Shown here in pieces: positions 1-47,098 of a stretch of DNA of 47,098 bases; position 1 is the stretch's first letter; every line of letters begins with the position of its first letter. The position numbers and the translations under genes were made by a program. The stretch spans positions 1-47,098 of the forward strand of contig JAQBNO010000101.1 in NCBI GenBank assembly GCA_028288485.1. The letters are read 5' to 3'. The stretch comes from Segetibacter sp. Lineage in GTDB: Bacteria > Bacteroidota > Bacteroidia > Chitinophagales > Chitinophagaceae. Under the pieces are notes generated by a model. That model was not told the origin of the DNA. It ran no database searches and saw only the letters and a list, made by a program, of their open reading frames with translations.

Positions 1-232
1 AGTAATCGAATGTAACGGCCAAATTCTGATAATACAGGAAGGCAGTTTACTAACGTTAATAAAATTGGCAGTATGACTTAATGAACCGAGCCTCATCCGG
101 CGACGAGAAGGAAGGCACCCTCACTCCCTTTGCCCGACCAAGAACTGGAAACCTTTTGGAAACTATTATCCACGCCCAATTGGTCAAAAATGGTGGCATA
201 ATCGGCGGAAAGGCAGCATGAGTAAGAATTGT

Positions 233-271
233 AGAGATGTTTAGTGAACGGTCATTTCACTAAACATCTCT
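233..271. repeat. Perfect 16-bp inverted repeat (hairpin)
   Basis: The left arm (233-248) starts AGAGATGTTTAG and is perfectly complementary to the right arm (256-271), with a 7-base loop (CGGTCAT). No T-run follows on either strand, so it is not a classical intrinsic terminator. It could be a terminator for a gene lying before the window, a protein binding site or the relic of a mobile element end. Confidence 0.7.
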
Positions 272-730
272 GCTTTAGGAAAATAGCTAAAAAAAGCGTT
301 GTTGGGAATGTGGTTTTCTGACTGTAATTAGTGCGTTCGCTTTGCAGGTCTTCTTTAGGCAGACCGAGCACGTTTTAAACAAAATAATCAAACAGATTAG
401 ACGATCAACCATTCAATTGTTTAAAGGAGGACCAGCAAGTTTATTAGCCTCATTGTTATTTTGCTCTTTCCCCTTTTCGGCTTCAATCCTGCTTAATTTT
501 TTTTGATATTATGGGCAATTACTGAATGTTTAGAAGATCATTTTAAAATGATTAAACAACCTACGGCAGATCGGGTTTTCTTATCCGCCACACTTGTTGG
601 TTATAGGCAAGTTTGAGAAACATAGGGACACAAGCAAACCCCATAGTCAAAGCCGCAGGAAAACGAGCCCCTAACGGAGGAATTGAATGATTCACAATCA
701 ATACACTTTTCTTCCAGCCCGGGAAAGGAT

Positions 731-757
731 TTGCCGTTGCAGTGAGTGACACAACGA
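731..757 (-). repeat. Dispersed intergenic repeat, copy 1
   Basis: On the minus strand it reads ATCGTTGTGTCACTC followed by ACTGCAACGGCAA. It is nearly identical to the copy at 29715-29743. The similarity to that copy continues for about 35 bases on the plus-strand 3' side, ending in a shared CATAAAAAATA. Confidence 0.75.
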
Positions 758-860
758 TTTTGACAGGTGGACAAAGGCCGGTACCATAAAAAATACTATA
801 ATTAAAATTACCGTTAACATTTCATCAGAAGCAGCGAGGCTGAAGGGGAAGGATTAAAAT

Positions 861-893
861 AAAAAGCCGGTAAGTAAAACTTACCGGCTTTTT
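861..893 (-). terminator. Intrinsic terminator of the rplKAJL operon
   Basis: A 14-bp stem (861-874 with 880-893, core GCCGGTAAG/CTTACCGGC) with a 5-base loop is flanked by A-runs and T-runs, so it can work in both directions. It lies 24 bases past the rplL stop codon and closes the ribosomal operon. The operon therefore does not read into rpoB. Confidence 0.85.
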
Positions 894-916
894 ATTATTA
901 AGAAGTATTCTAATAA

Positions 917-1294
917 TTATTTTACTTCTACATCAGCTCCAGCTTCTTTCAGTTTAGCTGCAACTTCTTCAGCTTCTGCTTTAGCTACACCTTCTTTGAT
1001 TGGTTTTGGAGCCTGGTCAACTAAGTCTTTAGCTTCTTTCAAACCTAAACCAGTTAATTCTTTAACGATCTTAACTACCTGTAGTTTGCTTGCACCACCG
1101 CTTTTCAAAATTACATCGAAAGCAGTTTTTTCCTCTACAGCGGCAGCAGCAGGACCAGCAGAAGCAGGACCAGCAGCAGCTACAGCAGCAGCAGGTTCGA
1201 TACCATAAGTATCTTTAAGGATTTTAGCTAATTCGTTAACTTCTTTTACTGTTAAGTTAACCAGTTGTTCTGCGAATGCATTTAAGTCTGCCAT
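917..1294 (-). CDS. rplL: 50S ribosomal protein L7/L12
   Basis: This is the stalk protein of the large ribosomal subunit. It binds L10 as dimers and recruits the translation GTPases. The 125-residue product has the full family layout: an N-terminal dimerisation helix region (1-35), an Ala/Pro/Gly-rich flexible hinge (about 36-52) and a C-terminal domain from about residue 55, with the conserved stretches EKTAFDVIL and [12 protein letters not shown]. It ends in the typical GADVEVK. It is the last gene of a four-gene minus-strand operon, 150 bases after rplJ, and is followed by a strong terminator. The length is normal and the gene is intact. Confidence 0.97.
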
Positions 1295-1392
1295 TGTTTC
1301 AAATTTTTGCCGCCTTCAATGCCTGTGCTCCGGCGGAGTTTTTAAAAAAATTTGTGATATCAACCGTTCAGGCTCGGTTGAGTATTTTTTAG

Positions 1393-1437
1393 TTACCAGT
1401 TTCCGGTTGCAGGCTACCGGTAACAGGAAACTGGTAA
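1393..1437 (-). promoter_or_regulatory. Hairpin in the rplJ-rplL spacer
   Basis: A perfect 12-bp stem pairs TTACCAGTTTCC (1393-1404) with 1426-1437, with a 21-base loop that can itself pair through CCGG (1403-1406 with 1417-1420). It begins just past the rplJ stop codon. A second, smaller hairpin (CAACCG 1361-1366 with CGGTTG 1375-1380) follows. Reading on the minus strand, neither is followed directly by a T-run, so a processing or stability element, or an attenuator adjusting L12 to L10 stoichiometry, fits better than a terminator. The function is inferred. Confidence 0.55.
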
Positions 1438-1444
1438 TAAGTAT

Positions 1445-1981
1445 TTAAGCTTCTTGTGGTTGTCTGTCTTCCAAAGCTTTTAGTAAGCTTGCGAGTTTGC
1501 TTCCAGCATTTAAGCCGCTAATAACATTCTTGGCAGGAGATTGCAACAATCCGATAACTTCCCCGATAAGGTCGTTTTTGCTTTTGAGTGTTTTTAAGGC
1601 TTCCAGTTGATCGTCGCCCACGAATATTGCGCTGTCGATATAAGCAGCTTTTAAAACAGGTTTTTCACCTTTTGTGTCGGTACGAAAACTGCTGATGATC
1701 ATAGCAGGTTCTTTAGCATTTTCGCTAAAAAGAAGAGCAGTAACACCTCTCAGGCTATCATATACACCCGAGAATTTCTCTGCATCTATTCCTTCGAGTG
1801 CTTTGCGGATTAAAGTGTTTTTTGCCACTTTCATTTCTACATCTTTATCGAAGCAGATCTTGCGCAGTTTGTTAACCTGGGCTACAGATAATGCTTCTGT
1901 ATTAGTGATGTAGAAGTTATTATATTGATTGAATTTCTCTTTGAGAACTTCAATTGCTTCGTTTTTTTGCTCTTTAGTCAT
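1445..1981 (-). CDS. rplJ: 50S ribosomal protein L10
   Basis: L10 is the base of the ribosomal stalk. Its N-terminal domain binds 23S rRNA beside L11, and its C-terminal helix carries L7/L12 dimers. The 178-residue product begins MTKEQKNEAIEVL, has the family stretch VAKNTLIRKAL at about 53-63, and shows a C-terminal helical tail (SKLASLLKALEDRQ) for L12 binding. The gene starts 76 bases after the rplA stop codon. That spacer could hold an L10-binding leader as in other bacteria, but no convincing structure was recognised there. Confidence 0.95.
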   Translation of the reverse strand: MTKEQKNEAIEVLKEKFNQYNNFYITNTEALSVAQVNKLRKICFDKDVEMKVAKNTLIRKALEGIDAEKFSGVYDSLRGVTALLFSENAKEPAMIISSFRTDTKGEKPVLKAAYIDSAIFVGDDQLEALKTLKSKNDLIGEVIGLLQSPAKNVISGLNAGSKLASLLKALEDRQPQEA

Positions 1982-2057
1982 GACGCTGTTTATTTTTCAA
2001 CGCTTGTGGTAACACCAACCCGGGGGTCATTAGTTACTTCTACACGTTTGACTGATT

Positions 2058-2747
2058 TTAGGTGAATGATTTTGTGTCTACGGTAATACCAGGGCTCATA
2101 GAGCTGGCGATGCTTAAACCTTTCAGGTAAGTACCTTTAGCAGCAGACGGCTTCAGCTTCATAATTGCGTTGATAAATTCGGTGCTGTTAGCAACAAGTT
2201 TTTCAGGAGGAAATGAAACTCTACCGATAGATGCGTGAATGATACCCGCTTTGTCAACTTTAAAAGCGATTTTACCACCTTTAACTTCATTAACAGCAGC
2301 AGCAACATCATTTGTTACGGTACCTGTTTTAGGGTTTGGCATTAAGTTACGAGGACCTAATATTTTACCCAGTCTACCAATTCTTGGCATTACAGAAGGA
2401 GTTGCGACGATTACATCTACATCAGTCCATCCGCCTTCGATTTTTGTAATGAATTCATCAAGGCCAACATAATCAGCGCCTGCATTTCTTGCGTCATTTT
2501 CTTTATCAGGAGTGCAAAGAACCAATACTCTTTTTGTTTTACCCGTTCCGTGAGGTAAGGTTACCGTTCCACGAACCTGTTGGTCAGCTTTTTTAGGATC
2601 AACGCCCAAACGAACGTGCACATCTACCGAGCTGTCAAATTTTGTGATATTTACTTCTTTAACCAACGACGAAGCATCGGCGAGTGAATACACCTTGTTT
2701 TTATCTACCTTAGCTGCAACAGCTTTTCTTTTTTTAGTGATTCCCAT
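2058..2747 (-). CDS. rplA: 50S ribosomal protein L1
   Basis: L1 builds the mobile L1 stalk at the ribosomal E site and in many bacteria represses its own operon by binding mRNA. The 229-residue product begins [15 protein letters not shown] and contains the family segments [29 protein letters not shown] and the hallmark [16 protein letters not shown] near residue 130-145. Its length is standard. It starts 26 bases after rplK, as in the usual rplK-rplA pair. Confidence 0.97.
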
Positions 2748-2773
2748 TGTTAATCAGTTTAGAATTGATCAAT

Positions 2774-3217
2774 TTATTTTTCCCACGGAGCTGTACCGTC
2801 AACGGTTAAGCCCATGCTGCGAGCCGTACCGGCTATCATTTTCATAGCGCTTTCGTCGGTAAAGCAGTTGAGGTCGCTCATTTTGTCGGTAGCAATTGCT
2901 GCCACCTGATCCCAGCTTACTTTACCAACCTTATTACGGTTAGGCTCTTTGGAACCACTTGTTACTTTTGCTGCTTCTAATAATTGTACTGCTGCAGGAG
3001 GAGTTTTAATAACAAATTCGAAAGTCTTGTCGTTAAAAACTGTAATTAATACGGGAAGTACCTTTCCCATTTTGTCCTGGGTTCTTGCATTGAATTGTTT
3101 GCAGAACTCCATAATGTTCAAGCCTTTGGAACCTAATGCGGGTCCGATAGGAGGTGCAGGGTTTGCCTGGCCGCCTTTAACCTGAAGCTTTACGTAGCCA
3201 GAGATTTCTTTTGCCAT
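2774..3217 (-). CDS. rplK: 50S ribosomal protein L11
   Basis: L11 binds the GTPase-associated centre of 23S rRNA and is needed for the RelA-type stringent response and thiopeptide binding. The 147-residue protein begins [20 protein letters not shown] and has the proline-rich segment [19 protein letters not shown] and a C-terminal domain ending in [10 protein letters not shown]. It is the first gene of the operon. The nusG, secE and tRNA-Trp genes that usually precede it in Bacteroidota are absent here. Instead there is a 440-base spacer with a repeat, then an unrelated membrane protein gene. Confidence 0.97.
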
Positions 3218-3321
3218 GTTTTATTTTTTTTGGTGTTAGCGTCCCCCATATGCTCGTTGTCAAGCGGAGCCGGGAGACTCCCAAATCAATCAATTCTACA
3301 GAAAGAACTTTTTTGGGACCG

Positions 3322-3347
3322 CAAAGGTAAGTGAAAGCAGCGTACAA
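3322..3347 (-). promoter_or_regulatory. Probable promoter of the rplKAJL operon
   Basis: On the minus strand TACCTTTG (3322-3329) matches the Bacteroidota -7 element TAnnTTTG. A TTG (3345-3347) lies 15 bases upstream, which is shorter than the usual 19-20. The -7 element is about 105 bases before the rplK start codon, leaving a long leader. Confidence 0.5.
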
Positions 3348-3659
3348 TTTATCGCTGTTTCATAAAATATTTGTAATATAAGGAGAATTTAATGGTACAG
3401 GGCGGCGCGTGGGGGTAAAGTTTGTTGCCGGCCGGTACTCAGTGCAGATTCACGTGCATTTCTTTCAGCCGCGCCAGGGCTATTTATCGTGTTCCTATAA
3501 ATATTAGAAAACGCCGAGTAACGATTTGCAGTACAACACGAGTGACATCACCAAAGGGGTTCCGTTCAAACAACGATGCTGCCACAAAAACCTATTGCCC
3601 GGTAACAACAAAGTCTGCCAAAAGGCACGACTTTTTAAACGTTTATTTCAAAATAATTT
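3348..3659. other. Intergenic region with a dispersed repeat
   Basis: No gene is supported. A 97-codon plus-strand frame (3422-3715) runs through the repeat copy at 3528-3578 and into the opposite-strand membrane gene, and resembles nothing known. Confidence 0.6.
3528..3578 (-). repeat. Dispersed intergenic repeat, copy 2 (variant with insertion)
   Basis: On the minus strand the repeat starts GCATCGTTGT and resumes at TGTCACTC, with about 22 extra bases between the two halves (including CCCTTTGGTGA). It ends with TTGTACTGCA. The copy at 18283-18330 has the same kind of insertion, so this is a sub-type and not a random break. Confidence 0.6.
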
Positions 3660-4238
3660 TTAAGCTATGGCTTTTTGCAGGTTTACTTTTCTTTCCAATA
3701 CAGTGTAAGCACTAAACAAAATAGCTGAATAAAAGGCATTTCCCATGACGGAATTTAGAACGAAGTTTCCGAAAAATTCATTTTTATAAAAGGGAATGGC
3801 CACCCAGTAACAGGCGCCTACACCTGCTAGAGTTTTAGGATAAGTAGTGCTGCTGATCCAAACACCAAGGTTTGAAAGAGCAAAGAAAATAGCTCCACTC
3901 CAGACTGCTGCTAATGCAATATTGGCTACAGACCTTTTTTGCATTAACGTTGCAAGTGCCGTGATAATTATAAACGAAGCATATACAAAGAACTGGGTGA
4001 TACCGTAAAAACCTTTGGTAGAGGTAAACAGTTGAAGACAAACATCGGACAATAGCAATGCTCCTAATGGCAGTACGAACGCCAGTTTTTTATCTTTAAT
4101 AACCGACCCTCCAAAAACAGCCATTGCACCAAGGGCGGTAAAGTTAGGAGGATGCGGAAACAATCTTGTAAAAGCGACGGCAACAATTAGTAAACCTGCT
4201 GAAAGAACCAAAGTGTTATTTTGTTTGTTCATTTGCAT
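3660..4238 (-). CDS. DUF6580-like integral membrane protein
   Basis: A hydrophobic protein of 192 residues with about five or six membrane segments. The N-terminal part carries RLFPHPPNFTALGAMAVFGG, a stretch I associate with the DUF6580 family of uncharacterised membrane proteins, whose shape resembles substrate-binding (S) components of ECF-type vitamin transporters. That functional link is inference. A longer frame begins at 4256 (TTG), but an excellent promoter -7 element (4254-4261) overlaps that codon, so translation most likely begins at the ATG at 4238 or 4232. It is a single-gene unit. Confidence 0.75.
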   Translation of the reverse strand: MQMNKQNNTLVLSAGLLIVAVAFTRLFPHPPNFTALGAMAVFGGSVIKDKKLAFVLPLGALLLSDVCLQLFTSTKGFYGITQFFVYASFIIITALATLMQKRSVANIALAAVWSGAIFFALSNLGVWISSTTYPKTLAGVGACYWVAIPFYKNEFFGNFVLNSVMGNAFYSAILFSAYTVLERKVNLQKAIA

Positions 4239-4253
4239 TTTCTTATCAATGGG

Positions 4254-4285
4254 CAAATTTAGCCTAAAATATAATCCTTTTCAAA
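4254..4285 (-). promoter_or_regulatory. Bacteroidota-type promoter of the DUF6580-like gene
   Basis: On the minus strand TTTG (4282-4285), a 20-base spacer and TAAATTTG (4254-4261) match the primary sigma factor consensus TTTG-N19/20-TAnnTTTG. Transcription would begin about 4247, giving a leader of only about 10-15 bases before the ATG codons at 4238/4232. This decides the start of the gene. Confidence 0.75.
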
Positions 4286-4325
4286 AATGGGGTGCTATTA
4301 ACAGAAGGTCCAAATCGCCGTTATC

Positions 4326-5513
4326 CTAATGCAAGGGCACGAACGCTTTGTATAATACAGAGTCTTCAATACCCCTCACTGTATATTCCTCACCCGGCAG
4401 AACCACGAAAACTTCGCCTCTTTTGCAGGTGATGTGGTCGCAATGGGCTTCGCCCTCCATAACAAGATAAATTTCTGCTGACTTGCTTTTTGACACGTAT
4501 TCACGACCATTTTGGAGTTTTATAGCACTTATAGCAAAGTCTTCCACCGGCAAAGGATAATCGATTTCCCCGGTAACTGAAACCTCACCAGTAAGAATAT
4601 TGGGTTCAGTTCTTTCAAAAGTAATAAGCTTCAGCAACTCAGGTACATCAATATGTTTTGGTGTTAATCCACCACGCAGCACATTGTCGCTGTTTGCCAT
4701 CAGCTCTATATTCTGTCCTTCCAGGTAAGCATGAGGTAGACCTGCACCCTGGAAAACAGCTTCACCTTCTTTCAAGTGCACTATATTAAAAAAGTAAATC
4801 GAGAAAATCCCCCTGTCGCAGTTGGCGGCAGGCAACACGCCGTTGTACAATTTGGAAACCCAATATCCCGGCTCCTCGCGGGCAGGTGGAGAAGTAATTT
4901 CGCGTTCAATCAACGGCAGAAGCAACTCATCCACTTCTTCCTGTGGCATTTCCATCACCATTTTGTACAATCCGTAATACCCGTCTTCGGCAAACACCTT
5001 GCTTAAGAAATTAAATTCGGGAACAGTTTCCAGCACCCGTTGCAACTCTTCCTCCTTTTTAAAACCATGAAGTAACCAAAACTCCCCTAATGCAACCATC
5101 ACCTCCGGCTTGTGATTTTTATCTTTATAGTTACGATGAGGAGCAGTAACAGGAACACCTTCCGCTTCTTCGCGTTCATAACCTTTTTTCGCTTCTTCCC
5201 TGGTAGGATGAACTTGTATGGAAAGCATCTCATTTACATCGAGCACTTTAAAAAGATAGGGCAATTCACCAAAATTTTGGTACACTTCCTCACCGAGGTG
5301 CTCCAGTCGGTCCTGCTGAATCAAATCGTACCACGACTGTAGGCCTTCCTCAGTTTCCAGTTGTCCGGAGGCACTTGGATGGGCTCCCATCCAATATTCA
5401 GCACATGGCTTGTGATCAGAATTGTTGAAGCCCAATAGTTCCGGAATAAATTCGTACCCGCCCCATGCGTAATGCTGTACTTTACCCTGCAGCTTGAATA
5501 TTTTATGTTTCAC
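4326..5513 (-). CDS. manA: Mannose-6-phosphate isomerase, class I
   Basis: It interconverts mannose-6-phosphate and fructose-6-phosphate in the cytoplasm, feeding mannose catabolism or GDP-sugar synthesis. From the GTG at 5513 the product has 395 residues, close to the usual length. It opens with KVQHYAWGG and shows the zinc-ligand region SIQVHP (Q100, H102), KNHKPE (H134, E137), GLPHAYLEG (H261) and NVLRGGLTPKH (R280). The frame is open up to 5612, but that extension adds a non-conserved segment that would overlap yraN, so the GTG is preferred. It is divergent from yraN with facing starts 40 bases apart. Confidence 0.92.
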   Translation of the reverse strand: MKHKIFKLQGKVQHYAWGGYEFIPELLGFNNSDHKPCAEYWMGAHPSASGQLETEEGLQSWYDLIQQDRLEHLGEEVYQNFGELPYLFKVLDVNEMLSIQVHPTREEAKKGYEREEAEGVPVTAPHRNYKDKNHKPEVMVALGEFWLLHGFKKEEELQRVLETVPEFNFLSKVFAEDGYYGLYKMVMEMPQEEVDELLLPLIEREITSPPAREEPGYWVSKLYNGVLPAANCDRGIFSIYFFNIVHLKEGEAVFQGAGLPHAYLEGQNIELMANSDNVLRGGLTPKHIDVPELLKLITFERTEPNILTGEVSVTGEIDYPLPVEDFAISAIKLQNGREYVSKSKSAEIYLVMEGEAHCDHITCKRGEVFVVLPGEEYTVRGIEDSVLYKAFVPLH

Positions 5514-5537
5514 TTTGATTCGGTAATTTAGATATGC

Positions 5538-5567
5538 CGAAAATAATAACAATATGGCACAGCACAA
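5538..5567 (-). promoter_or_regulatory. Possible manA promoter inside the 5' end of yraN
   Basis: On the minus strand TTG (5565-5567), a 19-base spacer and TATTTTCG (5538-5545) fit the Bacteroidota consensus with one mismatch in the -7 box. It would overlap the first codons of the divergent yraN, and supports the GTG start of manA at 5513 with a leader of about 20 bases. Confidence 0.4.
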
Positions 5568-5907
5568 TGAAACAGGATTCGCCGGGGAGAAATTAGCTGT
5601 TGAATGGCTCACTAATCGCGGATTTACTATAAAACAAGCAAACTGGCGCTACCGCCATTGGGAAGTTGATATCATAGCAGTAAAAGGAGACACCCTGCAT
5701 TTTATTGAAGTAAAAACAAGGCGAAGCACAAAGTTTGGCAACCCTGAAGAAAGCATCAATAAACAGAAAATGAAAAATCTGAAAGACGCAGCTGAACAAT
5801 ACCAGCACCTGAACCCCGGCTGGAAATGGATACAGTTCGACGTGCTTGCTATTTTATTTAAACCGGATGGAGTTGATTATTGGTTTAACCAGGACGTGTA
5901 TTTGTAG
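5554..5907 (+). CDS. YraN/UPF0102 family predicted endonuclease-like protein
   Basis: A 117-residue protein of the UPF0102 (YraN) family, which has a restriction-endonuclease-like PD-(D/E)XK fold and is thought to act in DNA repair or recombination. The core is visible: E17 (AVEWL), EVDIIA with D39, and the catalytic-type FIEVKTRRS with E52 and K54. The C-terminal KWIQFDVLAI is also typical. The length is normal. It is divergent from manA. The true substrate of the family is not established. Confidence 0.9.
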   Translation: MAQHNETGFAGEKLAVEWLTNRGFTIKQANWRYRHWEVDIIAVKGDTLHFIEVKTRRSTKFGNPEESINKQKMKNLKDAAEQYQHLNPGWKWIQFDVLAILFKPDGVDYWFNQDVYL

Positions 5908-6137
5908 AAGGAGAGCTGTAGGCTATTTAGTCAGCCTAAAAAAGGTGAATGCTAAAACGGTTATCAATAACGGCAATATAACGTTTACCAAGCTTAGTAG
6001 AAAGTAAAAAAATAAACATTTTAACAAATTCGGGTGGATAACTAATAACGCCTCTAAATGCAACAGAAAATGAAAATATCTGGTCTTTAATATACAAGAT
6101 CAGTGTTCCTCAACGTTATTAATTTATTCATTCATCC

Positions 6138-6629
6138 ATGGAAAATAGCATCACTTCTACTGCAACAGTCGAACTTACAAATTGGTATTCTGAAGATTTT
6201 ATTTATACCAGCGTCGTGAATTACTTAAGGGAAAACGGGTATAAGATCCAAAGAGACAATGTTTCAAAAGAAACTGAAAAAGCGGAAAGAACAATTACGG
6301 CTACAAAATTTTTCAAAAAAGAAGTAATTGAGGTAAAAGGCTTTCCTCATTACTATTACCAGGCGCCAAGCCAGGTCGTCGCACCTAAAAGTACCCATGC
6401 AAAGAATTGGTTTAGTGAAGCGCTCTTTAACTCATTTGTAAACTTTAGTATGATCGATAATGGCGAGGTAGCAATGGCGCTTCCAAATGTAAGCCGGTAC
6501 CAGACCATCATAAATAAACTTAATGACTACTTTACCGTAAACGATCTTTATTTCAGAATATATCTTGTAAATGAAGACGGTTCGGTTGAAGTGTCGAACC
6601 TAAATTACAAGCTACCTAAGGCTGTATAA
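6138..6629 (+). CDS. Hypothetical protein with a PD-(D/E)XK-like core
   Basis: A 163-residue soluble protein without signal peptide. Residues 20-40 (DFIYTSVVNYLRENGYKIQR) look like the first helix and strand of a restriction-endonuclease-like fold, and IEVKGFP (64-70) resembles the E-x-K strand. It is followed by KNWFSEALFNSF and VAMALPNVSRYQTIINKL, a pattern I associate with predicted nuclease-like proteins (EVKGyP, hWFaeAL, ALPd..rY). The acidic residue expected about 10-15 positions before E65 is not clear (RTITAT where GxD is usual), so it may be inactive or divergent. It stands alone. Function is not known. Confidence 0.7.
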   Translation: MENSITSTATVELTNWYSEDFIYTSVVNYLRENGYKIQRDNVSKETEKAERTITATKFFKKEVIEVKGFPHYYYQAPSQVVAPKSTHAKNWFSEALFNSFVNFSMIDNGEVAMALPNVSRYQTIINKLNDYFTVNDLYFRIYLVNEDGSVEVSNLNYKLPKAV

Positions 6630-6783
6630 CATTTGCTTCTATTGTATAAGCGTTTATCGATGCAATAGCAGCAGTGATTATATCCAAGTGAGAAAGAGAC
6701 GCAACTGGTGCAGAGGTGTCTCTTTTTTTTGTTTCATATAGATTTAGTGACCAATAGCGTTGGTACCAACACCAGTTTTCATA

Positions 6784-6817
6784 GCATCGTCGTTGCGTCG
6801 CAATCACTTTATCCGCA
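6784..6817 (+). repeat. Dispersed intergenic repeat, copy 3
   Basis: It reads GCATCGTCGTTGCGTCGCAA then TCACTTTATCCGCA, the GCGTCGC variant of the core. Similarity to the copy at 11802-11835 extends over about 100 bases (6759-6866 against 11779-11881), including a shared GTACCAAC upstream and AGTCTT downstream. Confidence 0.7.
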
Positions 6818-6907
6818 TATCTAATAGCAGCTTAAGTCTTTATTTCAAAGGCGCTTAAAAAATTTCAAACCGGTGGCAGAGTTCGAAAAGCATTAAACTG
6901 AAATAAT

Positions 6908-6942
6908 AAAAAAAGCCGGCATTTTTGTACCAGCTTTTTTTA
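6908..6942 (-). terminator. Intrinsic terminator downstream of porP
   Basis: An A-run plus GCCGG pairs with CCAGC plus a T-run (one mismatch), with a loop of about 10 bases. It lies 16 bases past the porP stop codon and can act in both directions. Confidence 0.7.
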
Positions 6943-6957
6943 TCAGTTATGGAAGGG

Positions 6958-7977
6958 TTAAAACCTAACTGCCGGGCATTTAATTCCTCTTGACTTATCT
7001 ATCAAACCTTGCTTAACAATTGAAAATTCATATGCGCCACGGGTTTGATTGTAATTTTTTAAAGAAGATGCGGTTGCATCATAACTAAAAGTAAGTTTAT
7101 AGCCGTTCTGCTGGAATCCTACCATCGGAATAATAGCATCTGACACACGATAATAAGCCCCCATTATCAACTGCGTATTTCCGTCTCCGCTAAGGTCGCG
7201 TTGCGCATTACCCCCTGCAACTACTTCCCACGCCGTGGTAACTTTGCTTACATAAATGTTAGGATTTACGATCCATGCATCACTGGCACGAAAACTTCCG
7301 TTTACAAAAGTGGTGAGCCTGGTAGGGACACGGGTATCAACTAAACCGGGACTAAAAAAAGACTCCTTGGGCTGGTTAATATTTGAAGCACTAAAACCAA
7401 CATTGAGGTAGGTATTTTCATTCGGGTAGTAAGCATAATTCAGTCCGGCCTGCAAGGTAAAATAGTTAACCTGGTTGGTAACAAAAGGTTCACCACTCGG
7501 TGCGGAGATATCAAAAAACTTACCATTCCATTGGTTGTCAAAAGTAAGCTTGGTAAAATCTATTCTTTTATTTGTCCAGCCAACATTAAAGCCGGCGCTA
7601 ACCAAACTTCCCAGGCCAACAGCCTGGTGGTAAGCAACTGAGCCAAAAGCGCGGGTGGTAGTTAAATTACCTGTTCCTGCAACATCTCTTAACAGCGCGC
7701 CACCAACTCCAAGCCACCCGTTTTCAAACCTTTGTCCGAATAATTGCCCGTCTCCGTAAACACTAAAAGTTTTATACGGATTACCGACATTGGCCCATTG
7801 GTTTCTGTAGTTTACCCCAACTCTATAATCACCTTCGGGAATAAAGCCGGTATTCGCCGGATTTACTAAAAGTGGTGAGTTAAAATATTGGGAAAAATGC
7901 AGGTCCTGTGCCGACAAGTTTGACAGGGCTCCGAAAGCAATCGCAAAAAGCAAGCAATAACTAAATTTCTTTTTCAT
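6958..7977 (-). CDS. PorP/SprF family T9SS outer-membrane protein
   Basis: A 339-residue beta-barrel protein of the PorP/SprF family, which works with the type IX secretion system, often as a partner for one giant secreted protein encoded next door. The signal peptide ends about residue 24 (LSNLSAQ). The mature protein starts with the family hallmark QDLHFSQYFNSPLLVNPANTG. Many alternating strands with aromatic ends follow. The start codon lies only 15 bases after the stop of the giant cargo gene, so the two are co-transcribed, and the pairing suggests that PorP helps export or anchor that protein. Confidence 0.93.
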   Translation of the reverse strand: MKKKFSYCLLFAIAFGALSNLSAQDLHFSQYFNSPLLVNPANTGFIPEGDYRVGVNYRNQWANVGNPYKTFSVYGDGQLFGQRFENGWLGVGGALLRDVAGTGNLTTTRAFGSVAYHQAVGLGSLVSAGFNVGWTNKRIDFTKLTFDNQWNGKFFDISAPSGEPFVTNQVNYFTLQAGLNYAYYPNENTYLNVGFSASNINQPKESFFSPGLVDTRVPTRLTTFVNGSFRASDAWIVNPNIYVSKVTTAWEVVAGGNAQRDLSGDGNTQLIMGAYYRVSDAIIPMVGFQQNGYKLTFSYDATASSLKNYNQTRGAYEFSIVKQGLIDKSRGIKCPAVRF

Positions 7978-7992
7978 TCTCTTCGTTTTTCA

Positions 7993-10900
7993 TCATCTTA
8001 ATAATGTGATATCCCCTTTCTTCTGAATATTCGTTTTGTCTGAATATTGAACATCTAAAACATAATGGTAAACCTCTTTTGGCTGTAAACTTCCATTGTA
8101 AATTCCATCCCATCCCCGGCTTCTGTCGTTGCTCTCGAAAACAACAGTTCCCCACCGGTTGTAAATTCTCCAAATCATTTTACTGATACCAAAACCTCGA
8201 ACATATACTTTATCGTTTATACCATCGCCATTCGGCGTAAAAGCGTTTGGTACATCAAGCAACGGAATTATTCTGGCGGCTATATTAGCACATACGGTAT
8301 CCTGGCAGCCAGAGTTGTTCATGGCGATAAGACATGTGTTAAAAGTATCCGTTTCATTGTAAACATGTTGTATTAAAGCGGAAGACTGGGTTAAAAGAGA
8401 GTCGCCGTCCCCAAATTTCCATAAAAATCTGGTAGCCCCGGTAGAACTGTTAAAAAAGTTAACCGGGGTATTTTCTTGTGGAGGATTTGGAGCAAAAGTA
8501 AAGGCAGCCACCGGCTTTCCCTTTATAGTAATGCCAAAACTAGTCGAATCAACAATGTTACAGGATGCCGAGTCAATCACCTTTAACTTAATCACATAGT
8601 TTCCGGGAATTGTATATTCATGAGTTGGACTTACCGTAGTTGAAGTTGCTCCGTCTCCAAAATTCCAACCGAATTGCTGGCCGCCGGCAGAAAGGTTTTT
8701 AAATACTGCGGTGTATGGTGCACATCCTGTTGGTGGCGTTTCAAATGCAGCTTTTACGTTGGTGGCAATCCTTAAAGCTTTAATAGTATCTGCCGGGGCG
8801 TTGCAGAAGTTCGTATCTGTTAATTCCAATCGTATTTTATATTCACCCGGTCCTGGAAAACTGTGCCTGACTGCATTCGTTCCTGCTACAACGGGCGCAG
8901 TATTATCTCCAAAATTCCAGGTAAAGGATGTATTTGTAAATGCCCTGGCAGCTGGTAAAACATAAGAGGTATTGGCAAATTCATAATTAAAAGAGTCGCA
9001 CGGTTCTAATTTTTTAGGTAAAAAATCGAGAAAAGCTTTGAAAGTTCTAACCTTAATAGTAGTATAAGCAGTATCGGCAATATTACACTTTGCACTATCA
9101 ATCGAAACAAGCCTGACACGATAACTACCGATTGCATTATATGTATGGCTGAAAGATGGAGTTGCAGTAGTAACATCGGGTGAGCCATCACCAAAATTCC
9201 AGACATAACTATTGCCTTGTGCAATAGTGTCAGTAAAGTCTACTGTTAAAGGCACACAACCTGTAGTATCCTGTACTACCCCCCGGATTGAGGACCTTAT
9301 ACTACCAGCCACACCTGCAAGGTTAAAGGCAATTTTTACTGCAGCCAGGTTACAGTTATCAGCAGGGTTTGAAGATGACCAGACACCCGGAGTTGTTGGA
9401 AAAGCAGGCTTTGGTCTTGAGCCGCAATTAGCACATAGAGCCTGGTAAATTACTCCATTTCGATCAAAACGGCTTGTCCCACCATCTACATGTTCTCCGG
9501 TTCCCCCATTTTGTCCGTAAAAACTTCCGTATAATTGTTTGGTCGCGTTTCTTTCCAGTACAAAAAAGTAAAAGTCGCTGTTGTCCGTTCCTCTTTGAAT
9601 AGCATCTGCTGTTACCGTTAAGCCGCTTGTACCCCCGCTAGGGTAACTCGTGCCTGTATTTACATTGCCGCCCCATCCAGAAACATACACATTTTCGCAT
9701 CTGTCTACAAGAAAGGCAATAGGCGAAAGGTTGGGGTCAGTTGTATTAGTACCAAACACTGTTGAATATTCATATGCCGACAGGTCTGGTTTTAATTTGG
9801 CAATAAATTGTTTTCCTCCGGCTTGCGAAAACAAGGCATTGATTACGGGCCACTTACCTGTTGTTGTTCCCATGATATAAGGAAAACCAAATTTATCGAA
9901 CTGTATACCATATACCATATCAACCCCGTCAGTTCCTATAAAAGTTGTTTTTAAAATAGAACTTCCGTCATTAGAAATAACAGAAACAAAACCGTCTGTT
10001 TCGCCCTTTTGGTGCGAAGGATATACAACGCCGGTAGTACTACCAGGTAAAGTTGTGCTGACTGTATTCCCTCCCACAAAGATGGTATTGTCGGATGGGT
10101 TTAAAGCGAGCACAAATGCTGCATCATCTTCATTACCCCCCAAAAAAGTACTCACTAAAATATTGCTGAGGTCGGCACTTGCCTTTATAATAACCCCATC
10201 CTGTTTTCCACCCGAAACGGCTTGAAAAGCACCCGGAGTGTTGGGAAAATCGACAGATTGTGTATTCGATGCAAGCCAAATATTACCAATATTATCAAAT
10301 AAAACCTCGCTTCTTGCATCATCCCCATAATTTCTGCGAATGCTAACATCACCAAGAGGAGCAACGGCTTTTGCACCAACATTAACCCCGTCTGCACCTG
10401 CACCCCCTATTTTTATCGATCCAATTAACTCAGTTCCGCCACTGTTTAGTTTAGTAAGAATTATATCATAATTTCCACCACCTTTATTAACCTTAGTTGG
10501 ATAATCGTTAGAGTTTGACCGCCCTCCTATTACAAGATTTCCCTCCGAATCGGCTACCAGGCTATGTGGTTGTTCATTTCGGGTTCCACCGATATAGGTT
10601 GCATAAACCCGGTTCATGCCATTGGGACTAAATTTCATTATCCCAATGTCGTAACCTCCAGCGCCTCCTTCCCGCTCTCCACCTATATAGGCACTTTGAA
10701 AAGCTCCTACACTTGTTGGAAAACCTACACCAAACACAATTCCTCCGGCATAAAAACTTCCGTCGGTACCGTAGGTAGCTGTGTATCCCCAGTTATCAGT
10801 TTTACTACCTGTAAAAGTTGAAAATATTAACGACGGGTCAATAACTAAAGGGGAAGAGCGGGAGTAATTCTTTACAGCAAATTGAACCAATTTGCCGGCC

Positions 10901-11604
10901 ACTTTAAACCTGCAGTCCACTTCCCTTTTTACTCCATTATCTACCTGGTAGGCATAAGGCGCGAGTTCCCTTACTTCACCTACAGATGTTTTGATAACCA
11001 ACTGCTCATTTTTTACACTTAATTCATCTACTCCTTCATATTTCATTGCGAGTTGCGAAAGGTCTGCACCAGGATGCACGATAATATCGTACTTAAGTTT
11101 GCCTTCATTAGTATAATACCTAATATCTATGCCACGATAAATCGACTGGTAATTAATTGCCTGGTAAATGCGGCAATTACCCTTCCATTTAGAACGATCA
11201 TTACCTATAAAGTAATTATTATAACTGTTTACAGGTTTGTCAGCAACAATAACAGGAGTGCGGGCATTTACAAACTGAACATCATAAGCATGAGATCGCA
11301 CAATTATTTCATCTTTATCACCGGGCGGAATAACAGGCTTAGCCGCAGTATTTTTAGCGGGTCCATGAAAATTACCATGATAAACATCACTGATTTCCTG
11401 AAGATCCTGAGGGTTGATCTGCAAGACCCTGAAGCCTTTCTCCTGTAGAAAAAAAGCGCCATTATTCATAACTCCTTTAAATTTTATTCTTTCGTCCCAT
11501 TGACCTTTGTTTTCGACAAATTCCAGGTTATCATATTGGCAAAAGCAGTCAGCAGTGCTACAAAGAATAGCCATTATGAAAGCCATTGAAATAGAGATCT
11601 TCAA
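7993..11604 (-). CDS. Giant secreted PKD-domain protein with T9SS type B sorting domain (copy A)
   Basis: A 1203-residue secreted protein. A signal peptide (about 1-23) is followed by an N-terminal domain with LEFVENKGQWD (28-250, as in DUF7948-type proteins), then a long SBBP-type beta-propeller region rich in TFLGG/ATYIGG motifs (about 255-780), four PKD domains (each with W-x-FGD-[GN], about 785-1110) and the type B sorting domain (1113-1203, PNAFTPNGDGINDKVYV). It is likely exported by T9SS and attached to the surface, for example as an adhesin. The start is a TTG that gives a charged n-region (MKISIS). An ATG six codons later is the alternative. It is a paralogue of the gene at 12150-15821. 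Confidence 0.9.
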   Translation of the reverse strand: MKISISMAFIMAILCSTADCFCQYDNLEFVENKGQWDERIKFKGVMNNGAFFLQEKGFRVLQINPQDLQEISDVYHGNFHGPAKNTAAKPVIPPGDKDEIIVRSHAYDVQFVNARTPVIVADKPVNSYNNYFIGNDRSKWKGNCRIYQAINYQSIYRGIDIRYYTNEGKLKYDIIVHPGADLSQLAMKYEGVDELSVKNEQLVIKTSVGEVRELAPYAYQVDNGVKREVDCRFKVAGKLVQFAVKNYSRSSPLVIDPSLIFSTFTGSKTDNWGYTATYGTDGSFYAGGIVFGVGFPTSVGAFQSAYIGGEREGGAGGYDIGIMKFSPNGMNRVYATYIGGTRNEQPHSLVADSEGNLVIGGRSNSNDYPTKVNKGGGNYDIILTKLNSGGTELIGSIKIGGAGADGVNVGAKAVAPLGDVSIRRNYGDDARSEVLFDNIGNIWLASNTQSVDFPNTPGAFQAVSGGKQDGVIIKASADLSNILVSTFLGGNEDDAAFVLALNPSDNTIFVGGNTVSTTLPGSTTGVVYPSHQKGETDGFVSVISNDGSSILKTTFIGTDGVDMVYGIQFDKFGFPYIMGTTTGKWPVINALFSQAGGKQFIAKLKPDLSAYEYSTVFGTNTTDPNLSPIAFLVDRCENVYVSGWGGNVNTGTSYPSGGTSGLTVTADAIQRGTDNSDFYFFVLERNATKQLYGSFYGQNGGTGEHVDGGTSRFDRNGVIYQALCANCGSRPKPAFPTTPGVWSSSNPADNCNLAAVKIAFNLAGVAGSIRSSIRGVVQDTTGCVPLTVDFTDTIAQGNSYVWNFGDGSPDVTTATPSFSHTYNAIGSYRVRLVSIDSAKCNIADTAYTTIKVRTFKAFLDFLPKKLEPCDSFNYEFANTSYVLPAARAFTNTSFTWNFGDNTAPVVAGTNAVRHSFPGPGEYKIRLELTDTNFCNAPADTIKALRIATNVKAAFETPPTGCAPYTAVFKNLSAGGQQFGWNFGDGATSTTVSPTHEYTIPGNYVIKLKVIDSASCNIVDSTSFGITIKGKPVAAFTFAPNPPQENTPVNFFNSSTGATRFLWKFGDGDSLLTQSSALIQHVYNETDTFNTCLIAMNNSGCQDTVCANIAARIIPLLDVPNAFTPNGDGINDKVYVRGFGISKMIWRIYNRWGTVVFESNDRSRGWDGIYNGSLQPKEVYHYVLDVQYSDKTNIQKKGDITLLR

Positions 11605-11801
11605 TCCGGATATTTTTTATAAGTTACAAATGTTCAGCGAATAAAGCTGAATTCTGTTTACTTGTTGCGTTGTTAAAATTGGTCGTTGTTTGCCAAACTC
11701 AGGAACGGTATGCAATTAATTTTTAGGGTCGCAAGCAGTAGTTTTCGTCGAATACCTGAACGTTTACGTATAACTTTTTTTGTACCAACTTCACTTTTAA
11801 A

Positions 11802-11835
11802 GCATCATACTTGCGTCGCATTCCGTTCGTCCGCA
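11802..11835 (+). repeat. Dispersed intergenic repeat, copy 4
   Basis: Core TTGCGTCGCATTCCGTTCGT followed by CCGCA. It is nearly the same as the copy at 36260-36289 and similar over about 100 bases to the copy at 6784-6817. Confidence 0.7.
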
Positions 11836-11997
11836 TCTCTACCTGCATCCTGAGTCTTCTATAAAATCCCTTCAAAAATTTGCGTAGCCTTCTTATCTAA
11901 CACTGGTAAGGTTTCCTGAACAAGGTAGCAAAACTTACACTCACTTAATTACAGGTAAAGAAGTAACACGGTTGCTTTGCTGCATAGTGAACTATTA

Positions 11998-12022
11998 GTA
12001 CAAGAGTGCGACGCAACGATGT
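11998..12022 (-). repeat. Dispersed intergenic repeat, copy 5
   Basis: On the minus strand it reads ACATCGTTGCGTCGCACTC then TTGTAC. This copy joins the two sub-types: the GCGTCGC core with the CTC..TTGTAC tail of the GTGTCAC form. It is inverted relative to copy 4, 160 bases away. Confidence 0.7.
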
Positions 12023-12149
12023 ATCCTAGTAAGATGCTGCTGTGGCCAATAGAAAGATTAATTAAAACAATAGAATGTTGCAGGAATAAGAAAAACAACC
12101 ACTCTCTTTCGTTTATACACCTATCGTACGTTACTTTTCGTGGCTTTTA

Positions 12150-15100
12150 TTATCTTAATATTGTTATATCGCCTTTCTTTTGATATTTCGTATTATCAGA
12201 GTATTCGACATCTAAAACATAGTGATATACCTCTTTAGGTTGAATGCTTCCTTTGTAAGTTCCATCCCAGGGCTGCGTTCTGTCATTCGTTTCAAAAATC
12301 AAGGTGCCCCAGCGATTATAGATCCTCCAGGTCATTTTTATTATACCAAAACCCCGTACATACACTTTATCGTTTATTCCGTCGCCGTTTGGAGTAAAGG
12401 CGTTCGGAACATCAAGGAGCGGAATTATTTTAGCCTCAATATCCTGGCAAACCGTATCTGCACATCCTACGTTATTAGACGCGATAAGGCAGGCATTGAA
12501 TTTTTTCGTTTCGTTATATGTATGACTTACAGAAGCAGGGGAATTCGTTAAAAGAGAATCGCCGTCGCCAAACTGCCACAAGTACCTGGTTGCTGAAATT
12601 GAACTGTTAACAAAGTTGACCGGTTTGTTTTCCTGGGGAGGATTTGGGGTAAACGTAAAGGCGGCTTTAGGCTTATCGCTAACGATTATCGTAAAATTGG
12701 TAGAATCGATTTTATTACATGTTCCAGAGTCGATAGCCGTTAGTTTGATTAGATATGTTCCAGGCGTTTCGTACAAATGCACCGGGTTTGTTTCTGATGA
12801 GGTTTGGTTATCGCCGAAGTTCCACCTAAATTCCTGCCCACCGGAAGAGGTGTTAGTGAAAACTGCGGTATAAGGGGCACAACCGCGCCTTGGCGTTTCA
12901 AATTCAGCTTTTACATTAATTGCAATCCTTAAAGAAATGGTTAAGGTTTCAGGTGCATTACAAAAAGTTGTATCCGTTAAAGTGAGCGTTACATTATAAA
13001 CTCCAGGACCGGGGAACTGATGCATACGCGTTTCATTTCCTGTTATCTCGGGAGGTGTGTTATCACCAAAGTCCCAGGTAAAGGATGTATTTGTAAAGGG
13101 AATTCCTGAAGGAGTTACAAAAGAAGTATTAATAAACTCGTAGCGGGTATCCTCGCAGGGTAATAGCTTTTTAGGAGTAAAACCCAGCACTGCTTTATTA
13201 GTTTTAACCCTTATGGTAGTATAGGCAGTATCGGCAACATTACATTTAGAACTGTCAATTGACGTTAGCCGTACACGATAGTTACCGACTGCATTAAAAG
13301 TGTGACTAAGGCTTGGTGTGGTAGTTACAACATCTGCGGATCCGTCTCCAAAATTCCAAACATACCTTTGACCGGCAGCAATGGTATCAGTAAAATCTAC
13401 CGTAAGTGGCACACAACCAGTAGTATCTTGTCTCACCCCATTAATAGAAGCTCTCACACTTCCGGCAACACCTGCCAGGTTAAAAGCGATTTTTACGGCA
13501 GCTAGATTACATTCGGCAGACCCGTTTCGGGGAGACCAAACGCCGGGGGTTGTGGGAAATGTAACATCACGGCCACAATTCGCACACAGGGCCTGGTAAA
13601 TAACGCCATTTCGGTCGAACCTGCTTGTTCCACCGTCCACATGCTCTCCAAAACCCTTGTCCTGTCCAAAGAAACTACCATACAATTGGCGGGTAGCATT
13701 TCGTTCTAACACGAAAAAGTAGAAATCATTATTGTCGGTAGTTAATTTAATAGCATCCGGCGTGGTGGGTAAATTAGCTGTGCCTGCAGTGGGATATGAA
13801 CCCTTGGTATTCACTTCTCCTCCCCATCCCGATACATATACATTTTCGCATCTATCCACCAGGAAAGCAATAGGCGAAAGATTTGGAGCATCGGTTTTTG
13901 TACCAAAAACAGTTGAATATTCAAATGCCGAAAGGTCAGGTTTTAACTTCGCAATAAACTGCTTTCCGCCGGGCTGCGAATATGGTGCATTTATTACAGG
14001 CCATCCGGTTCCGGAGGCAGGAACTGAGGTTGTGCCCATAATATATGGAAATCCGAATTTATCAAACTGGATTCCGTATAACATATCGTTCCCTGAAGTT
14101 CCCATATAACTAGACCTGATTAAAGTGGTTAAATCACTTGAAACGATCGAAACAAAACCATCTGTTACTCCTGCCTGGAAGGTAGGATATAGTACCCCTG
14201 ATGCTATTCCCGGTAAATCTTTACTCGTAGTATTTCCCCCAATGTAGACATTTTGATTGGAAGGATTTATTGCCAGAACAAAGCAAGCATCTACTTCAGC
14301 CCCGCCGAGAAAGCTGCTGAATAATATATTACTCAGGTCGGGACTTGTTTTGATAAGAACACCGTCCTGCGTTCCATTTAAACTTCTTTGAAAAGCATTG
14401 GCAGTGGTAGGAAAATCTACCGATTGGGTGTTCGATGCTAGTAAAATGTTGCCCTGGTTATCTAGAATTACTTCACTTCTGGCATCATCGCCATAGTTAC
14501 GGCGGATAGTTTCCACACCACTCGCCAGTGGGTATTTTGGCTTCACGTTTACCCCATCTCTTGCCGCTCCACCAATCTTTCTTGAACCGATGAGAGAAGA
14601 ACCTCTTGCATTTAGCTTGGTAAGAATAATATCATAGCCTCCGTTAGGCCTGTCTGTTGCAGTTGTTGGATAATTTATTGAATTGGTTCTTCCTGCTATA
14701 ACAAGATTTCCCTGTGGATCAACCACAAGGCTATGCGGCTGTTCATTACCTGTTCCCCCTAAATAAGTGGCATAAACCCGGCTCGAACCATCAGAACTGA
14801 ATTTCATGATACCAATATCGTAACCGCCGATTCCCTCATCGTCGCTGGAGCCGCCATTATAAGCCATATTAAAAGCGCCGGTACTTGTTGGAAAATTTGC
14901 ACCAAATACAATTCCACCGGAGTAAAAACTTCCGTCAGGACCATAAGTAGCGGTATACCCCCAGTTATCTACCGGGCTTCCGGTAAAGGTGGAAAAGATA
15001 AGGGTAGGGTCGATAATTAATATCGAAGACTTATTGTAATTATCCAATGAGAATTGAACAGTATTACCAGTAACCTTAAACCTGCAGTTTACTTCTTTTT

Positions 15101-15821
15101 TCAGTCCGTTTACCACCTGGAAAGCATAAGGCGACTCTTCATGCATTTCTCCAACCGATGTTTTTATGACCAGCTGCTCATTTACCACCCGCAAACCTTC
15201 CACTCCTTCATACTTCATGGCAAGTGGCGATAGATCGGCTCCCGGATGAACTATAATATCGTATTTGAGCTTGCCGTCGTTGGTATAATACCGGACATCT
15301 ATACCTGGGTAAACATTTTGGTAAGTAATTGCCTGGAAAATACGACACTCGGCTTTCCATTGCGAGCGGTCGTTACCAATAAAGTAATTATTATAGGTAC
15401 TAAGGGGTTTATCAGGAATAATGAGCGGTGTGCCTGCATTAACAAATTCAACGTCATAGGCGTGAGAACGAACAGTTATGTCGTTCTTATTTCCCTGGCC
15501 GCCATTATTTGCGTGTCCGCCATGTACATCAGGTATTTTTGTTGATCTTTGAGATGCACCTGCATTACGTTGCTTAGTACTATGAGAGACGCCATGAAAG
15601 TAATCTGCCATTTGCTCCAGGTCCTCCGCTTTACTTTGCAAAACCCTAAATCCTTTCTGCTTAAGGAAAAAAGCACCATTATTTATGAGCCCTTTAAACT
15701 TCACACTCGCATCCCACTGACCTTTATTTTCAATAAATTCAAGATTAGCGTATTGACAAATAGCTTTTGTATTGGTACAAACAATAGCAATTATAAAAGC
15801 CATTGAAATAATTCTTTTCAA
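12150..15821 (-). CDS. Giant secreted PKD-domain protein with T9SS type B sorting domain (copy B)
   Basis: A 1223-residue paralogue of copy A with the same order of parts: signal peptide, LEFIENKGQWD N-terminal domain, SBBP-type propeller, four PKD domains (YVWNFGDGS, FTWDFGDNT, FRWNFGDNQ, YLWQFGDGD) and a type B sorting domain at 1133-1223 (PNAFTPNGDGINDKVYV). It has a small extra His/Gly/Asn-rich insertion at about residues 85-105 (VHGGHANNGGQGNK). The open frame extends to 15911, but the TTG at 15821 aligns with the start of copy A and gives the charged signal-peptide start MKRIIS. Sequence divergence along the whole gene shows an old duplication. It lies upstream of copy A and porP on the same strand. 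Confidence 0.9.
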   Translation of the reverse strand: MKRIISMAFIIAIVCTNTKAICQYANLEFIENKGQWDASVKFKGLINNGAFFLKQKGFRVLQSKAEDLEQMADYFHGVSHSTKQRNAGASQRSTKIPDVHGGHANNGGQGNKNDITVRSHAYDVEFVNAGTPLIIPDKPLSTYNNYFIGNDRSQWKAECRIFQAITYQNVYPGIDVRYYTNDGKLKYDIIVHPGADLSPLAMKYEGVEGLRVVNEQLVIKTSVGEMHEESPYAFQVVNGLKKEVNCRFKVTGNTVQFSLDNYNKSSILIIDPTLIFSTFTGSPVDNWGYTATYGPDGSFYSGGIVFGANFPTSTGAFNMAYNGGSSDDEGIGGYDIGIMKFSSDGSSRVYATYLGGTGNEQPHSLVVDPQGNLVIAGRTNSINYPTTATDRPNGGYDIILTKLNARGSSLIGSRKIGGAARDGVNVKPKYPLASGVETIRRNYGDDARSEVILDNQGNILLASNTQSVDFPTTANAFQRSLNGTQDGVLIKTSPDLSNILFSSFLGGAEVDACFVLAINPSNQNVYIGGNTTSKDLPGIASGVLYPTFQAGVTDGFVSIVSSDLTTLIRSSYMGTSGNDMLYGIQFDKFGFPYIMGTTSVPASGTGWPVINAPYSQPGGKQFIAKLKPDLSAFEYSTVFGTKTDAPNLSPIAFLVDRCENVYVSGWGGEVNTKGSYPTAGTANLPTTPDAIKLTTDNNDFYFFVLERNATRQLYGSFFGQDKGFGEHVDGGTSRFDRNGVIYQALCANCGRDVTFPTTPGVWSPRNGSAECNLAAVKIAFNLAGVAGSVRASINGVRQDTTGCVPLTVDFTDTIAAGQRYVWNFGDGSADVVTTTPSLSHTFNAVGNYRVRLTSIDSSKCNVADTAYTTIRVKTNKAVLGFTPKKLLPCEDTRYEFINTSFVTPSGIPFTNTSFTWDFGDNTPPEITGNETRMHQFPGPGVYNVTLTLTDTTFCNAPETLTISLRIAINVKAEFETPRRGCAPYTAVFTNTSSGGQEFRWNFGDNQTSSETNPVHLYETPGTYLIKLTAIDSGTCNKIDSTNFTIIVSDKPKAAFTFTPNPPQENKPVNFVNSSISATRYLWQFGDGDSLLTNSPASVSHTYNETKKFNACLIASNNVGCADTVCQDIEAKIIPLLDVPNAFTPNGDGINDKVYVRGFGIIKMTWRIYNRWGTLIFETNDRTQPWDGTYKGSIQPKEVYHYVLDVEYSDNTKYQKKGDITILR

Positions 15822-15915
15822 TCTGATAATTTTTCTAAAAGTTACACTCAATATACGAACTAAAGCTAAATACTGTTTGGATGCACACATTGTTAAATTT
15901 GGTTGGCTCACGCCG

Positions 15916-18078
15916 TCAAGATATTTTGCTCCAGACAGTTTTTCCTTTTTGCATCAAAAGGTAATTTTTTAATAAGACGTTTTCCGGCGACGAAAGTTCT
16001 TCATCAACTGACAGTAAATTTTCAGCTTCCCGTTTAGCCTTTTCCAGGATTTCTTTGTCGGCTACCAGGTTTGCCAGCTTAAAATTAAGTGCACCGCTTT
16101 GCCGGGTTCCTTCAATATCGCCCGGGCCTCTCAGTTCCAGGTCTTTTTCAGCGATCTTAAAGCCGTCATTTGTGGCGCACATCGTTTTAATTCTCTCCCT
16201 TGCGTCATTATTTAATTTGCTGGTAAGCAATATACAATAACTTTTTTCACTTCCCCGGCCAACCCTTCCGCGCAATTGGTGTAATTGAGAGAGACCAAAT
16301 TTTTCTGCGTTCTCAATTACCATTATAGATGCGTTTGGTACATTTACACCTACTTCAATAACCGTGGTGCTTACCATTATCTGAGTGTCTCCTTTTACAA
16401 ACCGTTGCATATTGGTTTCTTTAATATCTGCAGTCTGTCGTCCGTGCAACATACTGATCCAATATTTTGGTTCGGGGAAAAAGGCTTTTACATGTTCATA
16501 TCCATCCATCAGGTTCTCATAATCAAGCTTTTCACTTTCTTCTATTAGCGGGAAGATTATGTAGGCTTGCCTGCCTTTCTCAATTTCTGACCGTATAAAG
16601 TCCATCACCCGTACCCGGTGCATTTCATTACGGTGTACAGTTGTAACAGGTTGCCTTCCCGGCGGAAGTTCATCCATAACACTATAATCGAGGTCACCAT
16701 AAGCAGTCATCGCGAGTGTACGTGGAATTGGAGTTGCAGTCATTACCAATACATGCGGATGGATGACAGCCTTCGCCCATAATTTAGCCCTCTGCGCCAC
16801 CCCAAACCTGTGCTGTTCGTCTATAATAGATAAGCCAAGATTTTTAAACTGAACAGGATCTTCGATAAGTGCGTGCGTTCCGGTGATCATATGCAAACTA
16901 CCTTCACTAAGTTCATGGAGTATCCTGCGGCGTTCTTTTGCCTTAGTACTGCCGGTTAATAGCCCGATCTTTACAGGCATATCTTTTAGCAAGTCGCTTA
17001 ATCCCAGGAAATGTTGGTTAGCCAAAATTTCAGTCGGTGCCATTAAGCAGCTTTGGAAACCATTATCGGCAGCCAGTAACATGGTTAAAAGCGCTACAAT
17101 TGTTTTACCGCTGCCAACGTCTCCCTGTAATAAACGGTTCATTTGTTTACCCCTTCCGGTATCTGCCCGTATTTCTTTCAAAACCCGCTTCTGTGCGCCT
17201 GTTAATTCAAATGGTAAATGCTGCCTGTAGAAAGTATTAAAATATTCCCCTACTTTTTCAAATACAACTCCCCTGCTGTGTTTATGGCGGCTTAATCTTG
17301 TTAACCCCAGCCTAACCTGCGAAATAAAAAATTCGTCGAATTTTAAGCGGTACAAAGCCTGTTCATATTCTTCAACTGTTTTTGGGAAATGGATTGTGCA
17401 ATAGGCGTTGAACCGGCCGGTCAACTTTAGTGTGGAGATGAGCGATTGCGGCAACGTTTCCTGGATCTCTTTGGGAGAGATCATTTCCATCAAAGTCATT
17501 GTAAGCTTGCCTATCTGTTTCCCATTCAGGCCTTTGGCTTTCAACTTTTCCGTTGTGGGGTAAACAGGCTCTAAAAAGCTTTTACCTTCCGCCATCGCCG
17601 GCGACCAGGGTTCTATTTCGGGATGGGTAATTTGTGGCCTGCCATTAAAAAAACCTGTCTTCCCAAAAACAAGGTACAACTTACCCGGATGAATATTCTT
17701 CTCCACCCACTGAATTCCCTGGAACCAGCAAAGCTCCAAACTTCCTGTTCTATCTCTTAGTTGGGCAACCAGCCTTTTGCTTCTTTTTTCGCCCATGATG
17801 GCCACATCTTCGATTATTCCCGCAACTTGTACAAAGTCGGTGTGGGCAGAAATATCCGCTATTGTATTAATGGTAGTTTTATCAACATGCCGGTTCGGAA
17901 AGTGCTCCAGCAAGTCGCCAAAAGTAAAAATGCCTAATTCCTTTTTTAGCAGGTCTGCTTTTAGTGGTCCCACCCCTTTCAGGTATTCTATAGGGCTATC
18001 TAATATGGAGGGAGAAGATGTAATTGGTATTGCTTGTTTATGACAAAAATAGTGGGAAATAGATTTGTCGGCCGGCAC
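15916..18078 (-). CDS. recG: ATP-dependent DNA helicase RecG
   Basis: RecG remodels branched DNA (stalled forks, Holliday junctions). The frame of 720 codons holds the wedge/OB domain in the first third (YLKGVGPLKADLLKKELGI near the N-terminus), Walker A GDVGSGKT (about 317-324), the RecG-type box DEQHRFGVAQR (about 418), TATPIPRTLAMT and the motif VI LRGRVGRG. The C-terminal end is intact. The start is unclear: the GTG at 18078 adds about 25 unconserved residues, and a TATTTTTG promoter-like box lies inside this extension (18044-18051), but no ATG/GTG/TTG occurs between that box and the conserved region. Confidence 0.93.
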   Translation of the reverse strand: MPADKSISHYFCHKQAIPITSSPSILDSPIEYLKGVGPLKADLLKKELGIFTFGDLLEHFPNRHVDKTTINTIADISAHTDFVQVAGIIEDVAIMGEKRSKRLVAQLRDRTGSLELCWFQGIQWVEKNIHPGKLYLVFGKTGFFNGRPQITHPEIEPWSPAMAEGKSFLEPVYPTTEKLKAKGLNGKQIGKLTMTLMEMISPKEIQETLPQSLISTLKLTGRFNAYCTIHFPKTVEEYEQALYRLKFDEFFISQVRLGLTRLSRHKHSRGVVFEKVGEYFNTFYRQHLPFELTGAQKRVLKEIRADTGRGKQMNRLLQGDVGSGKTIVALLTMLLAADNGFQSCLMAPTEILANQHFLGLSDLLKDMPVKIGLLTGSTKAKERRRILHELSEGSLHMITGTHALIEDPVQFKNLGLSIIDEQHRFGVAQRAKLWAKAVIHPHVLVMTATPIPRTLAMTAYGDLDYSVMDELPPGRQPVTTVHRNEMHRVRVMDFIRSEIEKGRQAYIIFPLIEESEKLDYENLMDGYEHVKAFFPEPKYWISMLHGRQTADIKETNMQRFVKGDTQIMVSTTVIEVGVNVPNASIMVIENAEKFGLSQLHQLRGRVGRGSEKSYCILLTSKLNNDARERIKTMCATNDGFKIAEKDLELRGPGDIEGTRQSGALNFKLANLVADKEILEKAKREAENLLSVDEELSSPENVLLKNYLLMQKGKTVWSKIS

Positions 18079-18147
18079 CGATCAGTCAAACCAATAAAAA
18101 GAAGCGTTTTAAAAACTTTTTTGTTTACCGGCTTTAGTCCTTTTATG

Positions 18148-18177
18148 TACATCGTTGTGTCACTCCCTTTTACCGCA
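18148..18177 (+). repeat. Dispersed intergenic repeat, copy 6
   Basis: It reads TACATCGTTGTGTCACTCCC then TTTTACCGCA. The upstream flank (from about 18112, ACTTTTTTGTTTACCGGC) also resembles the flank of copy 1 when that is read on the minus strand, so the repeat unit is about 65-70 bases. Confidence 0.75.
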
Positions 18178-18282
18178 AAACCAGGTGCGCCATCTTTCAT
18201 GCAATATACTCCACACCCTTCGCTGTATATTATTAATGTAAGGAGCTTGACAAATAAGGCTGCTGATGCCATGAGAACAACT

Positions 18283-18330
18283 GGCCCAAGAGAGTGACAT
18301 CACCAAAAGGATCCATTCCGACAACAAAAG
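18283..18330 (-). repeat. Dispersed intergenic repeat, copy 7 (variant with insertion)
   Basis: On the minus strand TTTTGTTGTC and TGTCACTCTCTTGGG are separated by about 20 bases that include CCTTTTGGTGA, matching the insertion of copy 2. Confidence 0.55.
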
Positions 18331-18569
18331 AATCAGAAATACCTGATGCCGAGTTGCGAAATAAAAATTCTATTCAGTTGCAGGTGAAAAATAAATATTG
18401 GTTGATGGGGAAGTTATACTACAATAAGCGCTTATACCTGTACAGAAAATATAATTAGTCATTAAAAGACAAACGAAACATACTCATTTTGCGAAAAACA
18501 GGAGAAACATTTCTTCGGCTTCCTTTTTTTAATAAAAGGTATGTGAATTGAATTTAACTTTATTGATAT

Positions 18570-19553
18570 ATGAAGTACAGGAAATTAGGAAGCACAGGTG
18601 AAGAACTACCGGCATTGGGTCTTGGATGTATGGGAATGAGCCAGGCCTATGGGGAACCCGATGATGAAGAATCTGTTGCCACCCTCAACCTCGCCCTTGA
18701 ATTAGGTGTTACTTTTTGGGATACCGCTGATGTTTATGGACCGTACACTAACGAAGAGCTGATCTCCAGAGTGCTGGTTCCAAACCGCGACAAAATTTTC
18801 ATAGCCACAAAGTTCGGTTTCACTAAAAATAGCGAAGGCGGCCTTGCATTCGACGGATCACCTGCTTATATGAAGAAATGTATTGAAGGAAGCCTAAAAA
18901 GGTTAAATGTAGATGTAATCGACCTTTACTACGCTCACCGCATCGATCCGAATGTACCGGTAGAAGAAATGGTCGGCGCAATGAGCCAACTGGTAAAAGA
19001 AGGTAAAGTACGTTACCTCGGCCTCTCAGAACCTTCCGCCGCTTCCATTCGTAAAGCGCATGCAGTACATCCTATTGCTGCTATACAATCTGAATACTCG
19101 CTGTTATCGAGGGATGTGGAACAGGAAATCCTTACGGTTTGTACAGAATTAGGAATTGGTTTTGTTTCTTTCAGCCCGCTTGCCCGGGGTCTTGTAACCA
19201 ACACCGTGGAAATGGAGAAACTGCCTGAAAATGATACGAGAAAAATACTTCCGCGCTTTCAACAGGAAGAACATTGGGAAAACAATAAAAAACTTGCAGA
19301 AGCTTTCGCTGAATTTGCTGCAGGTAAACAATGTACTCCTGCACAACTAGCACTTGCATGGGTATTAGCACAGGGCGACAACATTATACCTATTCCAGGT
19401 ACTAAACGAAGAAAATATTTACAGGAAAATGTTGCGGCTTTAGAAGTCACACTAACCTCTTCGGATATAAAAGCGATCGAAGAAACTTTGGTGAAATACC
19501 CAAACGTTGGTAACAGGTACCATGAAGAAGCGGCAAAAATGGTAAACAGGTAA
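18570..19553 (+). CDS. Aldo/keto reductase
   Basis: A 327-residue NADPH-dependent oxidoreductase of the aldo/keto reductase superfamily (TIM barrel), close to the bacterial YajO/AKR13-like group. The catalytic tetrad is visible: D51 and Y56 in WDTADVYGPY, K81 in IATKFG and H123 in YYAHRID. The C-terminal cofactor-binding motif IPIPGTKRRKYLQEN is also present. The length is normal. The substrate cannot be told from the sequence. It is transcribed alone and is followed after 188 bases by the mla operon. Confidence 0.92.
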   Translation: MKYRKLGSTGEELPALGLGCMGMSQAYGEPDDEESVATLNLALELGVTFWDTADVYGPYTNEELISRVLVPNRDKIFIATKFGFTKNSEGGLAFDGSPAYMKKCIEGSLKRLNVDVIDLYYAHRIDPNVPVEEMVGAMSQLVKEGKVRYLGLSEPSAASIRKAHAVHPIAAIQSEYSLLSRDVEQEILTVCTELGIGFVSFSPLARGLVTNTVEMEKLPENDTRKILPRFQQEEHWENNKKLAEAFAEFAAGKQCTPAQLALAWVLAQGDNIIPIPGTKRRKYLQENVAALEVTLTSSDIKAIEETLVKYPNVGNRYHEEAAKMVNR

Positions 19554-19741
19554 TAAATTATTATAATAATCAACTATTGCACAACAAATACCTGGAGGAG
19601 GCGTCGTTAGAAAAAAACAACGTTAACATATCGCACAATGTAAATAGGGTACTAAAAGTTTTTGCGTTAATGTCATTTCAAAAAAAGATACTGCCGAAGC
19701 GTTACTTTCGCGGTATAAATAAGTATTAATTAAAACGGATC

Positions 19742-20533
19742 ATGAGTTTGAAGCAAACAAGAGAATTTGTTATAACAAAGGGAGTCGACGAATATTTCAT
19801 CAATCTTTATAGTGCTGCAAAATTTGTCCTTCGATTTTTTAATGAAGTTTTAAGGCCTCCCTACGAAGGTAAGGAGATTATTAAGCAATGTTATGAAATA
19901 GGTTACAAATCCTTTCCCTTAATCTCCTTAACAGGTTTTATTACCGGGCTGGTTTTTACAAAACAATCACGCCCTTCACTTGCTGAGTTCGGCGCCACCT
20001 CGTGGTTACCCTCGTTAGTGGCGATAGCAATTATAAAAGCTTTAGCGCCGTTAGTAACAGCTTTAATTGCTGCCGGCAAGGTTGGTTCAAACATTGGCGC
20101 CGAAATAGGTTCAATGAGAGTAACCGAACAGATCGACGCCATGGAGGTATCGGCAGTAAATCCATATAAATTCCTTGTAGTAAGCCGTGTACTTGCAACA
20201 ACTTTTATGATTCCAATATTAACTTGTTACACCGGCTTCGTTGCAATGATGGGTGCCTATCTAAATGTTCAAACCAATGAAATGACCAGCTTTGTTTCTT
20301 TTTTTGAACAAGCTTTCGAAAAAATTTCATTCCTCGATATTTTTTCTTCTTTAACAAAGGGTATTGTATATGGCTTTACTATCGGTATAGTAGGTTGCTA
20401 CAAAGGTTATAATGCAACACAGGGAACTGAAGGAGTGGGGAAAGCAGCAAATGCTTCTGTCGTGATGTCGATGTTCCTGATTTTTGTAGAGGAGATACTT
20501 ATTGTTCAAATAACGAATAGTATACGAGGATAG
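19742..20533 (+). CDS. mlaE: MlaE family lipid ABC transporter permease
   Basis: A 263-residue inner-membrane permease of the MlaE family. With MlaF and MlaD it moves phospholipids between inner membrane and the periplasmic path to the outer membrane. It has about five membrane segments and the family signature GSNIGAEIGSMRVTEQIDAM (about 119-138). It is the first gene of a tight three-gene operon (14 and 3 bases between genes). A box TACTTTCG at 19703-19710 is one mismatch from the Bacteroidota -7 element and could be its promoter. Confidence 0.93.
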   Translation: MSLKQTREFVITKGVDEYFINLYSAAKFVLRFFNEVLRPPYEGKEIIKQCYEIGYKSFPLISLTGFITGLVFTKQSRPSLAEFGATSWLPSLVAIAIIKALAPLVTALIAAGKVGSNIGAEIGSMRVTEQIDAMEVSAVNPYKFLVVSRVLATTFMIPILTCYTGFVAMMGAYLNVQTNEMTSFVSFFEQAFEKISFLDIFSSLTKGIVYGFTIGIVGCYKGYNATQGTEGVGKAANASVVMSMFLIFVEEILIVQITNSIRG

Positions 20534-20547
20534 ATAGATAGAAAAAT

Positions 20548-21321
20548 ATGGAGAATCAACCACACGTTATCGATTACAATCAACCGGTAATTACCGTACG
20601 CGACCTTTACAAATCATTCGGAAACAATCATGTGCTGAAGGGAGTTGACCTGGATTTATATAAAGGAGAAAACGTAGTGGTACTTGGAAGATCCGGAACG
20701 GGAAAATCGGTTTTAATAAAGATTATTTCAGGTTTATTGAAACAAGACAAGGGAACCGCAAATGTTTTAGGAGAGGAAGTAGCTAAACTGGGTGGTAAAC
20801 AATTACAGGAACTACGGTTAAAAATAGGTTTCTCGTTTCAAAACAGCGCTTTGTACGATAGCATGACCGTTAGAGAAAACCTCGAATTCCCTCTTGTCCG
20901 CAACCAGAGACAATTGAAAAGGAAAGAAATTAATGAGTCGGTTGAAAGAGTTTTAAATGCAGTAGGTCTTAGTCAAACGATCAATCAAATGCCTTCCGAA
21001 CTTTCGGGTGGCCAAAGAAAACGGATAGGTATTGCAAGAACGCTCATTTTGCGGCCTGAAATTATGTTATATGACGAACCAACAGCCGGTCTGGATCCAA
21101 TAACCTGCATTGAGATCAATAACCTGATGAACCGGGTACAGGAAACGTTTAAGACCAGTTCCATCATAATTACCCACGACCTCACATGCGCTAAAGCAAC
21201 AGGCGATCGTGTGGCGATGTTACTGGAGGGGAAATTTATTAAACAGGGAACCTTTGACGAAGTTTTTAACAGTGACGACGAAAGAATTAAAAGTTTTTAT
21301 AATTACAATTTTATTAAATAA
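20548..21321 (+). CDS. mlaF: MlaF-type ABC transporter ATPase
   Basis: A 257-residue cytoplasmic ATPase that drives the MlaE permease. All ABC motifs are intact: Walker A GRSGTGKS (47-54), signature LSGGQRKR (152-159), Walker B IMLYDEPTAGLDP (172-184) and the switch histidine H210. It follows mlaE by 14 bases and precedes mlaD by 3 bases, so the three are one transcription unit and probably one complex. Confidence 0.94.
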   Translation: MENQPHVIDYNQPVITVRDLYKSFGNNHVLKGVDLDLYKGENVVVLGRSGTGKSVLIKIISGLLKQDKGTANVLGEEVAKLGGKQLQELRLKIGFSFQNSALYDSMTVRENLEFPLVRNQRQLKRKEINESVERVLNAVGLSQTINQMPSELSGGQRKRIGIARTLILRPEIMLYDEPTAGLDPITCIEINNLMNRVQETFKTSSIIITHDLTCAKATGDRVAMLLEGKFIKQGTFDEVFNSDDERIKSFYNYNFIK

Positions 21322-21324
21322 GAA

Positions 21325-22350
21325 ATGAAATCAACCAAAAATACAAGAGCCGTTGTGGTAGGTATTTTTATCCTGCTCGGTATTGTTATCCTTATTTTAA
21401 CAATCCTTACATTAGGCGGACAGAACAAAACATTTGCCAAATCAATCCAAGTAAGGGCGGTTTTCGACGATATCAACGGGCTTCAAAAGGGCAACAATAT
21501 CTGGTTCTCAGGCGTAAAGATCGGAACGGTGAAAAAGATTTCATTTGTAGGCGGCGGAAGTTCGCAAGTTGAAGTAGATATGAACATCGACGCTACTGCA
21601 ACACAGTACATCCGTAAAAACGCCAAGGCAAGAATTAGCTCCGACGGCCTCATAGGTAATAAAATAATTGTTATTTACTCAGGAGCATCCAAATCGCCTT
21701 CGGTAGAAGAAGGTGACATGTTAGGTGTTGAAAAAGCAATCAACCCCGACGAGATGATGATTACGCTGCAATCGAACAACAGGAATTTATTAGATATTAC
21801 CAATGACTTTAAAATATTGAGTAAAGGGATTGTTGAAGGCAAGGGAACTGTAGGAAAATTATTGACTGATGAAACTTTACTCGACGATTTTGAGCAAACA
21901 ATGGTTATGTTGAGAAAGGCTTCGAATAATGCCCAAACTTTAAGTTCATCTATTGCTGTGTATGCTTCTAAACTGCAAAGAAAAGGAACGCTTGCAAATG
22001 ACCTTGTTACCGATACTACCATCTTCAGAAGGTTAAGAGAAACATCATCCCAAATGCAGGAAGTTTCAAGAAAGGCAAATAGCGTGGTAGAAAATTTAAA
22101 CACAACTACCAACGGCCTCAATACGAAATTAAACAACAACAACACGCCTGTTGGTGTTCTCCTGAACGACGAAGATGCCGCTGCCGATATGAGAGTAACG
22201 CTTCATAACCTGCAAACGAGCAGTATAAAACTTGACGAAAATCTTGAAGCACTTCAACATAACTTTTTATTAAGGGGCTTTTTTAAGAAAAAAGCAAAAA
22301 GAGAAGCAGAGGAAGCCAAAGCCAAAGAAAAGCCACAGGTAGCAAATTAA
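21325..22350 (+). CDS. mlaD: MlaD family (MCE domain) lipid-binding protein
   Basis: A 341-residue protein with a single N-terminal membrane anchor (about 10-31), an MCE domain (about 38-118, with VRAVFDDINGLQKGNNIWFS and SGVKIGTVKKI) and a long, mainly helical C-terminal part with several Ser/Thr/Asn-rich heptad-like stretches, ending in a charged KKKAKREAEEAKAKEK tail. It is predicted to form a ring over MlaE that carries lipids in the periplasm. It is longer than E. coli MlaD, as is common in Bacteroidota. No mlaB or mlaC is linked. Confidence 0.9.
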   Translation: MKSTKNTRAVVVGIFILLGIVILILTILTLGGQNKTFAKSIQVRAVFDDINGLQKGNNIWFSGVKIGTVKKISFVGGGSSQVEVDMNIDATATQYIRKNAKARISSDGLIGNKIIVIYSGASKSPSVEEGDMLGVEKAINPDEMMITLQSNNRNLLDITNDFKILSKGIVEGKGTVGKLLTDETLLDDFEQTMVMLRKASNNAQTLSSSIAVYASKLQRKGTLANDLVTDTTIFRRLRETSSQMQEVSRKANSVVENLNTTTNGLNTKLNNNNTPVGVLLNDEDAAADMRVTLHNLQTSSIKLDENLEALQHNFLLRGFFKKKAKREAEEAKAKEKPQVAN

Positions 22351-22406
22351 ATTATAACCAACTTTAGCGCGGGTGTTTTTGGTTAGCGAGCGGAAGAATA
22401 GCCATG

Positions 22407-22437
22407 TAACATTGTTGTGTCACTCACTTGTACGGCA
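22407..22437 (+). repeat. Dispersed intergenic repeat, copy 8
   Basis: It reads TAACATTGTTGTGTCACTC then ACTTGTACGGCA and lies just past the mlaD stop codon. Confidence 0.75.
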
Positions 22438-22480
22438 AATGGTTGCGGTACTTTTATTTCAGAAATGATTTCAACAGATA

Positions 22481-22523
22481 TATATTAATCCTACACCATT
22501 TATATCGGTGTAGGATTAATATA
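22481..22523. terminator. Perfect 17-bp hairpin between convergent genes
   Basis: The left arm 22481-22497 (TATATTAATCCTACACC) pairs perfectly with 22507-22523 around a 9-base loop. It lies between mlaD (plus) and the Dph6-like gene (minus), and the right arm covers the last codons and stop of the minus-strand gene. It has no T-run, so termination by it would be atypical. It may instead protect the 3' ends of both transcripts. Confidence 0.6.
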
Positions 22524-23184
22524 GTGAATATAATCGCTGGCTAAGGCCTAATTGGCAAAACCAATATTTCTCATACAAGGTTTTATCAACCACCTTTACC
22601 TGCAAACGGTGAGAAAATAAGGGACAGTCCACAACAAGGGTGTGATATTCTCCGTTTTCTCCACAGGCATCAATGCCTATTTCTTCCAGTTCATCTATTA
22701 GGGCTGGAGTAAGTGTTCGGCCTAAAAAACGTTCACCCATCACTTCATTACAGCTTACAATAATGGTTTCAATTCGGCTTTCAAGCATTTCATTTACCAA
22801 TCGACGGCGGTCTTGTTTCCAAAGCGGTAATATCGCTTGTAGGCCTACTTTAGCGCAAACCTTTTCTTCCCAATCCCGGTGCTCCTGAAGGTCGATATCT
22901 CCAAATACTGCATACTGTAATTTATATTGATCGGTTAGCTGCTCCAAAGCGTGGACAAATCTGGCTTCATAGTCCTGCCAGCTACTTGTTATAAGGTGAA
23001 GAGGCAAACCTGCTGCACCTGCCTGGGCTTTTAAAATTTCCAGAGGAATGCCATGGCTCCTGGAAATTTTTCCCGCTTCGTTTAACACATTTAAGAGTAC
23101 CATTGGTTTATACCCCTTCCCAATTGCCTGCATTAATGCAAAACAACTGTCTTTTCCGCCGCTCCAACTACAGGTAGTATTCAT
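22516..23184 (-). CDS. Dph6-related (DUF71) PP-loop ATP pyrophosphatase
   Basis: A 222-residue protein of the diphthine-ammonia ligase (DUF71) family. It has the PP-loop SGGKDS (8-13), which binds ATP and activates a substrate for amidation by adenylation, and the second signature GENGEYHT (175-182). Diphthamide does not occur in bacteria, so the bacterial version must act on another substrate, which is unknown. The length is normal. It stands alone, with a decayed Rpn nuclease gene upstream on the same strand and a hairpin over its stop codon. Confidence 0.9.
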   Translation of the reverse strand: MNTTCSWSGGKDSCFALMQAIGKGYKPMVLLNVLNEAGKISRSHGIPLEILKAQAGAAGLPLHLITSSWQDYEARFVHALEQLTDQYKLQYAVFGDIDLQEHRDWEEKVCAKVGLQAILPLWKQDRRRLVNEMLESRIETIIVSCNEVMGERFLGRTLTPALIDELEEIGIDACGENGEYHTLVVDCPLFSHRLQVKVVDKTLYEKYWFCQLGLSQRLYSLY

Positions 23185-23225
23185 TGTCTTTCGTGTCGTT
23201 TTTCTCAGGTATCAACTTTTACTGC

Positions 23226-24080
23226 TTATAACTGTTCTATTTCTTCTTTGCAAAGCCCGGTAGCTGCCGATAGTTTCAACTGAAATTCCATTTTGCCTCA
23301 ACGCTTCGCGACTTCAATTTTCCCTTCAATCTTCCTCTCCGTTATTCCTTGCATTTTTCCTTCTTCTTTTGCCGTGTCAACCCATAATCATTGGTGTTTT
23401 TCAAATCCCGAAATAGTTTCAGGCTATATTCATAGTTGTCCAACTCATCCTGATCCTGTTTTACTAATTTTGGCTTTTCAAAGGCCTGCACAAACTTCAT
23501 CTTTAAAATTTTCCCGAATCGCCTGGAATCTTCCAGCTGTTTAATAACGAACAACTATTTGTCTAAAACGGATTTCTAATTTACCTACCGATTTATTAAC
23601 ATTTGGCATTCGAAGATAGATGTAGTCAACTTATCATAGAATATCTTTCCGTTCTGGTCTTTTAGGTTACTGTATGTGCAACTTCGCTTTTTTCAGGCGC
23701 ATTTGCATAATCATCAGATCTGTGATCTACAATCCGCAGTCAATAAACTGATTTTAAATTTTAGTTCCAATCGCCTTTTTTAGCTGTTCGCGAATAGGAA
23801 GTAGACTAGTAAATTGTTCTTTCTTTGAAAAAATCTTTTTCGTTTTTTGTAACTCTACAATAAATTTTCACCAGGTTCATTCACGCAATAGATGTCGTAG
23901 CAAGGTTTCAGTCTGCTGCTGTCAGTCCAGGTTGCTCTGTATTTTTTAAACGAAAGGTCCACGATATCATTTTCCATTGCCCGGCGACGCATTTAGAAAG
24001 TCAAGCAACAAACATTTGCTTGCTTCTTCACCAAAGATTCTCCTAAATCCAAAGTTGGTAAAAAGGTTAAGGTATTTTAT
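23226..24080 (-). pseudogene. Rpn-family recombination-promoting nuclease/transposase, decayed
   Basis: Translating the minus strand in shifting frames gives a full-length ghost of the Rpn (PD-(D/E)XK nuclease family transposase) family: YLNLFTNFGFRRIFGEEASK near the start, LLLDFLNAS, then DLSFKK and YDIYCVNEPGEN (normally followed by IVELQK, here broken by a stop), LKDQNGKIFYDKL, then the best preserved part FVQAFEKPKLVKQDQDEL and YEYSLKLFRDLKNTNDYG (23345-23554), and the tail EEIEQL ending at 23226. The start codon has become ATA (24080-24078). The span of 285 codons equals the family's usual length. At least five stops or shifts are present, so no protein is made. Confidence 0.85.
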
Positions 24081-24183
24081 AAAACAAATTATGGAATGTA
24101 TCGGTTCGCCGATCCAGATTACCGTTGCTAACACCAGACAAGAACAGCAGTTAGTTTCTTTATAGAAAACTTAAAAGCAGAGT

Positions 24184-24927
24184 TTAAATCCTTATTTCGT
24201 CTTCAGCACTCATATTTATCGTAAGATTATTTTTCCGGTAATACTTCCTGTATTTCTCGCTTACTTCTTTCGACTGCTTTTTTCCGTCAATGTAAAGCTG
24301 TCCTTCTTTCACTTCTACTTTATATGCTTTTGACTTATCGATTAATCCATCTTTTTGTAGCGCATCTGTAAACTCCTGCAGATCCTTGATTTCTTCCTTA
24401 GCCTTTAAAATAGACTTCTTAGCATCCTGCATAGAATGCACAGCCTCTTCCTTTATTTTTTTAGCGCCAATATTCAAATCCAGTTTTAAATCCATTTGTT
24501 GTTTCTTCAAATCAACCTTCAGTTTTTCCATCTGATTTTTTACTTCGATCAATTGCTTCTTATTTATTTTGACCATATCCCGGTCCATATCTTTTTGAAG
24601 GTTTTTCCAATCAATCTTTTTTAAAGATTCATCTATTTGAGCAGACATCTTTTGCTGGTCAACCTGTTTTAAAGCCTGGTTTATTTGTTCGTGGTTTATA
24701 GTTAAATCAATCCTTTTTATCTCTTCATGAAGTTTCTCCATTTCGACGTTCAGTTGCTTTACCGCATCAGATAGTTTATCACGATTAAAAGAACCACGAT
24801 TGCTACGATTTTGGTGGGTAGCAGAATCCGAACCGCTTTTTTCCTGGCTAAAAGCTGAAAAGCTAGTGATTGAGGCCAATGCGTAAAATACAAGTGCAAG
24901 TTTCGCAAATTGAGCATGCTGTTTCAT
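24184..24927 (-). CDS. Secreted coiled-coil protein of unknown function
   Basis: A 247-residue protein from the ATG at 24927. It has a signal peptide (FAKLALVFYALASITSFSAFSQ) and then a long, highly charged helical region (about residues 50-195, many K/E/Q heptads such as LNVEMEKLHEEIKRIDL). It ends in a small domain KVEVKEGQLYIDGKKQSKEV followed by SEKYRKYY and NLTINMSAEDEIRI. Such tails occur in uncharacterised Chitinophagaceae periplasmic proteins. The frame is open up to 25002, but the added residues precede the signal peptide and overlap a palindromic site, so the later ATG is chosen. Function is not known. Confidence 0.8.
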   Translation of the reverse strand: MKQHAQFAKLALVFYALASITSFSAFSQEKSGSDSATHQNRSNRGSFNRDKLSDAVKQLNVEMEKLHEEIKRIDLTINHEQINQALKQVDQQKMSAQIDESLKKIDWKNLQKDMDRDMVKINKKQLIEVKNQMEKLKVDLKKQQMDLKLDLNIGAKKIKEEAVHSMQDAKKSILKAKEEIKDLQEFTDALQKDGLIDKSKAYKVEVKEGQLYIDGKKQSKEVSEKYRKYYRKNNLTINMSAEDEIRI

Positions 24928-24950
24928 AGCTGTTTTTTTGATTTTAATTA

Positions 24951-24992
24951 TGTACGAATAATTTCGTTCAAACGTACGATCTAATTCGTACA
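24951..24992. promoter_or_regulatory. Palindromic possible operator upstream of the coiled-coil gene
   Basis: TGTACGAAT (24951-24959) and ATTCGTACA (24984-24992) are perfect inverted repeats 24 bases apart, and the spacer contains a third partial site ACGTACGA (24972-24979). It lies just upstream of the chosen ATG at 24927, where a regulator of this gene would be expected to bind. No regulator gene is adjacent. Confidence 0.5.
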
Positions 24993-25193
24993 TGCGATCC
25001 ATTTCTTAATTGCTTGTTGAAAAAATTTAACAATTACCCTTTTCAATTATCCTGTTTCTTTACGAATTATATATCTTACATCACTGGATTTTTAGGAAAC
25101 CTTTTAAGAAGAAAACCGATACTTGCAGTGATCGTTGTAGAGATTATAAACCGAAACGCAGAAAAATTTTGGCAATGAATTAAACAACTAAAA

Positions 25194-25793
25194 ATGAAAA
25201 ATTTCATCATCGTACTTTGCATGCTTTCCTTATCATTTTCTGCTTTTGCACAAAGTGAAGACGAAGAAAAGAGCCATAAATTCAGGAGAGACAATATCTT
25301 TTTAGGAGGGTCCTTTGGTTTGGGCATGGGAGGAGGAGGGTTTAGTGCAGGAGTAAATCCTGAAGCCGGCTATACTATTGCACAGTGGCTCGATGCCGGC
25401 ATCTCTACCAACTTTAATTATAATTCTTTTAGTGCTGAATATAATGGTGGCGTAAGGCAGCGAAGCTTTAATAAAGGTGCCGGTCTTTTTGTAAGAGCTT
25501 TTCCTTTTAGAGGTTTTTTTGTCCAGGTTTTGCCAGAGTATAATATCATAACTACTAACCTTAAAGATGTATATAATACCGGTGAAGAAGTGCGGATAAA
25601 ACAGGAAGCTCCAAGTTTACTTCTTGGAGTTGGTTATGGCAGCAGGATGGTTGGGAACATGAATTATTTTACTGTTCTGATGTTCGACGCAGGTACAAAT
25701 ACGAACTCTCCTTACATCGGCTACTCAGGAAGTAAATTACCGATCATGAGAGCAGGGTTTAATTTTTACCTCAGACCAAAAAGAAGAGAATAA
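25194..25793 (+). CDS. Outer-membrane beta-barrel protein
   Basis: A 199-residue protein with a clear signal peptide (MKNFIIVLCMLSLSFSAFAQ) and a short charged segment SEDEEKSHKFRRD before a small predicted barrel with alternating glycine and aromatic residues (LGGSFGLGMGGGGFSAG, FVRAFPFRGFFVQVLPEYN). It ends with the strand AGFNFYLRP. No specific family can be named. It is similar in style to OmpW/PorT-like small barrels of Bacteroidota. It is monocistronic, divergent from the coiled-coil gene and convergent with the LOG gene (14-base gap). Confidence 0.8.
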   Translation: MKNFIIVLCMLSLSFSAFAQSEDEEKSHKFRRDNIFLGGSFGLGMGGGGFSAGVNPEAGYTIAQWLDAGISTNFNYNSFSAEYNGGVRQRSFNKGAGLFVRAFPFRGFFVQVLPEYNIITTNLKDVYNTGEEVRIKQEAPSLLLGVGYGSRMVGNMNYFTVLMFDAGTNTNSPYIGYSGSKLPIMRAGFNFYLRPKRRE

Positions 25794-25807
25794 ACTCAAT
25801 GATGCAC

Positions 25808-26365
25808 TCAATCCAATGTCGCTATAATTTCCTGGGCAGTTTCATACACTAAAATCCGCTCGTCCCACTTCTCGTATAAGAAATTGCATTCCTGCATATG
25901 CCTGATGTGTTCGATTAAGTGATTATAAAATCCTGCTGAATTCAGCAGGATTATTTTTTTGTTGTGAATTTTCAAAGTGTTCCAGGTCAACATCTCGAAC
26001 ATCTCATCCAACGTTCCGTTTCCTCCAGGTAAAATAATAGCGGCATCGCATAGGTCGTACATTATCTTCTTCCGGGCATGCATATCCGCCACAACTTGCA
26101 GGTCGGTAATCCCCGTGTGCTGGTGTTCCCACCCTATCAGTAATTCAGGAATTATTCCGGTTACCTTACCCCCGTTTTTCATAACCGCATTCGCAACAGC
26201 ACCCATCAGCCCTTTATTCCCGCCGCCGTAAATGAGAGTAATACGATTCTTTCCCAGGTATTCTCCCAATTCCCTGGCGTGTTGTTCAAATATTGGGTTA
26301 GAACCCGAATGGGACCCGCAAAAAACTGCTACGGATGTGAAATTCATGTGCTTGCTTTTTAACAT
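25808..26365 (-). CDS. LOG family protein (TIGR00730, nucleoside monophosphate phosphoribohydrolase-like)
   Basis: A Rossmann-fold protein of the LOG family, whose characterised members cleave the base from nucleoside 5'-monophosphates (cytokinin ribotides, AMP). Family signatures are intact: YGGGNKGLMG (46-55), RKK with the catalytic arginine (98-100) and LPGGNGTLDE (112-121). The product has 185 residues from 26365, or 179 from the ATG at 26347 (MNFTSVAVFCGS), which matches the usual family start better. Substrate in this organism is not known. Confidence 0.92.
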   Translation of the reverse strand: MLKSKHMNFTSVAVFCGSHSGSNPIFEQHARELGEYLGKNRITLIYGGGNKGLMGAVANAVMKNGGKVTGIIPELLIGWEHQHTGITDLQVVADMHARKKIMYDLCDAAIILPGGNGTLDEMFEMLTWNTLKIHNKKIILLNSAGFYNHLIEHIRHMQECNFLYEKWDERILVYETAQEIIATLD

Positions 26366-26437
26366 CGCAATATTAGGTCATTATTTTTTCCTACTTTTCG
26401 CCCTTCATTATGGTAACTGAAATATTATATTGAGCCT

Positions 26438-27976
26438 ATGTCGCCCACCTTGCTTTTTTCGTTTGTTTTCGGATATTTCTTCCTTTTATTAGGCGTTGCA
26501 TGGTATACAAGCCGGAACAGCAACAACGAAACTTTTTTTATTGGAAACCGCAGCAGTAACTGGATGCTCGTTGCATTTGGTATGATCGGCACTTCACTCA
26601 GTGGTGTTACGTTTGTAAGTGTACCCGGTACTGTAGGCACCGGAAGCTTTGGCTACTTCCAGGTCGTAATAGGTTATTTTATCGGTTATTTCGTTGTGGC
26701 GTTTGTACTGTTACCGATGTATTACCGTATGAAGCTGACCTCAATTTATACCTACCTGTTACAACGTTTCGGCTTTATTTCTTATAAAACCGGTGCTTTA
26801 TTTTTTATAATCTCAAGAACCCTTGGCGCAACTGCACGACTTTATCTTGTAATTAATGTACTCCAGGTTTTCATTCTCGACGAAATGAATGTTCCATTTT
26901 GGTTAACAACATTTGTTATTCTCTTAATGATCATCCTATACACTTTCAAGGGCGGAGTAAAAACGATTGTGTTTACCGATACGTTACAAACTTCATTTAT
27001 ACTGTTAGGCCTGTTGGTTTGTTTAATGTACATCATGAACCAGTTAAATCTTACTTTCGCCGATTCATGGACCGTTCTTAAATCACGAAACTATCTTACT
27101 CTATTCAACACTGATTATAAAAGCGCCGGTTATTTTTTAAAGTCAATAATTGGTGGCGCATTTATTACCATTGCCATGACCGGGCTCGACCAGGAGATGA
27201 TGCAAAAAAACATCAGCGTTCGCAACATCAGAGACTCCCAGAAAAACATGATTACCCTCAGCTTTCTGCAGGGCATTGTTGTTTTCATCTTCCTTATACT
27301 CGGCGGACTTCTATACTTATTCGCCATGAGCCGAGGCGGTTCTTTTGAAGAAGTTTTAATTAATAACAAACCTCAAATGCAATTCTTGCTCGATGGGAAA
27401 AATATTATTGGCGATAATATGTTTCCTGAAATTGCCTTTAATTACCTCCCTCCTATCATAGGGATCATTTTTATTATCGGTTTAATCTCAGCACTTTTCC
27501 CAAGCGCCGATGGTGCACTAACCGCTTTGACCTCTTCTTTTTGTATTGATATTATCGGCCTTAAAAGAAACGAAGAATGGGATGAAAAACAAAAGAAGAA
27601 TATAAGAATGACCGTGCATTTGGTTTTTGCCGTTATCTTCTTTTTGTGCGTGATTATTTTTAAATGGATAGATAACAAATCGATTATCGATATTATCTTA
27701 AAACTTGCAGGTTATACCTACGGCCCGTTACTTGGCTTATTTGCTTTCGGAATCTTAACCAATCGTAAACTTCCTGAAAATGCATCCATTCCTGTCATAT
27801 GCCTGGTAGCGCCAGCTATTTGTTATTTTGTTAGTGACCGCGCTCCTGCCTGGTTTAACGGTTTCCAGATCGGGGTAGAATTACTTATTCTAAACGGGTT
27901 ACTAACCTTTATTGGTTTGCTGATTGTTTCGAAACAACCCGTCGTTATTGCGAAGCCGGCCCCGGTTACAGAATAA
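26438..27976 (+). CDS. Sodium:solute symporter (SSS family)
   Basis: A 512-residue inner-membrane transporter with about 13 hydrophobic segments. The N-terminal half has the SSS pattern (FFIGNRSSNWMLVAFGMIGT, SLSGVTFVSVPG) and the middle segment MTGLDQEMMQKNISVRN and ISALFPSADGALTALTSS, which is typical of the sodium site region. Members carry sugars, amino acids, vitamins or sialic acid with sodium. The substrate cannot be fixed from the sequence. It is monocistronic, divergent from the LOG gene with a 72-base gap. Confidence 0.92.
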   Translation: MSPTLLFSFVFGYFFLLLGVAWYTSRNSNNETFFIGNRSSNWMLVAFGMIGTSLSGVTFVSVPGTVGTGSFGYFQVVIGYFIGYFVVAFVLLPMYYRMKLTSIYTYLLQRFGFISYKTGALFFIISRTLGATARLYLVINVLQVFILDEMNVPFWLTTFVILLMIILYTFKGGVKTIVFTDTLQTSFILLGLLVCLMYIMNQLNLTFADSWTVLKSRNYLTLFNTDYKSAGYFLKSIIGGAFITIAMTGLDQEMMQKNISVRNIRDSQKNMITLSFLQGIVVFIFLILGGLLYLFAMSRGGSFEEVLINNKPQMQFLLDGKNIIGDNMFPEIAFNYLPPIIGIIFIIGLISALFPSADGALTALTSSFCIDIIGLKRNEEWDEKQKKNIRMTVHLVFAVIFFLCVIIFKWIDNKSIIDIILKLAGYTYGPLLGLFAFGILTNRKLPENASIPVICLVAPAICYFVSDRAPAWFNGFQIGVELLILNGLLTFIGLLIVSKQPVVIAKPAPVTE

Positions 27977-28363
27977 ACACTTCCGGGTTAGAGGATGATA
28001 AGCAGATTCTTGTCTTCCAACTTTTCAATCTTCAACGTACATCGTTGTGTCACTCCCTTGTACTGTATCTTTTTATGGCGTCACTATTTCAAATAATAAT
28101 TTTTCTTTCCATTCTCACGTAGCTACTGATAACTAAATTGAAATTATAGTTGTTATAGTGTTTTAAAGGTAAGCGACAACAAAGGCAAATGCTGCCAAAA
28201 CCCGCCCTGCCCGCCGGGCACAAGAGCAACAAGGTGGCTTTAAAAAATGAAAGCCGGTATTCAAAATACTGATACATCACAACAGGTAACATCGTTAACT
28301 TCTGCAATCAACTTCTCATCATTCTTTTATAAACTTACCAAAGAGTGAAGGGACACCTATTGA
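27977..28363. other. Intergenic region between convergent genes with a repeat
   Basis: No gene is supported. The region holds one dispersed repeat copy (28038-28067) and a short GC-rich palindromic stretch (CCCGCCGGGC, about 28210). Confidence 0.6.
28038..28067 (+). repeat. Dispersed intergenic repeat, copy 9
   Basis: It reads TACATCGTTGTGTCACTCCC then TTGTACTGTA, almost identical in the core to copy 6 (18148-18177). Confidence 0.75.
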
Positions 28364-29461
28364 TTATTTTTTTCTGAGGTCAACTCGTAAAGAAAAGATA
28401 TGCGTATACAAAGGATTTGACTGATTTGCAAGGTTAGTGAATGCATAATCGATCATTACATTTTTTATTTTAAATCCTGCACCTATACTCGGCTGGTAGA
28501 TCCATACTTTTTTCTGGTTCAAGGTATCTCCATCGGCCAGCGCTTTTTGAAAGTTAGAGATCCCGGCCCTGAAGAAAATACTGTTTTGATAGGAAGCCTC
28601 CAGGCCTAGCCGCGGATCGATATTAATTGCCTTACTACTGATAACCGTATTTCGCTGGCCGTCAAAACTGAAATCAAGGTTGGCCTCAGCGGTGAGACTA
28701 AAGTTTTTGCTTAAAGGAAAAACATGTGCGGCACCGGCAATCACGCGTGGTGCAGTAAGCTCGGTTGATTTAACCGGAATGTCGTTCTTGGTAAGATATA
28801 ATACTTCCTTTTCGCGCTCATTAAAACTAAATGACCAGGCGTTAAAGGTCGTGGTAACGTCTCGCGCCACTAACCCAAACTTCCAGTTGTTGACCTCGTA
28901 TTTCACCCCCGCATCAATCCCAAATCCCCAGGCGGTAGCGAAGGAACCCACTTTACGATAAATGATCTTTACATTTCCCCCAAAGCTGAGTTTTTGGTGT
29001 TCATCATCTTTTATTTTTTGCGCAAACGACAATAGAAAAGCATAATCAGCCGAAGAAAAAGTGCGGATATTATTATAATTAATTGAACCGTCCGGCTCTA
29101 CAAGAAATAGAGTATTCGGAATATCATCTACTGCAAAACGCAACACCGATAATGCCACCACTCTTTTCCCGTCATTTAAGGGAATTGCAAGACTTCCGTA
29201 TTCGTACTTGCCAATGCCGGCAAAATATTCTGCGTGCATTAAATTAAGAGAAGGATGCTCCTTAACCCCCACTAATCCCGCAGGGTTCCAGTAACCGGCA
29301 GTTCCATCATCAACCGAAGCCACCTGCGATCCACCCATTGCAAGTCCACGGGCTCCTGCTCCAATATTTAAAAATTCGTTTGAATACTTTCTAAACTGGC
29401 CCGAAACATTCACGCACACGATCAATGCAATCACAAAAGCCAATAGTTCTTTCAATTTCAT
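28364..29461 (-). CDS. PorV/PorQ family outer-membrane protein (T9SS-associated)
   Basis: A 365-residue beta-barrel with signal peptide (ending about VNVSGQ, residue 22) and the typical opening of PorV/PorQ proteins, FLNIGAGARGLAMGGSQVAS and GTAGYWNPAGL, which is the FadL/UPF0164-like N-terminal plug region. In T9SS, PorV carries cargo from the translocon to the sortase PorU. It lies just downstream of the PorU2-like sortase gene on the same strand (348-base gap with a repeat), which suggests a dedicated sortase/shuttle pair. Confidence 0.88.
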   Translation of the reverse strand: MKLKELLAFVIALIVCVNVSGQFRKYSNEFLNIGAGARGLAMGGSQVASVDDGTAGYWNPAGLVGVKEHPSLNLMHAEYFAGIGKYEYGSLAIPLNDGKRVVALSVLRFAVDDIPNTLFLVEPDGSINYNNIRTFSSADYAFLLSFAQKIKDDEHQKLSFGGNVKIIYRKVGSFATAWGFGIDAGVKYEVNNWKFGLVARDVTTTFNAWSFSFNEREKEVLYLTKNDIPVKSTELTAPRVIAGAAHVFPLSKNFSLTAEANLDFSFDGQRNTVISSKAINIDPRLGLEASYQNSIFFRAGISNFQKALADGDTLNQKKVWIYQPSIGAGFKIKNVMIDYAFTNLANQSNPLYTHIFSLRVDLRKK

Positions 29462-29809
29462 GAAGAAAAGTTACTAAATCAATAATTAAGTAAAAATCAG
29501 GATTTAATAGCAGCATTTAAAAACTAAATACCGTTTGTTTCTATTTCTTGCCGACAACCCTGATTTTTTATAGAAGGCCTGAACCGAGCAATTTTTTGTT
29601 ACTAGCAACGGTACAACTGGCGACATCCCTTCCATTCTTAAAAAACCTGCAGTAATAAATAAGCAGTAACCAATTGGCGGTGCTTTATAAGCTTTGTACA
29701 TGTTGAAATACCATTTGCCGTTGCAGTGAGTGACACAACGATGTTAAATGGATATTCAAAAGTTGGTCGCATAAAAAATAAAAAAAAGAATACCTGGCAT
29801 AGGCTTTTT
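29462..29809. other. Spacer between the PorV-like gene and the sortase gene, with a repeat
   Basis: No gene is supported. A 65-codon minus-strand frame (29504-29701) has no family resemblance. The spacer holds the dispersed repeat copy at 29715-29743. Confidence 0.6.
29715..29743 (-). repeat. Dispersed intergenic repeat, copy 10
   Basis: On the minus strand it reads CATCGTTGTGTCACTC then ACTGCAACGGCAA, the same as copy 1 across the whole core. Confidence 0.75.
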
Positions 29810-32800
29810 CTACTGCTTCTGAATCTTATAGCTGTTAACTGAGTTGCCATTATCAATTTGAACAAGGTAGGTTCCTGCTGCCATTTTTTGCATATTCACC
29901 TGGACTGCTCCATTTACTTTGCGGTGCCATAATTGCTGTCCATAAATATTCAGCATTCTTACATCAAACAACCTGTTATCTATGTTATTCAATTTAATGG
30001 TTAGTAGGTCTTTAACCGGGTTTGGAAACAAAGTTACCTCGATCCCTTTTTCGACAGTTACCACGGTTACCCCTGAGAATTTAAAGCTGCCGTCATTATC
30101 GATCATCTTAAGACGATAGTAATTTTTACCAACCGAAGGATTGAAATGGTTGAAGAAGTAGCTATTCTGCCTGGTGGCGGTTACTGTGCCAATAGTATTG
30201 AAACTTATGCCGTTGGAACTGTGCTCTACCTCGTACCGGTTTGCATTCATTGCGCTTGCTACTACCCACGAGGTTTTTACATAATCTTTTTGTAACACTG
30301 TATTGAAATCAACCAGGCTTACAGGTAGGGTGGTTGCCTTTTCTATATAAACCTTTTTGTACAGGAAGTTATTGAAGCTGAATTGCTCGGGTTGCGCATT
30401 TGCAGCATTTACCTGTATAAATACGTTATACCAACCACCTAAACCGGAAACATCGAGATCAAGATTTATATGCATCGTATCGCCGCCAGCAAGCGGATGA
30501 AGCTTTTTAACGGGAAATGCATATTCATTTTGCAACGAGTCGAATAAAGTGACCTTTACATCAAGGGAATCAAAATCAACATCTGAGACATTTTTAAAAC
30601 CGACTCCCAGCTTTAAAAAACCCGCAACGGAGTTTGTGTCGGGGTTAGTGGCTGAAACAGAATCAGGAATATTGTAATAAAGGTTTGGAGCAATTGCGCC
30701 TTCAGCAACAGGATCATAACTAAGCCTCCAGTTAGTCAACTGGTAAGGAGTTACTGTAACAGAATCCTTGTTATTCATTTGCAACTTTATGAAAGGGTAT
30801 TGAGCAGGATCAACCGCAGAAATATCGAAACTGTGTTTTGTAGAATCGAGCGAATAAAGTAAAGTATCTGCTTTACCTGGTTTGATACCATACACATTCA
30901 CCAATGGAACATCATTACCCATTTCAGCACTAAATCCTTCCCAGATAACATTCTTCCACGTTTTAGACGGTCCGAAAGCAGGAGAAGTAATTGTTCCTTG
31001 TGTATAAGGAGTGGTACAGTTTACTGATAAGGTTATACGATCATACACCCCATTGCTCATTGCATATGCGGGGGTGAAAGATAGATCACCTTTTTTAAAC
31101 ACAAATGACCACGTCCGGGCTTTATAAAACGAGTCGATCACCTTGAAGCCATTTTGCTTCAACCGGTGGTATAAAGAATTTCCCTTACCATAAAGAGCTG
31201 TATCGGCGGCCCAATTGGCTGCAAAAGAATTATAAGGCGCATCTAGAATAATCCTGGCAGAAACATAAGATCCGGCAGGAACAGCATCGATAAAATTCAT
31301 GGCATTTTTACGGGAAGCAGCTGTAGCGTATGAATATTCGAAGTTATACTCGCGTCCGGCACTGCACGCAAGTGGGGCACCGAAAGGCTGGGTGGTATTA
31401 AGCGTTGGTTTAAAAGTAACAGGATCAAACACATTAAAAATGACTGAGCTACCAACACATGCGCTTACAATAGAAGTTGAGCCGTCTACTGCTACACTGA
31501 AATGCCCGTCTTCAACACCGCTGGTTGGATAGATCGAGTTAGTAATGAATAAATTATGAACTTTTCCTTTGTAAGTATACTTACCCGAACTGTCTAATGA
31601 AATTGACTTTAGTTCTGAATTCAAATTCTGGTAAATATGCCCTTGCTGCGAACCGGTAAAACCGCTTCGATTAAATACAAAAGATGAAAGAAGCCAATGA
31701 GGATCGACTTCATTTGCCGGTGCTACGCGCCAGTAATAAGTGAGCCCGCTTTCGAAAGTAATTGCCGGATCAAACTCAACAATACCACCAGTAGCTGTAG
31801 TCTTCTTTACAATTTTAAAAGATGAATTAAATAAGGTAGCCGTATCAATTTCCATTACATAATCCCGTAAAATATTCAACGGGTTAACTGTTGATGCATA
31901 CAATTTAGTTCCTGGATCTGTTACGATTGCATAATTATAAGGGTAAACCGGCCTGATTTCATCTTCAGAGATCTTTACTTCTATCGTAACTGAATTATTA
32001 TTTTCACTCAATTCTGCAACGCTGCTCTTATAATCTATTGTTGCGGTTATTTTATTTATTCCCTTTTCAAGGTTTCCAACTACTGGTATCTCAACTGTAA
32101 TTGAATCAAAAACTTTTATTGAGGAAAATGATTTTGTAACGAGGTTAACGATGTCACCATCCGGCTTTTCCCGGTTCAATTGGAATGATACAGAATCTCC
32201 TGTTGCCCGTCCTATATTATATATTTTTACCTTAACAGCAAAAACCGAATCCGAAACCGAAACAAATGCCGGTGTTACCTGCACCTGCGGCTTTTCTATA
32301 ACATAATCAGGCAGTGGAGACGAATTGATCATAATAGCCGGGTCTCCATGAAAAGCATATTGCTCGGCATGAACCCTGCTGTAATAATCATCGCTACCCG
32401 TTGAATCCAACGACGATCTTATTGCCTCCGTAATTACAGCGCCTACACTTTGATTGTATCGTGTTTTACCCAGCGCTTTATAGAAATCGTTGGTATACAA
32501 ATCAAGATAGTTTACAACTCCGAAGTGGGTACTGGCGAGGTAACCAACTGCACCTCTTTCAGGACTCAATACAAATTTTTCCGAAATGGTAGACTTGGTA
32601 TTTAGCCGGTCAGGTTCAAATAAAAAGTGATTACCCGCACTGCAACCATTAGCAACGAAAATGGGGTACTTATGATGGTTATTGTAGTTTTCGGGATTAT
32701 CCAGGTTAAAGTCTAAACTGGTAGCAGAAGAATGTCCGAAATAAGTAATGAGCGAAGCGCCTTTTTCGTAAATATTTTTGAAAGAATTTACAGCTTCAGG

Positions 32801-34699
32801 ATATCCTGCAGGATCTGCTGTTTTGCTAAAGCTTGCGACGTTGGCGCCAAAAGCTGTGTCTGAAATAAGTTCTTTGTAATTATTTAAATAAGCATCCAAC
32901 TGGTTACCTAACCCAATATCGTTGGCTCCTTCAATCTGTATCACATTTTTCATCCACCCTTTTGCTTCAATTGTTTGTGTCGTATCAACTTTAGTCGAGT
33001 CATGTTGCTTTACTTTTAAAAGGTAGTCGCCTATTTCGCGGGGAGTAACCGCCGATAATCGCCCTATAGGGGTAGCAGGTAATGCCGTTAAGTCTGCAGA
33101 AGCCAGCAAATTATCCGATGCGGGATTACCCCAGGTAGGCACAAGGTTAAGTCTGTCGGCCAGGGAATTGCTTTCGTTCGAACGATATTCATTGTAAACA
33201 ACACCTTTGCCAATCAGGAATACATTTTTAGGTGCAGCAGCAAAATTTTCGCGGGCAAAGCGTAGAAAATTTTTAATCGATAGAGGATGTTTTTTTATAC
33301 CCCATGCAAACTGGTCAACCAATTCATTTATATCAATAATTTTTGCATTAAAGGAGCCGCCCTGCTGCGAAGACCGGTATTGCTGGTATTGCTCTACATA
33401 ATTTTCAGAACCGCTACCATAAATAAGCGGGTTACTGATAATCAGGTAATCGCCCTGCTTGTCAACAGTGGAGAAATCAGTAAATTTTCTCGTTTCAATA
33501 TTTGTAATTTCCTTATAATATGCACCTGAAGACGTTGTAAGTACAAGGTTATAATCAACATCAGAAGGTGCAAGTACAATTTTTATCGTGTCGGGATTTG
33601 AAATATTACCTACGTATCGCTTTCCACTTGCCAGGTCATATAAAACCGGGGGAACACCTGTATGTTTAAAATTGGTGATTTCAAGGTAATGTCCCTTTGA
33701 AGACCTTTCTAATGGGAAGTTAAAAATTGAAGCGCCACCCATGTTAAAGACTCTCGGGTAAGTAAGTTCAACCATAGCTACCCTCATTTCGTCGCAGCCA
33801 TTCCGGCTCTTATTAACGATTTCAAAATTGGCAGTACCTGTACTTATTTTGCTCACGTTTAAAGCCGCTGTCGACTTTACATAATTAATATAATCCATCT
33901 GAAAGGTCGTAACTACTTCCGTATTCAGTTTGATCTGAACGACGCGGCTGTTTTGTAAATCTCCAATAGCGTTTACCCGCATTGTCATCTTCGGCCCTGC
34001 GAGATAAGGATACAAATTGAAAAAATTCTGTGGCAAAGTCGCAGACCCACAACCCGCTACAGGCCTTACTGCACGGCTTACCCAACCTTCACCCCGATCG
34101 TAAGAGGAGGAATACAGGCTTTTGTTAAGGCTGGCAGAGAAGCCATTGGATAAGGCAGAACGAAAATACCTGCCAACAGTATTCATAAAATACGGTGTTG
34201 CAGGTAGAGTATTATTGGCTACATTATTATTTACTGTAACAAGTCGTTTATTCGCAGAGGCAGTATTAACGGTCAAAAAGTAAGCGGCGGTATCGGTTTG
34301 AAGGCTCCATTTGTCACTTAGCTGGAAATCCGGGTCCCGGTACATTTGCCGGTCGAGTTTGCCATTGTTGATCTCCCCAAAAAATTCCAAATAGTCACTG
34401 TTCGCAAGGGTGCCTGAAGAAGCAGAAACAAATATCGGCACTTCCTCTCCATCTCTCCATAACTGAAAATGTTCTGAAGCGGTTGCTCCTAAACCAGCCG
34501 CAGCAAGTGTTGAAAAAGGGATACGCACCAATCCTTTTCTAATGGGAACGTTCACTTCATCGAGGCCAAAACCCATTACTTTGCATTTGTAATAGGTTTT
34601 ACTGAAATCTATCCATTCATTATTATAGGGGTAAGTTTGACCAATAGCCAGGGATGAAATGAAAAGAAAAATACAAAACCACCATGCCTTTAGGTTCAT
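29810..34699 (-). CDS. porU2: Putative T9SS sortase PorU2-like (C25 peptidase)
   Basis: A 1629-residue secreted protein. It has a signal peptide (LKAWWFCIFLFISSLAIGQ), a long beta-rich N-terminal part, a gingipain-type C25 peptidase domain (about 415-800) with the catalytic pair visible as H656 (TYFGHSSAT) and C686 (VANGCSAGNH), several beta-sandwich domains, and a T9SS type A sorting domain at the end (LFPNPVKDLLTI, GTYLVQIDNG). PorU removes the C-terminal signal from T9SS cargo and attaches the cargo to surface lipopolysaccharide. The ATG at 34699 is preferred over upstream TTG codons. It could also be a secreted C25 protease, but the PorV-like neighbour favours a sortase. Confidence 0.87.
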   Translation of the reverse strand: MNLKAWWFCIFLFISSLAIGQTYPYNNEWIDFSKTYYKCKVMGFGLDEVNVPIRKGLVRIPFSTLAAAGLGATASEHFQLWRDGEEVPIFVSASSGTLANSDYLEFFGEINNGKLDRQMYRDPDFQLSDKWSLQTDTAAYFLTVNTASANKRLVTVNNNVANNTLPATPYFMNTVGRYFRSALSNGFSASLNKSLYSSSYDRGEGWVSRAVRPVAGCGSATLPQNFFNLYPYLAGPKMTMRVNAIGDLQNSRVVQIKLNTEVVTTFQMDYINYVKSTAALNVSKISTGTANFEIVNKSRNGCDEMRVAMVELTYPRVFNMGGASIFNFPLERSSKGHYLEITNFKHTGVPPVLYDLASGKRYVGNISNPDTIKIVLAPSDVDYNLVLTTSSGAYYKEITNIETRKFTDFSTVDKQGDYLIISNPLIYGSGSENYVEQYQQYRSSQQGGSFNAKIIDINELVDQFAWGIKKHPLSIKNFLRFARENFAAAPKNVFLIGKGVVYNEYRSNESNSLADRLNLVPTWGNPASDNLLASADLTALPATPIGRLSAVTPREIGDYLLKVKQHDSTKVDTTQTIEAKGWMKNVIQIEGANDIGLGNQLDAYLNNYKELISDTAFGANVASFSKTADPAGYPEAVNSFKNIYEKGASLITYFGHSSATSLDFNLDNPENYNNHHKYPIFVANGCSAGNHFLFEPDRLNTKSTISEKFVLSPERGAVGYLASTHFGVVNYLDLYTNDFYKALGKTRYNQSVGAVITEAIRSSLDSTGSDDYYSRVHAEQYAFHGDPAIMINSSPLPDYVIEKPQVQVTPAFVSVSDSVFAVKVKIYNIGRATGDSVSFQLNREKPDGDIVNLVTKSFSSIKVFDSITVEIPVVGNLEKGINKITATIDYKSSVAELSENNNSVTIEVKISEDEIRPVYPYNYAIVTDPGTKLYASTVNPLNILRDYVMEIDTATLFNSSFKIVKKTTATGGIVEFDPAITFESGLTYYWRVAPANEVDPHWLLSSFVFNRSGFTGSQQGHIYQNLNSELKSISLDSSGKYTYKGKVHNLFITNSIYPTSGVEDGHFSVAVDGSTSIVSACVGSSVIFNVFDPVTFKPTLNTTQPFGAPLACSAGREYNFEYSYATAASRKNAMNFIDAVPAGSYVSARIILDAPYNSFAANWAADTALYGKGNSLYHRLKQNGFKVIDSFYKARTWSFVFKKGDLSFTPAYAMSNGVYDRITLSVNCTTPYTQGTITSPAFGPSKTWKNVIWEGFSAEMGNDVPLVNVYGIKPGKADTLLYSLDSTKHSFDISAVDPAQYPFIKLQMNNKDSVTVTPYQLTNWRLSYDPVAEGAIAPNLYYNIPDSVSATNPDTNSVAGFLKLGVGFKNVSDVDFDSLDVKVTLFDSLQNEYAFPVKKLHPLAGGDTMHINLDLDVSGLGGWYNVFIQVNAANAQPEQFSFNNFLYKKVYIEKATTLPVSLVDFNTVLQKDYVKTSWVVASAMNANRYEVEHSSNGISFNTIGTVTATRQNSYFFNHFNPSVGKNYYRLKMIDNDGSFKFSGVTVVTVEKGIEVTLFPNPVKDLLTIKLNNIDNRLFDVRMLNIYGQQLWHRKVNGAVQVNMQKMAAGTYLVQIDNGNSVNSYKIQKQ

Positions 34700-34910
34700 G
34701 ATCAACAAAGATTTATAACTATACCCACTTCAACGAAAAAAATTTATTTTATTTTGATTCCTGGAGATATATTGCCTCCAGGTGAAAATAATTGAACCAG
34801 GCGGTATTCCTGCCGGCATAAGATGACAACGCCCAAAGCGCTTCGTTTATTACTCTAGCTCCTATTTCAAAGGCTGTTTCTTTTGGTTATTCAGGTTAAA
34901 CTTTCTGCTT

Positions 34911-34918
34911 TACTTTTG
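34911..34918 (+). promoter_or_regulatory. Probable -7 promoter element of tyrS
   Basis: TACTTTTG matches TAnnTTTG and ends 19 bases before the tyrS ATG. A TTTG lies 25 bases further upstream, a longer spacer than usual, so only the -7 box is well supported. Confidence 0.5.
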
Positions 34919-34937
34919 CCCAAAGTTAAAAAATACG

Positions 34938-36224
34938 ATGAACCTGATCGAGGAATTAAGCTGGCGGGGAATGATACAGGATATAATGCCGGGAACTGAA
35001 GAGCAGTTATTAAAAGAAATGACGACAGCCTACATTGGCTTTGATCCAACTGCCGACAGTCTTCATATCGGCAGCCTTGTACCTATATTATTGCTTGTTC
35101 ACCTGCAAAAAGCAGGACACAAACCTATTGCATTAGTGGGCGGTGCAACGGGAATGGTAGGTGACCCGACAGGTAAAAGCGAAGAAAGGAGCATGCTTAG
35201 CGAAGAAGTGCTTCAGTTGAATGTCGCAGGTGTAAGAAAACAATTAGAACAGTTTCTTGATTTTGATGCGTCCAGGCCAAATGCGGCAGAAATGGCCAAC
35301 AATTACGATTGGTTTAAAGATTTTTCCTTTTTGCATTTTATTCGTGATGCCGGCCGCCACATAACCGTAAATTATATGATGGCCAAGGATAGCGTGAAGA
35401 AAAGGCTGGAAAGCGAAAATGGTATGAGCTTTACCGAATTTACTTACCAGCTTATCCAGGGCTACGATTTCTATTACCTGTATACCAATAAAAATTGCAA
35501 GCTCCAAATGGGCGGAAGCGACCAATGGGGAAATATAGTTACGGGAACAGAACTAATCCGCCGTAAAGCTGCAGGAGAGGCTTTTGCTTTCACCTGCCCC
35601 CTCATTAAAAAGGCTGATGGAACTAAATTCGGAAAAAGCGAAAAAGGAAATATCTGGCTCGATGACACCAAAACGTCGCCTTACGAATTCTACCAGTTTT
35701 GGCTCAATACCTCTGATGCAGACGCCGAAAGCTACATTAAGATCTTTACGTTTTTAAACAAGGACGAAATCAATCAAATTCTTGCCGAACACAAAGGAAA
35801 CGAACAACAACGGAAACTGCAGAAAAGACTTGCTGAAGAAGTAACTGCATTTGTTCATGGAAAAGAAAATCTTGCAAAAGCCATCCAGGCTACTAATCTG
35901 TTGTTTAGTAAAGACACTTTGCAAATAATAGCGACACTTACGAAAGACGAACTCGATGCTACGCTAACAGGCGTTCCGGCAGTAGAGGTAAATAAAGAAC
36001 AACTTTCTGATAATAATCCTGATATCGTTAGTTTCCTGGCCGATACCGCCATCTTCGCCAGTAAAGGTGAAGCACGAAAAATGGTGCAGGGCGGTGGGGT
36101 GAGTGTTAACAAACAAAAAGTAACCGACGTATCGGCTAAAGTGGCTCTTCACTTATTTATTAACGGTAAGTATTTGTTTGTGCAGAAAGGGAAGACGAAT
36201 TTTTACCTGGTAAAAGCTATATAA
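34938..36224 (+). CDS. tyrS: Tyrosyl-tRNA synthetase
   Basis: This is the class I enzyme that charges tRNA-Tyr. The 428-residue product has the HIGH-type motif HIGS (43-46), the tyrosine pocket YDFYYLYTNKNC and QMGGSDQWGNI (190-200), the KMSKS-type motif KFGKS (230-234) and a C-terminal S4 RNA-binding domain (about 360-425, with EARKMVQGGGVSVNKQKV). Length and motif spacing are those of the bacterial TyrS type. It is a single gene with a short leader. Confidence 0.97.
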   Translation: MNLIEELSWRGMIQDIMPGTEEQLLKEMTTAYIGFDPTADSLHIGSLVPILLLVHLQKAGHKPIALVGGATGMVGDPTGKSEERSMLSEEVLQLNVAGVRKQLEQFLDFDASRPNAAEMANNYDWFKDFSFLHFIRDAGRHITVNYMMAKDSVKKRLESENGMSFTEFTYQLIQGYDFYYLYTNKNCKLQMGGSDQWGNIVTGTELIRRKAAGEAFAFTCPLIKKADGTKFGKSEKGNIWLDDTKTSPYEFYQFWLNTSDADAESYIKIFTFLNKDEINQILAEHKGNEQQRKLQKRLAEEVTAFVHGKENLAKAIQATNLLFSKDTLQIIATLTKDELDATLTGVPAVEVNKEQLSDNNPDIVSFLADTAIFASKGEARKMVQGGGVSVNKQKVTDVSAKVALHLFINGKYLFVQKGKTNFYLVKAI

Positions 36225-36528
36225 GCTGCTTTGGTTACTAACATTAAGTCTTTGCGAATCATTCTTGCGTCGCATTACGTTCGTCCGCAAATCCTTGCGC
36301 ATCTTTTTCCTGGTCATATTTTTAACTTTTGAAAGACCAGGTTTAAGACAACATCGGCTAGCTTATACGCTTTTTTTACTACTGCCTTGCAGAAGGTTGA
36401 GCTCTGTTTATTAAACAAACTCTTTCTCATATTCCTCTGATTTTAAAGCCATCTCCTTATCTCAAACATTATCCCGCATGATTTTACATTATTTCATAAC
36501 TTTTGACATACTACTATTTATCGCTTAA
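36225..36528. other. Region downstream of tyrS
   Basis: It holds one dispersed repeat copy (36260-36289) and a CCTGGTC/GACCAGG hairpin (36309-36315 with 36335-36341, 19-base loop) that might help end tyrS transcription. No gene is supported. Confidence 0.5.
36260..36289 (+). repeat. Dispersed intergenic repeat, copy 11
   Basis: Core TTGCGTCGCATTACGTTCGT followed by CCGCA, one base different from copy 4 (11802-11835) over 25 bases. Confidence 0.7.
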
Positions 36529-36702
36529 ATGCTACTGAAATTATCGCAGGAGTTGCTTAATTCTATCAAGGCCGCATTCAACGATAAATTTATTGAAATC
36601 AGCCTAACAGAAGCGATGGAAGATCGCTTTTATTTGCTTTCTTCTGAAACAAATAAAAGCGATCTTCAACAATCCGAACATTCCCTGCAACAAGGTAAGT
36701 GA
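36529..36702 (+). pseudogene. Antitoxin-like ORF of a decayed toxin-antitoxin locus
   Basis: A 57-codon frame starting MLLKLSQELLNSIKAAFNDK with FIEISLTEAMEDRFYLLSS, resembling small antitoxins that precede YoeB/Txe toxins in Bacteroidota. It stops at 36702, while a matching tail (NITVQELQEKYGN) continues in another frame just downstream, so the antitoxin is probably truncated by a frameshift. It could still be a short functional peptide. The toxin that follows is broken. Confidence 0.55.
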
Positions 36703-36735
36703 CTAACATTACCGTACAAGAGCTACAAGAAAAGT

Positions 36736-37003
36736 ATGGTAATATAGGAAGACACTTACCCTAAGTCCGGAAGCTTTACACCGGTTAGAAGAATGGAAAA
36801 ATGATCCTAAAATTCTTTCAACAATCATCTCCCTGTTTATAGCAATTGCATCCCCCTTTTTCAGGTACCGGCAAGGCGGAACCGTTAAAGCATTCTTTAA
36901 AAGGCAAATGGTCAGGAAGAATAAATGAGGAACATAGAATAGTTTATGAGGTAAAGGAAGAAATAATTTGATTATTTCCTGCCGGTATCATTACGATGCA
37001 TAA
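36736..37003 (+). pseudogene. Txe/YoeB-type toxin, frameshifted
   Basis: Read in three frames, this stretch gives a YoeB/Txe mRNA-interferase toxin: LTLSPEALHRLEEWKNDPK (first part), then [18 protein letters not shown] with [12 protein letters not shown] (second), and IISCRYHYDA before the stop at 37003 (third). The total of 89 codons equals the family length (about 84-90), and the catalytic-type segment EEHRIVYEV is still legible. The reading frame is broken at least three times, so it encodes no active toxin. Confidence 0.8.
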
Positions 37004-37130
37004 TATAAAATGTGCCGCACTTCTCATTATTCTCGATGCATTTGTATTAGTTTGAAAGCGAGTACATGTACCGACAGGAAACTTAAAGCATTGTGTTCTT
37101 TGAAACTGTTAAGACGGCTTATTTAATCTT

Positions 37131-37427
37131 TTATCCCAGCATTTCACTTGCAAATAAACCTTCCACTTTTTTCACAAATGCAAAATCTTTTTCCGTAACT
37201 CCGCCTGCATCATGGGTACTAAGTCTCATAGTTACCTTATTATAAACATTTGACCAGTCAGGATGGTGCTCCAGTGTTTCGGCAATTAGTGCCACTCTTG
37301 TCATAAATCCAAATGCTTCGCTAAAATCTTTAAATAAGAAAGATCTTTCAACAGCATTGTTTTTGTATTCCCAGCCGGTAAAGTTTTGGAGGTTCTTATC
37401 TATTTCATCCTGGTTATACTTTTCCAT
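37131..37427 (-). CDS. 4a-hydroxytetrahydrobiopterin dehydratase (pterin carbinolamine dehydratase)
   Basis: A 98-residue cytoplasmic enzyme that dehydrates 4a-hydroxytetrahydropterin and so recycles the pterin cofactor of aromatic amino acid hydroxylases. The active-site pattern is intact: [13 protein letters not shown] (histidine pair and tryptophan), then [11 protein letters not shown]. The length is standard. No phenylalanine hydroxylase gene is linked in this window, which is common. It is monocistronic. Confidence 0.93.
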
Positions 37428-37582
37428 AGAAGTTTTTTAAAGCATAAATTAATAAATTTTTTAATCATCTATCGCTGAATGTTTAGCCTGCTCTCACTCA
37501 CAGTTTGCAGCATTATTAAAATAACAGTTCGTTACTGTACCTTCCGACAATCCTGGTTTTAGTAACCCAACATGTAAGCTTT

Positions 37583-38383
37583 ATGTTAGCCAAAATTTTC
37601 CTGAAATTAACGGACTATCCTTTCTTCAGAAGGTTGATCTGGAAACCTGTCTATGAATTGTTGTCAAAAAAATTCAAAGTGAAAGATTGGTCATTTATGA
37701 ATTACGGCTACACGCCTTTTAAAAGTGAACCCTTTCTTATTCTTGATAATTCAGAGGAAATTAACCGTTACCCTATACAGTTGTATCATTACCTCGCCTC
37801 AAAAATAAATGTAACCGGAGTTGACCTGTTAGAAGTTGGAAGCGGGCGAGGCGGAGGTCTTGGTTACATCAAAAAATACCTACATCCAAAAAAGCTTGCC
37901 GGGGTAGACATCGCTTTTAGTGCAATAAAAATAGCCAGGGAGCAAATTGGTCAGGGAATCGAATTTATACAGGGAAGCGCGGAAAAACTTCCCTTAACTG
38001 ATGAAACGTTTGATGTGGTAATTAACATAGAATCATCTCATGCCTATGGTTCAGTTCCTGCATTCTTGTCGGAAGTGAAAAGGGTATTAAGGCCTGGCGG
38101 ATATCTATTATGTGCAGACATCAGGACCGCCGATGGAATGGAAACATTACAACAAGATTTACTTGCTTCAGGAATGCAACTTGTTTCAGAAGAAGATATC
38201 AGCAACAACGTAAAGCAAGCTATTGAATTGGAAGAACCGATAAAACAAAAAAGAATCCGGGAAAACATACCGGGGTGGATGCAAGAAATATTTAAGGAAT
38301 TTGCAGGGGTGGTTGGTTCAAAGGCGCACGTTCAACTTCAATCGGGCGAATTGGTGTATAAAAGATTTGTGCTGAAGAAATAA
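37583..38383 (+). CDS. Class I SAM-dependent methyltransferase
   Basis: A 266-residue methyltransferase of the Methyltransf_11 type. Motif I is DLLEVGSGRGGG (81-92), followed by the acidic residue in LAGVDIAFS (binding the SAM ribose), then GSAEKLPLTDETFDVVIN and the post motif KRVLRPGGYLL. The N-terminal lead DNSEEINRYPIQLYHYL resembles phthiotriol-type and other lipid-related methyltransferases, so a lipid or quinone-like substrate is possible, but this is inference. The first 60 residues are basic and hydrophobic and may touch the membrane. Confidence 0.88.
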   Translation: MLAKIFLKLTDYPFFRRLIWKPVYELLSKKFKVKDWSFMNYGYTPFKSEPFLILDNSEEINRYPIQLYHYLASKINVTGVDLLEVGSGRGGGLGYIKKYLHPKKLAGVDIAFSAIKIAREQIGQGIEFIQGSAEKLPLTDETFDVVINIESSHAYGSVPAFLSEVKRVLRPGGYLLCADIRTADGMETLQQDLLASGMQLVSEEDISNNVKQAIELEEPIKQKRIRENIPGWMQEIFKEFAGVVGSKAHVQLQSGELVYKRFVLKK

Positions 38384-38432
38384 GTAAAAAAGAACTGCAT
38401 TTTGCTTTTTTTGTTTTAATTACTTTTGAAGT

Positions 38433-38758
38433 ATGCGGATTAAGAAAATAAATATTAAAAACTTTAAGTCACTCGTTGATTTCGAATTGGAAGATCTAAA
38501 ACCCTTCTGAATAATCCTGCATTTTCTTTTGCAACTCCTCAAGATGAACCTGAACCCTTTGAAACGATAAATTATTTATCTGTGAAGTTTACCGGTAGAG
38601 GTGTTGGTAAAAAAACTGCAGGTAAAATTAGATTAGTAAGCAAACTATTTGAGTTAGGACTTGATATACGAGATTGCGCTTTGCATCCTGGTTGTTCAAG
38701 TGCAAAATATTTTATTAATCAATTAAGTCACGTTAGTTCACGGGCTAATCTTAAGTAA
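38433..38758 (+). pseudogene. Remnant of an AAA/SMC-like ATPase gene plus a second fragment
   Basis: The first 25 codons (MRIKKINIKNFKSLVDFELE) are the typical first strand-loop of an AAA_15/AAA_21 ATPase (OLD/RecF-like), but a stop at 38508-38510 ends it before the Walker A motif. A second uninterrupted frame without a start codon follows (about 38511-38758), reading INYLSVKFTGRGVGKKTAG, then GLDIRDCALHPGCSS, which I do not recognise. The pair looks like a deletion scar of a defence- or mobile-type ATPase gene. Confidence 0.6.
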
Positions 38759-38772
38759 CGAGATAAGAACAA

Positions 38773-39417
38773 ATGAAAAAAGTTCATTTCATCCCAGGTT
38801 TAGGTGCCGACAGCCGCTCCTTCGGATTTCTAGATCTGTCATTTTGCGATGCCCGGTTTGTTGATTGGATTAAACCTCATCCTAACGAAACCCTTCCTTC
38901 TTACGCGGAAAGAATGTTCGCGTCCATCAACGACGAAAATGCTACAATAGTAGGAATGTCGTTTGGAGGAATGCTGGCAACTGAAATAGCAAAGAAACAC
39001 CCAAATACAAAAGTGATCGTGATTGCCAGTGCGAAAACCTACCTTGAAATTCCTGCATATTTACGAATGTGGCGTCATTTTCCTGTTTATAAACTACATA
39101 CCAATAAGATCAAGAATTATTCTGCAGGCTTCGTATTAAGAATTTTAGGCGCAAAAGGTGCCGAACAAAAAAAACTTCAACAGGAAATAATGAGGGACCA
39201 CGACTCAGCTTTTATCCGTTGGGCCTTAAATGCAATCCTCAACTGGAAAAACACGGAAGTGCCAAAGAACGTCATTCATATTCATGGAAGCGCAGACAAA
39301 CTTTTACCTTATCGTTATGTAAAAGCAGACCATACAATAAATAACGGAGAACATGTGATGGTGATGGATCTTGCGGAAGAAATATCAGTGTTACTAAAGA
39401 AACTACTTACTACTTAA
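38773..39417 (+). CDS. Alpha/beta hydrolase
   Basis: A 214-residue protein of the alpha/beta hydrolase fold. The catalytic triad can be assigned: nucleophile S63 in the elbow GMSFGG, acid D175 in HGSADKLLP, and H194 in NGEHVMV. The oxyanion side is HFIPGLGAD near the start. It is small and lacks a large lid. No signal peptide, so cytoplasmic. The substrate is unknown. Its 3' end overlaps the convergent SGNH hydrolase gene by 8 bases. Confidence 0.88.
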   Translation: MKKVHFIPGLGADSRSFGFLDLSFCDARFVDWIKPHPNETLPSYAERMFASINDENATIVGMSFGGMLATEIAKKHPNTKVIVIASAKTYLEIPAYLRMWRHFPVYKLHTNKIKNYSAGFVLRILGAKGAEQKKLQQEIMRDHDSAFIRWALNAILNWKNTEVPKNVIHIHGSADKLLPYRYVKADHTINNGEHVMVMDLAEEISVLLKKLLTT

Positions 39418-40090
39418 TGTTCTGCAACACTTTCCACATTTCGTCGGCTACTAATTGATTTCCCTTGTCGTTCAGGTGCACCATATCAACCGTTAATATA
39501 CCTTGTTCCGCGTTATCAGGGTTGTTGGTGAGGTTGTAGGAGACAAACGCATTCCTTAAATCAATCACCTCAAGATCGTGCTTTACTGCAAGACTTTTAA
39601 TAACATGGCTGTACATTTCAAGTTCATCTTCGTACTGGTTACCATCTAAATTTTCCCCGATTAATGAGGGCGTACACAACACCACCTTTATTCCTGCCGA
39701 CAGTATTTTATTGATTATAGCATCGTAAAACTTTTCAAACTTTTCAACCTCCGTTCCCGTTAGTTTAGCCACCTTATCCCACACGTCGTTTACTCCGATA
39801 TAAATCACAACAATATCAGCTCCTTTTGACAGAATGTCTTCATCCATTCTCAGGTAGAGATCATACACTTTGTCTCCAAATACCCCTGCGCCAACCAGTT
39901 CGTAGTCATCATCAATTGCGTATTCTTTTAAATGTCGTAAAATCCGGGTTATATATCCACCTGGCCTGGCCCCCTGTTCGGTTATTGAATCCCCAAAAAA
40001 AACTATCTTCTTTCGTTTTTTCCTGTAATTGAGCGACATCAGGAACATACTCAAGACAAATGCAGCAAATAATATAAGCTTTGAACTCAC
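39410..40090 (-). CDS. SGNH/GDSL hydrolase, membrane-anchored
   Basis: A 226-residue esterase-type hydrolase. A hydrophobic N-terminal helix (about 5-20) followed by basic residues (NYRKKRKK) suggests a membrane anchor or signal sequence. The four SGNH blocks are present: S35 in FFGDSITEQG, glycine region VGAGVFGD, N101 in IGVND and D202/H205 in VDMVH. Likely a lipid or acetyl-ester hydrolase acting outside the cytoplasmic membrane. The substrate is not known. The start is a GTG at 40090. Confidence 0.87.
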   Translation of the reverse strand: MSSKLILFAAFVLSMFLMSLNYRKKRKKIVFFGDSITEQGARPGGYITRILRHLKEYAIDDDYELVGAGVFGDKVYDLYLRMDEDILSKGADIVVIYIGVNDVWDKVAKLTGTEVEKFEKFYDAIINKILSAGIKVVLCTPSLIGENLDGNQYEDELEMYSHVIKSLAVKHDLEVIDLRNAFVSYNLTNNPDNAEQGILTVDMVHLNDKGNQLVADEMWKVLQNIK

Positions 40091-40240
40091 GAGACTTATT
40101 TAGCGATGGATGTAAGACAGTGGCAATTTACTGTTTTTTAGCCTTCTGTTACAGCAAATAAAACGGATGGTGCGTTAACATAAGAGAGAAATAAAAGAGC
40201 AATAACCAACTAAAAAAGTTCTTTATGCTCCCCAAATGCC

Positions 40241-40270
40241 TGCAGTTGAACGGAGCGTCGCAACAACTGC
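40241..40270 (-). repeat. Dispersed intergenic repeat, copy 12 (diverged)
   Basis: On the minus strand it reads GCAGTTGTTGCGACGCTC then CGTTCAACTGCA, sharing the GTTG-[CT]G-x-C-x-CTC frame. The GCGACGCTCCGTT form is shared with copy 13. Confidence 0.5.
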
Positions 40271-40325
40271 TTCCATCAGAACTGCTGGTGACTTTCAAAA
40301 AATCACTTCAACCTGGTCGGGGTAA

Positions 40326-40351
40326 AAATAAAAAGACCGGCTTAACCGGTC
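40326..40351 (-). terminator. Intrinsic terminator of cphB
   Basis: On the minus strand GACCGG, a 5-base loop, CCGGTC and then a T-rich run (TTTTTATTTTT) form a classical terminator (stem 40335-40340 with 40346-40351), 29 bases past the cphB stop codon. Confidence 0.8.
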
Positions 40352-40380
40352 ATTCATTAATATAGATATTTTCAAAAGTA

Positions 40381-41271
40381 TTAATCCCAGTCCTTCATTA
40401 CGGGTGTGGTTTCTTCGGCCATTCGCTCTACAAACTTACGATCATGAACGAGGTAGCCGTTTCCTTTAGCACACAAATGCACTTTAATATTCTCAACACT
40501 CATCGGGTTACCTTCGGGGATGTCGGCAATGTTGCTGTGACGAATATCATGACCATCAATAATAACAACCAGGCCGCTACCAATTGCCTCCATCTGATCA
40601 CCGTCTGTAACCAACATGCCGGTATCTTCGCCAAGACCAATACCAATACAAGAAGGGTTGGAACCAACAGCCTGTGAAAGTCGTCCAAAACGGCCGCGTT
40701 TTTCAAAATGAGAGTCAAAAATTACCCCGTGCATAAAACCCAGCCCAGTAGTGATCTTCACTTCTCCTTTTAAATGAGCCCTTGATGCTTCACCTTCGTA
40801 AATCATGGTATTGCTCATCGCCATTGCACCTGCAGAGGTGCCGGCAACTACAAAATTTTCGTTTTTGTACCGGCTATGAAGGGTTCTCAGAAACTGGGTG
40901 CCACCAAATATTGAAGTAAGACGCAACTGATTGCCGCCCGTGAACATAACTGCATCACAATTTTCTATCCTCTCCTGGTAGTCTTCCTCCATAACATCTT
41001 CACGTGTTCGGATGTGCATTACGCCAACATTTGTGCAACCTATTCTGCCAAAAGCTTCCAGGTAATTATTTCCCACTTCTAATGGAATACGGGAGGCAGT
41101 AGTAATCACTTCAATCCGGGCTAAAAGACCGCCTGCTTCTTCTACAATCCTGCGTAGGATGCCCAGTTCGAAAAAATTTAGATTGTGGTGGATAGAGAGG
41201 ACCTTTTCCAATTCTGTGCCCTTATCTTCTGCACCACCAATTGCAATAAGTTTTCCTTTAATTTCCGCCAT
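40381..41271 (-). CDS. cphB: Cyanophycinase
   Basis: A serine exopeptidase of family S51 that degrades cyanophycin to beta-Asp-Arg dipeptides. The 296-residue product has the nucleophile S146 in VVAGTSAGAMAMS, the conserved VMFTGGNQLRL and the C-terminal IGLGEDTGMLV. The length is standard for intracellular CphB. It is divergent from cphA with 353 bases between the starts, so synthesis and breakdown genes may be switched from a common control region. Confidence 0.94.
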   Translation of the reverse strand: MAEIKGKLIAIGGAEDKGTELEKVLSIHHNLNFFELGILRRIVEEAGGLLARIEVITTASRIPLEVGNNYLEAFGRIGCTNVGVMHIRTREDVMEEDYQERIENCDAVMFTGGNQLRLTSIFGGTQFLRTLHSRYKNENFVVAGTSAGAMAMSNTMIYEGEASRAHLKGEVKITTGLGFMHGVIFDSHFEKRGRFGRLSQAVGSNPSCIGIGLGEDTGMLVTDGDQMEAIGSGLVVIIDGHDIRHSNIADIPEGNPMSVENIKVHLCAKGNGYLVHDRKFVERMAEETTPVMKDWD

Positions 41272-41624
41272 CTTTAGTGTTTAGACAATGATACAAATGT
41301 AATCCATTTGAGTTATTCATTATGGCAGAAGCAAGCATTTAACCAAGATCGCAATCAACTTTAGTCTTTCCTTTGTATTAATAAGGAAAACCGCGGTTCT
41401 GTTTCTCTTATTTAACTTCTTAATGGCTAAAGATATTGTATAAAATTTAAACACGCTAGCAGCAGAGAAATAAAAAAAACGGTGCGATGTCATTATCTTT
41501 CAACATATTTCCCCATTACAGGCCACAGGGGATGGTAAGCAATTTGTAATACATTAAGTTTAATTAAACTGTTTTTCATAATAATATTCATTTGCTGTAA
41601 CATCAAAAAAAAACACCACTCTTT
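41272..41624. other. Control region between divergent cphB and cphA
   Basis: The 353 bases hold both promoters. On the cphB side, TACATTTG on the minus strand (41294-41301) matches the Bacteroidota -7 element, but no -33 box was seen at a proper distance. On the cphA side no clear match was found (TTCATTTG near 41589 has one mismatch). The AT-rich stretch 41545-41600 lies before cphA. No repeat copy is present here. Confidence 0.55.
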
Positions 41625-44246
41625 ATGAAAATTGTAGAAACAAAAGTATTACGTGGTCCGAACTATTGGAGCGTTCGACGCAATAAGCTCATACAAATAA
41701 GGCTGGATCTTGAAGAGATGGAAGCACGCCCAACAAATGAGATTCCGGGATTTAGGGAAAGACTGGAAAAACTGCTTCCCAGCATGTACTCACACCGGTG
41801 TAGTGTAGGAAAGCCCGGTGGCTTTTTTGAAAGAGTGGAAGAAGGAACCTGGATGGGTCATGTAATTGAACATATGGCGCTTGAGCTGCAAACCCTCGCA
41901 GGCATGAATACGGGTTTTGGCAGAACGCGTGGCACGGGTAAAGAAGGTGAATATTATGTAGTATACAGTTATATGGAAGAAGACGCAGGTGTATTTGCAG
42001 GTGAAGCTTCAGTTAGAATTGCACAGGCACTTGCCGACGGAGTTGACTACGACCTCGAGGCCGATATTCAAACACTTCGCGAAATACGCGAAAACACCGC
42101 CTTAGGCCCTTCGACCGCCGGAATTGTAAACGTGGCTGCAAAACTGGGAATTCCGTACATCCGGCTTAACAAGCATAGCCTGGTTCAGTTGGGTTATGGA
42201 ATTCACCAGAAAAGAATTCGTGCAACAATAGCCAGTACCACTTCAAACATTGCAGTAGATATTGCAGGAGATAAAGAAGAAACGAAAAACCTGTTGGGAG
42301 CGGCAGAAATCCCTGTACCAAGAGGAACCATTATAAGAAGCCCGGAAGGATTACAGGAGGCGATTGATGACATTGGCTACCCTATCGTACTAAAACCCAT
42401 AGATGGAAACCATGGTAAGGGTGCAACCACTAACATCACTAATTGGGAGCAAGCTGTAAAAGCGTTGGAGGCAGCACAATTGTATAGCAGGAGCGTAATC
42501 TGCGAAAGGTTCATTGCCGGTTTTGATTTTAGAGTGCTGGTTATAAACCATAAGTTTGTTTGCGCAGCATTAAGAACCCCGGCAAGTGTAGTGGGTGATG
42601 GTGAACATACCATTCAATGGCTGATAGACGAAACGAATAAAGATCCGAGACGGGGATTTGGACATGAAAAAGTTTTGACACAAATAACAGTAGATGGCTT
42701 TACGGAAAAAATGCTAAACGACGTGGGTTATACACTCGATACTGTTGTACCAAAAGGCGAACTCGTACTGTTGAAACCAACCGCTAATTTAAGTACAGGC
42801 GGCACCAGTACCGATGTTACAGATGAAGTACACTCAGCCAACATATTCATGGCCGAAAGAATATCAAAAATAATCGGACTTGACATTTGCGGCATCGACA
42901 TAATGGCCCCTGACCTAAAAGTACCAATTACAGAAAACAGCGGAGCGGTACTGGAAGTAAATGCAGCACCTGGCTTTCGAATGCACATTGAACCGACGGT
43001 CGGCTTACCTCGTAATGTTTCAGAACCTGTAATTGATATGTTGTTTCCTAAAGGAACTACCGGCCGAATTCCCATTATCGCTGTAACCGGCACAAATGGT
43101 AAAACTACCACAACAAGGCTAATCGCACATATTTGTAAGGCGGTGGGTTATAAGGTTGGCTTCACCACTTCCGACGGCGTGTATATTCAGAACAACCTGA
43201 TGATGCGCGGAGATTGTACAGGTCCGGTTAGTGCACAATTTGTTTTAAAAGATCCAACCGTTGATTTTGCTGTTTTAGAATGTGCAAGAGGTGGCATTTT
43301 AAAATCGGGCCTTGCCTTTCAAAATTGCGACATCGCCATTGTTACCAATGTTAGCGCAGATCATATTGGACTTGGAGGAATCGACAACCTGGAACAAATG
43401 GCAAAAGTAAAAGCCGTAGTTCCTGAAACTGTTTTCCCGCATGGTTATGCAATTTTAAACGCTGATGACGACCTCGTTTACGAGATGAGAAAGGGCCTGG
43501 ATTGTAACGTGGCTTTTTTTAGCATGGATGAAAATAACGAACGGATCAAAGAACACTGCGAAGATGGTGGATATGCCGCAGTCTATGAAAACGGCTATGT
43601 CTCTATCTTAAAAGGCACCTGGAAGATCAGGGTTCATAAAGTAACCGATATTCCGCTTACCTACGGTGGAAAGGCGGTCCACAATATCATGAATACTTTA
43701 CCCGCTATTTTAGCCGCTTACCTGTACCGCAATATCACTATCGACGATCTTAAACAAGCTTTGCAAACATTTATTCCTTCTGCGGCTCAAACTCCCGGAA
43801 GGTTAAACCTTTTCAGGTTTAAAAAATTCCAGGTTCTGCTCGATTTTGCCCATAACCCTGCCGGACTACGGCTGCTTGGTGGTTTTATAAGTAAGATGGA
43901 TGCTTATCCAAAAGTCGGAATTATTTCAGGAACCGGCGACCGCAGGGATGAGGACATCAGGGAAGTGGGTAAAATTGCGGCTGAATATTTTGATGAGATC
44001 ATTATTCGCCAGGATAAGTACCTCAGAGGAAGAACAGCAGAAGAAATTGTCGATTTGCTTAAGGATGGGATTAGGGAATCCGGAGATGGCGAAATCCCCG
44101 TTACAGTTATTTTAAGTGAAAAGGAAGCGCTCCTTCACGCATATAAAAATGCGCAACCCGGCTCGCTGATTACGCTCCTGGCCGACAAAGTAGATGCTTC
44201 GCTGGAGCTTATTAAAAAGTTAAAAGAAGAGGAAGAGAGGGTGTAG
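41625..44246 (+). CDS. cphA: Cyanophycin synthetase
   Basis: An 873-residue enzyme that builds cyanophycin, a polyaspartate backbone with arginine side chains, as a nitrogen and carbon store. The domains follow the CphA order: an N-terminal domain (1-160, with EEGTWMGHVIEHMALELQ), an ATP-grasp domain (about 215-475, including IDGNHGKGATTNI and ENSGAVLEVNAAPGF) and a Mur-ligase-like domain with P-loop TGTNGKTTTT at about 487-496, LECARGGIL and DFAHNPAGLRLL. The length is standard. It starts divergently from cphB and ends 141 bases before tRNA-Gln. Confidence 0.95.
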   Translation: MKIVETKVLRGPNYWSVRRNKLIQIRLDLEEMEARPTNEIPGFRERLEKLLPSMYSHRCSVGKPGGFFERVEEGTWMGHVIEHMALELQTLAGMNTGFGRTRGTGKEGEYYVVYSYMEEDAGVFAGEASVRIAQALADGVDYDLEADIQTLREIRENTALGPSTAGIVNVAAKLGIPYIRLNKHSLVQLGYGIHQKRIRATIASTTSNIAVDIAGDKEETKNLLGAAEIPVPRGTIIRSPEGLQEAIDDIGYPIVLKPIDGNHGKGATTNITNWEQAVKALEAAQLYSRSVICERFIAGFDFRVLVINHKFVCAALRTPASVVGDGEHTIQWLIDETNKDPRRGFGHEKVLTQITVDGFTEKMLNDVGYTLDTVVPKGELVLLKPTANLSTGGTSTDVTDEVHSANIFMAERISKIIGLDICGIDIMAPDLKVPITENSGAVLEVNAAPGFRMHIEPTVGLPRNVSEPVIDMLFPKGTTGRIPIIAVTGTNGKTTTTRLIAHICKAVGYKVGFTTSDGVYIQNNLMMRGDCTGPVSAQFVLKDPTVDFAVLECARGGILKSGLAFQNCDIAIVTNVSADHIGLGGIDNLEQMAKVKAVVPETVFPHGYAILNADDDLVYEMRKGLDCNVAFFSMDENNERIKEHCEDGGYAAVYENGYVSILKGTWKIRVHKVTDIPLTYGGKAVHNIMNTLPAILAAYLYRNITIDDLKQALQTFIPSAAQTPGRLNLFRFKKFQVLLDFAHNPAGLRLLGGFISKMDAYPKVGIISGTGDRRDEDIREVGKIAAEYFDEIIIRQDKYLRGRTAEEIVDLLKDGIRESGDGEIPVTVILSEKEALLHAYKNAQPGSLITLLADKVDASLELIKKLKEEEERV

Positions 44247-44322
44247 GAGCGAAGATTTTGAGATTGTGCAGTTTTGAGATCTGAAGATTTGTTGAGTTAT
44301 TTTTTCAGTACTTAAAAAAATA

Positions 44323-44353
44323 TTTGGTCGAATGTGTGCAAGCCTTATTTTTG
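44323..44353 (+). promoter_or_regulatory. Promoter of tRNA-Gln
   Basis: TTTG (44323-44326), a 19-base spacer and TATTTTTG (44346-44353) match the Bacteroidota consensus TTTG-N19/20-TAnnTTTG fully. The tRNA starts 35 bases later. A GC-rich palindrome (GCCCG..CGGGC) lies between. Confidence 0.75.
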
Positions 44354-44387
44354 CACTCCAATTTACGCCCGCCTGACGGGCCAGGAT

Positions 44388-44458
44388 TGCCCGATAGTAT
44401 AATGGTAGTACGACAGTTTTTGGTACTGTTTGTCGAGGTTCGAATCCTTGTCGGGCAA
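44388..44458 (+). tRNA. tRNA-Gln (anticodon TTG)
   Basis: The acceptor stem TGCCCGA (44388-44394) pairs with TCGGGCA (44451-44457). The anticodon stem ACAGT/ACTGT (44413-44417, 44425-44429) holds the loop TTTTGGT with anticodon TTG at 44420-44422. The T-arm contains GGTTCGAATCC. CCA is not encoded. 71 bases in total. A hairpin terminator follows. Confidence 0.95.
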
Positions 44459-44496
44459 CAAAAAAGCGGATTGTTTTAAAACAGTCCGCTTTTTTA
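44459..44496 (+). terminator. Intrinsic terminator after tRNA-Gln
   Basis: AAAAAGCGGA and TCCGCTTTTTT form a stem with an inner GTTTT/AAAAC pairing. It ends in a T-run and can act on both strands. Confidence 0.85.
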
Positions 44497-44556
44497 TTTA
44501 ATAATGTTTAATGCAGTCAGCTTCCTTTTGAAACCAGCATCTCACTTTGTTCAACT

Positions 44557-44584
44557 TTGCTTGCGACGCTCCGTTTTGACCGCA
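44557..44584 (+). repeat. Dispersed intergenic repeat, copy 13 (diverged)
   Basis: It reads TTGCTTGCGACGCTCCGTTT then TGACCGCA, with the GCGACGC core shared with copy 12 and the CCGCA end shared with others. Confidence 0.5.
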
Positions 44585-44610
44585 TGAATCCTATTTGTCC
44601 TTTTTTCAAA

Positions 44611-44721
44611 TCACTGCATACGTTTTATCCTTTTTTTCATGATATCAATGTGCTCGATAACCTTTTCAATACTTCGGCGGGGAATTTTTAAATCATTTAT
44701 TACCCGCTGCCCATTGCTCAT
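44611..44721 (-). CDS. Small hypothetical ORF (36 residues)
   Basis: The frame MSNGQRVINDLKIPRRSIEK with VIEHIDIMKKRIKRMQ is basic and helical. Its ATG overlaps the TGA of the preceding ORF (ATGA), the usual mark of translational coupling. No family is recognised. It may be chance, but the overlap and helix pattern are suggestive. Confidence 0.3.
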   Translation of the reverse strand: MSNGQRVINDLKIPRRSIEKVIEHIDIMKKRIKRMQ

Positions 44722-44915
44722 GTGTTTGTTTTAGAAGAAGTTCTATTTGAAATACATCGACCAGAAAGAACCAATGCGTATAGAAAATAAACACACGCCA
44801 ATAATGATACTAAACTGTGTAACAATATCGCCTGAAAGGTAACCCGCCAGGTGCCTGCTACCGGTTCGTATATTAACCCATACGTTGCTATAACGAAAAT
44901 CGTAATCAACAACAA
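44718..44915 (-). CDS. Hypothetical two-helix membrane peptide
   Basis: A 65-residue frame beginning at a TTG with two hydrophobic stretches (LLITIFVIATYGLIY and LLHSLVSLLACVYFLYALVL). It follows the DUF350 gene on the same strand by 36 bases and is joined to the next small ORF by an ATGA overlap. A competing frame (44743-44940) covers the same region, so the true frame, or a broken gene, cannot be decided by eye. Confidence 0.35.
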   Translation of the reverse strand: MLLITIFVIATYGLIYEPVAGTWRVTFQAILLHSLVSLLACVYFLYALVLSGRCISNRTSSKTNT

Positions 44916-44951
44916 GCACTACGCACCGGTACATTTTCAATACATGTAGTT

Positions 44952-45155
44952 CTATTGAATGGCTGATGCAATAATAATGGCCATCGACACCATGAAGAAG
45001 CCTGCCAATACCGCCAAAGCCAGGTTGTTTTTTTCGAGTATTTCCCGCCGTAGGTTATGTTTCGGCGTTAATACCTCTATAAGTATAAAGACCGCTAGAA
45101 GTATCCCAATTCCTAACAAGGCATACACGACGGAAGCGATTATAGCATTTTGCAT
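44952..45155 (-). CDS. DUF350 domain membrane protein
   Basis: A 67-residue protein with two membrane helices and the DUF350 pattern: VVYALLGIGILLAVFILIEV, LTPKHNLRREI, then EKNNLALAVLAG, the loop before the second helix (FFMVSMAIIIASAIQ). DUF350 proteins are small inner-membrane proteins of unknown function. This one carries a single unit. It may be transcribed with the small ORFs below it. Confidence 0.82.
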   Translation of the reverse strand: MQNAIIASVVYALLGIGILLAVFILIEVLTPKHNLRREILEKNNLALAVLAGFFMVSMAIIIASAIQ

Positions 45156-45719
45156 ATTTATAAATTTACTTTTATCTAAAATGATTATCTATGACGACCG
45201 GCTGTGTTTGCGCTCCACTCCTGCTGACTCCCAAACGAAAATATTCTCGAACCTCTATAGTTGTGCATACGCCAGGCAAGTAGTTAATACTGCAGTTATG
45301 ATTATCCACCGTTGAAAAGGATACAAGGTCGAACCAGGTAGCAATAATGTGTGGCCCTGCTAAATACATGCAGTCGAATTGACAGTAAACAAATATATAG
45401 GCAGAAAAATAAATAACGTGAAACTTTTAAAATATTGTTACCCGCTTATGTACTACATTCTTTTGCACCAGATCAGCTTTTTTTTATTAATTTTTATGGA
45501 CCATCGGGCGAGTTTTATTGGTTCTTTTGTTGTGTCACTCACTTATACCGCATGTTTTCATGGCATCGTTCCTCAGTACGCTACAAGTTTTTATTGTTTG
45601 GACACATAAATTAAAACCTATCGTTACAAGGAACCACGGATGGAAAGAAAATTAAAAATAAAGGTGTAACGGCCTGGTTACGTATCATAACTCTGATCAT
45701 CCAATAATCGTAGGGCATA
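45156..45719. other. Intergenic region with a repeat
   Basis: About 560 bases between the DUF350 start and the ArsR-type start (divergent genes). A 76-codon plus-strand frame (45379-45609) runs through repeat copy 14 and is not supported. No other gene is seen. Confidence 0.6.
45525..45552 (+). repeat. Dispersed intergenic repeat, copy 14
   Basis: It reads TTTTGTTGTGTCACTCACTT then ATACCGCA, the GTGTCAC form. Confidence 0.7.
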
Positions 45720-46028
45720 ATGAGAAGAGATGTTTTCCAGGCAATAGCCGACCCAACAAGAAGAGAGATCATTCAAATGCTGGCATCAGCAACGTTACCC
45801 CTAAACGCAGTAGTTGAAAAATTGGACCTGAGCCGGCCGGCGATCTCAAAACATATAAAAATACTAGCTGAATGTGGGCTGATCATGATAGAGCAAATAG
45901 GAAGAGAGCGATATTGTAAAGCCCGCCTCGATAAAATAAAGGAAGTAACTGACTGGACAGATCGTTTAAGCAAGTTGTGGGACCAGAAATTACAATCATT
46001 AAAAAACGACGTAGAAAATGAAAAATGA
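45720..46028 (+). CDS. ArsR-type winged-helix transcriptional regulator
   Basis: A 102-residue DNA-binding protein. The opening RRDVFQAIADPTRREIIQML is the hallmark of the ArsR subgroup that pairs with AHSA1 proteins. The helix-turn-helix covers about 28-55 (LNAVVEKLDLSRPAISKHIK), with a wing near GRERYCKA. No metal-binding cysteine motif is seen, so a metal sensor role is unlikely. It probably represses its own operon. Its last codons overlap the next gene by 11 bases, which implies translational coupling. Confidence 0.92.
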   Translation: MRRDVFQAIADPTRREIIQMLASATLPLNAVVEKLDLSRPAISKHIKILAECGLIMIEQIGRERYCKARLDKIKEVTDWTDRLSKLWDQKLQSLKNDVENEK

Positions 46029-46449
46029 TCCTCTTGTAAAAGAAGTAACTATCGATGCTCCGGTCTTTAAAGTATGGCAGGCAATAACCGATAAAGTAGA
46101 AATGAAAAACTGGTATTTTGAATTAGCAGAATTTAAACCTGAAGTAGGTTTTGAATTCCACTTTACGGGGGGATCAGAAGAAAAGACTTACCTGCACTTT
46201 TGTAAAATAAAAGAACTAGTGCCGAACAAAAAATTAAGCTATAGCTGGAGGTATGAAAATTATCCGGGGGATAGTTTAGTAACCTTTGAGTTGTTTGAAG
46301 AAGGCCATAAGACAAGACTAAAGCTGACACACGAAGGATTGGAAACCTTTACTACCGACAACCCTGATTTTGCAAAGGAAAGTTTTACCGAAGGATGGAA
46401 TTACATTATTGGTAAATCTATAAAAGAGTACTTAGAGAGGGAAAGTTAA
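46018..46449 (+). CDS. SRPBCC/AHSA1 domain protein
   Basis: A 143-residue protein of the START-like SRPBCC superfamily, AHSA1 group. Features are the N-terminal strand VKEVTIDAPVFKVWQAITD, the loop KMKNWYFELAEF-like region (45-55) and PNKKLSYSWRYENYPGD. The fold has a hydrophobic pocket for small ligands. The coupled ArsR-type gene upstream (ATG inside its last codons) suggests that both work as a sensor or stress unit, but the ligand is unknown. Confidence 0.9.
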   Translation: MKNDPLVKEVTIDAPVFKVWQAITDKVEMKNWYFELAEFKPEVGFEFHFTGGSEEKTYLHFCKIKELVPNKKLSYSWRYENYPGDSLVTFELFEEGHKTRLKLTHEGLETFTTDNPDFAKESFTEGWNYIIGKSIKEYLERES

Positions 46450-46539
46450 CTTCCATATTCATTCATTTTGATCTAAAACAGCCGTGGTCAACAGGTCTGC
46501 AGCGAAAAAACCAGCAAAATCCACAGCGCACCCTATTAT

Positions 46540-47098
46540 TTATTGGCTCAGCCAATAATATATGCCTATTTGAAACACCCTGTTTGCACCTGTTCTTCCC
46601 TGTCCGATTAAATTATCATTCGCGTCTGTATATCCAACATTTACCAGGTCTTTAAAGCCGTAATTATAACGAAGATCGAGACCAGTATACCTGTTTAGGC
46701 TATAGGTTACTCCTACATCTACACCTACATCAAACTTTCTAAAAGAGTTGGTAATGTTGGAACTAATACCCTGTGATATTGAAGCTGCTTTTTGCAAAAA
46801 ACCGAACTCAGGACCAGCAAGAAACGAGAGATTTTTATTAGCCCGGTAACCTGCCAATACAGGAACTGCAACATAGTTTAACCGCACACTTCCCGCACGC
46901 CCGGTTCCAGTAGCAGAATATCCAAACCCCTTACTTGAATAGCCTATTTCGGGCCGTATAAAAAGGTCTTCCTGCACTGGCAATTCCACTATTGCTCCTG
47001 CATTCCACCCTATTCTTGCCCGGCTATTATCCTCATTCAAATACTTAACAGTCGCCAGGTTAACCCCTCCCTTTACACCAAATTGAATTTCTTGCCCA
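46540..47098 (-). CDS. Outer-membrane beta-barrel (PorT-like) protein, 5' end outside the window
   Basis: The frame stays open to the window edge: codons upstream of 47040 read GQEIQFGVKGGVNLATVKY, the first strand of a PorT-type barrel (outer membrane protein beta-barrel domain), so the start lies beyond 47098. The visible 186 codons show alternating strands (FIRPEIGYSSKGFGY, RLNYVAVPVLAGYRANKN, GLDLRYNYGFKDL) and a C-terminal FQIGIYYWLSQ. The signal peptide is not in the window. Confidence 0.85.
   Translation of the reverse strand, partial: GQEIQFGVKGGVNLATVKYLNEDNSRARIGWNAGAIVELPVQEDLFIRPEIGYSSKGFGYSATGTGRAGSVRLNYVAVPVLAGYRANKNLSFLAGPEFGFLQKAASISQGISSNITNSFRKFDVGVDVGVTYSLNRYTGLDLRYNYGFKDLVNVGYTDANDNLIGQGRTGANRVFQIGIYYWLSQ

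What the first reader, a model, noticed from the sequence alone, without database searches (positions are those of the whole stretch)
731..45552. Dispersed intergenic repeat family with at least 14 copies in 47 kb
A repeat with core CATCGTTGTGTCACTC, usually followed by TTGTACCGCA, occurs in gaps at 731-757, 3528-3578, 6784-6817, 11802-11835, 11998-12022, 18148-18177, 18283-18330, 22407-22437, 28038-28067, 29715-29743, 36260-36289, 40241-40270, 44557-44584 and 45525-45552, in both orientations and only between genes. Some copies are alike over 65-100 bases. Two sub-types differ by transitions (GTGTCAC against GCGTCGC), and copy 5 mixes both. Two copies share an insertion of about 22 bases. It could be a REP/BIME-like or MITE-like element, or a structured site used for DNA organisation.
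Basis: seen in the sequence. Interest (0 to 1): 0.72.

Follow-up and report, generated by a model that had tools for sequence, protein, structure and literature searches.

The report
Alternating paired intergenic DNA sites
Some bacteria of one family carry hundreds to thousands of copies of a short, strictly conserved DNA site between their genes, and close neighbours usually point in opposite directions, which resembles the known REP/BIME repeats but lacks their hairpin and does not follow their enzyme.

Summary
The repeat is real: 963 matches to a 20-base pattern in the own genome, control 1. A copy is about 76 bp: T-run, left half L, strict core (type A GTTGTGTCACTCACTTGTAC or type B GTTGCGTCGCACWCTTGTAC and relatives), right half R. 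It is intergenic: 2 of 436 hits in two species lie inside predicted genes. Of 147 genomes of the family 89 have a match, up to 2384 copies. L is only about 38% identical between copies, with no recent duplicates in the samples compared, yet the core mostly stays intact. New here: neighbours alternate in orientation. Under 3 kb, 248 of 271 successive pairs are opposite, also outside the genus (47 of 52); with one gene between, 71 of 78. Close pairs mostly face R to R and pair A with B. This is BIME/REPIN-like, but there is no REP-like hairpin in the short form, and the genome with 2384 copies has no Y1 (RAYT-type) match. A ~460-bp repeat inserts at the core. Best reading: BIME-like paired DNA sites for an unidentified protein; the protein and the function are not shown.

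The parts
723..792 (-). copy 1, type A
   Evidence: profile E 1e-7
3528..3611 (-). copy 2, type A with a ~23-base insert between GTTG and TGTCACTC
   Evidence: left half at E 2; insert read
6762..6827 (+). copy 3, type B (GTTGCGTCGCAATC form)
   Evidence: E 3e-5; E 0.01
11775..11835 (+). copy 4, type B (CTTGCGTCGCATT form); R-to-R pair with copy 5
   Evidence: E 0.1
11979..12054 (-). copy 5, type B (GTTGCGTCGCACTCTTGTAC)
   Evidence: E 9e-9
18116..18187 (+). copy 6, type A; R-to-R pair with copy 7
   Evidence: E 2e-8
18283..18330 (-). copy 7, type A with insert; not found by the profiles
   Evidence: read only
22376..22443 (+). copy 8, type A
   Evidence: E 2e-8
28010..28080 (+). copy 9, type A; with copy 10 flanks one gene in opposite orientation
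   Evidence: E 1e-7
29702..29777 (-). copy 10, type A
   Evidence: E 9e-9
36230..36289 (+). copy 11, type B (CTTGCGTCGCATTACG form)
   Evidence: E 0.1
40234..40302 (-). copy 12, GCGACGC variant core, 3' of the gene 40381-41271
   Evidence: E 3.9
44557..44584 (+). copy 13, CTTGCGACGCTCCG variant; not found by the profiles
   Evidence: read only
45491..45567 (+). copy 14, type A
   Evidence: E 1e-4

Best explanation
A BIME-like system of paired DNA sites. Each copy is a directional site of about 76 bp whose strict core (type A or B) is recognised by a protein that we have not identified; the T-run end (L) tends to lie next to the nearest gene end. Shown: strict core, intergenic place, two types, opposite orientation of neighbours out to about 3 kb, A/B preference in close pairs. 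Inferred: the site acts as DNA, not RNA; the core is kept at each place by selection or by a homogenising process; two copies in the same orientation with a gene between are harmful or unstable. The mechanism I find most likely for the last point is strand-specific processing of two same-strand copies, as HUH transposases do on single-stranded DNA at the replication fork, which would remove the gene between direct copies but not between inverted ones. The enzyme is unknown and is not a Y1 transposase in the richest genome.
For: Core constraint: an L-only profile trained on another species (G001) finds 57 places in own, of which 41 have an intact core word, 3 one mismatch, and 13 two mismatches or only a TTG-like start (loose classes); in G009 16 of 21 are intact and 4 have one mismatch. 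Copies are otherwise about 38% identical in L against 27% background. Alternation: same/opposite for successive pairs under 3 kb is 5/68 own, 3/44 G009, 5/47 G001, 10/89 in 106 named loci; of those, the 54 loci not titled Segetibacter give 5/47. By genes between, own and G009: 7/71 (one), 20/66 (two), 23/40 (three), 15/15 (five); also with three co-directional genes, 4/26. Under 1 kb, 92 of 110 are R-to-R; under 500 bp 65 heterotypic and 25 homotypic among opposite pairs. DNA rather than RNA: no strong conserved fold, and orientation to transcription is mixed: in tandem gaps 102 with L to the stop against 58 own, 58 against 51 G009 (counts, tests). Stability: at 112 orthologous 3' ends own/G009 both 9, own only 19, G009 only 10, neither 74 (p 0.02); 6 of the 9 are forward in both.
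Against: No binding protein or enzyme found. Same-orientation pairs between 500 and 3000 bp are not rarer when homotypic (8 of 86) than heterotypic (13 of 93; counts, p 0.36), so simple homologous deletion does not clearly explain the rule, but the numbers are small. Neighbouring genes show no change of relative orientation between two species (0 of 65 pairs), and none of 13 lineage-specific gene segments is simply bracketed by a pair, by my reading, so no recombination product was seen. Copy number varies from 0 to 2384 in one family, so the function is dispensable. In tandem gaps own shows a strand bias (p 0.0006), G009 none (p 0.57). Spacing is more even than random in own but not in G009. 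Only 63 of 366 occupied gaps of 120 bp or more hold more than one copy.
Confidence: 0.45

Rival explanations
1. Classical REP/REPIN: non-autonomous element copied by a RAYT (Y1) transposase, single copies being decayed halves.
For: R-to-R inverted pairs with variable spacer; two types; extragenic; an IS200-like Y1 gene exists in own; 10 of the 13 genomes with 100 or more copies have a Y1 match.
Against: So have 97 of the other 134. G164 with 2384 copies, G048 (294) and G096 (115) have none (G164 is not among the 107 listed with a match). Within the genus G001 (779 copies) has 2 weak or broken matches, G007 (2 copies) has 7. The own Y1 gene has no copy within its 2-kb locus; I read other palindromes beside it. 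No strong stem in the short form. No near-identical copies.
Confidence: 0.08
2. Old mobile element that targeted T-runs near gene ends; the core is what its lost transposase recognised; today's copies are remnants.
For: Copy number differs widely between species; constant T-run at the L end, often near stops and starts; many lineage-specific positions.
Against: Remnants should lose the core as fast as L and R, which they do not. Empty orthologous sites are not richer in T-runs (14 of 25 against 69 of 109). None of the 38 single-gene R-to-R spans looked like a transposase from its first 60 residues (not searched against families). Does not by itself give alternation across genes.
Confidence: 0.22
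3. Paired sites that a protein bridges into small loops (insulators or supercoil barriers, as proposed for gyrase or IHF at BIMEs).
For: Inverted neighbours over gene-sized distances; preference for convergent gaps in own: 55 of 93, tandem 137 of 349, divergent 27 of 129.
Against: Brackets do not clearly follow operons: in spans of two or more genes under 6 kb, opposite pairs are 46 of 70 around co-directional and 45 of 63 around mixed genes in own, 20 of 24 and 17 of 28 in G009. Very uneven across species.
Confidence: 0.2
4. DNA-uptake-like sequence kept by biased transformation.
For: Strict core, weaker flanks, variable number between species.
Against: Near-core words are not enriched in coding DNA of own: 20 and 31 at up to 2 mismatches against 30-36 for four control words; G009 28 and 34 against 31-38. 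Alternation is not expected.
Confidence: 0.03
5. Transcription terminator or other RNA element of gene 3' ends.
For: L end close to stops: median 68 bp own, 43 bp G009.
Against: No strong conserved fold; ordinary terminators are as common with the element (19 of 96 against 31 of 182; 8 of 56 against 30 of 149); mixed orientation.
Confidence: 0.04

Closest known systems
BIME / REP of enterobacteria and others (PMC2817692: abstract and passages seen; the pairing of Y and Z types is recalled)
   Same: Extragenic, hundreds of copies, alternating orientation, insertion hot spot, possibly DNA organisation.
   Different: No palindromic REP unit; alternation reaches across genes to about 3 kb (whether REPs do so was not tested here); not tied to a Y1 transposase.
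REPIN (PMC8049555, passages seen)
   Same: Two inverted units with a variable spacer; singles also exist.
   Different: REPINs are copied by RAYT; here most occupied gaps hold one copy, close pairs are mostly of two types, and no recent copying is seen.
CGTC-tagged REPs (PMC3733652: one passage and part 1 of 4 of the Results seen)
   Same: The cores contain CGTC (B) or TGTC (A), as that tag does; Bacteroidetes are listed for that family.
   Different: No 8-9 bp stem beside the tag.
IS insertion into REP (PMC1525189, abstract seen)
   Same: A repeat serves as a specific landing site.
   Different: The ~460-bp inserted repeat is too short for a transposase gene; it was not compared with an IS library.

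Membership tests
REP | short palindrome forming a stem-loop | tested here: not met
   RNAalifold on ungapped sets: none in 70 own type A copies; elsewhere weak stems of 3-6 bp, and an interrupted one of 9 pairs on one strand of 8 G001 copies; none below -3.4 kcal/mol. Hairpin-bearing variants are a minority (35 of 274)
REP | extragenic, over 100 copies | tested here: met
REP | linked to a RAYT (Y1) transposase | tested here: not met
   tested with PF01797 only
BIME | neighbouring units in alternating orientation | tested here: met
BIME | binding by gyrase or IHF | not testable with these tools
REPIN | inverted doublet as copied unit | tested here: inconclusive
   close pairs are R-to-R (92 of 110), but 303 of 366 occupied gaps of 120 bp or more hold one copy and no recent copies were seen
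MITE | near-identical copies | tested here: not met
   highest L identity 0.82 in 152 own copies, 0.88 in 87 G001 copies
MITE | terminal inverted repeats and target-site duplication | not tested
   no empty site could be aligned
DNA uptake sequence | enriched also in coding DNA | tested here: not met
structured RNA (Rfam) | match to a known family | tested here: not met
   window: one tRNA only; six further loci: none

The most novel reading that the evidence does not exclude
A genome-wide orientation code: two types of intergenic site, read by an unknown conserved protein of the Chitinophagaceae, flank single genes in opposite orientation by rule, because same-orientation pairs within about 3 kb are eliminated. 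This would be a new kind of chromosome-organising or strand-specific DNA-processing system.
Probability: 0.3. Interest if true: 0.88.

Novelty: new variant of a known kind. Interest (0 to 1): 0.7.

Why it matters
What REP-type repeats do for their host is unsettled (PMC8049555, passages), and the known ones are tied to RAYT transposases. A family with the same arrangement, up to 2384 copies, no hairpin unit and no such transposase in the richest genome lets two questions be tested apart: what spreads the sites, and what keeps neighbours in opposite orientation. The distance limit of about 3 kb is a number that a mechanism must explain.

Tried and rejected
Rejected or unsupported: RAYT REP; IS110 as user of the core (no PF02371 match in own; other IS110 models not searched); conserved RNA; terminator; hairpin upstream of the T-run (median energy -0.3 against 0 in shuffles; at or below -6: 9 of 79 against 4 of 79); DNA-uptake sequence; T-run as pre-existing target; mobile cassette bracketed by pairs (13 segments); transposase inside R-to-R spans (38 proteins, first 60 residues read); local inversion between species (0 of 65). 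Incomplete detection as the cause of alternation: by reasoning it should make spans with R ends facing a gene the rarest class, but they are as common (34) as the reverse (37). Coding on the reverse strand was considered by reading only. Plasmids: no match; phages: one weak match, E 0.2. Exact matches in viral contigs: 10 stretches, not shown to be viral rather than host DNA. Papers: searches listed no description of this repeat; one search searched four core words, and its five papers, seen in the listing only, are by title on plants, a ciliate and mink.

The control on E. coli REPs was not run. Correlation of Y1 and copy number was read from two tables, not computed.
Full report
What is there. 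The window lies in a 6.38-Mb draft genome of 220 contigs. Contig lengths of the relative G009 (544,689 and 334,175) equal those of two Segetibacter aerophilus contigs, so the genus is probably Segetibacter, family Chitinophagaceae; this is an inference.

Anatomy. From 75 copies chosen by an intact core and later 230, taking the first core base as 0: a T-run at -38 to -33 followed by G/T and G, CCRGC near -27 to -23, pyrimidine-rich -16 to -8, ACATC up to -1; core 0 to 19; then a weak right half to about +38 that resembles a shortened left half by eye. Because these copies were chosen by the core, its conservation there is built in; one search is the independent test. Type A core is GTTGTGTCACTCACTTGTAC; type B is STTGCGTCGCA followed by several endings (such as CTCTTGTAC, CACTTGTAC, ATCACTTCATC, TTCCGTTCGTC). 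Anchored on the right half alone, positions 4 and 8 are T/A or C/G; a T-G or C-A mixture is seen in 0 of 82 own (3 have another letter), 0 of 64 G001, 1 of 15 G009 and 0 of 185 in named loci (2 are A-A). Position 10, outside the small palindrome, goes with them, so this is two discrete types rather than proof of pairing. Variants carry an insert at one point of the core, between GTTG and the TGTCACTC or TCGCA part; several inserts are hairpins by reading, some followed by a T-run and a GAGCGAAGCCGAAGGG repeat. Of 274 own hits 122 are B, 109 A, 35 B with hairpin-type core, 4 A with insert, 4 other.

Place. In 1.204 Mb of own DNA 274 hits, 1 inside a predicted gene (coding 0.74); in 1.0 Mb of G009 162 hits, 1 inside (0.79). 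Gaps of 120 bp or more with a copy, own: convergent 55 of 93, tandem 137 of 349, divergent 27 of 129; G009: 22 of 51, 97 of 294, 21 of 100. The L end lies close to gene ends: medians to a stop 68 and 43 bp, to a start 143 and 98.5 bp; the R end is further off (187 and 107 to a stop, 289 and 199 to a start).

Conservation. Outside the core, copies are not far from random DNA: mean identity in L 0.384 own and 0.381 G001, flanks about 0.27; the highest of 11,476 own pairs is 0.82 and of 3,741 G001 pairs 0.88. Yet an L-only profile trained on G001 finds 57 places in own, of which 41 have an intact core word and 3 one mismatch (the other 13 fall in loose classes), and 21 in G009, of which 16 are intact and 4 have one mismatch. 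At 112 orthologous 3' ends between own and G009 both have a copy in 9, only own in 19, only G009 in 10, neither in 74 (Fisher p 0.02). Of the 9, 6 are forward in both, and in those 6 the types agree by my reading (A with A three times, B or B-derived with B three times). So some copies appear old and inherited in place, with the core kept; turnover is still high.

Distribution. In the 39 genomes none of the 15 from other families of the order has a match. In 147 genomes of the family 89 have at least one; 13 have 100 or more by my count of the listing, with 2384, 1691, 1523 and 1454 at the top. Named genera with exact matches include Segetibacter, Ferruginibacter, Niabella, Foetidibacter, Limnovirga, Deminuibacter, Flavisolibacter and Parafilimonas (capped list).

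Alternation. This is the main new observation. With exact-core hits, successive copies under 3 kb are in the same orientation 5 times and opposite 68 times in own, 3 and 44 in G009, 5 and 47 in G001, 10 and 89 in 106 named loci, 0 and 7 in four loci of high-copy genomes. The named loci include Segetibacter; the 54 listed loci with another title give 5 and 47, the 26 titled Segetibacter 3 and 22. Beyond 4 kb own has 53 same and 62 opposite, G009 38 and 41. Shuffling orientations within contigs gives, for pairs under 4 kb, a mean of 46 same against 11 of 97 seen in own (lowest of 1000: 32), 31 against 11 of 63 in G009 (17) and 24 against 9 of 64 in G001 (13). By number of genes between, own and G009 together: none 11 same of 69 (partly double hits), one 7 of 78, two 20 of 86, three 23 of 63, four 16 of 42, five 15 of 30, six or more 31 of 63. 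It holds when the gene and both its neighbours are on one strand (4 same of 30), so it is not a by-product of gene direction. Under 1 kb, 92 of 110 pairs have their R ends facing, 13 the reverse, 5 the same orientation. Under 500 bp opposite pairs are heterotypic 65 to 25 (p 3e-5); between 500 and 3000 bp 80 to 78. The genes between such neighbours look ordinary from their first 60 residues (68 read).

What it is not. Y1 transposases do not track the repeat: of the 13 genomes with 100 or more copies 10 have a PF01797 match, of the other 134 genomes 97 do (counted from the tables). G164, one contig, 2384 copies, does not appear among the 107 genomes with a match; G048 (294) and G096 (115) have none. 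The intact Y1 gene of own has other palindromes after it, which I read in the printed sequence. Folding of aligned copies gives weak stems only. Terminators, uptake-sequence behaviour and T-run targeting were tested without support.

The core as landing site. A repeat of about 460 bp (48 matches in own, about 29 of them near full length) starts CTACTAATGAACTCG and ends near AAGGTTT. I scanned one strand of 30 fetched loci: 19 left ends in 18 loci, nearly all with a left-half-like sequence before them by eye; in 14 of the 19 the right end runs into CTTGCGTCGCA or a close variant with its right half; in 5 the search found no such core. Nine copies in the tiles were aligned; at least three of these are also among the 30 loci. 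So another repeat is inserted at the junction of left half and core in many different copies. It contains an inner copy with hairpin, and a ~145-bp segment that occurs without the rest in other species of the genus and folds strongly (z -5.8). No longer version with a transposase was seen in the match lists, and own has no PF02371 match.

Interpretation. The arrangement (two types, inverted pairs, gene-end location, landing site) is that of BIMEs, for which alternating orientation, gyrase and IHF binding are described (PMC2817692, abstract and passages), and of REPINs (PMC8049555, passages). The unit fails the REP tests made here: stem and RAYT. I favour paired DNA sites for an unknown protein, with same-orientation neighbours removed. 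That homotypic and heterotypic same-orientation pairs are about equally rare (8 of 86, 13 of 93; p 0.36) speaks, weakly, for a protein that reads both types rather than for homologous recombination. Excision of single strands between same-strand sites, as in IS200/IS605 elements (recalled; start of the abstract of PMC6006769 in the listing), would give both the orientation rule and a limit of a few kb, but it is inference, and no enzyme was found.

Noticed in passing
L161:4245-4385 (-), L251 near 7333-7470 and 11495-11632 (-): A ~140-base dispersed intergenic repeat of the genus with a very stable predicted fold (-60.4 kcal/mol, z -5.8); no Rfam match in the loci searched.
   Followed up: partly
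L197:13334-13800 and further matches in own (48 in all): A ~460-bp repeat inserted at the junction of left half and core of the short element; contains an inner copy with hairpin.
   Followed up: partly
own contigs C13, C31, C54: GAGCGAAGCCGAAGGG-type small palindromes, sometimes in tandem, mostly inside the hairpin-bearing variants.
   Followed up: partly
L029:1900-2040: The only intact Y1 transposase gene found in the genome is followed by palindromes GTTGGGCTCTGCCCAAC and GTTGAGCTCTGCTCAAC by reading, possibly its own REP.
   Followed up: no
window 7993-11604 and 12150-15911: Two neighbouring giant paralogues with DUF7948, PKD repeats and a CHU_C type IX secretion signal, next to a PorP/SprF gene.
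   Followed up: no
window 29810-34708: Peptidase family C25 (gingipain family) protein with a Por secretion tail.
   Followed up: no
G009 C5, 220-320 kb (L249-L253): A row of ~800-residue paralogues that read like transporter permeases (not searched against families), several flanked by opposite copies with L ends facing the gene.
   Followed up: no
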